Source: Citreicella sp. C3M06
GTDB taxonomy: Bacteria > Pseudomonadota > Alphaproteobacteria > Rhodobacterales > Rhodobacteraceae
Assembly (NCBI RefSeq): GCF_018860705.1
Contig: NZ_JAHKQA010000072.1
Coordinates: 1-64,000 of the forward strand
DNA length: 64,000 bases
Reading direction: 5' to 3'
Below the pieces are notes generated by a model. The model had not been told where the DNA came from. It searched no databases and worked only from the letters and a program-made list of their open reading frames with translations. Of the stretch, positions 1-64,000 are shown in pieces. Made by a program: the position numbers and the translations under genes. Positions within the stretch are counted from its first letter, which is position 1. Every line of letters begins with the position of its first letter.

Positions 1-79
1 CTAGTCATCTATTGGTTATGAATCCTGACCCTAGACGTTTGGCCATTTTCAGAAGTTATTGTATCATGGAGGTATCGAA

Positions 80-874
80 TTGGTAATAATTGAATGGACG
101 AAGCCCGGAGTATGGCTTGAGGGTTTTGGGCGAGAAGATGGGTGGCGCTTGGAGGGGCAAATAGGGCGACTGGAAGACGCATTAATCGAGGCAAACGTAA
201 TACTTAACATGTTTGATCGGGCTGCTGAGTCCAGTCGAACGACGGAGAATATTCACGCTGAGTTTGAGGTTCGTAGGCAGATATTGAAAGATGTGGAAGC
301 AGAGCTTTTCCCAGGTGGCATGATGTGCGGTAGGATTTCAGAGGAGAACTTTCACAATACGTATAATGATAGGAAGATTCTCGTTGATACCGAAGTCCGC
401 CGCCGGTTGTGGGTGAGGGGATTTTTGCCACGAAGTTTTCTAGATAAGCCGCAGTTCATTTTTGCGAAATCATTTATTCACGCGTTAGACCTGTTCGATA
501 AATTTCTTGACGACATAGCTAAAGATCCCTCATCGCCTCAAAGCATGAAGGGTATTCATGAAAAGTTTCGTATATCGTTCCCAGACCTGAGGGAGGTTCG
601 CAATTCACTTCAGCATGCTGAGGACCGATCCAAAGGCGAACATCGTGGAAAGAAAATTGACTTGAAAGAGATTGATATGAGTAAAGTGAGCATCAAAGGC
701 ACGGCTCTTGTTGGCACGGCTTTAGATGGAAACAGATTTGGTGCGACAATGGCCAATGGCGAATATGGAGCGATTGATGTGTCCGCGCAGACGGTCTGTA
801 TTCTGAAAGACACCTTGCTTGAGGTGTATTCGGTTTTCTCTTGGAGGGGTGGAGAGAGTCTTTATCCAAAGTAG
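80..874 (+). CDS. Unknown protein with a HEPN-like RNxxxH motif
   Basis: A 264-residue protein that I do not recognise as a named family. I chose the TTG at 80 because GGAGG sits at 68-72 with a 7-base gap; an upstream TTG at 59 has no such site. The second half is helical and charged and contains R174-N-S-L-Q-H179, the RN-x3-H pattern of HEPN RNase and toxin domains, preceded by a helix rich in Phe, Leu and Asp, as in those domains. The gene is clearly more AT-rich than the core genes and lies beside a phage-type integrase, so it is probably transferred cargo of the left-hand island. A role in defence or as a toxin is inference; no partner antitoxin is visible. Confidence 0.6.
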   Translation: MVIIEWTKPGVWLEGFGREDGWRLEGQIGRLEDALIEANVILNMFDRAAESSRTTENIHAEFEVRRQILKDVEAELFPGGMMCGRISEENFHNTYNDRKILVDTEVRRRLWVRGFLPRSFLDKPQFIFAKSFIHALDLFDKFLDDIAKDPSSPQSMKGIHEKFRISFPDLREVRNSLQHAEDRSKGEHRGKKIDLKEIDMSKVSIKGTALVGTALDGNRFGATMANGEYGAIDVSAQTVCILKDTLLEVYSVFSWRGGESLYPK

Positions 875-1109
875 AGCCTCAAAATTGGATTTAGATATCA
901 CACTATGCTTATGAAGTATTTGATCTATGCTATATATAGGTCGTTGCGTGAGTATTTGCTCTGCCGTATTATATGATCGTATTCGATGTATTGCCGAAAC
1001 GTAATGTCCGCCTTTCAATATATGCCAGTCGAGACAGGACAAGCGTATGGATTTTGAAAAACGATCTATCCTGCGATTTCTGACAGCTCATCCTTCGGTT
1101 CTTACTGTG

Positions 1110-2531
1110 TCAAAACGATAAGAGGTAACGCCCTCGTACAAGCTCTGCCCAGATAGCCTCTTGCGCCTCCCTGAGCTGCTCCTCAAGCAAGCCATGGTCA
1201 TACGCAGAGTTTGACGAGCGGGGGCCTGCCCAGCCGCCCAAGTCGTTTATGTCTGCTTCGTTCACGCGGGCACGGCGTGCAACGGTTCGCCATGTGTGCC
1301 GCATCGAGTGCAGGGACTGGCTGCCGTCAGTGTCTTTGCCGAGGATCTCACGGCGGTAGCGGGTGAACCACTGCGGAAGCGCGTAGACCTTGCCGACAGA
1401 GGCTCTGACTGGCCATTCGGGGAAGACCCTCGCGCTGTCAGGATGGGCTGCTAGGCGCGTTCTGAGGAGGGCCTGAGCGCCTTTGGGGATCGGGACATAG
1501 CGCATGGCGTTCTTGGTCTTACCGCCTTCCAATGAGAAGCTCTGGCCATCTGCATCGACCTGAGCTTTGGTCAGCGAGGCGATCTCGTCGGCGCGGCATC
1601 CGGTGACCAGAGCAAGGCGGAGGATGTCGCCCTCGCGAGTCCCTATGGGCGCTCCAGCCAGCAGCAGGGTGACCTGCTCGGGCGAGAAGTCCTGACGGGT
1701 GGGCGCAGTGCTGCGGGCGGCGCGGGGCACCGACGAGGAGAAGACCCATGGCGACTTGTAGCGGCTGTTGGTGATGCCGCGCTCGACCGCCCAGCCCCAT
1801 AAGCTGGTCAATAGCGTGATGTTCTTGGCCACGGTCTTGTGGGACATGCCTTGCGGTGACCTGCTTGTCGTCAGGCCGGGCAGATACTCATCACGGAATC
1901 GCTTGGCCAAAGCCGGGGTCACATCCTCAAGGCATGCCGCCTCGTTCTTGTCGCCAAGAAAGTCGCGCAGATGGCGTTCGGCTGTGTGCAGGTTGTTCAC
2001 CGTGGTCGTCGCCAACGGCTTAAAGCCCCGGCGATTGTCAGGGCTGCGCTCAAGGACGTACTGCTCTAGGGCCTTGCTGATCGGGTAGCCCTTGCCGAAC
2101 GCCACGCGACCGAAGCTTCTGAGGCTGCTCTCGGGAAAGCCACGGCTATGCGCCGCCTCCAGCTTGTCAGTCAGAACGTGAGAAACGCCTTGCTCTTTGC
2201 TGGTGTCCTCCCGCATCGCCTCTCGCCACTCTTCTGCGGCTGCGAGCGTGAACTGCCCTTCGTCGGTCTGGGCGATGACCAAGCTGCGCACTTCGCCCAA
2301 GGCAATGTCGCGGCGCTTTTTCGCTTCGGTGGGATGGCGAGTCTTGAGACCCTTCTTGATCTCCTTGCCGAAGGGCTTGCCGGTCCAAGGGTTCACCTTG
2401 CCGATCAGCTCAAGCGGCGTGACCATGCGGAACACCCAGCCGGTGCCGGGGCCTCGTGGTTGAGTGTGATAATGCAAGTCTACAGCTTTGCCTTTGTGGT
2501 CCATTATGGACAACAGCTCGCTGGACTTCAT
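1110..2531 (-). CDS. Tyrosine site-specific integrase of a neighbouring island
   Basis: A 473-residue tyrosine recombinase. The catalytic set is visible: R313 in GCRADEI, H408 and R411 in HSMRHTW, W434 in GGW in place of the second His, and the nucleophile Y444 in NSAYDHG. A core-binding domain of the SAM-like type lies at about 150-260. The N-terminus is long, so it resembles integrases of genomic islands rather than XerC/D. The start codon lies only 35 bp from the attachment sequence at 2566-2583 and the gene reads away from it, so it probably belongs to a separate element extending to the left of the window. It is not closely similar to the integrase at 2730-4028. Confidence 0.93.
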   Translation of the reverse strand: MKSSELLSIMDHKGKAVDLHYHTQPRGPGTGWVFRMVTPLELIGKVNPWTGKPFGKEIKKGLKTRHPTEAKKRRDIALGEVRSLVIAQTDEGQFTLAAAEEWREAMREDTSKEQGVSHVLTDKLEAAHSRGFPESSLRSFGRVAFGKGYPISKALEQYVLERSPDNRRGFKPLATTTVNNLHTAERHLRDFLGDKNEAACLEDVTPALAKRFRDEYLPGLTTSRSPQGMSHKTVAKNITLLTSLWGWAVERGITNSRYKSPWVFSSSVPRAARSTAPTRQDFSPEQVTLLLAGAPIGTREGDILRLALVTGCRADEIASLTKAQVDADGQSFSLEGGKTKNAMRYVPIPKGAQALLRTRLAAHPDSARVFPEWPVRASVGKVYALPQWFTRYRREILGKDTDGSQSLHSMRHTWRTVARRARVNEADINDLGGWAGPRSSNSAYDHGLLEEQLREAQEAIWAELVRGRYLLSF

Positions 2532-2565
2532 TGCAATTTCTCCTTTAGCATCAATGCCTTAAGAG

Positions 2566-2583
2566 AAATGGCGGAGAGACAGG
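2566..2583. repeat. Left attachment site (attL) of the 20-kb island
   Basis: The 18-bp sequence aaatggcggagagacagg is identical to 22528-22545, where it covers the encoded CCA end, discriminator and acceptor stem of tRNA-Ser. It lies between two integrase genes that both start next to it. This is the classic arrangement of an island inserted at a tRNA 3' end, with the copied tRNA end left at the far junction. Confidence 0.9.
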
Positions 2584-2729
2584 CCGCCCGCATAGGTCGG
2601 CTATTAGATGCAAGAAGTTGCAATTCATACTGTAAACATGAGCATTTTTGCTTTCGACCTTAAGATCCCAATTGCTTTTCGTCGCAATCAAGAGCAAAGC
2701 CTATGGTGGGCTGGTTGGGGGGTGGCTGA

Positions 2730-4028
2730 ATGCCAAAGGTTGCTGCGGAGCTTTCAGCGCTTCAGATCAAACGCCTTGCTCATGGAGGTGGCAACAGCAA
2801 CTCGACCCATCCGGTTGGTGGCGTGTCAGGGCTTATGCTCCAGATCACCCCGAACAATGCGCGCTCATGGATATTGCGGACTACCGTTGGCGCGCGTCGG
2901 CGGGAAATAGGATTAGGCGGTTTTCCTGAGGTGAGCCTCGCTCAAGCGCGGGAGATGGCTCGGGACCTCAAGGCCAAGATAAGGCAGGGCGTCGATCCGG
3001 TGGAAGAGCGCAGGGCTGCCCATGCCGCGCTTGTCACCGAGCAAAAGCGCGGGCTGACCTTTCGCGAGGCGGTCGACAAGTACCTCTCGGTCAAGCTCGA
3101 CCAGTTCTCCAACGAAAAGCACAAGAAGCAATGGTGCTCCACCTTGCAGACCTATGCCAACCCAGAGATCGGTGACATGTTGGTTCAGGATATTGTGGTC
3201 CAAGATGTTCTGCGCGTGCTAGAGCCCATTTGGACCACAAAAACCGAGACCGCGACCCGTGTCAGGGGGCGCATCGAAAGCATCCTCTCATGGGCAACGA
3301 TTGCGGGTCACAGATCTGGTGACAACCCGGCCCGCTGGGGCGGCAATCTCAAGGAATTGCTGCCGATCCCTTCGAAGGTGTCCAAGAGTTCAAACCAGCC
3401 AGCCCTCCAGCTCGTCGATGCGTCCCGATGGTACAGCGCGCTGCGGGCGCGTGACGGTATCGGCAGCCGCGCGCTGGAGTTCACCGCACTGACCGCGACA
3501 CGCTCACAGGAGGTGCGCGGCGCAACCTGGGATGAGATCGACCTGGACGCCGGCCTCTGGATCATTCCTGCAAATCGCATGAAGATGGACCGGGAGCACC
3601 GGGTACCGCTGAGCCTGGACGCCATTGGCCTTCTCAAGGCACTGCCCCGTTTTGAGGGAAATGATCTGCTGTTTCCTGCGCCCCGCGGGGGTCCTTTGTC
3701 CGACATGACATTGAGCGCGGCGATGAAGCGTTTGCACGCCACCGATCTGGCTGCCGGGGGCGGCGGATTCATTGATCGTGAAAGCAAACGACCGGCCGTA
3801 CCACACGGCCTGCGCTCGACCTTCCGCGACTGGGTCGCCGAAAAGACACCTTACCCCGGCGACCTCGCCGAGATTGCCTTGGCCCACAGGATCAGAAATG
3901 CCGTAGAGGCGGCGTATCGGCGTGGTGACATGATTGAGAAGCGCAGGGGTATGATGGATGATTGGGCGGGGTTTCTTATCGGGCCCGCCCGGAGCACTGC
4001 AACACTCAGCGAAATGAGAACCAGCTAG
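2730..4028 (+). CDS. P4-type tyrosine integrase of the CRISPR-bearing island
   Basis: A 432-residue integrase with the layout of the P4/CP4-57 family: an N-terminal DUF4102 arm-type DNA-binding domain (about 1-95, with IGLGGFPEVSLAQAR), a core-binding domain and a C-terminal catalytic domain. Visible catalytic residues are R258 in TATRSQEV, H359 and R362 in HGLRSTF, H386 in LAHR and Y396 in AAYRRGD. The family integrates at tRNA 3' ends, which fits the tRNA-Ser repeats. It lies 147 bp inside the left repeat and is followed after one base by the next gene, so the two are probably co-transcribed. It appears intact. Confidence 0.96.
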   Translation: MPKVAAELSALQIKRLAHGGGNSNSTHPVGGVSGLMLQITPNNARSWILRTTVGARRREIGLGGFPEVSLAQAREMARDLKAKIRQGVDPVEERRAAHAALVTEQKRGLTFREAVDKYLSVKLDQFSNEKHKKQWCSTLQTYANPEIGDMLVQDIVVQDVLRVLEPIWTTKTETATRVRGRIESILSWATIAGHRSGDNPARWGGNLKELLPIPSKVSKSSNQPALQLVDASRWYSALRARDGIGSRALEFTALTATRSQEVRGATWDEIDLDAGLWIIPANRMKMDREHRVPLSLDAIGLLKALPRFEGNDLLFPAPRGGPLSDMTLSAAMKRLHATDLAAGGGGFIDRESKRPAVPHGLRSTFRDWVAEKTPYPGDLAEIALAHRIRNAVEAAYRRGDMIEKRRGMMDDWAGFLIGPARSTATLSEMRTS

Positions 4029-4029
4029 A

Positions 4030-4734
4030 ATGACCCCTCTCGACTTCCGGCGACGCGCCGTAGACCACACAGTTGAAGATGCCACGATACTCATCGTCGG
4101 TGGCGACCCGGATCAGCAAGACCAGCTGAACGACGATCCGTTTGACAATCGAATGGTGAAAAGAACCGTCGGCCATTCCGGGTACACCACCGTGTTTGAT
4201 ATGCTCACAAGTGCGATAGTGTCGAAGCATCTGAAGGCCGTGTTACAATACCCTGTCTACGAACTGTCGCGAAAGCGGTGTTTTCCGGACGGCATCATCT
4301 TAACTGCTGACCAAATCAACCTGGACGGGGCGGATCGAGAGAATGAACACGGGGAGTTGAAACGTTTTAGCACTACCAGGCTGCCCGACTGGACACGGTC
4401 ACGTGTTGCCACGTCCGATATACGCGAATGGCTGAGGGCAATCAGTTTGAAGTCCACGTTCTTCCTGCCGGAGAGCACCGACATTGGCTTCAGAGATCGA
4501 AACCACCCGAGGTATTCAGCCAAACTCGCCTGTGCAGTTGCAGCTTGGGAAGCTATTGGTGTGCCGAAGCGCGGGCGGTCGGTGAAACAGACGGTTGCAG
4601 GATGGGTGAAAGAGAACGGTCACGCCTACGGCATGGGCCTCGCCGGCGAAGAAAGCGCTCGACGGACGCAATTCATCGAGGACGTTGCGAAAATCGTGAA
4701 CTGGGAAACCGGGGGCGGTGCGCCGAAGTCTTGA
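4030..4734 (+). CDS. Unknown integrase-linked island protein
   Basis: A 234-residue protein starting one base after the integrase stop codon, so almost certainly translated from the same message. I do not recognise a named domain. The C-terminal third (about 160-234) includes HPRYSAKLACAVAAWEAI and ends NWETGGGAPKS. The same layout and ending recur in the truncated reading frame at 18235-18540, so this is a conserved module of this element type. No membrane segment or signal peptide is seen. A role linked to DNA or element maintenance is only inferred from position. Confidence 0.8.
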   Translation: MTPLDFRRRAVDHTVEDATILIVGGDPDQQDQLNDDPFDNRMVKRTVGHSGYTTVFDMLTSAIVSKHLKAVLQYPVYELSRKRCFPDGIILTADQINLDGADRENEHGELKRFSTTRLPDWTRSRVATSDIREWLRAISLKSTFFLPESTDIGFRDRNHPRYSAKLACAVAAWEAIGVPKRGRSVKQTVAGWVKENGHAYGMGLAGEESARRTQFIEDVAKIVNWETGGGAPKS

Positions 4735-4796
4735 TGTGGCGGCCTCTAGCTTAACCCTAACCAAAATTAAGCATTTGATTTACTGTCTTTTTTATT

Positions 4797-4822
4797 CGCG
4801 GTCATCAATTTGGATGACCGCG
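4797..4822. promoter_or_regulatory. Perfect 10-bp hairpin between the integrase operon and alpA
   Basis: Arms cgcggtcatc (4797-4806) and gatgaccgcg (4813-4822) are separated by a 6-base loop. A T-rich run precedes it rather than follows it, so a terminator on the + strand is not clear. It lies 103 bp upstream of alpA and could be an operator or a terminator for opposite-strand transcription. Confidence 0.45.
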
Positions 4823-4925
4823 CTCATGCCTGAGCCCACCTTGGGTTTTGGTAACCTGATCAGCTATTTAAGCGACTGATTTCATTGTGGAACGACATCC
4901 TGTTACAGCATGCAGGAGCAATACA

Positions 4926-5117
4926 ATGCCTGACGTCTACCTCTCCATCCTCCAGTTGGCGGCCCGATACAGCGTCCACCGAGCCACACCATGGCGCTGG
5001 ATCAAAAGTGATTCGAACTTCCCGAAGCCAGTGGTCCTCTCGCCGGGCTGCACCCGGTGGAAGCTCTCCGAGCTCGAAGCTTGGGAGAAATCGAAAACCA
5101 CGCGGCCTGCCGGCTGA
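4926..5117 (+). CDS. AlpA-family excisionase/transcription regulator (copy 1)
   Basis: A 63-residue helix-turn-helix protein of the AlpA/MerR-like excisionase type. It has the family pattern: AARYSVHRATPWRWIKSDSN for the helix-turn-helix, then FPKPVVLSPGCTRWKLSEL and EAWE. The ATG at 4926 was preferred because CAGGAG lies 8 bases upstream. AlpA proteins act with P4-type integrases as directionality factors and activators. A close homologue lies at 18760-18948, with most residues shared, which points to two related modules in one island. Confidence 0.88.
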   Translation: MPDVYLSILQLAARYSVHRATPWRWIKSDSNFPKPVVLSPGCTRWKLSELEAWEKSKTTRPAG

Positions 5118-5215
5118 ACCAGACCCCGGCCGGACAGGACGGGGGTTAGAGCTGGAGCGTTCACGAGATACGCTGGCCCGGCCCATCCTTCGGCATCGGT
5201 GAAAGGACAATCACC

Positions 5216-5263
5216 ATGAGCAAAAGCAATTTTTCCGCGCAGCTGCCGCGGGGCGTCTGTTGA
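5216..5263 (+). CDS. Possible 15-residue leader peptide coupled to the next gene
   Basis: A short frame with a good ribosome site (GAAAGGA at 5201-5207). Its TGA overlaps the ATG of the winged-helix gene as TGATG, so it may couple translation. It could equally be the remains of a longer gene. Nothing else supports it. Confidence 0.3.
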   Translation: MSKSNFSAQLPRGVC

Positions 5264-5646
5264 TGGGTCGGGACAAGAGAAACGAGCGAGTGACCGAGCA
5301 TTACACACAAAAGATGCGCAACGTTATGGAGAAGCCGGCATGGCAGGCGCTTTCGACCACGGCCCAGGCGCTTTACCCGTGGCTCAAGTTGGAGTGGCGC
5401 GGGCCCGACAACAGCAACAACGGCCCTATTCGCTTGAGCGTGAGGCAGGCGGCAGCGCGGCTGGGGGTTGGGCCCGACACGGCATATCATGCCTTTCACG
5501 ATCTGCAAAGAAAGGGCTTCTTGGTCGCTACGGAAGCTGCGCGACTGGGCTTGGAAGGTGCTGCGAAAGGGGCTTGCTACGAAATCATCGAAATTATGCT
5601 TCCACACGGCTGTGTTGCACAGATCCAGGAGGGATTCATGTCGTGA
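5263..5646 (+). pseudogene. Truncated winged-helix replication/regulator protein
   Basis: The frame encodes MGRDKRNERV and then a winged-helix region with LSVRQAAARLGVGPDTAYHA followed by FHDLQRKGF. This resembles the small DNA-binding proteins found after AlpA in related Rhodobacteraceae elements. Codons after about 5607 read into the terminal sequence of an IS5-family element (ggctgtgttgcac at 5608-5620), so the native C-terminus has been replaced by a short foreign tail ending at 5646. The DNA-binding part is probably still made, but the protein is not full length. The truncation is inferred from the IS boundary. Confidence 0.65.
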
Positions 5647-5669
5647 ATCCTGTGTGGTAGCTGGCCTTC

Positions 5670-5850
5670 ATGAGAAAACCCACATCACCTACCTATAAGA
5701 CGACGAGCTGGGCTGATTATAACGCAGCGCTCAAGCGCCGCGGATCACTGACGATCTGATTCGATCCCGAGATGAACTGGGATACTGAACCTTCCGGCAA
5801 GAGGGGCAGGTCGCGGACATTCAGTGCTGCTGCCATCCAGACCTGTTTGA
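5670..5850 (+). pseudogene. IS5-family transposase N-terminus with in-frame stop
   Basis: From the ATG at 5670 the frame reads MRKPTSPTYKTTSWADYNAA and KRRGSLTI, then TGA at 5757-5759 where the family normally has Trp before FDPEM. It continues GKRGRSRTFSAAAIQTCL. The frame then jumps across the IS256 copy to TMKVLFRM at 7217-7240, after which similarity stops. This is a transposase fragment with a nonsense mutation and an insertion. Confidence 0.8.
5843..5850. repeat. 8-bp target duplication, left of the IS256-family element
   Basis: ctgtttga is identical to 7211-7218 directly after the other end. Eight-base duplications are usual for IS256-family insertions. Confidence 0.92.
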
Positions 5851-5880
5851 GAGACTGTCCGGAATTCTGTGCCCCGGCGC
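5851..5880. repeat. Left terminal inverted repeat of the IS256-family element
   Basis: Begins gagactgtccggaattctgt and pairs with 7181-7210; only the last base of the 30 differs. Confidence 0.93.
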
Positions 5881-5885
5881 GTTGA

Positions 5886-7152
5886 TTACGCCATTGGGAA
5901 CCGATCCTCGAACATGATGGCGAGTTGGCTCTTCACGGCGTGCCATTCGCGGACTGATCGCTTCCACTCCTGAGAGGTAGCATTCAGCGCCAGATAGATC
6001 AATTTCGCCGCCGCCTCGTCGCTGGGGAAGTGCCCCCTTGTGCGGACGGCCCGGCGGATCTTCGAGTTCAGCGCCTCGATGGCATTCGTCGTGTAGATCA
6101 GTCTGCGGACCTCGGGCGGATAGTCGAGGAACGGGATCACCTCGGCCCAGGCTCGGCGCCAACTCGGCGCAATTGCCGGGTAACGGGCAGCCAGATCGCT
6201 GTCCTCGAACTCCGCCAGCGCGGTTTCGGCGGCTGCCGCGTCGACGGCCGTGTAGACTGCCTTGAGCGCCACAGCCACGGCCTTGCGGTCCTTGTAGCTG
6301 GCGAAGCTCATAGAATGGCGCAGCAGATGCACGATGCAGGTCTGAACCTGGGTCTGGGGGAAGGCCGCCTCTATGGCCTGCGGGAAGCCCTTGAGGCCGT
6401 CCACGACGGCGATCAGGATGTCCTGCACCCCGCGATTGCGCAGGTCATTGAGGACCTTGGCCCAGAACTTGGCGCCCTCGTTGGCCTGAAACCATAGCCC
6501 CAGCACGTCTCGCGTGCCGTCTGTCACCCGGCAGTGCATTTGCAAAGCAAATGTCACGAGAGGGCGGCAGGATGGCCAGGGCCACGAAGACCGCCTTGTT
6601 CGAGACCGCGCCATCGCTGCGGATATTGACCCGGATCGCGTCCAAGAACACGACCGGGTAGCAGGGCTCGAGCGGCCGGTTCTGCCAAGCCGTGACCTCC
6701 TCCATCACCGCATCGGTGATCGCCGAGATCAGGCTCGGGGAGGCTTCGATGCCGTAGATTTCCTCGATGTGTCCTCGGATTTCTCGGGTCGTCATTCCGC
6801 GCGCATACATAGAAATGATCTTGGTATCGAACTCCGGGAAACGGCGCTGATACTTGGCGATCAGCACGGGATCGAAGCTACCATTGCGGTCACGAGGGAT
6901 GTCCAGAACGACCTTGCCGCTGTCGGTGGTGACCGTCTTCTGGCTGCTACCGTTGCGCCGGTTCGGAGTCTGGGACGCCCCTTCCATTGGCGGCTCCGCT
7001 CGCTCCTCGGTCAGATGTTCATCCAGCTCGGCGCTCAGGGCACGCTCTGCCAGCGCCTTGGTCAGTTCAGCGAGAACGCCGTCCTTGCCGAAAAGGTCGC
7101 TGGCCGACCGGCCTTTCATCAGCTGGTCCAGAAGGTCTTTGTCGATGCTCAT
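5886..7152 (-). pseudogene. IS256-family transposase, frameshifted
   Basis: The N-terminal part (7152 down to about 6560) and C-terminal part (about 6540 to 5886) are in different frames. Together they show the Mutator/IS256 layout: an N-terminal DNA-binding region, first Asp in FLDAIRVNIR, second Asp in VVDGLKGFPQAI and Glu in TTNAIEALNSKIRR. At about 6525-6570 the reading frame carries an apparent extra segment, estimated at 43 bases from the usual family sequence, with a perfect palindrome (cattgc-type arms catttgc/gcaaatg around aaa). The two ends of the segment repeat gtgaca. A product would be truncated at 235 residues unless frameshifting occurs. Confidence 0.88.
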
Positions 7153-7180
7153 ACGTGGGTCTCCTCATCTCAGAGCTACC

Positions 7181-7210
7181 ACGCCGGGGCACAGAATTCC
7201 GGACAGTCTC
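7181..7210. repeat. Right terminal inverted repeat of the IS256-family element
   Basis: Inverse complement of 5851-5880 with one mismatch. It is followed at 7211-7218 by the duplicated target ctgtttga. Confidence 0.93.
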
Positions 7211-7218
7211 CTGTTTGA

Positions 7219-7882
7219 CGATGAAGGTGCTGTTCAGAATGAACCGAGAGGTTATCCCGCCCCTTGGCACCGGTTCAAGCGAGCCGCCGGTCGGTACGTC
7301 ACGACGTCATCCACCGCGATCACGGCGACCGCTTTGGCCCGAACCGTCCTGCGTTAACGTCATGACGGTCAGGCGCGCTGCGGTCGCCTCGTTGCAGGAG
7401 CTTCCGAGTCTTGGAAGCCAGGGGGCATCGGAAGCACTACGGCGACGATAGATGAACCATCGCCCCCTCTATGGCCACAAACAATGGTGACCACGAACCG
7501 CAGAGACCATGGTCGTGTGCTTCCTGCGCCATGAGCGCTGACAGGGATTCGTGAAACGATGACCGCACGGCGTCTGGCAGATCGGATGCCGCCGCGTCGC
7601 GGTCTTGGAAAAGCAAGCCCTCAGCCACGACCGCCGAAAAAGGTCGCTCTGCAACAAGGCGCGGGCCCGCTAATGAGAACCCAAGGGCGACGACCGAGAT
7701 GACCATGACCGCCACCGACCCAGACGACCACCAATTCACGGTCGCTGGATCTTCGGTACGCTTGCGAACCAGAAACGGTAACGGTCAAATAATCCGAGCG
7801 GTTCATTAACGGCGAACTTTTGCACAGCACCTTCGCGAATGGCGAATGTCCCGCTGCGTAGGCAGGATTACAGTTTCCATCA
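7219..7882. other. Eroded DNA between the IS and the cas locus
   Basis: The first 22 bases continue the IS5-family transposase frame and then similarity ends. No convincing gene follows. One 100-codon frame on the minus strand (7437-7739) starts with a hydrophobic stretch, but I do not recognise it and it has no clear ribosome site. The region reads as scrap left by successive insertions and deletions. Confidence 0.55.
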
Positions 7883-8006
7883 CGGCCAAGGAATTTCAAG
7901 AGGCCGTCAGCATGAAGAAGGATTGACTTCGAACATGGCACGCGCCACCACTTTGCGTGACACAGCCCCGCTGTTGCAGCGGCTTCTAGAACCTGATTGA
8001 GCGCGA
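7883..8006 (+). pseudogene. Decayed duplicate of the 5' end of cas3
   Basis: This stretch aligns with 8093-8217 at a constant offset of 210 bases, sharing cggccaaggaatttcaag, gccgtcagcatg, the block around ggcacg-gccacca and gttgcagcgg. Roughly four of five bases match. The position equivalent to the cas3 start codon reads AGG, and an in-frame stop follows soon, so it is not expressed. It is an old partial tandem copy of the cas3 start region and its ribosome site. Confidence 0.8.
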
Positions 8007-8110
8007 TCATTTCACTCGTGACATGACTCCATTAGCCTCTCCTTTATCTGCAATTGGGCACTTTCCCGCTAGCAGACACTATTGATTTTTTGCGGCCAAG
8101 GAATTTCAAG

Positions 8111-10600
8111 ATGCCGTCAGCATGGGGAAAGACTGACCCCGAACTTGGCACGAGCCACCATTTAGCGCATCACTGTGCAGACGTTGCAGCGGTCTTCAGA
8201 ACCTTGATCAAGCGCAACCATGTCCGCCGTGCAATATCACACGCATTGGGACGTGCTCTCCTCGCCGAAGAATTCGAAGCGTTGGTGGTCATGGCCTTCC
8301 TGCATGACATCGGGAAACTCGCTCCCGGGTTTCAGCTCAAGGGTTGGCCGGAGCTGGCATCGTCGAAAACCTATGGCCATTTGGAGGCAGGGCAGCACTG
8401 GCTGAACTTGCTTTGCGAGAGCTCTCTGAACGACCAAGTGGACGAGCTCGCTCAGATGTGCGGCGATCATGCCGAGCCGTGGTTCGATGTCATTTTTGCC
8501 CACCACGGTCGTCCGCAGCGACCTGTGAATGAAGCGTCGGCCAAAGGCTGTTTCCGCAACTTCGAAGGGTATGACTGGAAAGCCGAAGAAACAGTGATTG
8601 CGGATGCCATCAGCCAGTGGTTCCCTCCGCTAAGCACACTGATCTTGCCACCACCCAAGCCGCCGCTTTTGCATTTGATCGCAGGCTTGCTAGCGCTGGC
8701 TGATTGGCTCGGCTCAGACCGTGTGGCTTTCGCATTTGTTCCCGAGTATGATGCGTCTTATTGGGCACATACGCTTGATATCGCTCGGTCTCATGTCGAG
8801 GCCGTCGGGTTGGGGCTCGGGCGCGAAAGTCTGATCGGCCCACCGGATTGGGCGCTGATCTCCGACCATCCTGCTCCGCGCCCGGCGCAATCGGTACTAT
8901 CGCAGGTCGACCTGTCCGAAAAGCTCGTCATCCTCGAGGCGGAAACCGGGACGGGCAAGACCGAGGCCGCGCTGTGGCATTTCATCCGGCAACTGTCAGC
9001 TGAGAATGTCGAGGCGCTTTATTTTGCGGTCCCCACGCGCGCGGCGGCCCGGCAGCTTCACACCCGGATCACCACCGCGCTGACACGGATGTTCCGCGTG
9101 ACCGAGGAGCCCGTTCTCGCCATCCCCGGTCAGATGATGGCCGGAGAGGCCAAGGGCCGCTCACTGCCTGATTTCAAGGTGCTGTGGGATGATGGCGGGC
9201 CGACAACAAGCCGCTGGGCCGCTGAACAAGCCACGCGCTACCTGGCTGCCCGCATCGCAGTGGGCACAGTCGATCAGATTATGCTGGCGGGGTTGCAGGT
9301 GAAACACGCGCATCTGCGCGCAGCAGCCCTGTCACGCGCGCTTTTGGTCATAGACGAAGTTCATGCCTCTGATCCTTGGATGACGAATATCCAGAAAGCG
9401 GTTCTGGATGCGCATCTGAGCCTCGGAGGGCGGGCGCTTCTGATGTCGGCCACACTGGGGGCATCCGCGCGCACGCGTTGGACGGGCGATGCCCTGCCCA
9501 GTCCGGCGCAAACTGCATCTCTGCCTTACCCTGCCATTTGGGCAGGTCGGGCGCTTCTCCCCGTCCCAACCGATCCAGAGTCTCAAAAGGACGTGTACAT
9601 GTCGCCGCACAGGGGCTGGTCTGGCACGCAGGCTGCAGATCTGGCGCTAGAGGCAGCTCGAGACGGGGCTAAGGTCCTTGTCATCCGCAATACCGTCGAC
9701 CGGGCGCGCGACACTTGGCAGGCCTGCCTGGACGAAGCGCCCGAGTTGGTCATGGCGCTCGGCAAGAACGCCTGCCTGCATCACAGCCGTTTTGCTGCCG
9801 AGGATCGCGCCCAACTTGATACATGTGTAGAGGCCCTTCTCGGGAAAAATGTTCCGATGCAAGGCGTCATCATCATTGGCACGCAGACGCTGGAACAAAG
9901 CCTTGATATCAGCGCAGATCTGCTGATTACCGATCTGTGCCCGATGGATGTGCTGTTGCAGCGTATCGGGCGGCTGCATCGTCACGTGGGTGCCTTGCAC
10001 CCCAACGGCTTCAAGACACCGCGCTGCATCGTCCTGACGCCGGACCATGGGCTTTCCCCACTGGTGACGCGGGCCGAAAACGGTCTTGGCGTCTATGAAA
10101 ACGGATCGAGCATCTCGGGAGTCTATATCGATGTCTGTGGGCTAAAAGCCACGCTTGATCAGATTGAGGCCCACTCCTGCTGGTCGATCCCGGCGATGAA
10201 CCGCGCGCTGGTCGAGGCTGCAACCCATCCGCTCAATCTTGATTCCATCGCCGAGCGTGAAGGCTGGCAGACCCATCGCGCGCGTGTCACCGGCAAGGGC
10301 TTTGCCGAAAAGCTCGCCGCACGTCACGTGATCCTCGACCGCTCGAAACCGCTTGCCCCCTTTCCTGATGACGAGGCGATCCGAACCCGGCTTGGGGCCG
10401 AGGGAGTGATGGTGCAGTTTCCACCAAGCACAATCGGCCCGTTCGGTACCGAGATCCGGCGCATGGCCCTTCCTGCGCATTGGTCGCATGGGCTTGATCC
10501 CGAAACGCTGGTGCTTGCGACCGAGGGCGCCGCATTGCGCCTGACAATGTCGGAAAAATCCTTCCTGTATGACTGTTCGGGGCTGAGAAAAGATGACTGA
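8111..10600 (+). CDS. cas3: Cas3 nuclease-helicase, type I-E
   Basis: An 829-residue Cas3. It is recruited to Cascade-bound target DNA, nicks the displaced strand with its HD nuclease and degrades it while translocating. Order: N-terminal HD domain (HHLAHHCADVAAV, then H65-D66 in FLHDIGK), helicase domain 1 with Walker A ETGTGKTE (about 278) and DEVH (about 415), SAT in LMSATLG, and domain 2 with TLEQSLDIS and QRIGRLHRH (about 617). The ATG at 8111 has AAGGAA 8 bases upstream and was chosen over a TTG at 8054. It overlaps casA by 8 bases. All catalytic motifs look intact. Confidence 0.96.
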   Translation: MPSAWGKTDPELGTSHHLAHHCADVAAVFRTLIKRNHVRRAISHALGRALLAEEFEALVVMAFLHDIGKLAPGFQLKGWPELASSKTYGHLEAGQHWLNLLCESSLNDQVDELAQMCGDHAEPWFDVIFAHHGRPQRPVNEASAKGCFRNFEGYDWKAEETVIADAISQWFPPLSTLILPPPKPPLLHLIAGLLALADWLGSDRVAFAFVPEYDASYWAHTLDIARSHVEAVGLGLGRESLIGPPDWALISDHPAPRPAQSVLSQVDLSEKLVILEAETGTGKTEAALWHFIRQLSAENVEALYFAVPTRAAARQLHTRITTALTRMFRVTEEPVLAIPGQMMAGEAKGRSLPDFKVLWDDGGPTTSRWAAEQATRYLAARIAVGTVDQIMLAGLQVKHAHLRAAALSRALLVIDEVHASDPWMTNIQKAVLDAHLSLGGRALLMSATLGASARTRWTGDALPSPAQTASLPYPAIWAGRALLPVPTDPESQKDVYMSPHRGWSGTQAADLALEAARDGAKVLVIRNTVDRARDTWQACLDEAPELVMALGKNACLHHSRFAAEDRAQLDTCVEALLGKNVPMQGVIIIGTQTLEQSLDISADLLITDLCPMDVLLQRIGRLHRHVGALHPNGFKTPRCIVLTPDHGLSPLVTRAENGLGVYENGSSISGVYIDVCGLKATLDQIEAHSCWSIPAMNRALVEAATHPLNLDSIAEREGWQTHRARVTGKGFAEKLAARHVILDRSKPLAPFPDDEAIRTRLGAEGVMVQFPPSTIGPFGTEIRRMALPAHWSHGLDPETLVLATEGAALRLTMSEKSFLYDCSGLRKDD

Positions 10601-12146
10601 GATTGCCCACAACCTGCTAACCGAGCCGCTGATCGAGACCGATGTCGGTTGGTTGACCCTGCCCGGGGTGTTAGCCGCCATGGCCCGCGGGGAGGTGACC
10701 TGTTTCAGGGCGCTTCGCCCGCATCAGCGACCCGCATGGCACATGTTCTTGGTTCAGCTTGGTGTGCTGGCGCTGGACAAGGCTGGGCAGACGAATTTGC
10801 CTGGTGACGAAAGCACGTGGCGTGGTGCCCTGCGTGGCCTGACTATCGCCTTTCCCGATGATGCGCCTTGGTGCCTGCTCGCACCCGACGGGCAGCCTGC
10901 CTTCCTTCAACCCCCAGCCGCAAAAGACGGAAAGTGGACCGAAGTCGAAACGCCCGACAACCTCGACATGCTGATCACGTCCCGCAACCATGATCTGAAG
11001 ATGGCTGTGGCCCGCAACGCCGGGCCGCAGGACTGGATCTATGCACTGGTCAGCGTGCAGACGATGGAGGGGTACAGCGGCCCGACATGGAATGGTGTTG
11101 CGCGGATGAACGGAGGCTCGTCTTCTCGGGCGATGGTGACGCTGGCCCCGGCCTTGCCCGACGGCAAGAGTGTGCATCCCTCTCTGTGGTGGCAGCGCGA
11201 TACACGTCGCCTGCTGGCTGATCGCAGTCCAAGCAACGGGCTTTCCCTGGTTTGGCTGATGGAGTGGATGGACGCCGTACAGTTGCGCATCGGCGAGGAC
11301 TTGGACCCCCTGTTCATCGAGATCTGTCGCCGCATTCGCCTGTTTGAAAAGGACGGTGCGCTTATGGCCCGCAAGGCCGGGTCGAAAAAATCACGCATCG
11401 CAAATGTGAATGGCATGACCGATGACCCCTGGGCGCCCACCAGCATCAGAAACGCAAAGTCACTGACCCTGGGCGACAGTGGCGACTTCACCTATGCCAA
11501 ACTGCGCGAAGTGCTGATGTCGGGGGAATGGGCGGCTGCGCCAATGGCGAAGCCCGCGCCCGACGAGGTGCCGCGTGACATGCTGCTGGTGGCAGAGGCC
11601 TTTGCCCGCGGCAATTCCAAGACCGGCGGTTTTCGGTCTCGTGTAATACCCATTTCGAAGAGCGTGGTAAAACGCATGTTGGGCGCCACAGCCACAGACC
11701 AGAGCGCGGCGCTCATTGAGGATATCAAGCGTGTCGACATAGCCCTGCGCAATGCGCTTGCCCTGATGGCCGCAAATGGATTGCGTGAAAACATAAAGAC
11801 CGATCATTATGCGCGCACCAATCCGGCCCGTATACATCTTGATCAGCAGGCCGATCGGATGTTCTTTCCGGTATTGTGGGACATGCTTGCAGCCGAAACG
11901 CAGGACGTGCGACTGCAAATACGTGCACGCTTCATGCTGAATCTGTCTGACCATGCCCGCGCGATTTACCGCGAGGCCTTGCCCGCCATTCCCTGCAAGG
12001 CCGTGATGCGGCCCCGCGCCGAGGCGCGCGCAACCGACAGGCTGGAGGCGGGGCTGAAAGATGCGCTTGGGAAATCCGATTTGGCCGACCATCTCCCAAA
12101 ACACCAAGACCCCAACCTCCAAAAAAGGGAGCCCTCCGATGCCTGA
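10593..12146 (+). CDS. casA: Cascade large subunit CasA (Cse1/Cas8e)
   Basis: A 517-residue protein of the Cse1 size class (E. coli CasA about 500). Its place between cas3 and cse2 in a I-E operon, the N-terminal LLTEPLIETDVGWLTLPGVL and the motif for PAM-side recognition place it as the large subunit that reads the PAM and recruits Cas3. Sequence conservation in this family is low, so context carries much of the call. The start overlaps the end of cas3 and the stop overlaps casB, indicating translational coupling. Confidence 0.93.
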   Translation: MTEIAHNLLTEPLIETDVGWLTLPGVLAAMARGEVTCFRALRPHQRPAWHMFLVQLGVLALDKAGQTNLPGDESTWRGALRGLTIAFPDDAPWCLLAPDGQPAFLQPPAAKDGKWTEVETPDNLDMLITSRNHDLKMAVARNAGPQDWIYALVSVQTMEGYSGPTWNGVARMNGGSSSRAMVTLAPALPDGKSVHPSLWWQRDTRRLLADRSPSNGLSLVWLMEWMDAVQLRIGEDLDPLFIEICRRIRLFEKDGALMARKAGSKKSRIANVNGMTDDPWAPTSIRNAKSLTLGDSGDFTYAKLREVLMSGEWAAAPMAKPAPDEVPRDMLLVAEAFARGNSKTGGFRSRVIPISKSVVKRMLGATATDQSAALIEDIKRVDIALRNALALMAANGLRENIKTDHYARTNPARIHLDQQADRMFFPVLWDMLAAETQDVRLQIRARFMLNLSDHARAIYREALPAIPCKAVMRPRAEARATDRLEAGLKDALGKSDLADHLPKHQDPNLQKREPSDA

Positions 12147-12720
12147 CACGACCACGCCAGAACCGCCGGGCGACCGGGTTGCCAGATGTGCGCTGAGCAT
12201 CGCGGCCGCGCTGGTCCATGCCAGCACGAAAGACCGCGCCGAAACCCGTCGCATGAGTGATGCGGGTTCGGCCTTCTTCTGGCGCATGGTGGCGCGCCTT
12301 GGGATCGCTCCGAAAGACGAGCCACGCTGGCTGGTCTACACGCGAATGGCGGCAATGCTGACTCCCTCTACCGCCACAGCCAGTTTTCATGACACGACTC
12401 GCCCGCTGGGTGCGGTTCTGGCGGACGGCGGGGATCGCCATGCCCACCTGGACAAGCCCGTGGTGTCCGAAGCGCGTTTGGCCCGCCTGCTGGCCGCGCG
12501 CGGGGATGCGCGACTGTCGGCGCTGGAACGCAGCCTGCGTGGCGTTGCGCGAGAAACCCGGGCGCTTGATGCTGCAAGCTTGGCCTGGGCCGTGCTGAAT
12601 CCGAACGGGCAACAGATTGCCCGCGCCTATTATCGCCGCCTTGATGGTGGTCCCTCCCACATCGCAACCTCGGTCGAGGCGGCCGAAACCTCCAAGGTCG
12701 AATACAGGACTTTCCCATGA
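12139..12720 (+). CDS. casB: Cascade small subunit CasB (Cse2)
   Basis: A 193-residue, mainly helical and Arg-rich protein matching the Cse2 small subunit in size and position. Two copies normally line the Cascade belly and stabilise the R-loop. ATG 12139 was chosen because AAAGGGAG precedes it and it overlaps the casA stop; an upstream in-frame ATG at 12061 lies deep inside casA. RWLVYTRMAAMLTPSTAT and RLARLLAARGD match the family's conserved core. The stop overlaps the cas7e start. Confidence 0.92.
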   Translation: MPDTTTPEPPGDRVARCALSIAAALVHASTKDRAETRRMSDAGSAFFWRMVARLGIAPKDEPRWLVYTRMAAMLTPSTATASFHDTTRPLGAVLADGGDRHAHLDKPVVSEARLARLLAARGDARLSALERSLRGVARETRALDAASLAWAVLNPNGQQIARAYYRRLDGGPSHIATSVEAAETSKVEYRTFP

Positions 12721-13844
12721 CAGACGCCCGCTTTCTGCAGATCCATTTTCTTGCGCCCTATACAGCCGCGCTTCTGAATCGCGATGATGCGGGGCTTGCC
12801 AAACGCCTCCCCTTCGGTGGCCATCTGCGCACCCGCGTCAGCTCGCAATGTCTCAAGCGGCACTGGCGCGTGGCCGAAGATCCGCACGCGCTGCACAAGA
12901 TCGACGGCGCCAAAGCTGCCTATCGTTCGCGCGAGACGATCGAGCGCAAGGTCTTCGCGGGATGGTCAGAGGGGGCCGATGACGACGTTCTGAAAGAGAT
13001 CAAGCTCGCCATGCTGATCGCCGTCTATGGTGACAGGGCCGAGGCAAAGAAATCGCGCCAGACACTTCTGGTCGGCGCCCCCGAGGTGACCTACCTGACC
13101 GGCGAGGCGAAGCGGCTCGTGGCAGAGGCCGCGGGTGACAAGAACGCCGCGAAGACTCTCGCTGCCGAATGGTTGAAAACCCACAAGCAAAACCTCAAGG
13201 TGATGAGCGCGGGTGTTAGCCTTCCCGCCGGCCTGACAGGCGCGTTGTTCGGGCGAATGGTCACCTCGGACCCGCGCGCCAACATCGATGCGGCGTTGCA
13301 TGTTGCCCATGCCTTCACCGTGCATGCCGAAGAGGCGGAAAGCGACTATTTTATCGCCGTCGACGATCTGGCGCAGGAAGAGGAAACTGGAGCCGATACC
13401 ATCCAGGAGACCGAGCTGACCTCGGGCCTTTTCTACGGCTACGTCGTGGTGGATCTGCCCGCACTGTTCGAAAATCTCGGCCAGGACTCCGCATTGATGG
13501 GCGAGGTTCTGCACAATCTGGTCTACCTGATCGCCGAAGTTTCTCCCGGAGCCAAGCTTGGTTCTACGGCACCTTATAGTCGCGCGTCCTTCATGCTGCT
13601 CGAGGCAGGTGACCGTCAGCCCCGCTCGCTTGCGGATGCGTTCCGCACCCCCTGCCGTGCCGAGACACCCGTTGCCGTGGCGGCGCTGTGCGATCACTTG
13701 GCAGCGCTGGATCGTGTCTATGACACTGGCGAAATTCGCCACGTCATGAGCCTATCGAACCGCGAGGTGCCCGGGACCACGGCAGGCAACCTGCGCGATC
13801 TGGCGGCGTTCGCAAAATCCACGGTGGCGAAAGAGCTCGCCTGA
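12717..13844 (+). CDS. cas7e: Cascade backbone subunit Cas7e (CasC/Cse4)
   Basis: A 375-residue RAMP-fold protein forming the six-copy backbone along the crRNA. The family signature is clear at the N-terminus: LQIHFLAPYTAALLNRDDAG, then GGHLRTRVSSQCLKRHWR, and further on EVTYLTGEAK. Length is normal for Cas7e. It overlaps casB by four bases and touches cas5e by one base (TGATG). Confidence 0.96.
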   Translation: MTDARFLQIHFLAPYTAALLNRDDAGLAKRLPFGGHLRTRVSSQCLKRHWRVAEDPHALHKIDGAKAAYRSRETIERKVFAGWSEGADDDVLKEIKLAMLIAVYGDRAEAKKSRQTLLVGAPEVTYLTGEAKRLVAEAAGDKNAAKTLAAEWLKTHKQNLKVMSAGVSLPAGLTGALFGRMVTSDPRANIDAALHVAHAFTVHAEEAESDYFIAVDDLAQEEETGADTIQETELTSGLFYGYVVVDLPALFENLGQDSALMGEVLHNLVYLIAEVSPGAKLGSTAPYSRASFMLLEAGDRQPRSLADAFRTPCRAETPVAVAALCDHLAALDRVYDTGEIRHVMSLSNREVPGTTAGNLRDLAAFAKSTVAKELA

Positions 13845-14596
13845 TGCGCGATTGGTTGCACCTGACGTTGCGCGCCCCGCTGATGGCCTTTGGCGGGGTT
13901 GCGATCGACCACATGGGGCCGACTCGGGACTTTCCGTCTCTATCGGCAATGACCGGACTTCTTGCCAATGCACTAGGGTATGAAAGGTATCAGGGCACCG
14001 AATTGCAGGCCTTGCAGGATCGGTTGATCATCGGCGCGCTGACCTCACGACAGGGGCGGCGCCTGACCGACAATCAGAATGCTCGGGTCTACGACAAGGA
14101 ACCGGGATGGACGACCTATGGCCAACCCGAGTCCCGCAACAGCGGACCGTCTTACGGCAACCCCGCGCGGCACGATCAACTCGGCAATCAGGCGGGGCGC
14201 AAGTGGCTGACTCACCGCCGTTCGCGCGAATATCTGGCCGATCATGAAACCCGTGTTGTGCTGCGGCTGGAAGGTGTGGGGGCGGTAGACCTCGATGATC
14301 TGCGACAGGCTCTGATGCACCCCGCGCGTCCGCTGTTCATCGGGCGCAAGACTTGCCTGCCCACAGCGCCGATCTTCACCGGCACGTTGCGGGCCGAAAC
14401 GGTGCTGGACGCGCTGCGGGCCATTGGCCTGCCAGGGCATGCGCTCTGGCCCGCCGACGCGGGCGACGGGGCAGGGACAGCTTCGCCGCAAGACCTGCCG
14501 CCCGGCGCGATGAGCCATGACCTGCCCGATCTCCGCAACTGGCTCAGCGGGTTGCACACGGGGCGCCGCGGCGTGATCGAAGGGTTTTTGACATGA
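13844..14596 (+). CDS. cas5e: Cascade subunit Cas5e (CasD)
   Basis: A 250-residue RAMP protein that caps the 5' handle of the crRNA in Cascade. Hallmarks: LHLTLRAPLMAFGG at the N-terminus, PTRDFPSLSAMTGLLANALG, and RPLFIGRKTCLPTAPIF in the second half. Length is typical. The start overlaps the cas7e stop by one base and the stop overlaps cas6e by four, so the Cascade genes are coupled. Confidence 0.95.
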   Translation: MRDWLHLTLRAPLMAFGGVAIDHMGPTRDFPSLSAMTGLLANALGYERYQGTELQALQDRLIIGALTSRQGRRLTDNQNARVYDKEPGWTTYGQPESRNSGPSYGNPARHDQLGNQAGRKWLTHRRSREYLADHETRVVLRLEGVGAVDLDDLRQALMHPARPLFIGRKTCLPTAPIFTGTLRAETVLDALRAIGLPGHALWPADAGDGAGTASPQDLPPGAMSHDLPDLRNWLSGLHTGRRGVIEGFLT

Positions 14597-15399
14597 GCTT
14601 GCACCTGTTTCATTTGCCCATTGCCTTACGCGCGTTGCATGCTTGGGGCGAAGCGCGTGGCTTGGTGTCGCGCGGCATATTCGACGAGGGGCTTGCCCTG
14701 CATCACCTGCTAAGCGAGACCTTCGGCCCGTCCGTTTTGCAACCCTTCCGCCTGATGGTGCCGCCGCGGGCGCGCACTGGTGCGCTATATGGCTATGCCG
14801 CCCAGCCTGCTGAAATCTTGGCTCAAGCCGCGCAGGCCATTCTTGACCCGGTTGCGGCACAGGTCATCGACCTTGCGGCTCTACGCTCGCAGCCACGGCC
14901 CGAAACGGCCTGGCATGCAGGCCAGCGGCTGGGCTTCGATCTGCGGGTGCGCCCCGTGGTGCGGCTGGCCTCGCCCCTCGTCATGGGGCGCGAGACCTTC
15001 CGCAAGGGCGCCGAGGTCGATGCCTACCTGTCCCATGTCGCCCGGACTGAAGCGCGGGCGGAAACTGACCACGAGGCTGGCAGGCAAGGCGGGTCCGGTC
15101 GCGATGCGGTCTACCTCGATTGGCTGCGCAGGCGCCTTGATGGCCAAGCAGACCTAGACCCTGCACTGACCCGTCTTGCACAGTATGAACGGCGCCTGAT
15201 CCTGCGCAATGGCCGCAGGGCGGATGGCCCGGATGCCACGTTCCATGGCACACTGACTGTTACGGATCCGACGGGGTTCGCGGCACTACTGGCCCGCGGT
15301 GTCGGGCGGCACACGGCTTATGGATATGGCATGCTGATGCTGCGGCCCTCGCAAAAGACCCCGCAGAGCATGGCACCGGCCGCGCAGGAGGGTGCCTGA
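14593..15399 (+). CDS. cas6e: crRNA-processing endoribonuclease Cas6e (CasE)
   Basis: A 268-residue Cas6e that cuts the repeat hairpin of the precursor RNA and stays bound to the 3' end. The likely catalytic His region LALHHLLSETFG (about 34-45) corresponds to the conserved N-terminal His of the family. The C-terminal Gly-rich loop GVGRHTAYGYGMLML is the usual RNA-binding signature. The array repeats can form the short hairpin expected for such an enzyme. Confidence 0.95.
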   Translation: MSLHLFHLPIALRALHAWGEARGLVSRGIFDEGLALHHLLSETFGPSVLQPFRLMVPPRARTGALYGYAAQPAEILAQAAQAILDPVAAQVIDLAALRSQPRPETAWHAGQRLGFDLRVRPVVRLASPLVMGRETFRKGAEVDAYLSHVARTEARAETDHEAGRQGGSGRDAVYLDWLRRRLDGQADLDPALTRLAQYERRLILRNGRRADGPDATFHGTLTVTDPTGFAALLARGVGRHTAYGYGMLMLRPSQKTPQSMAPAAQEGA

Positions 15400-15400
15400 C

Positions 15401-16276
15401 ATGCTAAATGGGCGGCTTGGGCTCGAAAGTTCCAAGGTCCCGCATGCCGACAGGTCAGGGTGCCTCTACCTGGCCCGGGGGGCGCTGGTGGCGCGTGACG
15501 GCACGCTGTCCTTCACCCAGGGTCCCCCTACAGAAGCCGATGCTCTGACCCGGGGCGAATATGCCATTCCTCTGCAGGGTGTTTCGATCATCCTGCTGGG
15601 CCCGGGATCTACCGTCAGTCATGATGCGCTGCGCCTGTTGGCCCATGCGCGCACCGCGCTGGCTGCCGTGGGCGAAGACGGCGTGCGCATGTATACGGCC
15701 CCCCCCATCATTCCCGATCGCTCCGGTCTGGCGCGGCTGCAGGCACGGATTTGGGCGGATGATGATTTGCGCATCATGACTGCGCGTCGCATGTATGCCC
15801 TACGCTTGGGGGAGATTCTGCCACATCGGGATCTGAATGTCCTGCGCGGGATCGAAGGTTCTCGCATGAAACAGACTTACGCGCTGTTGGCAGACCGCAT
15901 CGGCATCAACTGGCAGGGCCGCCGCTACAACCGCGGTGATCCGATGGGCGCCGATCTTCCCAACCAGGCATTGAACCACGCCGCCAGCGCTGTCGAGGCT
16001 GCTGCGGCCATTGCTGTCTGCGCCACGGCCACCATTCCGCAATTGGGCTTTATCCACGAGGATCCCGGCCAGTCCTTCGTTCTTGATGTAGCCGATCTTT
16101 ACCGCGACAGCATCACCATCCCCTGCGCCTTCCGCGCTGCAAGGCAAGTGGCCGACCACCCCGCCGACAATATCGAGCGTACGACGCGCCGTATGACCGG
16201 CACGGCGCTGGCCAAGGAGAAAGTGATCCCCGAGATGATCGAGCGGATCAAGGCCCTGATCGAAGGCCGCGACTGA
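15401..16276 (+). CDS. cas1: CRISPR integrase Cas1 (type I-E)
   Basis: A 291-residue Cas1e that, with Cas2, inserts new spacers at the leader end of the array. Metal-binding residues appear in place: E152 in RGIEGSRMK, H219 in GFIHEDPG, and D229/D232 in LDVADLYRDS. ATG 15401 has AGGAGG nine bases upstream; a GTG at 15392 directly abuts that site and is less likely. The stop overlaps the cas2 ATG by one base. Confidence 0.96.
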   Translation: MLNGRLGLESSKVPHADRSGCLYLARGALVARDGTLSFTQGPPTEADALTRGEYAIPLQGVSIILLGPGSTVSHDALRLLAHARTALAAVGEDGVRMYTAPPIIPDRSGLARLQARIWADDDLRIMTARRMYALRLGEILPHRDLNVLRGIEGSRMKQTYALLADRIGINWQGRRYNRGDPMGADLPNQALNHAASAVEAAAAIAVCATATIPQLGFIHEDPGQSFVLDVADLYRDSITIPCAFRAARQVADHPADNIERTTRRMTGTALAKEKVIPEMIERIKALIEGRD

Positions 16277-16569
16277 TGCCGTTGACCGTGATCGTCACCC
16301 GCAATGTCGAGGCTCGCTACCGCGGCTTCCTGACCTCGATCATGCTCGAGGTTTCGGCAGGTGTCTATGTTGCGCCAAACATGACCAAGGGCGTGCGCGA
16401 GCGCACCTGGGCGGTGCTGAACGACTGGTGGCTGGCACTCGGCAACGGATCACTGACCCTGATCTGGCGCAATACCGCTGCGGTCGGGGAACTGAGTATC
16501 GAGACTCTCGGGGAGCCGCCGAAGGATATTGTCGACGCCGACGGCATTTTGCTCCTAAAACGAAAGTAA
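16276..16569 (+). CDS. cas2: Cas2e, type I-E adaptation partner
   Basis: A 97-residue Cas2 of the I-E (CasF-like) kind: MPLTVIVTRNVEARYRGFLT, EVSAGVYVAPNMTKGVRERTW and GSLTLIWRNT. Cas2 dimers bridge two Cas1 dimers in the spacer-acquisition complex. It is the last cas gene and ends 63 bp before the first repeat, as usual for I-E loci. Confidence 0.96.
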   Translation: MPLTVIVTRNVEARYRGFLTSIMLEVSAGVYVAPNMTKGVRERTWAVLNDWWLALGNGSLTLIWRNTAAVGELSIETLGEPPKDIVDADGILLLKRK

Positions 16570-16632
16570 AATCAAAACAACTCTCCCCACGCTCTTTGAC
16601 AATCGAATAATATCAGATACTTCCCCGCCAGA
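16570..16632 (+). promoter_or_regulatory. CRISPR leader
   Basis: A 63-bp AT-rich stretch between cas2 and the first repeat. It contains TTGACA (16596-16601), a candidate -35 element, followed by aataatatcag. No convincing -10 at standard spacing was found, so part of the array transcription may come from the cas operon. Spacers would be added at its right edge. The orientation agrees with a repeat end gcggggatagtccc serving as the crRNA 5' handle (last 8 bases atagtccc). Confidence 0.75.
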
Positions 16633-17881
16633 GGTTCCCCCGCACACGCGGGGATAGTCCCCTGCCGGGCGGCTCGCAAGTGGTGCCGAATCAGGTTCCC
16701 CCGCACACGCGGGGATAGTCCCGTCGCTTGTACGCAACAGCAAAGATAGGCTCAGGTTCCCCCGCACACGCGGGGATAGTCCCTGACACGGGCGGCGGAT
16801 CTGTCGCGGGCGGCGGGTTCCCCCGCACACGCGGGGATAGTCCCCGAGCAGCCCGGTTCCTGCAGCCCTACGATGTGGTTCCCCCGCACACGCGGGGATA
16901 GTCCCCACTCCTTTAGCTGAATGTCACTGTTAGGATTGGTTCCCCCGCACACGCGGGGATAGTCCCTGGATCTTCTCGGCCAGGGTACGCCCGGTGGAGG
17001 TTCCCCCGCACACGCGGGGATAGTCCCCATCGTCCGTCATAATGATTTCTTGGCTGGCGGGTTCCCCCGCACACGCGGGGATAGTCCCCTAGAAAACGAC
17101 GATGGATCAATTCCAGAACAGGTTCCCCCGCACACGCGGGGATAGTCCCCTATACTGCACAACGGCGCTTGGCGCGGTGCAGGTTCCCCCGCACACGCGG
17201 GGATAGTCCCTTGATCAGGGGGACGATGATCCACCACCCTGAGGTTCCCCCGCACACGCGGGGATAGTCCCGCCCCGTAGGGTGCCCCGGTGAAGGAGTT
17301 GGTGGTTCCCCCGCACACGCGGGGATAGTCCCTGTGGCTCAGCAGACGCTGGCCTGTACCGGGGGGTTCCCCCGCACACGCGGGGATAGTCCCCGCAACA
17401 CCGGCGCGACGAATCTTTTCATTGTGGTTCCCCCGCACACGCGGGGATAGTCCCGGCGGCGGCGGCACCGGACAAGCTCTGCGCATGGTTCCCCCGCACA
17501 CGCGGGGATAGTCCCCGCGCTCTCCGGCGAGACGGAAGACGATGTTCGGTTCCCCCGCACACGCGGGGATAGTCCCTCAGGAAGCAACGGAAACGGCAAC
17601 GGCGTAGGGGTTCCCCCGCACACGCGGGGATAGTCCCTGGATCTTGGAAACGCCCGTCCCGCTGGGCACGGTTCCCCCGCACACGCGGGGATAGTCCCTA
17701 CGGCCTTTAATAATGGTTGACGTTCTCCCAGGTTCCCCCGCACACGCAGGGATAGTCCCCAGACATTGCGGGACACGCCGCAAATCTACTCGGTTCCCCC
17801 GCACACGCGGGGATAGTCCCGTGCGTCCATGTGCGGCCCCGGTCATCGGAATGGTTCCCCCGCACACGCGGGGATAGTCCC
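16633..17881 (+). CRISPR. Type I-E CRISPR array, 21 repeats and 20 spacers
   Basis: Repeats of 29 bp (starting ggttcccccgcac, ending gcggggatagtccc) recur with an exact 61-bp period from 16633 to 17853, so every spacer is 32 bp. Twenty copies are identical as read; repeat 19 (17731-17759) has one change (cgcggg to cgcagg), at the leader-distal side as expected for old repeats. The inner ccccgc/gcgggg arms form the Cas6e hairpin. All 20 spacers differ. By eye none matches elsewhere in the window. Confidence 0.99.
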
Positions 17882-17909
17882 TCGGGTACGCCGATAGTGT
17901 CCCGAGGTC

Positions 17910-18125
17910 ATGGATAACAACCAGCTCAAGGTGATAGCAGCAGAGCTGGTCAAGTCACTGAGGGAAAATTCCGGCGTTGACTGGTGGCAGCGCGAAGACG
18001 TGCGGGCCAAGATGAGGGTCGCGGTGAAACGGATTTTGCGGCGCTATGGGTACCCTCCCGACCTACAGGCTGACGCAGTGAAGCTAGTCATCAAGCAGGC
18101 TGAAGCTATGGCTCGCACGATGTAG
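17910..18125 (+). pseudogene. Orphan C-terminal fragment of a type I restriction HsdR subunit
   Basis: A 71-residue frame starting 28 bp after the last repeat. It reads LKVIAAELVKSLRENSGVDW, then VRAKMRVAVKRILRRYGYPP and ends in a short helix with QADAVKLVIKQAEAM. This is the pattern of the extreme C-terminus of EcoR124/EcoEI-type HsdR (DUF3387 region), which in full proteins follows about 900 residues of nuclease and helicase. Nothing upstream encodes those parts. It is most likely the remains of a type I restriction-modification system; a stand-alone small protein cannot be excluded because start and stop are intact. Confidence 0.75.
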
Positions 18126-18234
18126 GATACGCATGAGGTCATCGGTGAGAAAGCGTATGTCAACTTGAGCACGCACCGAGCAACGCGCTCCTTCCGGGGG
18201 GCAGGTCACCCGATCTCCGGATTATTGAGAAAAG

Positions 18235-18540
18235 TTGAGGTGTTTTGCACTGAAGTGTATCGACCCCCTGAAAAACAGCTCATGCTACAAGGGACGTAGC
18301 GCTGAGTATGACGATGGACGACAGCAGCAACGCCGGTTCGCTCCCGAATTCGCAGCCTGGCGGGCGCTGCTGCCAGAACGAACCTTCAAGACCTCACCAA
18401 AGGCCGCGATTGGTTCATGGCTCTTCTCAAAGCCAGATGACTGGCAGGGCGATGAATCGATGTCGGCAACCGCGATAGAACGCATCGATCCCCTTGTAAG
18501 CTGGAACAGAAGCGGCGGTGCGCCGAAGTGCGGAGGCTAA
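18235..18540 (+). pseudogene. Truncated second copy of the integrase-linked island protein
   Basis: The frame's second half, FAPEFAAWRALLPER, SPKAAIGSW, AIERIDPLVSWNRSGGAPKC, lines up with the C-terminal third of the protein at 4030-4734 (AAWEAI, SVKQTVAGW, DVAKIVNWETGGGAPK). The first 50 or so residues do not match and probably come from unrelated joined DNA. No good ribosome site is present. I read it as a C-terminal remnant of the second module. The 110 bp before it (18126-18234) shows nothing recognisable. Confidence 0.6.
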
Positions 18541-18759
18541 CCTCCCCCCCATTTCTCACAACCCTCAAGGATATTGATTTACTAAAATAATCTCCATGTG
18601 CGCCTCGTTTATATGGGGAAATCACCTAGCAGATTTGGTTCGCTAGCGGCTCCATCATGTATTCCCAGCGTTGAGGTTTTCTGAACCTGACCTGCTATTC
18701 GGCACTACATTTTACGACAAATGTTACCTCCAATCGTAACCCGTTGGAGCACGCAGCAC
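18541..18759. other. Non-coding spacer before the second alpA
   Basis: AT-rich and without genes. It keeps the short block ttgatttact, also found between the homologous pair near 4777, which supports common descent of the two modules. A promoter for the alpA-replication operon is expected here but I cannot assign it. Confidence 0.4.
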
Positions 18760-18948
18760 ATGTCCACCACCTTCCTGTCCGACCTTCAAATCGCCGTCCG
18801 CTATGGCGTCCATCGGTCAACGCCTTGGCGCTGGCTCAAGACTGATGATAGCTTTCCGGCGCCGGTAAGCCTGTCGCCCGGCTGCACCCGCTGGAAAATC
18901 GACGACCTCGAAGCATGGGAAGCCGCAAAGCGCGACACCGCAACATAA
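18760..18948 (+). CDS. AlpA-family excisionase/transcription regulator (copy 2)
   Basis: A 62-residue AlpA-type protein: DLQIAVRYGVHRSTPWRWLK for the helix-turn-helix, then FPAPVSLSPGCTRWKIDDL and EAWE. It is very similar to the product of 4926-5117. The ATG at 18760 matches the other copy's start; an earlier ATG at 18721 adds unrelated residues. It heads the replication gene cluster of the island and may control it or the integrase. Confidence 0.88.
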   Translation: MSTTFLSDLQIAVRYGVHRSTPWRWLKTDDSFPAPVSLSPGCTRWKIDDLEAWEAAKRDTAT

Positions 18949-19057
18949 GCAAACCGCCACCCGTCTGGTTCACGGGCGGCGGCGCAATCTTTTTCTTGGC
19001 TGAATACCACGAAAGATAGTGCGGACCGCCCTTGCCAGCAAGGCAAGAGGTTCTCTC

Positions 19058-19372
19058 ATGACGACAAAGAAATGGGCCAAAGCACCCTATATCATCACCC
19101 ATCGCACTGGCGAACAGCGCACCGCCTATACCGGTGGGCGTGTCCGCTGGGCTACCGAAGAACTGCGCAAGGCAGGCCCTAAAGGCCGCACCGGGCGCGA
19201 GGCACTGGGGCCGCGTTGGGCGGCATGTATCTGGGACGCCAAGCACGTTCACGGCATCACGATTGCCGATGTCTGTGAAACGCATGAAGGCGAGCACCCC
19301 GGCAGGCACAAGCGTTGGTTTCTGGATTGCGACACCCGCCCCGTCCCCCCGGCGCAGGAGGTGCGCGCATGA
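19058..19372 (+). CDS. Unknown small island protein
   Basis: A 104-residue basic, soluble protein with no family I can name. AAGAGG seven bases before the ATG at 19058 supports the start. It contains ELRKAGPKGRTGREALGPRW and a His/Cys-containing stretch AACIWDAKHVHGITIADVCE. Its TGA overlaps the next start as ATGA, so it belongs to the same operon as the primase. Confidence 0.72.
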   Translation: MTTKKWAKAPYIITHRTGEQRTAYTGGRVRWATEELRKAGPKGRTGREALGPRWAACIWDAKHVHGITIADVCETHEGEHPGRHKRWFLDCDTRPVPPAQEVRA

Positions 19373-19467
19373 CCCGGCTGCAAATCCTCTACCTCATGCG
19401 CACCCATGGGCTGACCGAAGCGCAGGCCAGCGCGATTTCCTCTCTGGTCTGGGGAGGGATGTCGTAA
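19369..19467 (+). CDS. Tiny coupled ORF upstream of the primase
   Basis: A 32-residue frame (MTRLQILYLMRTHGLTEAQA onward) whose start overlaps the previous stop (ATGA) and whose TAA overlaps the primase ATG (TAATG). Such tight coupling on both sides makes translation likely. Helical with no recognised domain. Confidence 0.55.
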   Translation: MTRLQILYLMRTHGLTEAQASAISSLVWGGMS

Positions 19468-20354
19468 TGGATGCCAAGGACATCACACTTGCCCTGCGGG
19501 GCCGCTGGTATCGGTCCTATGGGCTGGCGTTCTGCCCGGCGCATGGAAACGCCCGAACGCCCGCGCTGAGCCTGAGCAACGCCGCCGATGGGCGCTTGCT
19601 CGCCAAGTGTCACGCCGGGTGCGCTTGGGGCGACATCGTGGAGGCGCTCAAGGCGCTGGATCTGGCAGGCGGCGGGGGAGGGTATTCCCCGCCGGACCCA
19701 GACACGCTTGCCAGACGCGAGGCCGAGGCGCGGGCCAATGCCAACCGGCGCGAGCGGCAGGCGCTGGCGCTCTGGCGTGAGGGTTTGCCTATCAGCGGCA
19801 CCCTTGCGGAATGCTATCTTCGGGCGCGCGGGCTGAGCTGCGATCTGCCAGACACGCTGCGGTTTCATCCGTCCTGCTGGCATTCGAGCGCAAGGCGCTT
19901 TCCGGCGATGCTGGCGCGGGTGGACGGCGCGGCGCATTTTGCCCTGCACCGGACGTATCTTTGCCCGGACGGCACCGGCAAGGCCGAGGTGACGCCCAAC
20001 AAGGCGATGCTGGGAGCTGTCATGGGCGGCGCGGTGCGCCTATCTGATACCGAGGGGCCCCTGGTGGTGGCCGAAGGCATCGAGACCGGGCTGGCGCTGC
20101 TGTCGGGGCTGCTGCAACTGCCGGTGCGTCTTTGGGCCTGCCTGTCAGCATCCGGGATGCAGCGCGTAACCCTGACGTCAAATCCCGAACGCCTGATCAT
20201 CGCCACCGACAGCGACGATTCCGGGGTGGGCAAAGCGGCGGGCGATGCGCTAGCGCTGCGGGCATCATCTCTGGGCTGGACCGTCAGCCTGTTTCCAGCG
20301 CCGAAGGGATGCGACTGGGCCGATATCCTTGCATTGAACGGGGCCGTAGAATGA
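19467..20354 (+). CDS. Primase with CHC2-type zinc finger and Toprim domain
   Basis: A 295-residue protein resembling primases of P4-like elements and plasmids. The N-terminus has a zinc-ribbon pattern (C-P-A-H at about 24-27, then KCHAGC at about 48). The C-terminal half is a Toprim domain with VVAEGIETGLALL (catalytic Glu) and IIATDSDDSGVGK (the acidic D-x-D pair). It would make RNA primers for element replication. The helicase-like partner follows directly with an ATGA overlap. Confidence 0.86.
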   Translation: MDAKDITLALRGRWYRSYGLAFCPAHGNARTPALSLSNAADGRLLAKCHAGCAWGDIVEALKALDLAGGGGGYSPPDPDTLARREAEARANANRRERQALALWREGLPISGTLAECYLRARGLSCDLPDTLRFHPSCWHSSARRFPAMLARVDGAAHFALHRTYLCPDGTGKAEVTPNKAMLGAVMGGAVRLSDTEGPLVVAEGIETGLALLSGLLQLPVRLWACLSASGMQRVTLTSNPERLIIATDSDDSGVGKAAGDALALRASSLGWTVSLFPAPKGCDWADILALNGAVE

Positions 20355-21847
20355 CGATGCCCAACCCTATTCCCTTCACCCCGGCCGACCATTGGCCGGA
20401 CCCCGACATGCGCTTTGCCGCCCCGCAAAGACCGCCCGCGCCGGTGATGTCGCCCGATGACTTCGGGGGCGTTTATGGCCCTTGGGCGAGCTGGCTGACC
20501 ACCGCAGCCGAGGTGAAAGGCGCGCCGGTGGATTATGTCGCGCTTGGGCTGCTGACCACCGCAAGCGCGGCGATTGGCAATTCCCGCTGGTTCTCGCCTT
20601 GGAACGGCTGGACCGAACCGCCCGTGCTCTGGGCCATGCTGGTGGGCGACCCTTCGGCGGGCAAATCCCCGGCGCTGGATGCGGTGGCTGATCCGGTAAA
20701 GGACATCGAACGCGCGCTATCGCAGCAGTATCAGTCAGCCTGGCAGACATGGAAGGACAAGGACGAAATCGCATCGCTTGCGTTGTTGCAATGGAAAGTC
20801 GAAGCCAAGCGCGCGCTGGCCGATGGGCAAGAGCCGCCCGCAAAACCGACCGGGGCGGACGCGGGTGCGCCGCCGGTGCGCGAGCGGCTGACCATCACCG
20901 ACGCGACCACGGAAAAGGTGGCCGAGCTGCTGGCGCAGACTTGGCGCGGGCTGCTGATGTCGCGGGATGAACTGTCGGGCTGGCTGGCGAGCATGGACCG
21001 TTACAGCGGCGGGGGCGACCGGCCTTTCTGGCTCGAAGCCTATGGCGGCAGATCCTACCCGGTGGACCGCAAATCATCGCCCGAACCGATCATCGTGGAT
21101 CACCTGACCGTCGCGGTGCTGGGCGGCACGCAACCTGACAAGCTGGCGCGGCTGCTGGTGAACACCGACGATGACGGCTTGCTTGCCCGTTTCCTGACCG
21201 TGTTCCCCGATCCCGTTCCCTTGTCGCGCCCTGCCGCGCAGATCGACACGGCGATGGTGCGGGTGGCGCTGGAACGGTTACGCAGCCTTGGCGCGGCGCG
21301 GGATGACGCCGGCGCGAAAAGCCCGTTCTACATCGTATTTAGCGAGGCGGCGGCGGATGCCTTGCAGGACTTTCGCAAGCAATGCCGCGACTGGGAAACC
21401 GAGGCCAGTGGCTTGTTGAAGGGGCATATCGGCAAGATGCCTGGGATGGCGGTGCGCGTAGCCGGGGTGCTGGCGCATCTGGACTGGGCGGTAGAGGCGC
21501 GCGCGCCCTATCCTGACAAGATCGGCGTGGGCCACATCGCGCGCGCCTGTCACCTGGTGGGCGGGCATCTGCGGCTTCACGCCTTCCGAGCCTATGGCGC
21601 GGCATCCCCGCCCGACGACATCCGCAACGCACGGCGCATTGCCGATGTCATCCGGTCCGAGGACTGGCAGAACTTCACCGCGCGCGACATCCAGCGCCGG
21701 GGGCTAGCGGGGCTGCAACTGGCGAAGGCGGTGCAAGCGGCACTCGACGTGCTGGAACAGGCCGACTGGGTGATGCGCTTTCGCGAGGAAACCGGCGGCA
21801 AGCCAAGGGTTGTCTATGTAGTGAACCCAAGGACACGGGCGGCGTGA
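20351..21847 (+). CDS. DUF3987 ATPase, likely element replication helicase
   Basis: A 498-residue DUF3987 protein. Walker A is GDPSAGKSPALDAV (about 105) and a Walker B-like LLMSRDELSGW follows at about 210. Such proteins accompany primases in integrating elements and probably act as replicative helicases or initiators; that role is inferred from genomic partnership. ATG 20351 overlaps the primase stop. C-terminal AAVQAALDVLEQADWVMRF resembles a winged helix. It is the last gene of the island. Confidence 0.82.
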   Translation: MTMPNPIPFTPADHWPDPDMRFAAPQRPPAPVMSPDDFGGVYGPWASWLTTAAEVKGAPVDYVALGLLTTASAAIGNSRWFSPWNGWTEPPVLWAMLVGDPSAGKSPALDAVADPVKDIERALSQQYQSAWQTWKDKDEIASLALLQWKVEAKRALADGQEPPAKPTGADAGAPPVRERLTITDATTEKVAELLAQTWRGLLMSRDELSGWLASMDRYSGGGDRPFWLEAYGGRSYPVDRKSSPEPIIVDHLTVAVLGGTQPDKLARLLVNTDDDGLLARFLTVFPDPVPLSRPAAQIDTAMVRVALERLRSLGAARDDAGAKSPFYIVFSEAAADALQDFRKQCRDWETEASGLLKGHIGKMPGMAVRVAGVLAHLDWAVEARAPYPDKIGVGHIARACHLVGGHLRLHAFRAYGAASPPDDIRNARRIADVIRSEDWQNFTARDIQRRGLAGLQLAKAVQAALDVLEQADWVMRFREETGGKPRVVYVVNPRTRAA

Positions 21848-21858
21848 CCACCCGACGA

Positions 21859-21905
21859 CCTGACAATACCTGACATAAGCCCCCTTTTGTCAGGTATTGT
21901 CAGGG
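21859..21905. repeat. Inverted pairs of CCTGACA, possible iteron/origin
   Basis: A perfect 17-bp inverted repeat with arms 21859-21875 and 21889-21905 and a 13-base loop taagccccctttt. Each arm holds two copies of cctgaca separated by three bases. It starts 12 bases after the DUF3987 stop, so it may act as a terminator, a replication-initiator site, or both. Confidence 0.65.
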
Positions 21906-22321
21906 TGTCAGTAGGGTCATCTCAGGGTGGTTACGGGCGCGCAGCTTTCCGCAGCCGATAAGCCAAGAGGCGCTACTACATGAGCAGCGAAGACCTCGCA
22001 GACATCCGCAAACGCGCCAGATCCGAAGCGGGCAAATGCCGGTGAAGGCTGCATGGCGGTGTATCCCCCGGCCCGACGTCTCTCGAAGGTAAAGAGCGCA
22101 TCCGTAAGCCCATGCACAAACGTTGGGCGCGTTGGCGGGCAGAGCGGCAAGGCTGACCCGTACCGGTATCGCGCCAGTGTTAACGTTGCAGACGCAAGAG
22201 GCCGTCAGATTTGCCCGTGACCACCCCCGCGCATTTGTATCGGGGGGGTAGTCGAATCTAGACATCCAAACCGCTGTTGCCCGAACACCCCCGTCTCTTG
22301 CGCGTGTCCGCAGTTCAGCAT

Positions 22322-22343
22322 TTTTAACCGGGGGCGGTTAAAA
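22322..22343. repeat. Perfect hairpin in the island's right end
   Basis: Arms ttttaaccg and cggttaaaa around gggg. It may be a terminator or part of the presumed origin; no adjacent gene explains it. Confidence 0.5.
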
Positions 22344-22527
22344 TCTCTGACATCCAAGGGCTGGAAACCGCGCAACTTCCTGCGTGTGCGATAAGCTCTC
22401 AAAAACAGGGGGTGGCCCCTGTCAGGGAGGCATGTCGCAAACTGTTGCGTTCAAGCGTTTCTAGCTTGGCGGGTAGGTTGTCGGGTATGATCCGCATAAT
22501 ACCAATTTACCATTTGAAATCAAAGGT

Positions 22528-22545
22528 AAATGGCGGAGAGACAGG
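22528..22545. repeat. Right attachment site (attR) within tRNA-Ser
   Basis: Identical to 2566-2583 over 18 bp. It includes the tRNA's CCA, discriminator base and acceptor-stem strand, so the tRNA stays functional after insertion. Confidence 0.9.
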
Positions 22546-22620
22546 GATTCGAACCCTGGGAACCCGTGAAGGCTCAACGGTTTTCGAGACCGCCCCGTTC
22601 GACCACTCCGGCACCTCTCC
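22531..22620 (-). tRNA. tRNA-Ser (anticodon CGA)
   Basis: A 90-base tRNA on the minus strand with CCA encoded. Seven-base acceptor stem (GGAGAGG with TCTCTCC, one G-U), a T-arm containing GGTTCGAATCC, a long serine-type variable arm, and anticodon loop CTCGAAA giving CGA. It reads serine codon UCG. It is the insertion target of the island. Confidence 0.97.
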
Positions 22621-22787
22621 GCGGGGATCGTGGGGCGGCATTTAGCGGGCGGAGCGTGCGGGTGCAACAGGGAATTTGAAAAATTCGAAAGAAGATCCTC
22701 AAACGCGTCGGCAGGCGCCGCAGTGCTTGGAAAAACCTCCGCCACGGCATAGGCTTGGAACAGTCGCCGCCCCTCAGGAGCCAACGC

Positions 22788-23609
22788 ATGTCTCTGCGCC
22801 TCGTCGCGCCTGCAATTCTTGCCGCAGTTGTCGCCCTGCCGCTTCGTGCCGATCCCATCGATCCGCTGAACGAGCTGCTCGACCGCATCGGCCTTAGCGA
22901 AATCGTGCAGATCATGCGCGCCGAAGGGCTGGCCTACGGCAGCGAAATGGCCGCAGACCTGCTGCCCGGCGGTGCCAACGCGGCCTGGGATCAGGCGGTA
23001 AGCACTATTTATGACACCGAAACCATGTCCGCGATGGTTCGCGCCGGATTCGTCGAGAGCTTTGGTGCGGCCGATCCGGCGCCGCTTCTGGCCTATTTCG
23101 GCAGCCCGGAGGGGGAGAGCGTCGTCGCGATGGAACTGGCGGCCCGGCGCGAGATGATTGATGATGCCGTCGAAAGCGCCGCGCGAGAGGCATTTCAGGG
23201 GCTCGACGGGTCCGCCGACCCGCGGCTGGGGTTGCTCGATGCTTTCGTCGATGCCAATGATCTGCTGGAATCGAATGTCGTTGGGGCGCTGAACGCCAGT
23301 TATGAATTCTACCTTGGGCTTGCCGACGGCGGCGCGATCACCATGAGCGAAGACGAGATCCTTGCCGAGGTCTGGTCGCAGGAACCCGACACCCGCGCCG
23401 ATTCCCGCGAATGGCTCTATGCCTATCTGTTGATGGCCTATGCGCCGATGAGCGACGCGGCGCTTGGCGATTATGTCGAGATATCATCGACGCCAGAGGG
23501 CAGGGCGATGAACCGGGCACTGTTCGTCGGGTTCAACGGGATGTACGATCAGATATCCTATGCGCTAGGGCGCGCCGCGGCCAAGCAGATGATTGCGCAG
23601 GAACTCTAG
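22788..23609 (+). CDS. Exported DUF2059 protein
   Basis: A 273-residue protein with a Sec signal peptide (SLRLVAPAILAAVVALPLRA). The mature part is helical and acidic with AARREMIDDAVESAAREAFQ and SSTPEGRAMNRALFVGFNGM, the pattern of DUF2059. GGAG at about 22777 supports ATG 22788. The function of the family is unknown; periplasmic location is predicted. It is the first core gene right of the island. Confidence 0.82.
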   Translation: MSLRLVAPAILAAVVALPLRADPIDPLNELLDRIGLSEIVQIMRAEGLAYGSEMAADLLPGGANAAWDQAVSTIYDTETMSAMVRAGFVESFGAADPAPLLAYFGSPEGESVVAMELAARREMIDDAVESAAREAFQGLDGSADPRLGLLDAFVDANDLLESNVVGALNASYEFYLGLADGGAITMSEDEILAEVWSQEPDTRADSREWLYAYLLMAYAPMSDAALGDYVEISSTPEGRAMNRALFVGFNGMYDQISYALGRAAAKQMIAQEL

Positions 23610-23839
23610 GGCGCGTCGCCACGGGTTGACAATATGGGCTTGCTCTCGCATAAGCGCGCTTCGAGCGGAGCTTTTGTAGCCCCGATCGCGATTATTGACG
23701 TGTCCGAAAGGTTTTGCGGGCACAGTGACAACGACAGCCCTTGATGGGCGCGCTGTTCGACGGCGGGGAAACCCGGCAAGCCCGACCCGGATGTTCCGGC
23801 AGGGCGCCACAGGACGCGGCAAACGAAGGAAAAGCGCAT

Positions 23840-24385
23840 ATGTTCGCGGTGATGAAGACCGGCGGCAAGCAGTATAAAGTCCAGGCAGGTGACATCCTGC
23901 GCGTGGAAAAGCTGGCCGCAGACGCGGGTGAAACCGTGCAGTTCAACGAAATCCTCATGCTGGGCGGCGAGTCTGTCACGCTTGGTGCCCCGATGGTGGC
24001 TGGCGCCGCCGTGCAGGCCGAGGTTGTCGACCAGATCAAGGGTGACAAGGTCATCCATTTCGTCAAGCGTCGCCGCAAGCACAGCTCGCAGCGCACCAAG
24101 GGCCACCGCCAGAAGCTGACGCTTGTGCGCGTGACCGATATTCTTGCTTCGGGCGCGGATGCGACCGGCGTCAAGGCTGCCGTGGGTTCGGGCTCTGTTT
24201 CCGCACCGGCCGTTGCCGCTGGCGATGACCTGACGCAGATCACCGGTGTCGGCCCCGCCGCCGCCAAGAAGCTGAACGAGGCTGGCATCACGACCTACGC
24301 CGCGCTCGCCGCTGTCGACCCCGAAGCATTCGAGGCCGCCAAGGTGAAGCCTGAGTGGGTCGAACAAGCCAAAACCCTCGCCTGA
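23840..24385 (+). CDS. rplU: Ribosomal protein L21 with C-terminal helix-hairpin-helix tail
   Basis: A 181-residue protein. Residues 1-105 are canonical L21 (MFAVMKTGGKQYKVQAGD, KRRRKHSSQRTKGHRQ). The rest is an Ala-rich linker and a helix-hairpin-helix segment, LTQITGVGPAAAKKLNEAGI, as in many alphaproteobacterial L21 proteins. ATG 23840 follows AAGGAAA. The usual L21-L27 operon with rpmA 19 bp downstream. Confidence 0.97.
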   Translation: MFAVMKTGGKQYKVQAGDILRVEKLAADAGETVQFNEILMLGGESVTLGAPMVAGAAVQAEVVDQIKGDKVIHFVKRRRKHSSQRTKGHRQKLTLVRVTDILASGADATGVKAAVGSGSVSAPAVAAGDDLTQITGVGPAAAKKLNEAGITTYAALAAVDPEAFEAAKVKPEWVEQAKTLA

Positions 24386-24404
24386 GATTGAAGGAGACTG
24401 ACCT

Positions 24405-24674
24405 ATGGCACATAAAAAAGCAGGTGGTTCGTCCCGTAACGGCCGCGACTCCGCTGGCCGCCGGCTCGGCGTAAAGCTCTACGGTGGCCAGTCGGCCATC
24501 CCGGGCAACATCATCATCCGTCAGCGCGGCACCAAGTTCTGGCCGGGCAACGGCGTTGGCCTTGGCAAGGACCACACCATCTTCGCAACCGAAGAAGGCG
24601 CGGTGTCCTTCCACAAAGGCCTCAAGGGCCGCACCTTTGTATCCGTTGTCCCGACGGCGAAGGCCGCCGAGTAA
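24405..24674 (+). CDS. rpmA: Ribosomal protein L27
   Basis: 89 residues, standard length. [20 protein letters not shown] at the N-terminus and [20 protein letters not shown] are diagnostic. L27 reaches the peptidyl-transferase centre. A ribosome site AAGGAG lies before the ATG. The usual next gene obgE is not found; a GNAT gene follows. Confidence 0.98.
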
Positions 24675-24701
24675 GCCGATCTCGCGGAACGATAATATCG
24701 G

Positions 24702-24726
24702 GGGGATCGGTTCAAAGCCGGTCCCC
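24702..24726 (+). terminator. Weak hairpin after rpmA
   Basis: ggggatcgg pairs with ccggtcccc (one G-U) around a 7-base loop, followed by tt. Possible partial terminator. Confidence 0.4.
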
Positions 24727-24788
24727 TTCGGCGTTTCTGAGGGGGACGCGCCGAACCTTCGGTCAGAGTGCATCAGAGGAGTGTACGC

Positions 24789-25358
24789 ATGAGCCTAGAC
24801 AACCTGAAGATGCCAAGCCGGCCGGTGCCGGTTGCGCGCTCTCAGCCCGTCATCGAGGCAGAGCGGTTCGTGCTTCGGCCGATGCGTCGCTCCGACGCCG
24901 GGCTGATCTCGCTGTATGCCGGAGATGAGCGGCTTGCGCGCATGACGACCTCGATTCCCCATCCGTTTCCGCCGGGCACGGCTGAAAGCCTGATCGCCCG
25001 CGCCGCTGATCCGCAGCGCGAGGAGGATGTGTGGGTGATTGACGGATCGGCGCAGGAGGGGGCCGAGATCATGGGGCTGATCTCGCTCAAGACCGTGGAT
25101 GAGCGGCAAAGCGAAATCGCCTATTGGGTGGCGCCGCCATATTGGAACACGGGGCTTGGGTCCGAAGCATTGCGGGCGCTGGTCGTGGCCAACCCGGGGC
25201 AGGCGGAAACGCTATTCGCCAGCGTGTTTCAGGACAATCCGGCATCGGCACGGGTGCTGACCAATGCTGGCTTTGAATACATCGGCGACGCCGAAGCGTT
25301 TTCCGTGGCTCGCAATGCCAAGGTTCCCACCTGGACCTATTTGCGCCGGATGAACTGA
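24789..25358 (+). CDS. GNAT acetyltransferase, RimJ/RimL type
   Basis: A 189-residue acetyltransferase. ERFVLRPMRRSDAGLISLYA opens the fold, IAYWVAPPYWNTGLGSEALR is the acetyl-CoA-binding motif A region, and NPASARVLTNAGFEYIGDA the motif B region. The substrate is unknown; RimJ/L relatives acetylate ribosomal protein N-termini, and position beside rplU-rpmA would fit. AGAGGAG precedes the ATG at 24789. Confidence 0.9.
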   Translation: MSLDNLKMPSRPVPVARSQPVIEAERFVLRPMRRSDAGLISLYAGDERLARMTTSIPHPFPPGTAESLIARAADPQREEDVWVIDGSAQEGAEIMGLISLKTVDERQSEIAYWVAPPYWNTGLGSEALRALVVANPGQAETLFASVFQDNPASARVLTNAGFEYIGDAEAFSVARNAKVPTWTYLRRMN

Positions 25359-25370
25359 CCCGAAAAAAAC

Positions 25371-25399
25371 AAAGGCGATCGGGAACCGATCGCCTTTTT
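25371..25399. terminator. Bidirectional terminator between convergent genes
   Basis: aaaggcgatcgg and ccgatcgccttttt around gaa give a strong stem with T and A tracts on both sides. It serves the GNAT gene (+) and the DUF882 gene (-). Confidence 0.93.
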
Positions 25400-25425
25400 G
25401 CGTGTTAGTCTTCCATGTCGCGCCG

Positions 25426-25995
25426 TTAGCTTCCCCAGCTGCGCACCGGACCGCAGTCCATATGAACAAAGCTCGAGCTGGTGTAGCGCCCGACACCGCC
25501 AGCCCGGCAAGCCGCCGCCGCCTTGGCGATCTGATTGACCGAGCGGGAATTGAGGCGAAGATCCGCCGCTTCGCCCTTGAGGTGGCGCGAGTTCTTTGCG
25601 ACGCCGGAGCTGCGCGCGCTGAGCATCGCGTTGGTCTTCGGGCAGCGATAGCCCGAAATCAGCATATAGGGCTCGCTCGTATCCATCAGGTTATGCGCTG
25701 CCGTCATGATGTCGATGGTGCGCGGATCAATGGTTTTCATGTCGTTCGTGCGCCAGTCGCGCATGAAATACGACACCTGATTGAGCGATTCAGCGATGTA
25801 CTGGCCTTCGATCCAGTAGATCATGTCGATCTTTTCACCGGTTCGCCCGGAATACATCCTGATCCGTCTGATATCACCCGCACCACGCAAGAACCCGGCG
25901 GCGTTGCCGTAGGTCGGAGCTGAGGTGACGAGTGTAGCTGCAAATGCGCCAAGAAGGCCGCGACGCGTGAGGCCGCCTGCGGTAGTTCCAGTCAT
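25426..25995 (-). CDS. DUF882 (YcbK-type) M15-like peptidase, Tat-exported
   Basis: A 189-residue protein with a twin-arginine signal (GLTRRGLLGAFAATLVTSAP). The mature domain has SGYRCPKTNAML, SRHLKGEAADL (zinc His and Asp) and FVHMDCGPVRSWG, the DUF882/peptidase M15 pattern. It probably cuts or binds peptidoglycan peptides in the periplasm. Its neighbour across the divergent region is an L,D-transpeptidase, so both act on the cell wall. Confidence 0.9.
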   Translation of the reverse strand: MTGTTAGGLTRRGLLGAFAATLVTSAPTYGNAAGFLRGAGDIRRIRMYSGRTGEKIDMIYWIEGQYIAESLNQVSYFMRDWRTNDMKTIDPRTIDIMTAAHNLMDTSEPYMLISGYRCPKTNAMLSARSSGVAKNSRHLKGEAADLRLNSRSVNQIAKAAAACRAGGVGRYTSSSFVHMDCGPVRSWGS

Positions 25996-26328
25996 GTTGA
26001 AGCGCCTGTCCCGTTAGTCTCTGTGCCTGTTCAGCCGCCTCGTTGGGCGGCTCTGCCATCTCCCCAGATGCACCCCGTGTATCGCATATCGAGCCCAATC
26101 GCGGAAGGCGGCAATTCGGCATCCATGTTACACTCAAGAAGTTTCGGCAAAGTTTCGCGCAAATGATCCTTTTGATGTGGCGCATTTGTGCCAACTTCTA
26201 AATGGCAGGGGCAGTGACGCCGCGCCTGCGTGCGAACATCCCGGAGCGCGGGAAAAAGTGGATGGACAGGGCAGGGTGCTGAATAAGAACACTGTTTCCT
26301 GATCGTTGAGAAGAGTTTCGGAGTGGAT
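25996..26328. other. Divergent promoter region
   Basis: 333 bp between divergent cell-wall genes. The small frames here have no homologous look. GGAG at about 26320 is the ribosome site for the next gene. No specific promoter could be named. Confidence 0.4.
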
Positions 26329-27954
26329 ATGCCCAAGACACCTAATCCGCAACGTGGGATGCTGAACGCCGGGGTCGCGCTGATCGTGGCCGCTAGCTGG
26401 CTGTGCAGCGCTCCGGTGCAGGCGCAGACGCTGTCTTTGACAGCCTACAAGCAGGCCGTCGCCGAATCACTGTCTGGCGATGCAGAGATGGCTGCATTCT
26501 ACCGCGAACGTGGCTTCGACCCGCTTTGGACGGCCCCGGACGAGGCGTCAGCGACCCGCCGCGCGGCCTTGCTAGAGGCGCTGGCCTCGGCATCGGCGCA
26601 CGGGCTTCCGGCCTCGCGTTTCAATGCGCAGACCTTGCTGGCGCAGATGCGTGCCGCCCGGACCGATCATGCGCGCGGGCAGGTCGAAATCGCGCTGAGC
26701 GAGACGTTTCTGGCCTATGCGCACGCGATCAATGGCGGCTTGCTGGATGGTCGGCGCATCGACAGCGGCATCAAGCGCGGACCGCAACGGCTGTCGGCGC
26801 GCGGCTTGCTCGACCGGATGAGCCGCGAAGATCCGCGTCACGTTCTGGCATCGCTCGCGCCGCAAACCCCGGAATACGCCCGGCTGATGCGCGCGAAGCT
26901 CGAGCTGCAACAGGTCATCGGTCGTGGCGGCTGGGGCGCAACGATCAGGGCCGGCAAACTTGACCCAGGGCAGAGCGGCGCGGAGGTTGTCGCGCTGCGC
27001 GACCGGCTGCTGCGCATGGGCTACCTCGCACCGACCCTGTCGGCCAGCTATGATGGTCCGCTGCGGGCCGCCGTGCTTGAATTTCAGGAAGATCACGGGC
27101 TTGAGGCCGACGGCGTGGCGGGATCTGCAACGCTCTCTGCGATCAATGTCGCGCCGGAAGAGCGGCTCAAGTCGGTGGTGGTTGCGATGGAGCGCGAGCG
27201 CTGGCTGAATCTGCCCGAGGGGCGGGGCAAGCGCCACGTCTACGTCAACCTGACCGATTACCACGCCAACATCATCGACGATGGCAAGGTCACCTTCGAG
27301 ACACGCTCGGTTGTGGGTGCGCAAGCCCCAGACCGTGCCACGCCGGAATTCTCGGACGTGATGGAATTCATGGTGATCAACCCGTCATGGTATGTTCCGC
27401 GCTCGATCGTGGTAAATGAATACCTGCCGCTGCTGCGGCGCAATCCGGCTGCGGTGAGCCATCTGCAGATCACCGACAGCCGCGGCCGTACGGTCAACCG
27501 GGCCAGCGGGTTTTCGCAGTACAGCGCCGCGAGCTTTCCGTTTTCCATGCGTCAGCCGCCGGGGCCGCAGAATGCGCTGGGGGAGGTGAAGTTCATGTTC
27601 CCCAACAAGTACAACATCTATCTGCATGACACGCCGTCGAAACATCTGTTTGCCCGCAACGAGCGCGCGTTCTCCCACGGCTGCATCCGGCTGAGCGATC
27701 CCAAGGATTTCGCCTATGCGTTGCTGGCGAAACAGACCGACGATCCGCGCGGGCTGTTCGACGCGCGGTTGCGCAGCGGGGCTGAAAGCCGGGTCAACCT
27801 TGAAGAGCCGGTGCCGGTGCATCTGGTCTACCGAACGGCGTTCACCACCGCGAAGGGCCATGTCAACTATCGCGCCGACATCTACGGGCGTGACACCAAA
27901 TTGTGGAACGCCCTGTCGGCGGCGGGGGTGGCGCTGCTGGACGCGCAAAGCTAA
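26329..27954 (+). CDS. L,D-transpeptidase of the YcbB (LdtD) type
   Basis: A 541-residue exported enzyme that forms 3-3 cross-links in peptidoglycan. Signal peptide at 1-35 (LIVAASWLCSAPVQA); a YcbB scaffold domain; peptidoglycan-binding domain around 215-280 (VVALRDRLLRMGYL, LEFQEDHGLEADGVAGSATL); YkuD domain with MVINPSWYVPRSI and the catalytic SHGCIRLSDP. ATG 26329 has GGAG five bases upstream. Length fits the YcbB group. Confidence 0.94.
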   Translation: MPKTPNPQRGMLNAGVALIVAASWLCSAPVQAQTLSLTAYKQAVAESLSGDAEMAAFYRERGFDPLWTAPDEASATRRAALLEALASASAHGLPASRFNAQTLLAQMRAARTDHARGQVEIALSETFLAYAHAINGGLLDGRRIDSGIKRGPQRLSARGLLDRMSREDPRHVLASLAPQTPEYARLMRAKLELQQVIGRGGWGATIRAGKLDPGQSGAEVVALRDRLLRMGYLAPTLSASYDGPLRAAVLEFQEDHGLEADGVAGSATLSAINVAPEERLKSVVVAMERERWLNLPEGRGKRHVYVNLTDYHANIIDDGKVTFETRSVVGAQAPDRATPEFSDVMEFMVINPSWYVPRSIVVNEYLPLLRRNPAAVSHLQITDSRGRTVNRASGFSQYSAASFPFSMRQPPGPQNALGEVKFMFPNKYNIYLHDTPSKHLFARNERAFSHGCIRLSDPKDFAYALLAKQTDDPRGLFDARLRSGAESRVNLEEPVPVHLVYRTAFTTAKGHVNYRADIYGRDTKLWNALSAAGVALLDAQS

Positions 27955-27984
27955 ACCGCTTTGGGAGCAATCCCGGAGGCTGCC

Positions 27985-29076
27985 ATGTCGTTTACCATCG
28001 CCGATCTCGCCAAAGCCCTCGGGCTGGAGGCTGCCGGAGACCTGTCGCTGCGCGTCAGTGGCGTCAACGAACCGGCGCTTGCCAGTGCCGATGAGCTTGC
28101 CCTTGCGATGAAACCGGCATTCGCGGCGCAGATCCGTCAGGGCAAGGCGCAGGCGGGGATGCTGTGGCAGGGCGCGGATTGGCAAGGCTATGGCCTGAAG
28201 GCGGCGATTCTGGCGCATCGGCCCCGCCATGCGCTGTCCGGGCTGTCGGCGATGATGGATCCGGGGCAAGGCTATCATGATGGCATCCATCCGCTTGCGC
28301 TGATCGAGCCCGGTGCCGAGCTGGGTACGGGCGTCAGTGTCGGCCCGTTTACGGTGATCGGCGCCGGGGCGCGGATTGGCGCGGGGTCTTGCATTGGGCC
28401 GCAGTGTCACATCGGGCAGGGCAGCGTCATCGGGCCGCAGGCGCTGTTGCATGCCGGGGTCCGGATCGGCGCGCGCATCAGCATCGGCGCGCGCTTTATC
28501 GCCCAGCCCGGTGCGGTGATCGGCGGCGACGGGTTTTCCTACGTAACGCCAGAGCCGTCGGGGGTTGAAAAGGTGCGCGAGACGCTTGGCCGCGACAGCG
28601 ACGCCGCTGCGCAGGACTGGGCGCGCATTCATTCATTGGGCGGGGTGAGCATCGGCGATGATGTCGAGATCGGCGCCAACGCCTGCGTCGACCGGGGCAC
28701 CGTGCGCGACACGCTCATCGGCAGCGGCAGCAAGATCGACAACCTCGTGCAGGTTGGCCATAACGTGGTGATCGGGCGCAACTGCCTGCTGTGCGGGCAG
28801 GTCGGCATCGCGGGCTCGACCCGGCTGGGTGACAACGTGGTGCTCGGCGGGCAGACCGGGGTGGTCGACAACATCACCGTCGGCGACCGCGTCATCACCG
28901 GCGCGGGCACCAAGCTGATGGCCAATGTGCCCGCGGGGCGCGCCATGCTGGGCTATCCCGCGACGAAGATGGACAGCAACGTCGAAAGCTACAAGGCGCT
29001 GCGCCGTCTGCCGCGTCTGGCCCGCGAGTTCGCCGAGCTGAAGAAAGCGGTTTCCAAGCTCGCCGAGGGCCGGTAA
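27985..29076 (+). CDS. lpxD: UDP-3-O-acylglucosamine N-acyltransferase
   Basis: A 363-residue LpxD, third step of lipid A synthesis. The N-terminal domain is followed by a left-handed beta-helix of hexapeptide repeats (IGAGARIGAGSCIGPQCHIG, DNVVLGGQTGVVDNI) with the acceptor region VIGGDGFSYV, and a C-terminal helix (KALRRLPRLAREFAELKK). GGAGG precedes the ATG. It forms an operon with the acyl carrier protein and ketoacyl synthase behind it. Confidence 0.96.
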   Translation: MSFTIADLAKALGLEAAGDLSLRVSGVNEPALASADELALAMKPAFAAQIRQGKAQAGMLWQGADWQGYGLKAAILAHRPRHALSGLSAMMDPGQGYHDGIHPLALIEPGAELGTGVSVGPFTVIGAGARIGAGSCIGPQCHIGQGSVIGPQALLHAGVRIGARISIGARFIAQPGAVIGGDGFSYVTPEPSGVEKVRETLGRDSDAAAQDWARIHSLGGVSIGDDVEIGANACVDRGTVRDTLIGSGSKIDNLVQVGHNVVIGRNCLLCGQVGIAGSTRLGDNVVLGGQTGVVDNITVGDRVITGAGTKLMANVPAGRAMLGYPATKMDSNVESYKALRRLPRLAREFAELKKAVSKLAEGR

Positions 29077-29117
29077 ACGGGCGCTGCTACATGCGACGAA
29101 CAGGGAGTGCCGCCGCC

Positions 29118-29378
29118 ATGAGTGTCAAGGACCGGGTCATCGCGATCATCGCGGAACAGGCGGTGCTGGAGCCGTCGGACGTCACGATGGACAGCACGCT
29201 GGAGGATCTGGGCATCGACAGCCTTGGTCTCGTCGAAAGCATCTTCGCCATCGAGGAAGCCTTCGACATCACCGTTCCCTTCAACGCCAACGCGCCTGAC
29301 CAGAGCGATTTCGATATTTCGAGCGTCGGCAGCATCATCGCGGGCATCGAAAAGCTGATCTCCGAGCAGGTGTCGTGA
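29118..29378 (+). CDS. Acyl carrier protein
   Basis: 86 residues with the phosphopantetheine Ser in LGIDSLGLVESIFAIEEAF. It differs from the housekeeping AcpP by its insert APDQSDFDISS. ATG 29118 gives the usual ACP length. The stop overlaps the GTG start of the ketoacyl synthase. Placement between lpxD and a synthase suggests a dedicated carrier for a lipid A or special fatty acyl chain; this is inference. Confidence 0.9.
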   Translation: MSVKDRVIAIIAEQAVLEPSDVTMDSTLEDLGIDSLGLVESIFAIEEAFDITVPFNANAPDQSDFDISSVGSIIAGIEKLISEQVS

Positions 29379-30586
29379 AACGAGTCGTCATCACCGGCGC
29401 GGGAACCATCAACGCACTGGGTCGGAACGTCTCGGAAACGCTCGAGGCGATGCGCGAGGGCCGGTGCGGTATCTCGGATCTGGAATTTCGCGATGTCGAG
29501 CGGCTTGCCATCCGCATCGGCGGGCAGATCAAGGGCTATCACCCCGAAGAGGTATTCAACCGCCAGCAGATGGTTCTGTACGACCGTTTCACCCAGTTCG
29601 CGCTGCTGGCGGCGCGCGAGGCTGTGGCGCAATCAGGGCTGGAGTTTCACGGCGAACTGGCCGACCGCGCTGGCGTGGTGCTGGGCACGTCGGGGGGCGG
29701 GCTGATCACGCAGGACGAGAATTACCGTTCGGTCTACGAAGAGGGCAAAAACCGCGTTCATCCCTTTGTGGTGCCCAAGCTGATGAACAACGCCGCCGCG
29801 AGCCATGTCAGCATGGAAATGAACCTGCGCGGCCCGACCTTTACCGTCGCCACCGCCTGCGCATCGTCAAACCATGCGATGGGGCTGGCCTTTCAGATGG
29901 TGCGCTCGGGCGCCTCGACGGTGATGGTCACCGGCGGCTCGGAATCGATGCTGTGCTTTGGTGGGGTCAAGGCTTGGGAAGGGCTGCGCGTGATGTCCAA
30001 GGACGCCTGCCGCCCGTTTTCCGCCAACCGCAACGGCATGGTGCAGGGCGAGGGCGCCGGCGTCTATGTCTTCGAGGATTACGAGCACGCCCGCGACCGC
30101 GGGGCCGAGATTCTGGCCGAAGTGGTCGGCTTCGCCATGACCTCGGATGCTTCGGACATCGTAATGCCCTCAAAGCAGGGGGCGGCGCGGGCGATCACCG
30201 GCGCATTGCGCGACGGGGGAATCGCTGCCGAAGAGGTAGGCTATATCAACGCCCATGGCACCGGCACCGCGGCCAACGACAAAACCGAATGCGCCGCGGT
30301 GGCCGATGCGCTTGGGGCGCAGGCCGACCGGGTTATGATCTCGTCCACCAAGGCGATGCATGGCCATTGCATCGGCGGCACTGGCGCCATCGAACTGCTG
30401 GCCTGCATTATGGCGCTGCGCGACGGCATCGTGGCGCCCACCATCGGCTATGAGGAACCGGACGCCGAGTGCGCGCTGGACGTGGTGCCCAACGTCGCAC
30501 GTGAGGTACAGGTCTCGACGGTGTTGTCGAATGCCTTTGCCTTTGGCGGGCTCAACGCCGTGCTGGCGCTGCGCCGGGCAAGTTAG
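29375..30586 (+). CDS. Beta-ketoacyl-ACP synthase (FabF-like)
   Basis: A 403-residue condensing enzyme with the Cys-His-His triad: C in TVATACASSNHAMG, H in NAHGTGTAANDKTE and H in KAMHGHCIGGTGAIE. It starts with GTG overlapping the ACP stop (GTGA), so the two are coupled. As a second FabF-type enzyme in the lpxD cluster it probably elongates a specialised acyl chain. Its stop overlaps the convergent gene by four bases. Confidence 0.93.
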   Translation: MKRVVITGAGTINALGRNVSETLEAMREGRCGISDLEFRDVERLAIRIGGQIKGYHPEEVFNRQQMVLYDRFTQFALLAAREAVAQSGLEFHGELADRAGVVLGTSGGGLITQDENYRSVYEEGKNRVHPFVVPKLMNNAAASHVSMEMNLRGPTFTVATACASSNHAMGLAFQMVRSGASTVMVTGGSESMLCFGGVKAWEGLRVMSKDACRPFSANRNGMVQGEGAGVYVFEDYEHARDRGAEILAEVVGFAMTSDASDIVMPSKQGAARAITGALRDGGIAAEEVGYINAHGTGTAANDKTECAAVADALGAQADRVMISSTKAMHGHCIGGTGAIELLACIMALRDGIVAPTIGYEEPDAECALDVVPNVAREVQVSTVLSNAFAFGGLNAVLALRRAS

Positions 30587-31080
30587 GCGCGGCGGCGAAA
30601 GCCCAGGAAGCCAAGCGCACCAAGCAGCAGCAGGCCCGCACCGGGCAGCGGCACGGCAGAGACCACCGCGCTGGTGTCGGTGCCCGGAACCCCGACAGTG
30701 CCGGTGCCGGTGTCAGAAGTGGTCGTCGAAGCCGCATAGCTGAGCGTGCCAGCGCCGTTCTCTACACCGACCCAGACATACACCGTGTCAAGCAAATCGC
30801 CGAAATCGATCGTGACCGTTTCGCTCGTATCCTTGTTCCAGTTCAGCTTCCATTTGCCAGCGCTATTGCCACATGTCAGGCAATCGGACTCTTCTGTTGT
30901 CCAATAGATCTTTCCGCCAAAATTGTTCTTGCCTTCATCCAAAGCAAAGTCCAACGTGGTGCTCGAGACGTCCGTCAGCGTGTAGCGCAGCTCATCGTTG
31001 TTGGACAAAGAAACCACCGTCATCGCCTGTGCGGGCATGGCGGCAAAAAAGGCGAGGGCGGTAAAGGCAGGCAGACGCAT
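30583..31080 (-). CDS. VPLPA-CTERM sorted exported protein
   Basis: A 165-residue protein with signal peptide (RLPAFTALAFFAAMPAQA), a beta-rich body with DCLTCG, and a sorting tail AVPLPGAGLLLLGALGFLGF followed by RRRA. That tail is the VPLPA version of PEP-CTERM, recognised by an exosortase for surface processing. The ATG at 31080 gives a proper signal; upstream in-frame codons do not. Partners are not in the window. Confidence 0.9.
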   Translation of the reverse strand: MRLPAFTALAFFAAMPAQAMTVVSLSNNDELRYTLTDVSSTTLDFALDEGKNNFGGKIYWTTEESDCLTCGNSAGKWKLNWNKDTSETVTIDFGDLLDTVYVWVGVENGAGTLSYAASTTTSDTGTGTVGVPGTDTSAVVSAVPLPGAGLLLLGALGFLGFRRRA

Positions 31081-31135
31081 CAGTTTCTTAACTCCATTGG
31101 ACCTGAGTGCTGCATCTAGGCTCGTCGCCGTTTTG

Positions 31136-31163
31136 CGTCTATTGGCAACATTGCCTATAGACG
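31136..31163. promoter_or_regulatory. 28-bp near-perfect palindrome in a divergent promoter region
   Basis: Arms cgtctat/atagacg and ggcaa/ttgcc nest around ca, with one mismatched pair. It lies between the VPLPA-CTERM gene (-) and the FMN reductase (+), 56 bp and 119 bp from their starts. It could be an operator for a dimeric regulator. Confidence 0.55.
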
Positions 31164-31281
31164 TGTATCTTATTGTCATTTTTGCACTTTGTTCTTCTAT
31201 GCGCAGCGCCGGTGCGCTCGCGTGCCTCCCACCGTGTTGTGAGACAGCCTATGTTTGCTGCAACAATGACAGGAGGCTACA

Positions 31282-31833
31282 ATGTCCAAACATGTTGCAG
31301 TGCTGGTGGGTTCGCTCAGGGATGGCTCGTTCAACCGCAAGCTGGCGTGCGAAATGGCACGCCTTGCCCCGGACGGGCTGGAATTCAGCTTTGTGCGAAC
31401 CGGCGAGCTGCCGCTTTATAACCCAGATCTAGATGAGGGCACGCCCCCCGAGGCCTGGACCGCCTTTCGCAGGGCCGTCGGCCGCGCGGATGCGGTGATG
31501 TTCGTGACACCGGAATACAATCGTTCGGTGCCCGCGAATCTCAAGAATGCGCTGGATGTGGGCTCGCGCCCCATCGGAAACAGTGTCTGGGATGGCAAGC
31601 CGTCGGCGGTGGTGTCCGGGTCGATGGGCGCAATCGGGGGTTTCGGTGCCAACCACCATCTGCGCCAGTCGCTGGTGGCCCTGAACGCAGCCCCGATGCA
31701 GCAGCCCGAGGCCTATATCGGCGCGATCCATACGCTGTTCGACGAGCAGGGCACGCTCAAGAACGCTGATACCAAGGCGTTCCTCGCCAGCTTCATGGCG
31801 GCATTCGCGACGTGGATCGGTAAATTGACCTGA
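31282..31833 (+). CDS. NADPH-dependent FMN reductase family protein
   Basis: A 183-residue flavodoxin-fold protein. VAVLVGSLRDGSFNRKLA binds the FMN phosphate, VMFVTPEYNRSVPANLKNAL is the second FMN contact and SGSMGAIGGFGANHHLRQ the third, as in ChrR/YieF-type quinone or chromate reductases. ACAGGAGG lies before the ATG. Soluble; the physiological acceptor is unknown. Confidence 0.92.
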   Translation: MSKHVAVLVGSLRDGSFNRKLACEMARLAPDGLEFSFVRTGELPLYNPDLDEGTPPEAWTAFRRAVGRADAVMFVTPEYNRSVPANLKNALDVGSRPIGNSVWDGKPSAVVSGSMGAIGGFGANHHLRQSLVALNAAPMQQPEAYIGAIHTLFDEQGTLKNADTKAFLASFMAAFATWIGKLT

Positions 31834-31843
31834 GCCAAAAATC

Positions 31844-31875
31844 GAGAGGCGGCGGTCTCCCCTCCGCCGCCTCTC
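31844..31875. terminator. Hairpin between convergent genes
   Basis: A 12-bp perfect stem (gagaggcggcgg with ccgccgcctctc, 8-base loop). There is no long T run, but the convergent position supports termination. Confidence 0.7.
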
Positions 31876-31919
31876 CGTGTGGGGTATACCCGGTGCCGGG
31901 TGCACCTTCCCCTGTAGGG

Positions 31920-32927
31920 TCAGTGATGCAGGCGGCCCATTGCTCCAGCAACGTCGGCCATGCGGGCGGAAAAGCCCCACTCGTTATCGTACCACGCAAG
32001 CACACGAACTGTGCGTTTGCCAACCACTTTGGTCTGCTCGGGTGCAAAAATAGAGCTTGCCGTCGTGTGGTTGAAGTCGACGGAGACCTTCGGCTCAGGG
32101 TCATATACAAGAACGCTGCCCATCCGTCCAGCCGCTGCTTCACGTACGATCTCATTTACGTCATCGACCGTAACATCTTTCGATGCCTGGAACGTAAGGT
32201 CAACGGCCGACACATTCGGGGTCGGAACGCGCATCGCAGAGCCATCCAGCTTTCCCCTGAGATTCGGCAGCACCTCGCCGATCGCAGCCGCAGCACCGGT
32301 CGAGGTCGGGATCATCGCCATGGCCGCGGCGCGGGCGCGATACAGATCCTTGTGCCGCCGGTCCAGCGTCGGCTGATCGCCGGTATAGCTGTGAATGGTG
32401 GTCATGATGCCGCTCTCGATGCCGATCGCCTCGTCAAGCACCTTGGCAAGCGGAGCAAGCCCGTTGGTGGTGCAGGACCCGTTCGAGATCATCACGTCAC
32501 CCTGCACCAGATCGCGGTGGTTGACGCCGTAAACGATGGTCTTCTGCACGTTCTTCGCCGGGGCCGAGATCAGCACCGATCTGGCCCCCTGATGGATGTG
32601 CTGAACCGCCTTTTCGCCGTCATTGAACTGGCCGGTGCATTCCAGCACCACGTCGCAACCCGTCCAGTCCAGCTCGGCCATGTCATAGGTCGACATCACC
32701 TCAATCGGCCCGCGTCCCAGATCAAGCGCAGCGTTCCCCACCACCGTGACCGGCCCGCCAAACCGCCCGTGCACGCTGTCATAGCGCAGCAGGTGGGCCG
32801 AAGTCTCGATCGGGCCCGTGGCGTTGATCTTGACGACCTGCACATCGTTGCGGGCGCTTTCAGCAATATGGGCAAGGGTGCAGCGGCCGATACGGCCAAA
32901 GCCGTTGATCCCCACGGTAACGGTCAT
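31920..32927 (-). CDS. gap: Type I glyceraldehyde-3-phosphate dehydrogenase
   Basis: A 335-residue GAPDH: TVGINGFGRIGRCTLAHIAE for NAD binding, catalytic Cys in SNGSCTTNGLAPLAKVL, active-site His in HSYTGDQ. After the second strand it reads VVKINATGPIETSAHLLRYD, where most family members have INDL; the acidic residue that favours NAD is absent, so cofactor choice may differ. That last point is inference. Single gene, convergent with the FMN reductase. Confidence 0.95.
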   Translation of the reverse strand: MTVTVGINGFGRIGRCTLAHIAESARNDVQVVKINATGPIETSAHLLRYDSVHGRFGGPVTVVGNAALDLGRGPIEVMSTYDMAELDWTGCDVVLECTGQFNDGEKAVQHIHQGARSVLISAPAKNVQKTIVYGVNHRDLVQGDVMISNGSCTTNGLAPLAKVLDEAIGIESGIMTTIHSYTGDQPTLDRRHKDLYRARAAAMAMIPTSTGAAAAIGEVLPNLRGKLDGSAMRVPTPNVSAVDLTFQASKDVTVDDVNEIVREAAAGRMGSVLVYDPEPKVSVDFNHTTASSIFAPEQTKVVGKRTVRVLAWYDNEWGFSARMADVAGAMGRLHH

Positions 32928-33143
32928 GAAACGCTCTCCTGTACAAGCTATGTTTCATTCGTGCATACTGATGTATGCAGCCAATCCAAGCCTGAAAACT
33001 CAATATTGACAGTATGTTAGCGATAAACGTTCAGGTTGCGCTAACATTGGCGTGCGGCTTGCGCAGCCCGCAGCGATCACAGTGGCTTGATTGCGCGCCG
33101 CGCACCGCTACTGTTTGGCAGAACGCAGAATTCGAGGTGAGAC

Positions 33144-34118
33144 ATGAGCGGGCTACTGGCGCTACTGGATGACGTTGCGGGCATTGCCAAGATTGCGGCG
33201 GCCTCGGTCGACGACATCGCGAGCAATGCCGCCAAGGCGGGCAGCAAGGCGATCGGGGTGGTCGTCGATGATGCCGCTGTTACCCCGAAATACGTGCATG
33301 GCTTTTCCGCAGCGCGCGAATTGCCGATCATCTGGAAGATCGCGCGGGGCTCGATCTTCAACAAGCTGGTGGTGCTGCTGCCGCTGGCTTTGCTGCTCGC
33401 CAGCTTCGCATCCTGGGCGATACCGCCGCTGCTGATTCTCGGCGGCTCGTATCTGTGCTTTGAAGGCGCGGAAAAGATCCTGCACGTGGTGTTGCCGCAT
33501 GGCGATCACTCCGGCGGCCCGGACGGCAGTCACGACATCAAGGATCCGGCCCATCTCGAGGAAGAAAAGGTCAAGGGCGCCATCAAGACCGACTTCATCC
33601 TTTCGGCTGAAATCATGACGCTGGCGCTTTCGACCATCGAGTCTCCCGAATTGTGGATTCAGGCGGTTGTTCTGGCGTTGGTCGGCCTTGGCATCACCGT
33701 GCTGGTCTACGGTGCTGTGGCACTGATCGTGAAGGCCGACGATGTCGGGCTGTGGCTGACAGAGGTGGGCAAGCTCTCCGCCACCCGCGCCACAGGTCGC
33801 TTCATCGTCAAGGCCATGCCTTGGGTGATGAAACTCCTCACCGTGGTCGGCACGGCGGCAATGCTCTGGGTGGGTGGGTCGATCCTGGTACACTCAGTGG
33901 CGCAGATGGGCTGGCACATGCCCGAGGACAGCATCCACCACATCGCACAGGCCGCCTCGTATGCGGTGCCGGAAAACCTCGCCGCAGCGACTCTCTGGCT
34001 GACGACCGCCACCATCGATTTCGTGCTCGGGCTGATCTGGGGGCTGATCCTCGTACCAATCGCGGTAAAGATCCTCATCCCGCTGTTCGGACTCTTCACC
34101 AAGAAAACACCCACATAA
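33144..34118 (+). CDS. DUF808 (YedI-type) inner-membrane protein
   Basis: A 324-residue membrane protein. The N-terminus GLLALLDDVAGIAKIAAAS, then AVTPKYVHGFSAARELPIIW, is the DUF808 hallmark. Several hydrophobic spans follow (LVVLLPLALLLASFASWAI, AVVLALVGLGITVLVYGAVA, FVLGLIWGLILVPIAVKILI). Function of the family is unknown. Confidence 0.93.
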   Translation: MSGLLALLDDVAGIAKIAAASVDDIASNAAKAGSKAIGVVVDDAAVTPKYVHGFSAARELPIIWKIARGSIFNKLVVLLPLALLLASFASWAIPPLLILGGSYLCFEGAEKILHVVLPHGDHSGGPDGSHDIKDPAHLEEEKVKGAIKTDFILSAEIMTLALSTIESPELWIQAVVLALVGLGITVLVYGAVALIVKADDVGLWLTEVGKLSATRATGRFIVKAMPWVMKLLTVVGTAAMLWVGGSILVHSVAQMGWHMPEDSIHHIAQAASYAVPENLAAATLWLTTATIDFVLGLIWGLILVPIAVKILIPLFGLFTKKTPT

Positions 34119-34122
34119 AAAA

Positions 34123-34155
34123 GAAAACGGCGGCCTCCGAAGAGCCGCCGTTTTC
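34123..34155. terminator. Bidirectional terminator between DUF808 gene and tkt
   Basis: A 12-bp perfect stem (gaaaacggcggc with gccgccgttttc) with A and T tracts on either side. Confidence 0.9.
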
Positions 34156-34215
34156 CTTCATCTTGCCCCTAAACTCCGGGGGTGCGGGGGCTGGCCCCCG
34201 CCTTGGCAGCTCGGA

Positions 34216-36234
34216 TCAAAGAAGACCCTTGGCCGCCGCGACAACGCCCTCGGCGGTGATGCCGAACTTCTCGTAAAGCGTTTCCGCCGGGGCAGAGGCG
34301 CCAAAGCCATCCATCCCCACGAACGCCGCCTTGGCTTCCTTGCCGCGCTCGCCGCACAGCCACTTGTCCCAGCCAAAGCGGGTCGCGGCCTCGATGCCCA
34401 CACGCACCGGGCCCGGCGGCAGGATCTTGCGGCGGTAGGCTTCGTCCTGCGCCTCGAACAGCTCCCAGCAAGGCATCGACACAACCCGCGTGCCGATCCC
34501 CTCGGCCTGCAAGGCGTCGCGGGCCGCCATGGCAATCTCGACCTCCGAGCCGGCGGCCAGCAGGATGACCTGCCGCTTGCCCTCGGCATCGGCCATCACA
34601 TAGGCACCCTTTTCCGTCAGGTTGCTGTTCTTGTGATCGGTGCGCAGCGTCGGCAGGTTCTGACGCGTCAGCGACAGCACCGACGGCGTTGCCTTCTGCG
34701 ACAGGGCGATTTCCCAAGCTTCGGCGGTCTCGACGATGTCGGCGGGGCGGAACACCAGCGTGTTCGGCGTGGCGCGCGAAATCGCGAGATGCTCGATCGG
34801 CTGGTGCGTCGGGCCATCCTCGCCAAGGCCGATGCTGTCATGGGTCATGACAAACACAGTGGGAATGCGCTGAAGCGCCGCAAGACGCATCGCCGGGCGG
34901 GCATAGTCGGTGAAGGCCATGAAGGTGCCGCCATAGGGGCGGATGCCGCCATGCAGCGCCATGCCGTTCATCGCCGAGGCCATGCCGTGCTCGCGGATGC
35001 CCCAGTACACGTAGCGCCCGCCACGGTTGTCGATGTCGAACACGCCCAGATCGCCGGTCTTGGTGTTGTTCGATCCCGTCAGGTCGGCAGAGCCGCCAAC
35101 GGTTTCGCCCAGCACCGGGTTGACGACCTCAAGCACCATTTCAGAGGCCTTGCGGGTGGCAAGGCTGGGCGCCGCTTCCGAATTCTGCTTCTTCAGAGCG
35201 CGGATCACCGACGACAACTTCTTGGGCACATCGCCCGCATAGACGCGGGTCAGCTCGGCCTGCTTGCGCTCGGACATGCCGGCGATGCGGCTCTCCCATG
35301 CCGTGCGCTCAGAGGCACCGCGCGCGCCGGCTTCTTCCCACCAGCTTTTGATTTCGGCGGGCACCTCGAACGGGCCGGATTTCCAGCCCCATGCCGCCTT
35401 GGCGGCGGTGTTCTGCTCGGCGTTGGTCAGCGCGCCGTGACCTTTCGACGTGTCCTGCGAGGCGTGACCGAGCGCGATATGCGTCTTGCAGGCGATCATC
35501 GAGGGTTGATCGGTGACCTTCTTCGCCGCGACGATGGCAGCATCGATCGCCTCCGGATCATGGCCGTCGATTTCCTGCACATGCCAGCCCGACGCCTTGA
35601 AGCGCGCGACCTGATCGGTGCGGTCCGACAGCGAGACCTTGCCGTCGATGGTGATGTCGTTGTTGTCCCAGAACACCGTCAGGCGACCAAGACCGTAGCG
35701 GCCCGCCAGTCCGATGGCTTCCTGGCTGATGCCTTCCATCAGGCAGCCGTCCCCGGCGATGACCCAGGTGCGGTGATCCTGCGCCTGTTTGCCGAAACGG
35801 GCGCGCAGGATTTCCTCGGCCATGGCAAAGCCGACCGAATGTGCCAGCCCCTGACCCAGCGGGCCGGTGGTCATCTCGATGCCGTCGGCGTGGAAATTCT
35901 CGGGGTGGCCAGCGGTGCGCGCGCCCCACTGGCGGAAGTTTTTGACCTCGTCCAGCGTGATCTGCGCATCGCCCGCAAGATACAGCAGCGCATAAAGCAG
36001 CATCGAGCCGTGGCCCGCTGACAGGATGAACCGGTCGCGATCGGGCCATGTCGGGTTGGCGGCATCGAATTTCATGTGCTTTGACCACAGCACGGTGGCG
36101 ACGTCGGCCATGCCGATGGGCATGCCGGAATGACCGCTGTTGGCAGCCGCGACGGCGTCGAGCGTCAGGGCGCGGATGGCGGCAGCCCGCATCCAGTGAT
36201 CGGGATGGGCTTCGGATAGGGCCTTGATGTCCAC
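34216..36234 (-). CDS. tkt: Transketolase
   Basis: A 672-residue thiamine-diphosphate enzyme of the pentose phosphate/Calvin pathways. [19 protein letters not shown] at the N-terminus, [13 protein letters not shown] for Mg-ThDP binding, [14 protein letters not shown] around the catalytic Glu region. I chose GTG 36234 ([14 protein letters not shown]), which gives the usual length; an upstream ATG adds 42 residues without family likeness. GAGGA lies about 10 bases upstream. Confidence 0.95.
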
Positions 36235-36485
36235 GGGGGGCGTCCTCTCTCTCTCCTCGGAGCTTTGCGTGTCGGGAATAGGCAGAGCGCCGTAGAATGG
36301 CAAGTGTTGGCGCAATCCTTGGCGGTTTTCGGGGTTTTTGGCGTGAAGGACGGGGTGCAAGCCGTTGATGGATCAGAGGGGCGCAATTTCCGTGCCCGCT
36401 TGCTAAACTATGATCAAATGCGGCGGATGCGATTCGCGACAGCAGGACGCAACAGGCCGCGAGAGCAAAGACAGACGAGGGCGAC

Positions 36486-37049
36486 ATGACCGAAATCGAC
36501 GAGTTGCAGGGGCGGCTGACCCGAGCCCTTGACCGCATCGCACAGGGAGTGACGCAGCTTTCGGCGCCGATGCCCGTATCCGAAGAAGATCTTCCTGCCG
36601 AGCCGGCGGAGGATGCCGTGTCGGCGGCGGAAATCGCCCGGCTGACAGAGCTTCTTGACGAAGAGAAGATTGCCAATTCCCAACTCGAAGAACGCAATCG
36701 CGCCCTGAACGCGCGGCTGAGCGAAACACCTGCGCCCGCGCCTGCGGATGCGGCGCTGCAAGAACAGTTCGCGGCGCAGCGCGAAAGCATGGCCGAGCTG
36801 GACAGCGAATTGCAGCGCCTGCGCCTGTCGAATGAAATGCTGCGCAAGTCCTGCGAGGACATGCGGGTCGCGCTTCAGGATGGTCTGGGCGAGCCGCATC
36901 TGATCAATCAGGCAATGCTGGCCGAGCTGGAATCGCTGCGCTCGGCGCGGGCGGTCGAACAGGCCGAGCTGCGCGCCGTGCTGGGCGCGATCGAGCCGGT
37001 GCTCTCCGAGTCGTCGGGCCTTGCCGCACAGCAGGAGACGGTGCAATGA
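36486..37049 (+). CDS. Coiled-coil protein coupled to zapA
   Basis: A 187-residue, acidic and almost wholly helical protein with long heptad stretches (ARLTELLDEEKIANSQLEER, ELDSELQRLRLSNEMLRKS). No membrane part. I cannot name a family. Its stop overlaps the zapA ATG (ATGA), so it probably works with the divisome protein ZapA. Similar pairs occur in related genomes as far as I recall. Confidence 0.75.
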   Translation: MTEIDELQGRLTRALDRIAQGVTQLSAPMPVSEEDLPAEPAEDAVSAAEIARLTELLDEEKIANSQLEERNRALNARLSETPAPAPADAALQEQFAAQRESMAELDSELQRLRLSNEMLRKSCEDMRVALQDGLGEPHLINQAMLAELESLRSARAVEQAELRAVLGAIEPVLSESSGLAAQQETVQ

Positions 37050-37519
37050 GCCAGATCGAAGTGCAGATCAAGATCGGCGGGCGGGTGTTCGATGTTGCCT
37101 GCCAGTCGGGCGAAGAGCAATTCTTGCTGACCGCCGCGCGTATGCTCGACAACGAAGCCGATGTTCTGGTGAGCCAGATCGGTCGGATGCCCGAAGGGCG
37201 GATGCTGCTGATGGCGGGGCTGATGCTGGCAGACAAGACCGCTGGGCTCGAAGACCGGTTGCGCGCCGCCGAGGACCGCATTGGCGAGCTGAACGACGAG
37301 ATCGGCTATCTCAAGTCGAAGGGGGGCGCGGCCCCCGCCGCAGCGCCCGAGCCAGAGCGGATCGAAGTGCCGGTCGAGGTTCCGGTGGAAGTGCCGGTCG
37401 AGGTGCGCGTGGAGGTGCCGGTCGAGGTGATGCCCGAAGGTCTGGTGGAAGCGCTGGCCGAATTGGCGGAGCTGGCCGAGGGCATCGCGGGGGATGTCGA
37501 GGAAAAGCTGGCCTCGTAA
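37046..37519 (+). CDS. zapA: Cell division protein ZapA with repeat tail
   Basis: 157 residues. The first 90 are ZapA (VQIKIGGRVFDVACQSGEEQ, AARMLDNEADVL, MLLMAGLMLADK, then a coiled coil), which cross-links FtsZ filaments. The rest is unusual: a Pro/Ala linker, then repeated VPVEV units (about 113-129) and an Ala/Leu/Glu helix. Typical ZapA is about 100-130 residues, so the tail is an extension. Confidence 0.88.
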   Translation: MSQIEVQIKIGGRVFDVACQSGEEQFLLTAARMLDNEADVLVSQIGRMPEGRMLLMAGLMLADKTAGLEDRLRAAEDRIGELNDEIGYLKSKGGAAPAAAPEPERIEVPVEVPVEVPVEVRVEVPVEVMPEGLVEALAELAELAEGIAGDVEEKLAS

Positions 37520-37543
37520 TCCGCGCGCGTAGCTGAAGAGGCA

Positions 37544-37576
37544 AGGGGCGGCGCCACCCGGCGACCGCCCCCTTTC
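37544..37576 (+). terminator. Terminator after zapA
   Basis: aggggcgg and ccgccccct form a stem around an 11-13 base loop, followed by ttctttg. Confidence 0.75.
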
Positions 37577-37597
37577 TTTGTCCGGACCTGCCTGCCG

Positions 37598-37628
37598 GGC
37601 CTGAAATTTTTAGCTAAAACTTCAGGCC
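37598..37628 (-). terminator. Hairpin after eno
   Basis: ggcctgaa and ttcaggcc flank an AT-rich inner palindrome (ttttagctaaaa), 15 bases after the eno stop codon on the minus strand. Confidence 0.7.
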
Positions 37629-37642
37629 GCTCAGGCGATGGG

Positions 37643-38947
<1,305 letters not shown>

Positions 38948-39115
38948 TCACGAGCTATAGCACCGACACAGAGGATGTAAACTTGCACCGCAGACACACC
39001 CTTCCGGAGACTTTTGCCAAATGCCGCATCGCGGCTAGATGCACCGGCAGGCACAGAAATTCACCAAGGATCGGGAGGGGCGAGGAGGAGGCGCGCCAAC
39101 CGGGCAGGAGCAGGC

Positions 39116-40276
39116 ATGGAAGAAGAACTGGGACACCTCGAAGAACAGGTCGACACGATCACGCAAGAGGTCGAACAGCTGATCCCGGTGCTGCCGGACT
39201 GGGTGATGCCGATCGCGGTGCTTGGCGTGGCGTTTCTGTTCGGATTGTTGTTCCACCGGGTGATATTCGCGCTCCTGAACCGCGCGGTGGCGAAAAAGGA
39301 TCTGTTCTGGCGCAGCCTTGTTGCGCGAACGCGTCGGCCGATGCGCTTGGCGGTGCTGGTGGCGGTGCTGTCGGTTGGCGTTTCGGTGGCGCCGCTATCA
39401 CCCCGGGGCACTGCGGTGGCACAGCATGGATTGTTGATTGCTTTCATGGTACTCGTTGCCTGGCTGATCTACACTGCGCTGCACATCTGGACGACGGTGC
39501 ATCTGCGCAAGTTCACGCTGGATAGCGAGGACAATTACCTCGCCCGCAAGCATGTCACCCAAAGCCGTATTCTCGTGCGGGTCGCCACCTGGGTGATCGT
39601 CATCGTTGCGGTGGCGGCAATCCTGATGACCTTTGAAAGCGTCCGGCAGTGGGGCGTCTCGCTGCTTGCAGCTGGCGGGGCGGCTGGTATCGTCGTCGGT
39701 CTGGCCTTTCAGCCGGTGCTGAAGAACATGATCGCGGGCATCCAGCTGGCGATCACCCAACCGATCCGCATCGACGATGCGGTGATCGTCGAGGGTGAAT
39801 GGGGGCAGGTCGAAGAAATCACCGGCACCTATGTTGTGATCAAGATCTGGGACTGGCGCCGGCTCGTGGTGCCGTTGAGCTATTTCATCGAACAGCCGTT
39901 CCAGAACTGGACCCGCGAGACCGCCTCGCTGATCGGTACGGTCTTGTTATATCTGGATCATACGACCGACATCAAAGCCCTGCGGGCGCAGGCGAAAACG
40001 GTGGTCGAGGGCTCTGCGCTCTGGGACGGCAACGTCTTTGCGGTGCAGGTGAACGATTTCCGCGAGCGCGTGATGGAGGTGCGGGTGCTGGCCTCGGCGC
40101 GCAACGCGCCGCGTACCTATGACTTGCGCTGCGAAATCCGCGAGAAACTGGTGACCTGGATCCAGAAAGACATGCCCACCGCGCTGCCGCGCACCCGCGA
40201 GACCGTATCGGTCGACGCCCGGGCCCGGCAGATGCATCCCGATATCGAAGTCGTCAGCCGCGCGCCTTTTTCCTAA
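39116..40276 (+). CDS. MscS-family mechanosensitive channel
   Basis: A 386-residue protein with three to four N-terminal membrane segments (VMPIAVLGVAFLFGLLFHRV, AFMVLVAWLIYTALHIW, WVIVIVAVAAILMTF) and the MscS pore helix and beta domain: LLAAGGAAGIVVGLAFQPVL, then NMIAGIQLAITQPIRIDDAV and VVPLSYFIEQPFQNWT. The ATG at 39116 has GGAG close upstream. It probably releases solutes under osmotic downshock. Confidence 0.92.
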   Translation: MEEELGHLEEQVDTITQEVEQLIPVLPDWVMPIAVLGVAFLFGLLFHRVIFALLNRAVAKKDLFWRSLVARTRRPMRLAVLVAVLSVGVSVAPLSPRGTAVAQHGLLIAFMVLVAWLIYTALHIWTTVHLRKFTLDSEDNYLARKHVTQSRILVRVATWVIVIVAVAAILMTFESVRQWGVSLLAAGGAAGIVVGLAFQPVLKNMIAGIQLAITQPIRIDDAVIVEGEWGQVEEITGTYVVIKIWDWRRLVVPLSYFIEQPFQNWTRETASLIGTVLLYLDHTTDIKALRAQAKTVVEGSALWDGNVFAVQVNDFRERVMEVRVLASARNAPRTYDLRCEIREKLVTWIQKDMPTALPRTRETVSVDARARQMHPDIEVVSRAPFS

Positions 40277-40329
40277 AGCATGTACCCGTGTCAAATGGCG
40301 AAGGGGGGGCGCTGCCCCCCCGCGCGTCG

Positions 40330-40362
40330 CGCTCCCCCGGGGATATTTAAGGCCAGAAGAAG
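40330..40362 (+). repeat. Intergenic repeat, copy A
   Basis: Contains ggggatatttaaggccagaa followed by gaag. An inverted near-copy lies at 42346-42376, so the ABC-F gene is bracketed. A following segment (ttcatcttgcc..taaactcccg, from 40384) also resembles 34156-34180. Confidence 0.6.
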
Positions 40363-40449
40363 CTGGGGCGCGGCGCTTCATCTTCATCTTGCCAGTTAAA
40401 CTCCCGCCGGAGGCTGGCCGGCCCTTGCGACCAGGCGCTGCGTTGCGGA

Positions 40450-42300
40450 TCAGGTGCTTTCTGCGGTCTCCAGCTTTTCCGCTGCGGCTTCCCAAAGCGC
40501 TTCGGCCTTGCGAAGCCCTTCCATGACCTCGGCGTATTTGCGATTCCAGGTCGCCAGTTCGCCGGCGCGCTCGGTCTCGTAAAGCGCCGGATCGGCGAGC
40601 TTCTTCGCAAGCTTCTCGCGCATTTCCTCGATCTTCTCGATGCGGGCTTCGCATTTGCGCAGATCCGATCGCAGGGCCTGAACCTCGTCGCGGGATGGGC
40701 GGGCGATCTTGGGCTTGGGCTTTTCGGCCTTTGCCGGTTTCTCCGAGGTCAGTAGCATGGCGCGATATGCGTCGAGATCGTCGTCATAGGGCGTGACGGT
40801 GCCGTCCTTGACCAGCCAGAGCCGGTCGGCCACGAGGCTGAGCAGGTGCATGTCGTGGCTGACAAGGATCACCGCGCCGGAATAGGCGGCAAGCGCCTGG
40901 ATCAGCGCCTCGCGGCTTTCGATGTCGAGGTGGTTGGTCGGCTCGTCGAGGATCAGCATATGCGGCGCGTCCAGCGTCGCCAGAAGCAGCGACAACCGCG
41001 CCTTCTGCCCGCCCGACAGTCGCCCGACTTCTGTTTCAGCCTGCGCCGCCATCAACCCGAACCCGGCAAGCTGGGCGCGCAGCTTCGACTGCAGCACGCC
41101 GGGGCGTTCGCGTTGCAGATGCTGAAGCGGCGTCTCGTCAAGATGCAGCTCGTCGACCTGGTGCTGGGCGAAATAGCCGATGCGCAGCTTCGAGGATACG
41201 GTCTGCTTGCCGTCCATCAGGGGCAGGCGGCCAGCCAGCAGCTTCGACAACGTCGATTTGCCCTGGCCGTTGCGCCCTAGCAAAGCAATCCGGTCATCCT
41301 GATCGATGCGCAGGGTCAGCCGTTTCAGAACGGCCCGGTCGTCATATCCCGTCACGCCACCTTCCAGCGCCACGATGGGCGGGGACAGTTGATCGGGCTG
41401 CGGAAAGCTGAACACCTGCTGCGCCGCATCCTCGGGCGCGGTGATCGTCTCCATCTTCTCGATCATCTTCAGGCGTGCCTGAGCCTGTTTGGCCTTCGAT
41501 GCCTTGGCCCGGAACCGGTCGACGAAGCTCTGCAAATGTGCGCGCCGGTCGTCCTGCTTGCGCGCCGCCGCTGCCTGAACCGCGCGGCGTTCGGCGCGGG
41601 TGCGCGCAAAGGTATCGTAGCCGCCTTGATACAACGTCAGTTGCCGCGCTTCCAGATGCAGGATCGCACCGACGGCCCGGTTCAGCAGCCCCCGGTCGTG
41701 CGAGATCACGATCACCGTATGGGGATATTTCGCCAGATAGGTTTCCAGCCACAGCGCGCCTTCAAGGTCGAGATAGTTGGTCGGTTCGTCCAACAGCAGC
41801 AGGTCGGGCTGCGCGAACAGCACCCCAGCCAGAGCCAGCCGCATCCGCCAGCCACCCGAAAAATCCGAGCTCGGGCGCTGCTGGTCGGTCTCGGAAAACC
41901 CGAGCCCCTTGAGGATCGACGAAGCGCGGCCCTCGGCGGACCATGCATCGATATCGGCCAGACGGGTCTGCACCTCGGCGATGCGGTGGGCGTCGGTCGC
42001 TGTTTCGGCCTCGACCATCAGCGCGGCGCGTTCCTGATCCGCCTCGAGCACCGTCTCGATCAGCGTCTTCGAAGACGCGGGCGCTTCTTGCGCAACGCCG
42101 CCGATGCGGGCGCGTTCTGGCATGGTGATCTCGCCACCGTCCAGCGTCAGCTGCCCCCGGATCAGGCGGAACAGCGTGGTCTTGCCCGCGCCGTTCGGTC
42201 CGACGAGGCCAACCTTGTGGCCTGCAGGAATGGTGGCGCTTGCGCCTTCGAAGAGGGGCCGGCCCTCAATGGAAAAAGATATATCGTCGATCCTGAGCAT
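40450..42300 (-). CDS. ABC-F ATPase (Uup-like)
   Basis: 616 residues with two ATPase domains and no membrane segment. Walker A GPNGAGKTT and GRNGQGKST; signatures DFSGGWRMRLALAG and RLSGGQKARLSLL; Walker B LLLDEPTNYLDLEG and LILDEPTNHLDIES. A charged linker separates them and the C-terminus is a coiled coil (KCEARIEKIEEMREKLAKKL) as in Uup. ABC-F proteins act on ribosomes or on DNA repair intermediates; which applies here is open. Confidence 0.94.
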   Translation of the reverse strand: MLRIDDISFSIEGRPLFEGASATIPAGHKVGLVGPNGAGKTTLFRLIRGQLTLDGGEITMPERARIGGVAQEAPASSKTLIETVLEADQERAALMVEAETATDAHRIAEVQTRLADIDAWSAEGRASSILKGLGFSETDQQRPSSDFSGGWRMRLALAGVLFAQPDLLLLDEPTNYLDLEGALWLETYLAKYPHTVIVISHDRGLLNRAVGAILHLEARQLTLYQGGYDTFARTRAERRAVQAAAARKQDDRRAHLQSFVDRFRAKASKAKQAQARLKMIEKMETITAPEDAAQQVFSFPQPDQLSPPIVALEGGVTGYDDRAVLKRLTLRIDQDDRIALLGRNGQGKSTLSKLLAGRLPLMDGKQTVSSKLRIGYFAQHQVDELHLDETPLQHLQRERPGVLQSKLRAQLAGFGLMAAQAETEVGRLSGGQKARLSLLLATLDAPHMLILDEPTNHLDIESREALIQALAAYSGAVILVSHDMHLLSLVADRLWLVKDGTVTPYDDDLDAYRAMLLTSEKPAKAEKPKPKIARPSRDEVQALRSDLRKCEARIEKIEEMREKLAKKLADPALYETERAGELATWNRKYAEVMEGLRKAEALWEAAAEKLETAEST

Positions 42301-42345
42301 ATGCGGCCCTTAGCAGAGCCCGCTACCGGCGGAAATCCCCATCCT

Positions 42346-42376
42346 CTTCTTCTGGCCGGAAATATCCCGGGGAGCG
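42346..42376 (-). repeat. Intergenic repeat, copy B (inverted)
   Basis: Inverse of copy A at 40330-40362, differing at a few bases (ggccgg for ttaa-gg centre). It lies just upstream of the ABC-F start. Confidence 0.6.
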
Positions 42377-42551
42377 CGAGGGGCTGGCCCCTCGCTGGTG
42401 CAACCATGCAGCCTGGCAGTGATCCGAACAGACCGCGCCACCGAACCGGCTGGCAACCATCAAGCCTTCCCAATTGCTGTACGCCATGCTAACGCCCTGC
42501 AAGACTACTGGCCGGGCCCGATGCCCGGCCTTTCGCTAATGGAGACCTATC

Positions 42552-42974
42552 ATGGCCGTCGAACGCACTCTTTCGATCATCAAGCCCGATGCCACCCGCC
42601 GCAACCTGACTGGCAAGATCAACGCCAAGTTCGAGGAAGCGGGCCTGCGCATCGTCGCGCAGAAGCGCATTCAGCTCACCAAGGCGCAGGCCGGTGAGTT
42701 CTACAAGGTTCACGCCGAGCGTCCCTTCTACGACGAACTGTGCGAATTCATGGCGTCCGAACCGGTCGTCGTGCAGGTTCTCGAAGGCGAAGGCGCCATC
42801 GCAAAGAACCGTGAAGTGATGGGCGCAACCAACCCGGCCGACGCGGCCGAGGGTACCATCCGCGCCGAATTCGCCGAGTCGGTTGGCGAGAACTCGGTTC
42901 ACGGGTCCGACGCACCGGAAACCGCCGCTGAGGAGATCGCTTACTATTTCTCGGGCCTCGAACTGGTCGGCTAA
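42552..42974 (+). CDS. ndk: Nucleoside diphosphate kinase
   Basis: 140 residues, standard. [20 protein letters not shown] at the N-terminus, [20 protein letters not shown], and the phosphorylated His in [17 protein letters not shown]. Balances nucleoside triphosphates. GGAG lies before the ATG; a terminator follows. Confidence 0.98.
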
Positions 42975-43006
42975 GCCGACGCAGACGCAGCGCGAATCTT
43001 TGAATC

Positions 43007-43034
43007 AGGGCCTCGGGAAACCGGGGCCCTTTTT
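43007..43034 (+). terminator. Terminator of ndk
   Basis: agggcctcgg and ccggggccct (one G-U) around gaaa, followed by ttttcg. Confidence 0.93.
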
Positions 43035-43265
43035 CGTTTCATTTCGGTTTGTTTCTTCTTTTTCTACCGTCTGTTCAAACGCATAGATAAGGCTGAGCGT
43101 CGCTGTGGGGGCAATGCGTCGGTGGTCGCCGATACCGGTAGTGGTCGCCTCGGTACGTTATGGCCCCTGTCTCCCGTTCAAAATTTCGGCGGCATGTTCT
43201 CACCGTAAGAGACCGCTCAGACCTATGCAGAAACCCTTGATGAAGGCTGGCATGGGGTCAGCAGC

Positions 43266-43556
43266 TTGAGCTGGGCTCTGGTAGCGGGCAATGACTGGGC
43301 GAGCGTCACCCCGTCGGAGACGTTTGCCGGAACGATGTCCTCGGCTTCGGTGAAACTGTTTTCGGCCTATGCGCAAAATTCCCGCAGCAGCTGGTACGAA
43401 AGCGACGATCTGGAGACCTTTGATTATCTCAATATCGCCGTGCTCATCGGCGACCATAGCATAGCAGCCGTGCAGCATACGGCGTCATGTCTGCTTGTGC
43501 TGGTCGCTTTTGGCCCTGCTGCGCTGTCGCAAGCGCGACTGATCCCATTATCTTGA
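43266..43556 (+). pseudogene. Decayed VPLPA-CTERM protein
   Basis: The frame holds DDLETFDYLNIAVLIGDHSI then AAVQHTASCLLVLVAFGPAA, a mutated version of the VPLPA anchor followed by its hydrophobic span. The expected basic end is found only in another frame (LLRCRKRD before a TGA at about 43545). Upstream the sequence has no good start or signal peptide. It reads as a broken surface-protein gene. 42975-43265 otherwise contains only the ndk terminator and unassigned DNA. Confidence 0.55.
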
Positions 43557-43564
43557 TAAAAAAG

Positions 43565-43586
43565 GCCGCGCGGCCCTCCGCGCGGC
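43565..43586. terminator. Hairpin between convergent units
   Basis: gccgcgcgg and ccgcgcggc around ccct, with an A run before (minus-strand T run) and ttt after. Confidence 0.75.
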
Positions 43587-43616
43587 TTTGTCCAGTAACG
43601 ATTGCTGCCTGTACTG

Positions 43617-44030
43617 TCAGGCAACACCTGCGCCGTGGTAATCCACCGGATCCGTGCCGCCGCGACCGGGGGCGGCGTGGCGCGATTCAACCCAAGTACG
43701 CAGCAGCGCGGCATTTTTCGAGTTGGATTTGTAGCCAACGTCAAGAAGGTCACCGATCAGCGGCAGCAGGCCGATGACCCAGTCGATACCGACGTTCACG
43801 CCCATCTGACCGACGAGGCGCTTGGGGGCGCCCATGGACTGGGCCTCGGACAGGATCCAGACCGAAGGCGCCAGCGCCAGCGTATCTCCAACGCCCGGCA
43901 CAAGGCCGATGATCGAATCCCATCCCAGCCGAATCCGCGTGAACGGCAGGCGAAAGGCCCGGTCCATACGGCGAGCAACCGATTCGACACGTTCCAGCCG
44001 GCGGAAAGGGTCTTCGGCCATGGCGCTCAT
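43617..44030 (-). CDS. DUF4112 membrane protein
   Basis: 137 residues. RLGWDSIIGLVPGVGDTLAL and WVIGLLPLIGDLLDVGYKSN are the DUF4112 hallmarks, the second likely a membrane hairpin. The start ATG at 44030 overlaps the stop of the upstream YqaE gene (ATGA). Function unknown. Confidence 0.9.
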   Translation of the reverse strand: MSAMAEDPFRRLERVESVARRMDRAFRLPFTRIRLGWDSIIGLVPGVGDTLALAPSVWILSEAQSMGAPKRLVGQMGVNVGIDWVIGLLPLIGDLLDVGYKSNSKNAALLRTWVESRHAAPGRGGTDPVDYHGAGVA

Positions 44031-44197
44031 GCGTGCTGCGGTTCGCGGGCGATGATCCAGACGGCGTGAACGATGCCCGGAATGTAGCCCAGAAGGGTCA
44101 GAAGGATGTTCAGCCAGAAATGCTTGCCGATGCCAACCTGAAGAAACACGCCAAGCGGCGGCAGGATGATAGCGGCGATGATGCGGATCAGGTCCAT
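44027..44197 (-). CDS. YqaE/Pmp3-family small membrane protein
   Basis: A 56-residue protein: MDLIRIIAAIILPPLGVFLQ, then GKHFWLNILLTLLGYIPGIV and HAVWII. Two membrane spans with the family's PPLGVF and LLGYIPG motifs. Pmp3-type proteins are linked to membrane potential and salt or osmotic stress. It is coupled to the DUF4112 gene by a four-base overlap. Confidence 0.92.
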   Translation of the reverse strand: MDLIRIIAAIILPPLGVFLQVGIGKHFWLNILLTLLGYIPGIVHAVWIIAREPQHA

Positions 44198-44261
44198 GGG
44201 TCAGGCCTCCGTGTTGCGTTGTGGTTCGACAGACAACCACGCAAGAGCCCAATCGGTTCCG

Positions 44262-44600
44262 TCACGGCATCGGAGCGCGCACGCCGATCTGATCGAGGAT
44301 CGTCTCGAGCCCCGGTGGAAGACCCGTCCTGCCCCGGTCTGCCTTGAGCGCATCGAAGCGTAGGCGCAGCGCCGCCTTTTCCGCGCCGACGCAGTCATTC
44401 CATGGTCGCCCCTGAAGCGCCATGTGCAGCACGAAATAGCCGACGAAATGCGGTTTCGTTCCCGCCTTCAGCATCCGCGCATAGGCTGCGTCTGCGCCGA
44501 TTTCGCGCAGGGTTTCGGCATCGGCGATGCCCGCGCGGGCGCAGGCGGCTTCGACCGCCGGGCCAAGGTTGCGGATCGACGAGATCGGCGTGCCGCTCAT
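44262..44600 (-). CDS. TfoX C-terminal domain protein
   Basis: 112 residues. ISSIRNLGPAVEAACARAGI followed by LREIGADAAYARML matches the TfoX/Sxy C-terminal helical domain; the N-terminal TfoX domain is absent. The full-length relative controls competence in other bacteria; the role of single-domain versions is unclear. Start overlaps the stop of the small gene upstream. Confidence 0.82.
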   Translation of the reverse strand: MSGTPISSIRNLGPAVEAACARAGIADAETLREIGADAAYARMLKAGTKPHFVGYFVLHMALQGRPWNDCVGAEKAALRLRFDALKADRGRTGLPPGLETILDQIGVRAPMP

Positions 44601-44788
44601 GCCGCCACCCTCATGCGCAGATCGGCGGCGTAGCGGGCGGACATATCCGCCGCAGACTGCGCCACCTGACCGCCGGTGCGGAGAAGGGCGTTGCTCTGCG
44701 CTTGGAGCCTGCACGAAGCGTAGCGCAGCTCCCCTCCTGCTGGATCGCTCTGGTCGAGCGTCGACAGTCGGATCGAGAGGCTAGGCAT
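44597..44788 (-). CDS. Possible small protein coupled to the TfoX-domain gene
   Basis: 63 residues (MPSLSIRLSTLDQSDPAGGE onward), no recognised domain. Overlap ATGA with the next gene and AGGGAA before the start support translation. The N-terminal part looks beta-strand-rich and the C-terminal part helical. Confidence 0.5.
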   Translation of the reverse strand: MPSLSIRLSTLDQSDPAGGELRYASCRLQAQSNALLRTGGQVAQSAADMSARYAADLRMRVAA

Positions 44789-45503
44789 CGCGGGTGTTCC
44801 CTGTACGTACCTTGAAATTCTGACAGGCTGCACCGCAAGGGGCAAGGGCAAGTGACGAGGGTCTGGTCGGTTCAGAGTCCTTTGCGACGGATTGGACCGA
44901 TGCCGCCCATTTGCTGCACGGGTGCGGTGATCCGCCCTGTTTAAGCTTTGGCGCGCGCGCCGGGTGCTGGCGTTGCGCGCGCGCTACGGAGGAGCGATGT
45001 GGGCCGCTGCTAGCCGGAATGGTCATTGAACAGTGTGACGGTGCGGTATGCAATCGCGTTACGTTGTGCAATCAGGCCGTGCCCCTCGGCAAGGACCATT
45101 CGTAGACCCCAAGAGCGCCTGTACTCGGCTCGACCGGTAAGCTCCTGCATGGGCTTGCGTCTCATGAATATCGGCAAGCTAAATGCTTTTTAGCAGATGC
45201 CACGGCCGATGATGTGCGCCGACGGATGGCAGGGAACCCATCACTGCACAAGCTGCAGCGGAACCGACCGGATTCGCGGCGAAAAAGCGGGCCCCTGTCA
45301 TGCCTGTAAACAGGCCTTCCGCTGCCAGAGGCCGGTCGTCGAGCGTGATACCAACTCGTGAGGCTTGGATAGTTCCGGAAACTCATTGGCGACGCGGGGC
45401 AATCGCCTTCGAAACGATCACTTGCTGCGCGGACGTCTGCGTTGCGCTGTGTTTTCATTTTCGCACGATTGATTGCGACAGGGCGGCGCGCTAGCCATTG
45501 GGC
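44789..45503. other. Gene-free region
   Basis: 715 bp with no convincing gene. It contains a 10-bp GC hairpin (arms 44951-44960 and 44975-44984) without a T run. Frames covering it on the minus strand are shadows of the DUF3445 gene to the right. Lower coding character suggests eroded DNA. Confidence 0.5.
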
Positions 45504-46259
45504 ATGATATTGCAGGACTCGCTTCCCTTCGATCTGACGACCTCGCGGCCCTTGCCGAACATCTCTCCATTGCCGATGGAGAGCTGGCTGCACATCGACG
45601 AGGCCTATGCCGCACAGATGGCGGAACGAGACCGGCTGTTGCTGGGCCATCGCGACGATGTGCTGGCGCTTGACGATGCCGCAAGGCCCGCCGCCGAAGA
45701 GCTGCTGGACCTGCTGCTGACGTGGCTGCCGGACAGCTTCCTGCGCTCTGAGGGCAGCGTGACGCGCCCCGACGGGGTAAGCGTGCCAATCGACCGGGAC
45801 GATCCGTTGCTGACGGCGGGGCGGCTGGTGCAGGACGATCTGTGCCTTCTGGAAAAGCGCGGCACGGACGAGCACGTATTGACCGGGGCCGCGCTGTGCT
45901 TTCCGGCGGGGTGGAAGCTGTCGCTGAAGGTGATGAGGCCGCTCACCGCGATCCATGTCCCGATTCCGGAATATGACGACGGGCTTGCCAAACGGGTGCA
46001 GCGCCTGTTCGACGGGGTGCAGCCGGGGCGGCCGCTGATGCGGTTCAACCGGCTCTGGTATGATGATCCAACGCTGTTTCAGCCCGGGCCGAGGCTGCAC
46101 AATAGTCATCGCGCAGACCCGAGATCGGCGCGGTTCTTTCGCACCGAGCGGCAGGTGATCCTGAAATTGCCCCTGAGAGGCGCGGCGGTGTTTTCCATCC
46201 ACACCTATGTGCTGCCCCGCGAGCGCGCCCTGCAACTCAGTGCAGTCGAAACCGCATAG
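45504..46259 (+). CDS. DUF3445 protein, heme-dependent oxidative N-demethylase-like
   Basis: 251 residues of the DUF3445 family: LHIDEAYAAQMAERDRLL, CLLEKRGTDEHVLTGAALCF, WKLSLKVMRPLTAIHVPIPE, and FSIHTYVLPRERAL at the end. Relatives demethylate dimethylamine using heme and a flavin partner; whether this one does is unproven. The ribosome site before ATG 45504 is weak; TTG 45498 is an alternative. Confidence 0.85.
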   Translation: MILQDSLPFDLTTSRPLPNISPLPMESWLHIDEAYAAQMAERDRLLLGHRDDVLALDDAARPAAEELLDLLLTWLPDSFLRSEGSVTRPDGVSVPIDRDDPLLTAGRLVQDDLCLLEKRGTDEHVLTGAALCFPAGWKLSLKVMRPLTAIHVPIPEYDDGLAKRVQRLFDGVQPGRPLMRFNRLWYDDPTLFQPGPRLHNSHRADPRSARFFRTERQVILKLPLRGAAVFSIHTYVLPRERALQLSAVETA

Positions 46260-46431
46260 CGGTGCCGAACGGATCTTGGCGACGGGCAGGGCGCAGCCGC
46301 CATGCGACTGTTCGCCTTAAAGACAGTTCAATAAGACCCTGCATTCCGGCGGCCCACATTCCGGACTGGGGCTTGGGCGGGGATGATCACCGAAGATGGC
46401 GCGTGGGCGGCCCCAAGCCCTGAGGCAGGCG

Positions 46432-47241
46432 TCAGCCGCCAATCCTGGCCGCGACCAGCGCGATGGCCTGCTGGTAGACGGTGGCGGCGTTCCATTCGTT
46501 CAGAACGCGGAAATTCACCGTGCCTTCCTGAAAGGGCTGACCCGGTTTCCAGCCCATGGCGCGCAGGTAATTGGCGGTCGAGGCCAGCGCGTCGTGCTGG
46601 TCGTAGAAATTCACCCGCCCGTCGCCATTGCCGTCGACGCCGTAGCGCATGGCGTTGCCGGGCAGGAACTGGGTGTGGCCCAGCTCGCCGTGAAACGCGC
46701 CTTTCTGCGATGCCGACAGCATGCCGCGATCGACCATCTGCAAGGCCGCGATGGCATGAGGCGTGAAGAAGGCCGAGCGACGGCAATCATAGGCGACGGT
46801 GGTGATCGACGACACAACCGGGGTCGAGCCCATGTTGCGCCCGAACCCGGTTTCCATGCCGTGAATGGCGATGAGGATGCCCGCAGGCACACCGTAGCGC
46901 TGTTCGATCGCCCGGTAAAAGTCGCGATCCGCCGCCAGCCGCTTGCGCCCTTGCGCAGCGAAGCCGTCGACAGACCCAAGCCTGATGCGGATGAAATCGC
47001 TCAGGGCATATTTCACGCCCTTCTGGTTGCGATCAGCGTTGATCGTGCCCTGAGAATAGCTTGCCTCCATCAGCGCCTGAATGCCGCGCTGGCCCACCCC
47101 GGCGCGCTGCGCCTCGGCGGCGAACTCCTGCTTCCAGGCGTTGAACCCGCCCGGGGTATTGCCGCAGCTCGCGGCAAGGGCCGGGCCGGTGGCCGCAAGG
47201 GCGAACAAGACAGCGGCGGCGCGCAACAGGGGACGGGGCAT
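46432..47241 (-). CDS. Lytic murein transglycosylase (MltB-like)
   Basis: 269 residues with a signal peptide (PRPLLRAAAVLFALAATGPA). Catalytic Glu in IHGMETGFGRNMGS; GELGHTQFLPGNAMRYGVD and DGRVNFYDQHDALASTANYL are typical of the SLT_2/MltB group. It cleaves glycan strands in the periplasm. Shorter than E. coli MltB because the C-terminal binding domain is lacking. Start at 47241 chosen for the signal peptide. Confidence 0.92.
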   Translation of the reverse strand: MPRPLLRAAAVLFALAATGPALAASCGNTPGGFNAWKQEFAAEAQRAGVGQRGIQALMEASYSQGTINADRNQKGVKYALSDFIRIRLGSVDGFAAQGRKRLAADRDFYRAIEQRYGVPAGILIAIHGMETGFGRNMGSTPVVSSITTVAYDCRRSAFFTPHAIAALQMVDRGMLSASQKGAFHGELGHTQFLPGNAMRYGVDGNGDGRVNFYDQHDALASTANYLRAMGWKPGQPFQEGTVNFRVLNEWNAATVYQQAIALVAARIGG

Positions 47242-47420
47242 TCGGTGGTCTCCGGTCAAAATGAACTGGCTCGACGGTAGCGCGGGAACGGGCGGCGTCA
47301 AAAAGGTTTTCATCCCATGCGCGGTGTGTGGACCGTAATGGCGACCCTTGCCAGAGGCATCCCATGCAAAAGGGGCGCCCGGATGGGGCGCCCCTTCACG
47401 TTGCTGGTCCGGATACCGGA

Positions 47421-48827
47421 TCAGCAGCTGTAGTACATGCTGTATTCCACCGGGTGCGGCGTGTGCTCGTAGGCGATCAGCTCTTCCATCTTGAGCTCGA
47501 TGTAGCCCTCGATCTGGCTCTTGGTGAACACGTCGCCTGCAAGCAGGAACTCGTGATCGGCCTTGAGCGCCTCGAGCGCCTCGCGCAGCGAGCCGCAGAC
47601 GGTCGGGATGTCGGCCAGCTCTTCGGGGGGCAGGTCGTACAGGTTCTTGTCCATCGCCTCGCCCGGATCGATCTTGTTCTTGATGCCGTCAAGACCGGCC
47701 ATCAGAAGCGCTGCGAAGCACAGGTAGGGGTTCGCAGCGGGATCGGGGAAACGCGCTTCGACGCGCTTGGCCTTGGGCGACTCGCTCCACGGGATCCGGA
47801 CGCAGCCCGACCGGTTGCGGGCCGAATAGGCGCGCAGAACCGGGGCTTCGAAGCCGGGGATCAGACGCTTGTAGCTGTTGGTCGACGGGTTGGTGAAGGC
47901 GTTCAGCGTCTTGGCGTGCTTCAGGATGCCGCCGATGTAGTACAGCGCTTCCTGCGACAGGTCGGCGTATTTGTCGCCTGCGAAGAGCGGCTTGCCATCC
48001 TTCCAGATCGACATGTTCACGTGCATCCCCGACCCGTTGTCGCCAGCGATCGGCTTGGGCATGAACGTGGCCGAGCGGCCATAGGCCTGTGCGACGTTGT
48101 GGATGATGTACTTGTACTTCTGCAGCTCGTCGGCCTGCTTGGTCAGCGAGCCAAAGATCATACCCAGCTCGTGCTGCGAGGTTGCCACCTCGTGGTGATG
48201 CTTGTCGACCTTCATGCCGATGCGCTTCATGGTCGACAGCATTTCGGAGCGGATGTCCTGGCCGTCGTCCATCGGGTTCACCGGGAAATAGCCGCCCTTG
48301 TAGGTCGGTCGGTGGCCCAGGTTGCCCATCTCGAATTCGGCGCCGGTATTCCAGGCGGCGTGATCGGCATCGACCTCGTAGGAGACCTTGTTCGGCGAGA
48401 CGGAATATTTCACGTCGTCGAACAGGAAGAATTCGGCTTCGGGGCCCATGTAGGCCACATCACCGATCCCGGAGGAGATCAGGTAGGCCTCGGCCTTCTG
48501 CGCGGTGCCGCGCGGGTCACGATCATAGGCTTCGCCGGTGTCGGGCTCGACGACCGAGCAATGCACGCACAGCGTTTTCTCGGCATAGAACGGGTCGATG
48601 TAGACGCTGTCGAGATCGAACATCAGTTTCATGTCGGACGCTTCGATCGACTTCCAGCCCGCGATGGACGAGCCGTCGAACATGAAGCCCTCTTCGAGGA
48701 AATCCTCGTCGACTTCGTCGGCAATGACGGTCACGTGCTGAAGCTTGCCGCGCGGGTCGGTAAAGCGGACGTCGAGGTACGCGACCTCTTCGTCTTTCAT
48801 CAGCTTGATGACATCCTTGGTGCTCAT
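47421..48827 (-). CDS. glnA: Glutamine synthetase type I
   Basis: 468 residues. [80 protein letters not shown] are standard active-site segments. The adenylylation Tyr is in [10 protein letters not shown], so control by GlnE is expected. I prefer the second ATG (48827) on ribosome-site spacing. Second gene of a glnB-glnA operon. Confidence 0.98.
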
Positions 48828-48881
48828 TCCCATCTTCCCTTTCGTTGAATTATTAGGGTCCGGTGTGTTGGTGCTGCGCGC

Positions 48882-49265
<384 letters not shown>

Positions 49266-49394
49266 TTATGCCGAGCCGCTACAATGTGATAGCGAAAGGG
49301 GGCAGGGGGTGCATAGGGCGATTTCTAGGCGCTGCATCAATTATGTGCAACCAGATTAAAAGGTGGGCAAAATGAAAACACTTTTGGAGGCTTC

Positions 49395-50993
49395 ATGGCA
49401 GACCTGCTGACGGCGGCCCGGATGCGGGCAATCGAGACCGCCGCGTTGACCTCGGGGGAGGTGTCGGGGCTGGACCTGATGGAGCGGGCGGGGGCGGGCG
49501 TGGTGCGGGCGGTTCTGGCGCGCTGGCCCGAACTGGCGACGCTGGGGCAACGCGCCGTGGTGCTGTGCGGGCCGGGAAACAATGGCGGCGACGGATTCGT
49601 AGTGGCGCGGTTGCTGGTCGATCTGGGCTGGCAGATCGAGCTGTATCTTTATGGCGAGGCGGCCCGCCTGCCGCCCGATGCGCGGGCAATGTACGAACGT
49701 TGGCGGCCCCTTGGCGATGTGCGCCCGCTGGAAGCCGGGTTCGAGCCATCGCGGTGCAGCGCGGCGCTGGTGGTCGATGCGCTGTTCGGCACCGGGCTGC
49801 GCCGCCCGATCCGGGGGCTGGAGTCGGTGCTACTGGACCTCGCCGAAATGCGCGGGCAGGGCGCCTCGATGCCCCCTGATGCGCGCCCCGACTGGACACC
49901 GCTGATCGTGGCCATTGACCTGCCGAGTGGCATTTGCAGCGACAGCGGACGGGCGCTGCATGATGAGGGCTATATCGGCCTGCCGGGTCGGATCGAGGCG
50001 GCGGCAGCGAAGGCCGACCTGACCGTCACCTTTCACGCGATGAAGCTGGGCCATGTGCTGGCCGACGGCCCGGATCACTGCGGCGAGGTGGTGATCTGCC
50101 CCATCGGTCTGGAAGAGCGCCGCAAGCGTCCGCCCCGCGCCGAGCGGGTGGAGCAGGTGAGCGCGCCTGTGGGCTTGCTCAAGCTGTCCGGGCACAAATA
50201 CGGCTATGGTCACGCGCTGGTGGTGACGGGCGGCTTTGGCCGCACTGGCGCTGCGCGGCTGGCGGCGCGGGCGGCGCTGCGCATCGGCGCGGGGCTGGTG
50301 ACGCTGGCCGCGCCCGGTTCGGCGCAGAGCGAGATCGCGGCGCAGATTTCCGCATTGATGCTGCGCCGGGTCGACGATGACGCGGCGCTGGAGGCGCTGT
50401 TGCAGGACCCCCGTCTGAACGCGCTGTGTCTCGGGCCGGGGCTGGGGGCAGAGCGTGCGCGAACTCTCGTGCCGGTGGCGCTTGATGCGGCGCGGGCCAC
50501 GGTGCTGGACGCCGACGCGCTCAGCGCCTTTGCGGGCGATCCCGAATTGCTGTTCGACCTGCTGCATGACGATGTGGTCCTGACCCCGCATGGCGGCGAA
50601 TTCGCGCGGCTGTTTCCCGATCTTGGCGATAGGCTGGCGGCGACGCCCGACACCGGGCCTGCCTTTGGCCGCGTCGATGCCGCGCGCGAGGCGGCGCGGC
50701 GGGCGGGTTGCACGCTGCTGCTCAAGGGGCCCGATACGGTGATCGCAGGGCCGGACGGGCGGGTCTCGGTGAGCGCGGCGGTGCGCGAGCGCGCCGCGCC
50801 GTGGCTGGCGACGGCAGGGTCTGGCGATGTGCTGGCGGGGATGATCACCGGGCTGATGGCGCGCGGCCTGCCGCCATTTCGCGCCGCCTGCGCCGGGGCG
50901 TGGCTGCATGTCGAAGCCGCCCGCGCCTTTGGCCCCGGCCTGATCGCCGAGGATCTGCCCGAAATGCTGCCGCAGGTGTTTCGCCAGATGTAA
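49395..50993 (+). CDS. nnr: Bifunctional NAD(P)HX epimerase/dehydratase
   Basis: 532 residues. The N-terminal YjeF epimerase domain shows CGPGNNGGDGFVVARLL and DALFGTGLRRP; the C-terminal ADP-dependent dehydratase shows KYGYGHALVVTGGFGRTGAA, LTPHGGEFARLFPD, LLKGPDTVIAGPDGR and ATAGSGDVLAGMITGLMARG. It repairs hydrated NADH and NADPH. GGAGG precedes ATG 49395. It is transcribed divergently from glnB. Confidence 0.95.
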   Translation: MADLLTAARMRAIETAALTSGEVSGLDLMERAGAGVVRAVLARWPELATLGQRAVVLCGPGNNGGDGFVVARLLVDLGWQIELYLYGEAARLPPDARAMYERWRPLGDVRPLEAGFEPSRCSAALVVDALFGTGLRRPIRGLESVLLDLAEMRGQGASMPPDARPDWTPLIVAIDLPSGICSDSGRALHDEGYIGLPGRIEAAAAKADLTVTFHAMKLGHVLADGPDHCGEVVICPIGLEERRKRPPRAERVEQVSAPVGLLKLSGHKYGYGHALVVTGGFGRTGAARLAARAALRIGAGLVTLAAPGSAQSEIAAQISALMLRRVDDDAALEALLQDPRLNALCLGPGLGAERARTLVPVALDAARATVLDADALSAFAGDPELLFDLLHDDVVLTPHGGEFARLFPDLGDRLAATPDTGPAFGRVDAAREAARRAGCTLLLKGPDTVIAGPDGRVSVSAAVRERAAPWLATAGSGDVLAGMITGLMARGLPPFRAACAGAWLHVEAARAFGPGLIAEDLPEMLPQVFRQM

Positions 50994-51028
50994 TGGGGGG
51001 GGGGCCGCGCAGCCCCCCCCATGGTACT

Positions 51029-52456
51029 TCAGTTGCCGTAGGCCACCGACGGCAGCCACGTGGTCAGGGCCGGGAACTCGAAGACGATGAACAGGCCCAG
51101 AAGCTGAAGCATCACGAAGGGGATGATGCCCCGGTAGATATGCGCCAGCGACACCCCCGGCGGGCACACCCCCTTGAGGTAGAACAGCGCAAAGCCCACT
51201 GGCGGCGTCAGGAACGAGGTCTGCAAGGTCACCGCCACAAGGATCGCGAACCACACCACCTGCGGATCGCGCACCTGATCAAAGCCCGGCACCGCCAGTT
51301 CCAGCCCCTGAATGATCGGCAGCATCAGCGGCATGATGATGATGGTGATCTCGATCCAGTCCAGCAGGAAGCCAAGGCAGAACACGATGAACAGGATGAA
51401 CCCCACTGTCATGTAGGGGCTGTCGAAGGCCGACAGCACCAGCTCCTGCACGATCTCGTCACCGCCATAGCGGCGCAGCACATAGGCAAAGAAATTCGCC
51501 GCAAGGAAGATGCCGACGATGTAGCCCGATGTGTTGAGGGTCGAGCGTGCCACCTCGCGGAACACCTTCCAGTTCAGCTTGCGATTGGCCAGCGCCAGAA
51601 GGGTTGCGCCCATTGCGCCAAGGCCCGAGGCCTCGGTCGGCGTGGCGAGGCCGACAAAGATCGAGCCGAGCACCAACAGGATCAGGAACATCGGCGGCAC
51701 CACCGCCACAGCGACCTCCTTCAGCTCGGCGACCCCGGCGCGCTGCGCGGCGGCGGGCGCAGGCATGGAGTCGGGCGAGACGAGGCCGTAGATCACGATG
51801 AACAGGATATAAAGCGCCCCAAGGATCAGCCCCGGAAACAGCGCTCCCATGAACAGATCGCCCAAGGAAATCGCCAGCTGATCCGACATGATTACCAGCA
51901 TGATCGACGGCGGGATCAGAATGCCCAGCGTGCCAGCGCTGGCGATGGTGCCGGTGGCGATGGGCTTGGAATAATTCTGCGCCATCATCGCGGGCAGCGC
52001 CATCACCCCGAGCAGCGTCACCGACGCGCCGATCACCCCGGTCGAGGCGGCAAGGATGATGCCGATCAGCAGCACCGTCAGCGACAGCCCGCCGCGCAGC
52101 CCGCCAAACAGCTTTTGCATCGCGTGCATCATGCGCTGCGCCACGCCCGACTGGTCCAGCATCAGGCCCATGTAGATGAACATCGGCAGCGCCACGAGCA
52201 CCGGGTTCTTGATGGTGTTGCCAAAGATCCGCCCCGACAGCGCCTGCAGCTTGCGATAATCAATGCCGGTGCGGTCGAATTCGATGATGCCGCGAAACAC
52301 GCTGCGATAGGGGTCAAGGAAGATCTCGGCGATCAGCACGAACACCAGCGACACCCCGACCAGCGCAAACGCCACGGGAATGCCCCGGAACAGCATCCAG
52401 ATGAAGGTGACGAACATCGCCGCGACGGCGATTTCATTGATGGTCAGCCAGTCCAT
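51029..52456 (-). CDS. dctM: TRAP transporter large permease
   Basis: 475 residues, about a dozen hydrophobic segments; PMFIYMGLMLDQSGVAQRM, ASTGVIGASVTLLGVMALPA and LLDWIEITIIIMPLMLPII are DctM hallmarks. With DctQ and DctP it imports an organic acid using the sodium gradient. ATG 52456 (MDWLTINEI) is the natural start. The stop of dctQ lies one base away. Confidence 0.95.
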   Translation of the reverse strand: MDWLTINEIAVAAMFVTFIWMLFRGIPVAFALVGVSLVFVLIAEIFLDPYRSVFRGIIEFDRTGIDYRKLQALSGRIFGNTIKNPVLVALPMFIYMGLMLDQSGVAQRMMHAMQKLFGGLRGGLSLTVLLIGIILAASTGVIGASVTLLGVMALPAMMAQNYSKPIATGTIASAGTLGILIPPSIMLVIMSDQLAISLGDLFMGALFPGLILGALYILFIVIYGLVSPDSMPAPAAAQRAGVAELKEVAVAVVPPMFLILLVLGSIFVGLATPTEASGLGAMGATLLALANRKLNWKVFREVARSTLNTSGYIVGIFLAANFFAYVLRRYGGDEIVQELVLSAFDSPYMTVGFILFIVFCLGFLLDWIEITIIIMPLMLPIIQGLELAVPGFDQVRDPQVVWFAILVAVTLQTSFLTPPVGFALFYLKGVCPPGVSLAHIYRGIIPFVMLQLLGLFIVFEFPALTTWLPSVAYGN

Positions 52457-52457
52457 G

Positions 52458-53255
52458 TCAGGCGTCCTTTTTCGCAAGCGCGCGGGCCAGCACGATCAGC
52501 AGCGCCGTCAGCAGCAATGCGCCAAGGACGGTGTATCGCATCTCGTGCGGGCCGAATTCGATCTCGCCAAAGGCGGGCAGGCGGCCGACGTCACGGGCGC
52601 TCATCTCGGGATCGCGCGTGGCATAAAGCACGCCGAACAGGGCGTAATACAGCGCAAGATTGACCGCATAGGCCACCGAGGGAAACGCCCAGAACAGCTG
52701 TTTCCACAGCGCCGGGCGGGTCAGCTGCCCGAGCAGCCGCACATAGACCGACCACACCGCGATGGCGATGAAGATGAACGCGATGTTCATGAAGCTCTTG
52801 AGCAGCCACAGATTGTGCAGCCCATTGGGGCTGTCAGAGCCCTCGCGGGCGTGGATCGAGGTCAGCGCGTAATCCAGGGTCACATCCCAGCACAGGATGA
52901 TGAAGGGCAGGAACAGCCAGACCAGCCCGAAAATATCGATGCGGATGCGCTTTTTCTTTTCGAAATTGTCATAAAGGATGTCGACCCGCACATGGCTGTT
53001 GGTCACCACCGCATAGGCGATGCCCATCAGCACCGCCGCGCCGTAAAGCCACCATTGCAGATCGTCCATCCACGCCTGATTGTGCCCGGCCTGCCGCAGG
53101 ATCACCTGCGCGCAGATCACCGTCATCAGGATGGGAAACAGCAGCGCCGCCGCATTGCCGACGGTGATCACGAAACGATCGCCCCGGTTATGCTCGGCGC
53201 GTCCGATCTCTCCGGGGTCGCTGATCGCGGCCACCACCTCTGTCTGCTCGCTCAT
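52458..53255 (-). CDS. dctQ: TRAP transporter small permease
   Basis: 265 residues with four predicted spans (AALLFPILMTVICAQVIL, WWLYGAAVLMGIAYAVVTN, IFGLVWLFLPFIILCWDV, and a last one near 175-200) and the family motif NSHVRVDILYDNF. A further C-terminal span (VLGALLLTALLIVLARAL) makes it larger than the usual 160-200 residues. Operon partner of dctP and dctM. Confidence 0.9.
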   Translation of the reverse strand: MSEQTEVVAAISDPGEIGRAEHNRGDRFVITVGNAAALLFPILMTVICAQVILRQAGHNQAWMDDLQWWLYGAAVLMGIAYAVVTNSHVRVDILYDNFEKKKRIRIDIFGLVWLFLPFIILCWDVTLDYALTSIHAREGSDSPNGLHNLWLLKSFMNIAFIFIAIAVWSVYVRLLGQLTRPALWKQLFWAFPSVAYAVNLALYYALFGVLYATRDPEMSARDVGRLPAFGEIEFGPHEMRYTVLGALLLTALLIVLARALAKKDA

Positions 53256-53285
53256 CGTGTGCGCCTCCCCCTGCGCAGACTGAAG

Positions 53286-53310
53286 ACCGGGGCAACGTCG
53301 CTGCCCCGGT
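53286..53310 (-). promoter_or_regulatory. Stem-loop between dctP and dctQ
   Basis: accggggca and tgccccggt pair around seven bases. Such hairpins after binding-protein genes stabilise that part of the message or reduce read-through, giving more binding protein than permease. Confidence 0.6.
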
Positions 53311-53333
53311 TTGATCGATTGTTCGGGTAGGAC

Positions 53334-54395
53334 TTACTTGTCAGCGACCGAGGTATAGGGGCGCGGCAGGTAGATGTTGTTGCCCCAGAGCTTGTAGCCC
53401 TCGCGGAATTCCTGAAGGTCGTCCCAGACCTCGGCGAAGAACGCATCCTCGGCCGCCAGCTCGCCAGCGACTTCGAGCCATGCGGTTTCAAAGGCCTGAA
53501 GCTGCTCTTCGTTCCATTGCTTGATCTGCACGCCATGCTCGTCGACGTTGGATTTCATCGCGGGGAAGTTCTTGGCCTCGCCCTCGGCGAAATTGTCGGC
53601 AAGATTGGCCATGCAGGCGACTTCTATCTGGTTCTGCGCGATCTCGTCGAGGTCTTCCCACTTGTCCTTGTTGATCAGCAGCTCGAACATGGTCGAGGGC
53701 TGGTGCCAGCCGGGGAAGTAGTTGTATTTCGCGATGTTGTAGAAGCCGAGGTTGGCATCGACCAGTGGCATGGAGAATTCGGTGGCATCAATCGCGCCGC
53801 GTTCCAGCGCCGGGAAGATATCACCCCCCGCCAGCAGCGAGGTCGACACGCCAAGCTTGGCCATCACCTCGGCGCCAAGGCCGAAGAAACGCATGTTGAG
53901 GCCCTTGAGATCGTCCATCGAGTTGATCTCTTTCTTGAACCAACCCGAGGTCTCCGGCGCGTACATGCCGCAGAGCAGCACCTTCACGTTGTAGCCGTTG
54001 TCGTCGTACATCTGCTGGAAATATTTCAGACCGTCGTCATAAAGCATCCACGCCAGCATCTCGCCCGGCTCCGGCCCAAAGGGCACGGCGGCGAACAGGC
54101 CCGCGGCAGGCATCTTGCCCTGCCAGTAGCCGGAGGTCGAATAGGCCGCATCGACAGATCCGTTCGAGGTGGCGTCGAGCATTTCAAGCGCGGGTACCAG
54201 CTCCCCGGGGTTGAAATGCTCGAATTCGACCTCGGTCGAGATCGAGTTGATCTTTTCCACGAAGGTGACGGAGGCCGTGCCGAGGATCGGCAGGTTCTCG
54301 GCATAACCGCTGGTCATTTCAAAGGTTTCTTGCGCGCCAGCCGATCCGGCCACAACAAAAGACGCCGCTGCGGCGGCTGCGAAAAGGTTCTTCAT
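53334..54395 (-). CDS. dctP: TRAP transporter substrate-binding protein
   Basis: 353 residues with a Sec signal (KNLFAAAAAASFVVAGSAGA). LKGLNMRFFGLGAEVMAKLG, GGDIFPALERGAIDATEFSM and YFPGWHQPSTMFELLINKD resemble the keto-acid/lactate group (TakP-like) of DctP proteins. The ligand is therefore probably a 2-oxo acid or lactate, by family inference. First gene of the operon. Confidence 0.93.
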   Translation of the reverse strand: MKNLFAAAAAASFVVAGSAGAQETFEMTSGYAENLPILGTASVTFVEKINSISTEVEFEHFNPGELVPALEMLDATSNGSVDAAYSTSGYWQGKMPAAGLFAAVPFGPEPGEMLAWMLYDDGLKYFQQMYDDNGYNVKVLLCGMYAPETSGWFKKEINSMDDLKGLNMRFFGLGAEVMAKLGVSTSLLAGGDIFPALERGAIDATEFSMPLVDANLGFYNIAKYNYFPGWHQPSTMFELLINKDKWEDLDEIAQNQIEVACMANLADNFAEGEAKNFPAMKSNVDEHGVQIKQWNEEQLQAFETAWLEVAGELAAEDAFFAEVWDDLQEFREGYKLWGNNIYLPRPYTSVADK

Positions 54396-54585
54396 GGGTC
54401 TCCTCCCTCTGATCCCCTGGATGACGCTCCCCCTCCCAAGGGCGCGACTGGCGGGTTTTAGCCGCCGGTGTGATACGCTACCGGCGGATCACACCGCTGT
54501 GAATACCCAATACTGCGTAAGGGGTGGCGGTGGCTGGCGCGCCGAAGAGCCGCTTTAGCGGCGGGGCGGTGATGGTCTGGGTTTG

Positions 54586-55326
54586 TCAGGTGGCACGGGC
54601 CGTCAAGGCGCGGCGCGCCATCACCGCCGCGTGGACCTCGACGGTGTAGGATTCAAGATCGCGCAGAGCGGCGTCACAGGCGGCGGCCTCCATCGACCGC
54701 ACGGTCGCCGCGATGCGGCTGTGCAGGGCAACGATGCGCGCCCGGTCGCGCGCGGTAAAGGTGATCATATTCATCAAGGGCTGCATCGCCTCGATGGCGC
54801 CCGACAGTTGCCATGACAGCACCGGATTGCCGGCCGCATCCACCAGCGCCCGGTGAAACGCCACGTCCGAGGCACAGAACGCCTCGTCGCTGAGCGCCGG
54901 GTCGGATTGGCGGGCGATCTCGGCCTGCATCGCTTGCAGGTGGTCCTCGCTGCGCCGCGCGCAGGCCAGCGGGGCGCAGGCGCGCTCCATCGCAAAGCGC
55001 GCTTCGCAGGCGACATCAAAGCCGATGGCGTTCATCGACAGCAGCAGCACCCCGGTGGTGATCTGCTGGGCATGGGCGGCGTCATAGGACAGGTGGTTTA
55101 CAAACGCACCGCCGGTGGCGCCGCGCCGGGTACGGATCAGCGATTGCGCCGCAAGCCGCTTGAGCGCCTCGCGCACCGTCGAGCGCGAGACAGCGAATTG
55201 TTCGGCTAGCTCGGTCTCGGAGGGCAGGCGATCGCCGACCATCAATCTGCCCTCGATAATGGCAGTGCGAAGGGCAGAGGCGATTGCGCTGGAACGGTCC
55301 GGTTTGCTTGGGGTTGCAGTCGACAT
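54586..55326 (-). CDS. GntR-family (FadR subgroup) regulator
   Basis: 246 residues. N-terminal winged helix: GDRLPSETELAEQFAVSRST, VREALKRLAAQSL; C-terminal FCD ligand domain with FHRALVDAAGNPVLSW and the metal His region near IVALHSRI. ATG 55326 was chosen; frames farther upstream run into the divergent dinB gene. It lies directly upstream of the TRAP operon, on the same strand, and probably controls it in response to its substrate. Confidence 0.92.
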   Translation of the reverse strand: MSTATPSKPDRSSAIASALRTAIIEGRLMVGDRLPSETELAEQFAVSRSTVREALKRLAAQSLIRTRRGATGGAFVNHLSYDAAHAQQITTGVLLLSMNAIGFDVACEARFAMERACAPLACARRSEDHLQAMQAEIARQSDPALSDEAFCASDVAFHRALVDAAGNPVLSWQLSGAIEAMQPLMNMITFTARDRARIVALHSRIAATVRSMEAAACDAALRDLESYTVEVHAAVMARRALTARAT

Positions 55327-55340
55327 GAGGGCCTGTTTAA

Positions 55341-55351
55341 TTGTCGGACAA
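55341..55351. promoter_or_regulatory. Candidate GntR operator
   Basis: ttgtcggacaa is a perfect palindrome of the TTGTC-n-GACAA kind bound by FadR-group regulators. It lies 15 bp upstream of the regulator's start and before the divergent dinB gene; a half-site attgtcc follows. Confidence 0.65.
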
Positions 55352-55401
55352 TTGATTGTCCAGCGCCGAGCCTGCTTGGTGCCCAAAGCGGAGGTGGCGA
55401 G

Positions 55402-55917
55402 ATGCCAAGTCCGGAAGACGTGTCGCTGCTCGCCCGCTACAACGGCTGGCAGAATCGCGAAATGAAGATGGCGCTCGAGGCGCTGCCCATCGCGGCGCTG
55501 CACGTCGATCGCGGCGCGCATTTCGGCTCGATCCTTGCGACGGTGAACCATGTGCTCTGGGCCGATCAGCTCTGGATGAGCCGTTTGGCAGGCTGGCCAA
55601 GGCCGGAAGGCGGCATCCCTGAAAGCACGCGAATGGCGCCAACCCTGTCGGCATGGAGCGCCGAGCGCTTCCGGGTCGATGCGCGGCTGATCCTCTGGTC
55701 CGAAGGGCTGCGGGCGGTGTCGCTGCGCGGCGATTTGCGCTGGTATTCGGGGGCGACGGGGCGCGAGCAGGTGCGGCCGGTGGGCCAGTGCGTGCTGCAT
55801 ATGTTCAACCATCAGGCGCATCATCGCGGGCAGGTCCACGCGATGCTGACGGCGGCGGGCGGCGCGGGCTGGGTCAGCGATCTGGCCTTCATGCCCGAAG
55901 ACGGGCCTTGGCTGTGA
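55402..55917 (+). CDS. DinB-family protein
   Basis: 171 residues, four-helix bundle type. LLARYNGWQNREMKMALEAL, TVNHVLWADQLWMSRL (metal His) and HMFNHQAHHRGQVHAMLTAA (metal His pair) match DinB/YfiT metal-dependent proteins, often thiol transferases. The exact reaction is unknown. Divergent from the GntR gene. Confidence 0.9.
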   Translation: MPSPEDVSLLARYNGWQNREMKMALEALPIAALHVDRGAHFGSILATVNHVLWADQLWMSRLAGWPRPEGGIPESTRMAPTLSAWSAERFRVDARLILWSEGLRAVSLRGDLRWYSGATGREQVRPVGQCVLHMFNHQAHHRGQVHAMLTAAGGAGWVSDLAFMPEDGPWL

Positions 55918-55966
55918 CGCCGGGGCGATGACGACACTTTGGAACGATGAAAGGGAGGGTCGCAAG

Positions 55967-56962
55967 ATGACCAACTTCAAGGCGCTTGTGGTGGACAAAA
56001 ACGAGGGTGGAGAGACCTCGGCCAGTGTGCGCGAGATCGGGCTGGACGATCTGCCCGAGGGCGACGTGACCGTCGCGGTCGAATATTCGACGCTGAATTA
56101 CAAGGATGGGCTGTGCCTCGGGCCGGGCGGCGGTCTGGTGCGAAACTATCCGCATGTGCCGGGGGTCGACTTTGCCGGCACGGTCGAGTCTTCGTCTGAT
56201 GCGCGCTACAAGCCGGGCGACAAGGTGGTGCTGACCGGCTGGCGCGTCGGAGAGGTGCGCTGGGGCGGCTATGCGCAAAAGGCGCGGGTCAAGGCCGACT
56301 GGCTGGTGCAGCTGCCCGAGGGGCTGGGCACCCGCGCCGCGATGGCGGTGGGCACGGCGGGGTTCACCGCGATGCTGGCGGTGATGGCGCTAGAGGATCA
56401 TGGGCTGGTGCCGGGCAAGGGCCCGGTGCTGGTGACCGGAGCGGCGGGCGGCGTGGGCTCTGTGGCCACGGCGCTGCTGGCGGCGCTTGGCTACGAGGTT
56501 GCTGCGGTGACCGGACGCCCCGAGCAGGAAGACTATCTGCGCGGGCTCGGCGCTTCGCGGATCGTGCCGCGGGTCGATCTGGCCGAGACGGTCAAGCGCC
56601 CGCTGGAAAGCGAGACATGGGCGGGCTGTGTCGATGCGGTGGGCGGCGCGATGCTGGCGCGGGTGCTGGGGCAGATGATGTACGGTGGTTCGGTATCGGC
56701 GGTCGGACTTGCGGGCGGCGCACAACTGCCCGCAAGCGTGGTGCCGTTCCTGCTGCGCGGGGTGAACCTTCTGGGCATCGACAGCGTCATGCAGCCATTC
56801 GAAAACCGGCAGCGGGCCTGGATGCGGATTGCCTCGGATCTGCCGATGGAGAAGCTCGAGGCGATGGTGCAGCCTGCCGGGCTTGAGGATCTTCCGCAGC
56901 TTGGGGCGCAGATTCTCAAGGGGCAGATCAAGGGGCGCGTTGTCGTTGACGTCAACGCCTGA
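55967..56962 (+). CDS. acuI: MDR-type NADPH oxidoreductase (AcuI/YhdH)
   Basis: 331 residues. FKALVVDKNEGGETSASVRE, STLNYKDGLCLGPGGGLVRN, PHVPGVDFAGTVE, VTGAAGGVGSVATALLAALG and LLGIDSVMQPFENR match YhdH/AcuI quinone-oxidoreductase-like enzymes. AcuI reduces the toxic acryloyl-CoA formed in DMSP breakdown; YhdH paralogues act on similar enoyl substrates. AAGGGAGGG supports ATG 55967. Confidence 0.9.
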   Translation: MTNFKALVVDKNEGGETSASVREIGLDDLPEGDVTVAVEYSTLNYKDGLCLGPGGGLVRNYPHVPGVDFAGTVESSSDARYKPGDKVVLTGWRVGEVRWGGYAQKARVKADWLVQLPEGLGTRAAMAVGTAGFTAMLAVMALEDHGLVPGKGPVLVTGAAGGVGSVATALLAALGYEVAAVTGRPEQEDYLRGLGASRIVPRVDLAETVKRPLESETWAGCVDAVGGAMLARVLGQMMYGGSVSAVGLAGGAQLPASVVPFLLRGVNLLGIDSVMQPFENRQRAWMRIASDLPMEKLEAMVQPAGLEDLPQLGAQILKGQIKGRVVVDVNA

Positions 56963-57379
56963 CTGGATGCCGGAATAAACCGGGCTGGTGGCTTTCCTGC
57001 CGACCAGCGGCCATGAGCAAGCGCGCATCCCGTGCGCGCCTGCTGCGTTACCGGGGTTGCCGCCTGCTGCACGCGCAGCGCGGTGCCGGGACCGTATCGC
57101 GCGATGACGCAAGGCCAGTGCGAAGCCTGCCTGCTCGCGAACTCAATCCCCGGTGTTGCGTCAGACCAGTCGCGGATGCGCCGCCGAACCGCAGCATTTC
57201 CTGTCGTCTTGCAGTCAGTTCTGTCCGGCCGGTTTGAAGTCATCCCCCATTTCGGGTTAGGCTTGCCTCTCTCAAGCTTTGCCACAGGTAAAGCGCCAGC
57301 CCAGACGACGACCCGACACGTCCCGCGGGGCAAACCCTGCGCGGGTGGGGAGGTGTCGCAACCAAACAGGGAGCGGACA
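56963..57379. other. Intergenic region between acuI and the stress protein gene
   Basis: 417 bp. An open frame crosses it in the stress-protein frame, but its residues look random. No RNA gene or clear promoter was seen. Confidence 0.45.
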
Positions 57380-57793
57380 GTGTTCAAACGCATCATGGTG
57401 CCGGTCGACCTGTCGCATGTGGATCGCCTGGACAAGGCCCTGACATGCGCAGCCGACATGGCCAAACTGCACGGCGCAACGGTTGTCTATGTCGCCGTGA
57501 GCAGCGCCACGCCAAGCGCGCTGGCGCATAATCCCGAAGAATTCGCTGCAAAGCTGGCAGAGTTTGCCGAAAGCCAAGGCGCGGCGCAGGGGATCACGGC
57601 GGAACCTCATGCCGTGATCAGCCACGATCCCACGATCGATCTGGATCCGACCTTGCTGAAGGCTGTCGCTGACACCGGCGCGGATCTGGTGGTCATGGCC
57701 AGCCATGTGCCCAACGTGTCGGATTACATCTGGCCGTCAAATGGCGGCAGGATCGCCAGCCATGCCAAAGTCACGGTCATGGTGGTGCGCTGA
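57380..57793 (+). CDS. Universal stress protein
   Basis: 137 residues, GTG start. FKRIMVPVDLSHVDRLDKAL opens the UspA fold and ATP loop G-x2-G-x-n is represented near the end by ASHVPNVSDYIWPSNGGRIA, SHAKVTVMVVR. It sits immediately upstream of a BCCT transporter; such pairs are common and suggest Usp control of transport. Confidence 0.9.
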   Translation: MFKRIMVPVDLSHVDRLDKALTCAADMAKLHGATVVYVAVSSATPSALAHNPEEFAAKLAEFAESQGAAQGITAEPHAVISHDPTIDLDPTLLKAVADTGADLVVMASHVPNVSDYIWPSNGGRIASHAKVTVMVVR

Positions 57794-57886
57794 AGACAAC
57801 ATCCGCCGGTCTTGGAACGGCGGCAGACCGGGCGCTGCGTGACGCCCGATGAAACCAAAACAACAAGCAAAAAAGGGGACGCCGCA

Positions 57887-59530
57887 ATGGCTGACACTTC
57901 TGGGGGACAGGGCATACCGGAACCGGATGGCCCGTCCGGCCTGATCGATACGGATTACGAGATCGGTCAGGACAATTACGAGGCCCAGATCGGGCCGATC
58001 GGACTGGATATCCACAATCCGGTCTTTGCGATTTCGGCGGTGGCGGTCATCGCCTTCGTGTTTTACGCATTGGCGCTGCCCGAGCAGGCAAACGCCTTTT
58101 TCGGCTGGCTGCGGCCGGCCCTGACTTCGACCTTCGACTGGTTCTTCATGGGCGCGGCGAACATCTTTGTGCTGTTCTGCCTTGCGCTGATCGTGTTGCC
58201 GGTGGGCAAGGTGCGGCTGGGCGGCGCCGATGCGCAGCCGGATTACACCTATCTTGGCTGGTTTGCGATGCTGTTTGCTGCCGGCATGGGCATCGGCCTG
58301 ATGTTCTTTGGTGTGCTCGAGCCGGTCTATCACATGGCGATCTCGTCCCCGCTTGGGGTGCCTTCGCCCTTTGCCGAAGATGGCACGCTGATCCCGGAGA
58401 ACGTTGATGCGGCGCGCAAGATGGGCCTTGCGGCGACGATCTATCACTGGGGCCTGCATCCTTGGGCGATCTACGCCGTGGTGGCGCTGGCGCTGGCGCT
58501 GTTTTCCTACAACAAGGGCCTGCCGCTGACCATCCGCTCGGCCTTTTACCCGATCTTCGGCGAGCGCGTCTGGGGCTGGGTCGGACATGTCATCGACATC
58601 ATCGCGGTGTTTGCCACGCTCTTCGGTCTGGCCACGTCGCTGGGCTTTGGTGCGCAGCAGGCGAATGCGGGGCTTGAACATGTCTTCGGCATTCCGGTCA
58701 ACACCACGGTACAGGTGATCCTGATCACCGGCATCACCGCCGTTGCGCTGGTCTCGGTGCTGCGCGGGCTTGATGGCGGCGTCAAGGTGCTGTCCGAGAT
58801 CAACATGGGCATCGCCGCCTTGCTGCTGATCTTCGTGTTGTTCGCTGCGGGCGCCGGGGTGATCTTCCGCGAGTTCCTCGAGGGGCTTTTGGGCTATGTC
58901 CAGGACATTGTTCCATTGTCGAATCCGTTCGGCCGCGACGACACCGGCTACATGCACGGCTGGACCACCTTCTACTGGGCGTGGTGGATCAGCTGGTCGC
59001 CCTTCGTCGGCATGTTCATCGCGCGGGTATCGCGCGGGCGCACGGTGCGTGAATTCGTCACCTGCGTGCTGCTGATCCCCTCGCTGGTCTGCATCCTGTG
59101 GATGGCGACCTTTGGCGGCGCTGCCATCGAGCAGGTGCTGGCCGACCCGGCAAACAGCTTGGTCAAGGCGCAGGTCATCGACAGCTACGACCCGCCGATT
59201 TCGCTGTTCGCGATGCTCGAAGGGCTGCCGCTGTCGTCGATCACCTCGGTGATCGCCATCGTGCTGGTGATCGTGTTCTTCGTCACCTCGTCGGATTCCG
59301 GCTCGCTGGTCATCGACACCATCACCGCTGGCGGCAAGGTCGACGCGCCGGTGCCGCAGCGGGTGTTCTGGTGCGTCTTCGAGGGCGCCGTTGCCATCGT
59401 GCTGCTGATCGGCGGTGGCCTTGGGGCGCTACAGGCGATGGTGATCTCGACCGGGTTGCCGTTCACCGTGGTGCTGCTGATGATGTGCTACGCCATCTGG
59501 CGCGGCCTGCAGGCGGAACGCCGGCTGTAA
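57887..59530 (+). CDS. BCCT-family betaine/choline/carnitine-type transporter
   Basis: 547 residues and 12 predicted spans. TTFYWAWWISWSPFVGMFIA carries the Trp-rich BCCT substrate box, GMGIGLMFFGVLEPVYHM the first Gly/Met motif, FFVTSSDSGSLVIDTITAGG another. It imports a trimethylammonium or sulfonium osmolyte; ligand unproven. ATG 57887 chosen because upstream residues are not family-like. Confidence 0.94.
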   Translation: MADTSGGQGIPEPDGPSGLIDTDYEIGQDNYEAQIGPIGLDIHNPVFAISAVAVIAFVFYALALPEQANAFFGWLRPALTSTFDWFFMGAANIFVLFCLALIVLPVGKVRLGGADAQPDYTYLGWFAMLFAAGMGIGLMFFGVLEPVYHMAISSPLGVPSPFAEDGTLIPENVDAARKMGLAATIYHWGLHPWAIYAVVALALALFSYNKGLPLTIRSAFYPIFGERVWGWVGHVIDIIAVFATLFGLATSLGFGAQQANAGLEHVFGIPVNTTVQVILITGITAVALVSVLRGLDGGVKVLSEINMGIAALLLIFVLFAAGAGVIFREFLEGLLGYVQDIVPLSNPFGRDDTGYMHGWTTFYWAWWISWSPFVGMFIARVSRGRTVREFVTCVLLIPSLVCILWMATFGGAAIEQVLADPANSLVKAQVIDSYDPPISLFAMLEGLPLSSITSVIAIVLVIVFFVTSSDSGSLVIDTITAGGKVDAPVPQRVFWCVFEGAVAIVLLIGGGLGALQAMVISTGLPFTVVLLMMCYAIWRGLQAERRL

Positions 59531-59654
59531 GCGGTTCGGCATTTTGCGAAACACCGACGCGCGGGCTATCTGGCCCGCGCGTTTTTCTATGTGGCGGCGC
59601 TTGACGCCGCTGTAGAAAACCACAGTCTTACGGCGCAAATCGAGCGGAGGCACC

Positions 59655-60854
59655 ATGCTGGACCTGACCTATGTGCGCGGGCAATTCCCCGCCTTTTCCG
59701 AACCTTCGCTGCAAGGCTGGGCATTCTTTGAGAACGCGGGCGGCTCTTATGCCTGCCAGCCGGTGATCGACCGGCTGACGCGGTTTTACCAGCAGCGCAA
59801 GGTGCAGCCCTATGCGCCATACCCGGCCTCGGAAGCGGGCGGGGCCGAGATGGACGAGGCGCGCACCCGCCTGTCGGCGCTGATGAACATCGCCCCAGAT
59901 GAGCTGAGCTTTGGCCCCTCGACCACGCAGAATACCTATGTTCTGGCGCAGGCGGTGCGGCAGGCAATGCAGCCCGGCGAGGCGATCATCGTCACCAATC
60001 AGGACCACGAGGCCAATTCCGGCCCGTGGCGCCGCCTTGCCGATCACGGCATCGAGGTGCGCGAATGGAAGATCGACCCCGAGACCGGGCATCTCGACCC
60101 GGCCGCGCTGGAAAACCTGCTGGATGAAAGCGTGCGCCTCGTGTGCTTTCCGCATTGCTCCAACGTGGTGGGAGAGATCAACTCGGTGGCCGAGATCACC
60201 GCGTTGGCCCATGCCGCTGGGGCCTGGGTTTGCGTTGACGGGGTCAGCTATGCGCCGCACGGGCTGCCCGATCTGGATGTGCTGGGCTGCGACATCTACC
60301 TGTTTTCCGCCTACAAGACCTACGGCCCGCATCAGGGCATCATGGCGATCCGCCGGGCGCTGGCTGAATTGCTGCCCAATCAGGGGCACAGCTTCAACGG
60401 CGACACGCTTTACAAGAAATTCACCCCCGCCGGGCCGGATCACGCGCAAGTTGCCGCCTGTGCGGGCATGGTCGATTACATCGAAGCGCTGGCCGCGCAT
60501 CAGGGCGTGCCCCCGCGCGAGGTCGCTGGGCTGATGCACGCCCACGAGGTGGCGCTGATGCAGCCGCTGCTCGATTACCTCGATGCAAAGAATTCGGTGC
60601 GGCTGCTTGGGCCGGCGCAGGCGGAAAACCGTGCGCCCACCATTGCCGTGGCGCTGCAACGACCCGCCGAAGAGGTCGCGCGCGCGCTGGCGCAGCATGG
60701 CATCATGGCGGGTGGCGGCGATTTCTACGCGGTGCGCCCGCTGTCGGCGATGGGTGTCGATCTGGACAAGGGCGTGCTGCGGCTGTCCTTCGTGCATTAC
60801 ACCGCGCCGGACGAGGTGGAAAAGCTGCTCAAGGCGCTGGACGCCGTGCTCTGA
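59655..60854 (+). CDS. Class V aminotransferase (SufS/CsdA-like fold)
   Basis: 399 residues. PLP-binding Lys in LFSAYKTYGPHQG; GPSTTQNTYVLAQAV, TNQDHEANSGPWRRLADHGI and FPHCSNVVGEINSVAEIT are class V features. It lacks an obvious catalytic Cys loop of true desulfurases, so substrate is open. GGAGG lies before ATG 59655. Confidence 0.9.
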   Translation: MLDLTYVRGQFPAFSEPSLQGWAFFENAGGSYACQPVIDRLTRFYQQRKVQPYAPYPASEAGGAEMDEARTRLSALMNIAPDELSFGPSTTQNTYVLAQAVRQAMQPGEAIIVTNQDHEANSGPWRRLADHGIEVREWKIDPETGHLDPAALENLLDESVRLVCFPHCSNVVGEINSVAEITALAHAAGAWVCVDGVSYAPHGLPDLDVLGCDIYLFSAYKTYGPHQGIMAIRRALAELLPNQGHSFNGDTLYKKFTPAGPDHAQVAACAGMVDYIEALAAHQGVPPREVAGLMHAHEVALMQPLLDYLDAKNSVRLLGPAQAENRAPTIAVALQRPAEEVARALAQHGIMAGGGDFYAVRPLSAMGVDLDKGVLRLSFVHYTAPDEVEKLLKALDAVL

Positions 60855-60907
60855 GCTTGACGGGGCAGGGCGCGCGCTATCTGGCAGCACAGCCCAAGGA
60901 GAGCGTC

Positions 60908-62326
60908 ATGTCCCAAGCCCCCATCCTCGTCTGGATCCGCCGCGATCTGCGGCTGACCGATCACGCAGCGCTAACGCAGGCGGCAGGCACCGGGCGCCCG
61001 GTGATCCCGGTGTTCATCCGCGATCATACGGTGGATGCACTGGGCGCCGCGCCGAAATGGCGGCTGGGTCTTGGGCTTGATGACTACGCACAGGCGCTGA
61101 AGGACAAGGGCAGCCGCCTGATCCTGCGCGCTGGCCCGGCGCGAGAGGTGCTCGAGGCGCTGGTGGATGAAACCGGCGCCGACACCGTGCTGTGGCAGCG
61201 CGCCTATGATCCGGCCTCGGTCGAGCGTGACACTGCCGTAAAGCAGGCGCTGAAGGATCGCGGCCTGAAGGCTGAAAGCTTTCCGGGTCATCTGTTGTTC
61301 GAACCGTGGACGGTGGAAACCAAGCAGGGCGGCTATTACAAGGTCTATTCGCCCTATTGGCGTGCGGTGCAGGGCCGCGAGGTGGCGCAGCCCCTTACGG
61401 CGCCCTCCTCGCTCAAATCTCCCGAGACATGGCCGGGCAGCGACGCGCTGGAGGATTGGCAGCTTGGCGCGGCGATGCGCCGGGGGGCGGCGATCTGCGC
61501 GCCCTATCAGCAGGTCGGCGAGGCGGCGGCGCAGCAACGGCTGGCCAGTTTCGCGCGCGATGCCATTGGCGATTACAAGACCGGGCGCAACATGGTGGCG
61601 ATCGATGGTTGTTCGATGCTGTCGGAAAATCTGTCGCTGGGCGAAATCAGCCCGGCGCAATGCTGGCACGCCGGGCAGCGCGCCATGCAAGCCGGCAAGG
61701 ATGGCGCAGAAACATGGGTCAAGGAGCTGGTCTGGCGCGATTTTGCCTGGCACCTGCTGTGGCACACGCCGCATATTCTCGACAGCAACTGGCGCGAGGA
61801 CTGGCGGGCCTTCCCCTGGAACGAGGACGAGCGTCGCGCCGAGGTCATCGCGTGGAAACGCGCGCGCACCGGCATTCCCTTCGTCGATGCGGCGATGCGC
61901 GAGATGTATGTCACCGGACGCATGCACAACCGCGCCCGGATGATCGTTGCCAGCTACCTTACCAAGCATCTGATGTGCCACTGGCGGATCGGGCAGGCGT
62001 GGTTCGATGACTGCCTCACCGACTGGGACCCGGCGTCGAACGCGCTTGGCTGGCAATGGACCGCTGGCTGCGGCCCCGACGCTGCGCCGTATTTCCGCGT
62101 TTTCAACCCGATCACCCAGCGCGAGAAATTCGACCCCGATTGCGCCTACGTCAACCGCTGGATCGCCGAGGGCCAGCGCAACCCGCCCGCCACGGCGCAA
62201 AGCTATTTCGACGCGATTCCCGAACGCTGGGCGATGCGCGCGCAAGACGATTACCCCGCTCCGGTGGTCACGGCCGAAGATGGCCGCAAGGCGGCGCTCG
62301 ACGCCTACGAGAACCGCGACTTCTAG
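60908..62326 (+). CDS. phrB: Deoxyribodipyrimidine photolyase
   Basis: 472 residues. LVWIRRDLRLTDHAALTQA at the antenna domain; FAD domain with KTGRNMVAIDGCSMLSENLS, WVKELVWRDFAWHLLWHTP, RMHNRARMIVASYLTKHLM and DWDPASNALGWQWTAGCGPD. It repairs UV-induced cyclobutane dimers using light. ATG 60908 follows AAGGAGAG. Confidence 0.96.
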   Translation: MSQAPILVWIRRDLRLTDHAALTQAAGTGRPVIPVFIRDHTVDALGAAPKWRLGLGLDDYAQALKDKGSRLILRAGPAREVLEALVDETGADTVLWQRAYDPASVERDTAVKQALKDRGLKAESFPGHLLFEPWTVETKQGGYYKVYSPYWRAVQGREVAQPLTAPSSLKSPETWPGSDALEDWQLGAAMRRGAAICAPYQQVGEAAAQQRLASFARDAIGDYKTGRNMVAIDGCSMLSENLSLGEISPAQCWHAGQRAMQAGKDGAETWVKELVWRDFAWHLLWHTPHILDSNWREDWRAFPWNEDERRAEVIAWKRARTGIPFVDAAMREMYVTGRMHNRARMIVASYLTKHLMCHWRIGQAWFDDCLTDWDPASNALGWQWTAGCGPDAAPYFRVFNPITQREKFDPDCAYVNRWIAEGQRNPPATAQSYFDAIPERWAMRAQDDYPAPVVTAEDGRKAALDAYENRDF

Positions 62327-62447
62327 GCGGCTGTCGCCTGCAGGACACAAGAGGCGCCGATCATTCCTGCCGGAATCGCATGTGGTTGCGGGTTTTTTCT
62401 AAGACGTTTACGCTACCATATCGCGCCTTTTTCGAAAGCCATTTCAC

Positions 62448-62888
62448 ATGTTCACTGCCGCTCGCATGATCGCTGCCCTGTGTCTCGCAGGGCTGGCATG
62501 GCTGGGGTCGGATTACGTGATGGGCCTGATGCCCGAGCGCGAGCATTTCGGCATGTTCCCGTATATCAACACCCTCATCGGGTTTCTGTGCGGCTGGATC
62601 ATCGTCGGGCCGCGGGCCGGGCGGGGCACCGCCGCTGCCATCTCGCATGGGTTTACCGGCGTTGTGGCGGCGCTGATCTGGGTGCTGCTGCTGCATTCCA
62701 CCGTCGAAATGGTCGATCTGGCGATGAAGCATCGCTATGGTGGCGCGCTGGATGCCTTTGCCGCGATCTTTGAAATCGCGGTTGAATATGGCGCGCTGCT
62801 GCTCAATACCGGGTTCATCATGTTGATGGTGATCGGGGCGGTGGTGACCGGCTTCCTGCCCGAGATCGCCTCGCGCCACTGGCGCTGA
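62448..62888 (+). CDS. TrgA-like membrane protein
   Basis: 146 residues with four hydrophobic segments. RMIAALCLAGLAWLGSDYVM, FPYINTLIGFLCGWIIVGPR and AGRGTAAAISHGFTGVVAAL resemble TrgA, a protein linked to tellurite resistance in Rhodobacter. The link to metal resistance here is by family only. Confidence 0.82.
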   Translation: MFTAARMIAALCLAGLAWLGSDYVMGLMPEREHFGMFPYINTLIGFLCGWIIVGPRAGRGTAAAISHGFTGVVAALIWVLLLHSTVEMVDLAMKHRYGGALDAFAAIFEIAVEYGALLLNTGFIMLMVIGAVVTGFLPEIASRHWR

Positions 62889-62924
62889 GACCGGGGCCCG
62901 CACGGCACCAAGAAGGATCCAGTC

Positions 62925-64000
62925 TTGCCCGATCTGTTCGTTTTCGGCACCCTGTGCCACTCTCCGCTGTTGTCGATCGTGCTAGGGCGCGATCCGGTGT
63001 GCCTGCCCGCGACGCTGGATGGCTTCGCCGTAGGGTGCGATTCTGGCGCCCCGGCAGAAACCGTGCTGCGCCCCGAAGCGGGGGCAAAGGCCGAGGGGTT
63101 GCTGATCCCGGATGTTCCCGAAGATGAGCTGGCACGGCTCGATTACTGGCTTGCCGGAACGGCGGATGGCTTTCGCGAACTGGACGTGCGCCTTGGCAAA
63201 GGCACGCTGCGCGCGCTGGTCGCGGTGACGGATCCGGTGCCGGAGGCCGCGCCATTTTCGCGAGAGGGCTGGGCCGCTGAGTGGGGTGAGCTGGCCTGCG
63301 CCACCGCGCGCGAGGTCATGGCGCGCTTTGGCAAGGCCCCGCGCGACGAGACCGCAGCGCTGCGCAGCTTCATCGCCGCCCGTGCATGGGCGCAAATCCT
63401 TGCGCAGGATAGCGCGCCTCACACGCTGCGCTCGGGGCGCGGGCGCGATACCGTCGAACTGGTGCGCGAGCGGCCCGGATTCGAAGGTTTTTTCCGGATG
63501 CGGGCGTTCGATCTGCGCCACCAGCGCTTTGATGGTGCCATGTCGGAAACCTTCGGCCGCGAAAGCTTTGTCACCTATGACGCGGCGCTGGTGCTGCCCT
63601 ATGATCCGGAGACGGACCGCGTGCTGCTGGTCGAGCAGCTGCGCTATGGCACTTATATGCGCGGCGATCCGTTCCCCTCGGTGCTCGAGCCGCCCGCCGG
63701 GCTGGTCGATGCGGGCGAGACACCCGAAACCTGCGCCCTGCGCGAGGCGCGCGAAGAGGCCGGGCTAGACATCCGCGAGCTGCGCCCCATCATGGGCGGC
63801 TATGCCTCGCCCGGTTACACCACTGAATTCTATCACTGCTTTCTTGGCATCTGTTCGCTATCCGCAGCCGATAACGGCCTGTCCGGGCTTGACGAGGAAC
63901 ACGAGGATATCCGCAACCACGTGATCAGCTTCGATCATGCCATGGCGCTGGTCGACAGCGGCGAGATCAACGTGGTGCCTCTGGCGGGCATGCTGCTGTG
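62925..64000 (+). CDS. Fusion of gamma-glutamylcyclotransferase-like and NUDIX domains (partial)
   Basis: At least 358 residues; the window ends before the stop. TTG 62925 with AAGGA 7 bases upstream. N-terminal domain DLFVFGTLCHSPLLSIVLGR is GGCT/AIG2-like; the C-terminal domain has a full NUDIX box (GETPETCALREAREEAGLDI, with Gly 6 residues earlier) and resembles ADP-ribose pyrophosphatase. It probably hydrolyses ADP-ribose or a similar nucleotide. Confidence 0.88.
   Translation, partial: MPDLFVFGTLCHSPLLSIVLGRDPVCLPATLDGFAVGCDSGAPAETVLRPEAGAKAEGLLIPDVPEDELARLDYWLAGTADGFRELDVRLGKGTLRALVAVTDPVPEAAPFSREGWAAEWGELACATAREVMARFGKAPRDETAALRSFIAARAWAQILAQDSAPHTLRSGRGRDTVELVRERPGFEGFFRMRAFDLRHQRFDGAMSETFGRESFVTYDAALVLPYDPETDRVLLVEQLRYGTYMRGDPFPSVLEPPAGLVDAGETPETCALREAREEAGLDIRELRPIMGGYASPGYTTEFYHCFLGICSLSAADNGLSGLDEEHEDIRNHVISFDHAMALVDSGEINVVPLAGMLL

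Follow-up and report, generated by a model that had tools for sequence, protein, structure and literature searches.

Can a complete adaptive immune system move between genomes as the cargo of an integrating element? The question is raised by a 64,000-nucleotide stretch of DNA from Citreicella sp. C3M06 (contig NZ_JAHKQA010000072.1, positions 1 to 64,000, forward strand), which we analysed by computation and refer to as the window. A first-pass annotation had described a type I-E CRISPR-Cas system lying between identical 18-bp repeats, the right one being the 3′ end of tRNA-Ser(CGA), with a P4-type integrase just inside the left repeat and a primase and a DUF3987 ATPase near the right end. Each of these features was located. 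The repeats, at 2566-2583 and 22528-22545, bound an island of 19,962 bp, in which the P4-type integrase is intact and is accompanied by the type I-E cas set, an array of 21 repeats, the primase and the DUF3987 ATPase. We are highly confident that the locus as a whole is best explained as a mobile tRNA-Ser island carrying type I-E CRISPR-Cas, probably produced by the fusion of two siblings. Apart from the CRISPR-Cas locus, its components are:

2566..2583: left att copy, 18 bp
2730..4028, plus strand: int1, the island's P4-type integrase (Arm-DNA-bind_3, Phage_int_M and Phage_integrase domains)
4030..4734, plus strand: integrase-contiguous gene, starting 1 nt past the int1 stop
4926..5117, plus strand: AlpA 1 (PF05930, 25.3 bits against a cut-off of 21)
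5886..7152, minus strand: IS256-type (Mutator) transposase, split across two frames, PF00872 on both halves
17910..18125, plus strand: HsdR remnant, the C-terminal 69 residues of the type I restriction subunit (PF11867, 1.1e-27, profile positions 260-328 of 329)
18235..18540, plus strand: remnant of a second integrase-contiguous gene, C-terminal part only, 51.6% to the L173 counterpart
18763..18948, plus strand: AlpA 2, 67% identical to AlpA 1
19134..20354, plus strand: Toprim/DUF7146 primase (open reading frame as listed; start probably further in)
20351..21847, plus strand: DUF3987 ATPase/helicase (PF13148, 4.4e-66; PHROG DNA helicase)
22528..22545: right att copy, 18 bp, overlapping the tRNA-Ser(CGA) 3′ end
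22531..22620, minus strand: tRNA-Ser(CGA), intact

The combination of an integrase with direct repeats, one of which completes the 3′ end of a tRNA gene, is that of a tRNA-integrated genomic island. As a control for chance occurrence of such repeats, a 14-mer of the tRNA end was sought in 5305 random 400-bp stretches (28 delimited regions) and occurred in none of them. Homologues of the integrase-contiguous gene were found after the integrase in L173, L177 and L192. AlpA 1 matches a PHROG excisionase/regulator, and AlpA 2, which misses the Pfam AlpA model, is assigned through its match to AlpA 1. The two AlpA genes, the C-terminal remnant of hsdR, the split transposase and a further integrase outside the left repeat (int2) had been absent from the first-pass annotation.

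The cas genes span 8054-16569 and are arranged as follows:

7883..7994, plus strand: decayed copy of the 5′ region of cas3, 79% to 8093-8204
8054..10600, plus strand: cas3, core and HD models pass NCBIfam cut-offs
10593..12146, plus strand: cas8e/cse1, scoring under the family cut-off but with homologues at the same place
12061..12720, plus strand: cse2/cas11, assigned from its position and homologues; probably starts further in
12717..13844, plus strand: cas7e, passes the NCBIfam cut-off
13844..14596, plus strand: cas5e, passes the NCBIfam cut-off
14593..15399, plus strand: cas6e (Pfam PF08798, 96 bits)
15392..16276, plus strand: cas1e, passes the NCBIfam cut-off
16276..16569, plus strand: cas2e, passes the NCBIfam cut-off
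16633..17881, plus strand: CRISPR array with a period of 61 nt, made up of 21 repeats (29 nt) and 20 spacers (32 nt)

The gene order cas3-cas8e-cse2-cas7-cas5-cas6-cas1-cas2, together with an array of 29-nt repeats, identifies a type I-E system, and the array is as regular as had been described. The description of eight intact cas genes stands on family models for cas3, cas7, cas5, cas1 and cas2, but Cse1 (30.4 versus 70.05 bits) and Cas6e (35.4 versus 45.2) score below their NCBIfam cut-offs, Cas6 passing in Pfam, and Cse2 matched no family model, so that it is named from its position and from homologues at the same place. Related loci contain syntenic homologues of each of these three. Intact active-site residues, likewise described, were found in the two proteins covered by our residue checks: alignment to solved structures shows conservation of the Cas3 HD and helicase motifs and of the putative catalytic residues of Cas1.

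The integrase belongs to a family whose other members clarify the geometry of the island. In 27 of 44 sibling integrase regions, an att copy lies upstream of the integrase, at a distance of 152-227 bp, and has its partner at a tRNA 3′ end, with which the repeats, of 14-21 bp, coincide; an integrase placed distal to the tRNA is thus normal for the family. Seventeen of these delimited siblings are at tRNA-Ser, five of them at CGA. The remaining 17 regions failed the strict delimitation test, and one, G321, was later delimited using more sequence. On these comparisons, the backbone is that of a Rhodobacteraceae family of small tRNA-targeted islands consisting of an integrase, a contiguous gene, AlpA, a replication module and variable cargo. 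The sibling L043, in congener G016, has the same layout at tRNA-Ser(CGA), with a 17-bp att, AlpA and related integrase (71.5%), Toprim (57%) and DUF3987 (25%) proteins, but measures only 7.94 kb and lacks cas genes. The right end of the window island matches congener G002 at 93.0% over 1346 nt and 96.3% over 482 nt, as against 76.7% over 2518 nt for the adjoining chromosome; by this comparison the right end, to which the match is confined and which does not include cas, has been transferred between species.

The first-pass annotation had treated the island as a single element. One att-bounded island is indeed present, but it contains two AlpA modules, where sibling regions have one each (matches in 31 of 44), and it stands in tandem with a second island. 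Because of the paired AlpA modules, the loss of an internal integrase and the remnants of hsdR and of a contiguous gene, the island is probably the product of a fusion between two tandem siblings in which the inner att and integrase disappeared.

The left flank belongs in turn to another tRNA-Ser island, marked by its integrase:

1110..2531, minus strand: int2, tyrosine recombinase of the neighbouring tRNA-Ser island (Phage_integrase, 6.9e-11), which runs off the contig

Relatives of int2 adjoin intact tRNA genes, in four of nine cases tRNA-Ser(CGA). When the window island is removed in silico, tRNA-Ser(CGA) is left with int2 37 nt downstream, and a similar junction, with the first possible start at 19-40 nt, occurs in G035, G203, G082 and G372. 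Since the left flank is this second island, joining the flanks recreates a tRNA-Ser(CGA)/integrase junction like that of the relatives. By analogy with these int2-bearing relatives from other genera, the reconstructed pre-insertion site coincides with the 18-bp repeats; a mismatch there was one of the results that the first-pass annotation had named as contrary evidence. The window island stands between the tRNA and an older int2 island, and its original distal flank lies past the contig end. A candidate for that flank, on contig C68 of G000 and common to G007, G018 and G019, was rejected: it has no adjacent att core and runs on into ordinary genes, so that synteny is broken there. The tblastx comparisons of relatives' flanks were noisy and were used for the G007/G018/G019 flank only. 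Together, the att repeats, the sibling geometry and the pre-insertion junction bear out the view that the cas locus is carried within an integrase- and att-bounded island.

Such an island might nonetheless have lost its mobility, the fused and IS-scarred element no longer excising and the CRISPR-Cas system having become a resident of the host. The split transposase, the hsdR and contiguous-gene remnants, the decayed cas3 duplicate and the presence of the left neighbour island would fit this history, which we consider possible but rather doubtful: int1 is a single 432-aa frame, the att copies are identical over 18 bp and the tRNA is intact.

It is also conceivable, if unlikely, that the island represents a phage satellite resembling PICMIs or PICIs, whose CRISPR system defends the host, or a helper phage, against competing phages. 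A helper would trigger excision by AlpA and int1, the Toprim and DUF3987 proteins would replicate the element, and the helper would package and transfer it. The SatelliteFinder model for PICMIs comprises PF00589, PF05930 and PF13148 (PMC10803314), and an integrase, alpA and a DUF3987 primase are co-located here. The order of integrase, contiguous or overlapping gene, AlpA and DUF3987 primase is that of PICMIs, which also carry defence cargo and, in some cases, two or three alpA copies, a multiplicity ascribed to recombination between satellites (PMC10803314). Among the siblings, L204 encodes an HK97-type capsid and a D5/DUF5906 primase and L193 has weak portal and terminase matches; relatives of int1 occur on four IMG/VR contigs. 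P4 satellites combine an integrase at a tRNA gene, AlpA and a primase. P4-like satellites resemble the island in their P4-type integrase, AlpA, primase and defence cargo, the last described at hotspots (PMC9122126). Against this reading, scans of selected island open reading frames found no packaging gene, nor was a cos/pac site found, and cas1 has no match in viral contigs. The island further departs from PICMIs, as these are described in PMC10803314, in its insertion at tRNA-Ser(CGA) rather than at fis, their hallmark, in its 20 kb against an average of 6.7 kb in Vibrionaceae, in its separate Toprim protein and full CRISPR-Cas system, and in its host, which is not a Vibrio; that paper reports no complete PICMI outside Vibrio. 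The fuller proposition, that the island is a helper-dependent satellite with a complete adaptive immune system, for which a two-satellite fusion would have made room, seems to us slightly less likely again.

That the cas locus is ancestral to the genus chromosome, with repeats and integrase added around it, is highly improbable: cas1 genes of 62-86% identity are widespread among Rhodobacteraceae records, but only two of 20 genus genomes have cas1, the other copy being unrelated (35%), and tRNA-Ser(CGA), present in 19 of 19 congeners examined, has no adjoining cas in any of them (tblastn with cas3, cas8e, cas7 and cas1; fetched stretches of 16-19 kb).

The mobile-island reading must itself accommodate the observations that the closest in-genus sibling of int1 lacks cas and that most Rhodobacteraceae cas loci of the same kind lack an int1-type integrase within about 10 kb. 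By a home-made profile, and on many short contigs, four of 55 loci have any integrase within that distance, L067 alone having one of the int1 family. Relatives carrying cas at the same place without an integrase, which the first-pass annotation had named as contrary evidence, yielded no clean case; a partial one is Primorskyibacter sedentarius (L089), in which truncated cas1 (86%, residues 35-294) and cas2 (88%) genes lie 6.5 kb from tRNA-Ser(CGA); there is no array, and int1, AlpA, Toprim and DUF3987 are all without a match. This locus is at most a possible relative of the island. Two other islands of this integrase family carry complete type I-E sets, in G321 and in Gemmobacter UBA12163. The integrase tree, through its starred branches, requires at least two captures, so that on this tree the family acquired type I-E systems independently two or more times.

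In the mobile-island reading, int1, with AlpA as excisionase, would recombine the two 18-bp sites, and the whole 20 kb would leave as a circle and reintegrate at tRNA-Ser genes. Copying of the island may fall to the Toprim and DUF3987 proteins, which would make self-replication possible, and transfer would need a helper, most likely a phage. Within the host, Cas1-Cas2 would add spacers and Cascade-Cas3 would cut invaders. The proposed exclusion of rival elements was not borne out: the 229 fetched loci included many rival islands, yet none contained a match of protospacer quality to any spacer. The array matched 15 phage records at E values up to 10 and 93 plasmid records, most among those listed at 60-80% identity over many pieces; the plasmid matches are taken as other arrays. 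Seeds of 22-23 nt from spacers 1 and 2 had no match in viral contigs, and the array's matches to its own genome, beyond itself, were weak (best E 0.064). The single likely target is Roseobacter phage CRP-3, which spacer 2 matches at 28 of 32 letters (BLAST E 0.1).

Vibrio cholerae GI-24, a 17 kb genomic island whose excision was detected by nested PCR, already provides an example of an excisable island with a complete type I-E system (PMC6360697). Integrase and att sites likewise enclose the system and its array in GI-24, and the two islands are comparable in size, but GI-24 differs in its site, between VC0289 and VC0290 rather than at a tRNA, in its cas order and in its Vibrio host (PMC6360697). 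No CRISPR-bearing tRNA-Ser island in Rhodobacteraceae emerged from the titles and opening parts of abstracts in a literature collection with few subscription journals. What looks new here is the apparent fusion of two islands, the resemblance of the family to phage satellites and the acquisition of CRISPR-Cas more than once.

CRISPR-Cas systems come and go between species, and it is rare for their vehicles to be identified. A single family whose ends are sharply defined and whose target site is known, with many siblings and at least two captures, therefore makes the capture and spread of an entire immune system directly testable. If the family consists of phage satellites, adaptive immunity can ride phage particles as satellite cargo, breaking the pattern in which satellites hold only short defence systems; CRISPR memory would then move between species in phage particles, arming hosts against the helper's competitors.

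The window spans bases 1-64,000 of contig G000:C41, which is 410,813 bases long and belongs to a 5.01-Mb draft genome. The first-pass annotation placed a type I-E CRISPR-Cas system on a tRNA-Ser island and took that island to be mobile. The observation is right, and the sequence gives good support to the mobile reading, through the att repeats, the tRNA, the geometry of sibling islands and the pre-insertion junction. The 18-bp repeat has two copies, at 2566-2583 and at 22528-22545, the latter overlapping the 3′ end of tRNA-Ser(CGA), and no further copy of its core (14 bp, up to two mismatches) occurs in the first 26 kb of the window. The start of int1, the P4-type integrase gene of the island, and that of the left repeat are 164 bp apart.

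Relatives of int1 (E up to 1e-110) are present in 71 of the 394 family genomes searched, its own included. The sibling set, regions bearing such an integrase, consisted of 45 regions: 40 that were fetched together with the window, L043 (from the congener G016) and L166-L168. A strict test, which called for a repeat at most 400 bp upstream of the integrase that contains the 3′ end of the tRNA, delimited 28 of the 45, including the window. The 27 others range from 4.9 to 16.6 kb in length, with repeats of 14-21 bp, and their targets are tRNA-Ser (17), Arg (4), Glu (2), Gly (2), Ala (1) and Cys (1). In 28 of 28 delimited regions att and integrase lie 152-227 bp apart, and 0 of 5305 random 400-bp stretches from these regions scored positive; the int1 family thus normally has its integrase at the end away from the tRNA.

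These 27 siblings yielded 151 ORFs of at least 200 aa, of which 106 (from 26 islands) were run against family libraries. Type III methyltransferase models matched four ORFs and type III restriction models three (PADLOC, best 25 of 187 families); Prim-Pol matched six, DUF3987 three, VapE two and Phage_capsid two, with type I R-M proteins at one each (Pfam, best 25 of 57 families). The type III and type I matches thus indicate that restriction systems are part of the cargo of the family. Among ten ORFs scanned singly, those of the sibling L204 gave capsid and D5/DUF5906 primase matches, and those of L193 gave terminase domains as well as portal domains slightly below the cut-off of Pfam; to judge from such domains, some members look like capsid-bearing satellites. 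L204 and L193 are siblings of about 10 kb at tRNA-Cys and tRNA-Ser(TGA).

In the int1 family AlpA comes after the integrase. An AlpA match was found in 31 of 44 sibling regions, exactly one apiece, and the window has two, which are 67% identical. Following int1 are a contiguous gene, the first AlpA and a small HTH-like frame, while the second AlpA lies upstream of the Toprim and DUF3987 genes along with the C-terminal remnant of a second contiguous gene, which is closer to its counterpart in locus L173 (51.6% over 62 residues). Between the array and this remnant are the last 69 residues of HsdR (PF11867, 1.1e-27). We infer, as the simplest history, that a deletion fused two tandem siblings and that the inner att was lost with it, together with the second integrase and the bulk of an R-M system. 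Further turnover in the island is shown by a split Mutator-type transposase and by a decayed 112-bp duplicate of the cas3 start (7883-7994, 79% identical to 8093-8204), the duplicate suggesting that an earlier cas3 was replaced.

In the left flank, int2, the integrase gene of a neighbouring island, begins 37 nt from the CRISPR island and reads outward. Its relatives occur in 10 of 394 genomes, its own included; eight of the nine others adjoin a tRNA gene (Ser(CGA) four, Ser(GCT) one, Cys one, Arg two), the sole exception, in G029, having no tRNA alongside. Removal of the CRISPR island in silico leaves tRNA-Ser(CGA) followed after 37 nt by int2. The first possible start codon after the tRNA lies at 40 nt in genome G035, 19 in G203, 37 in G082 and 27 in G372, and the bases just past the tRNA are similar between these genomes and the rebuilt junction. 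The reconstructed pre-insertion site, judged by analogy with int2-bearing relatives, coincides with the 18-bp repeats; the CRISPR island therefore inserted, exactly at these repeats, next to the tRNA and in front of an island that was already there. Window positions 1-2531 represent this other tRNA-Ser(CGA)-type island, which runs off the contig and in which a low-GC ORF (59-874) matches the phage family phrog_5322 (2e-52). Separately, in G029:C2 (L223, L224) tRNA-Ser(CGA) hosts an int1 island, and about 20 kb past that island are an extra core copy and an int2-type integrase, a possible case of tandem islands.

All 19 congeners examined keep tRNA-Ser(CGA), and two, G016 and G008, have a second same-strand core copy in the fetched stretch (up to one mismatch); a copy in G002, inverted and with three mismatches, was disregarded. 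The G016 sibling is 7.94 kb long and gave no match to the four cas queries (cas3, cas8e, cas7, cas1), nor did the G002 island. Inward from the tRNA, G002 and the window share 93.0% identity over the first 1346 nt and 96.3% over another 482 nt, versus 76.7% over 2518 nt of adjoining chromosome; the remainder of the G002 island is rearranged. From these identities we read the right end as recently transferred between species, a reading that does not extend to the cas genes.

Another CRISPR island with an int1-family integrase was found in G321:

G321:C2:39221-65900 (L194, L211), G321 CRISPR island

Its integrase (58%, one intact 422-aa frame) lies 165 bp from a 14-bp copy of the end of a tRNA-Ser(TGA) 26.7 kb off. 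Between integrase and tRNA are all eight type I-E genes, each above an NCBIfam cut-off, and an array whose repeat recurs every 61 nt in at least 42 exact copies; the Cas proteins are only 29-37% identical to those of the window, cas6 by no more than a short piece. Because the island has no AlpA match, glycosyl-hydrolase, HlyD and glycosyltransferase genes adjoin the integrase, and a C-terminal fragment of a second integrase directly precedes the array, the CRISPR system may be part of a broken island nested within this one. In the Gemmobacter MAG UBA12163 (L067 and L235), all eight cas genes (cas1 85%) stand behind tRNA-Ser(GCT), with at least 12 repeat copies. Further along are two parts of an int1-type integrase, the C-terminal piece on one strand and, on the opposite strand, the N-terminal part together with a 14-bp att copy. 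This is apparently the pattern left by an inversion through the integrase, an assembly error in the MAG being possible.

An integrase tree of 51 rows requires three changes for its three CRISPR-bearing rows, and starred branches force at least two; shuffled labels need about as many (2.9), and the rows therefore show no clustering. A home-made profile detected an integrase in only 4 of 55 cas1-related loci (genome_contigs), many on short contigs, and L067 alone among the 55 has one of the int1 family. A locus of Primorskyibacter sedentarius (L089:3440-11073) holds a truncated cas1 (86%) and cas2 (88%) 6.5 kb from tRNA-Ser(CGA), and has no array.

Cas1 and Cas3 of the window have intact motifs, and the array has a regular structure. 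Of the 32 letters of spacer 2, 28 agree with the ribonucleotide reductase gene of Roseobacter phage CRP-3 (BLAST E 0.1), and the four mismatches (positions 8, 14, 26 and 32) all fall at third codon positions of the phage gene, the pattern expected if a related phage was the source of the spacer. The own genome outside the array offered no convincing target (best E 0.064). The spacers match the fetched islands by short chance pieces only (best 20 of 22 letters), so the suggested targeting of rival islands finds no support here.

In its working the window island resembles GI-24 of Vibrio cholerae, where a type I-E system is likewise carried by an island, with excision shown by PCR (PMC6360697). 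The backbone order of integrase, contiguous gene, AlpA and DUF3987 matches that of the PICMI satellites of Vibrionaceae (PMC10803314). The window island differs from PICMIs in the fis criterion and is about three times longer; for these reasons, and with no known helper, we do not file it as a PICMI. A hotspot study describes P2/P4 elements as being without large systems such as CRISPR-Cas (PMC9122126), a pattern to which the window island, if a satellite, would be an exception. The kind of system is already known; what is new is its vehicle, the probable fusion history and the repeated captures.
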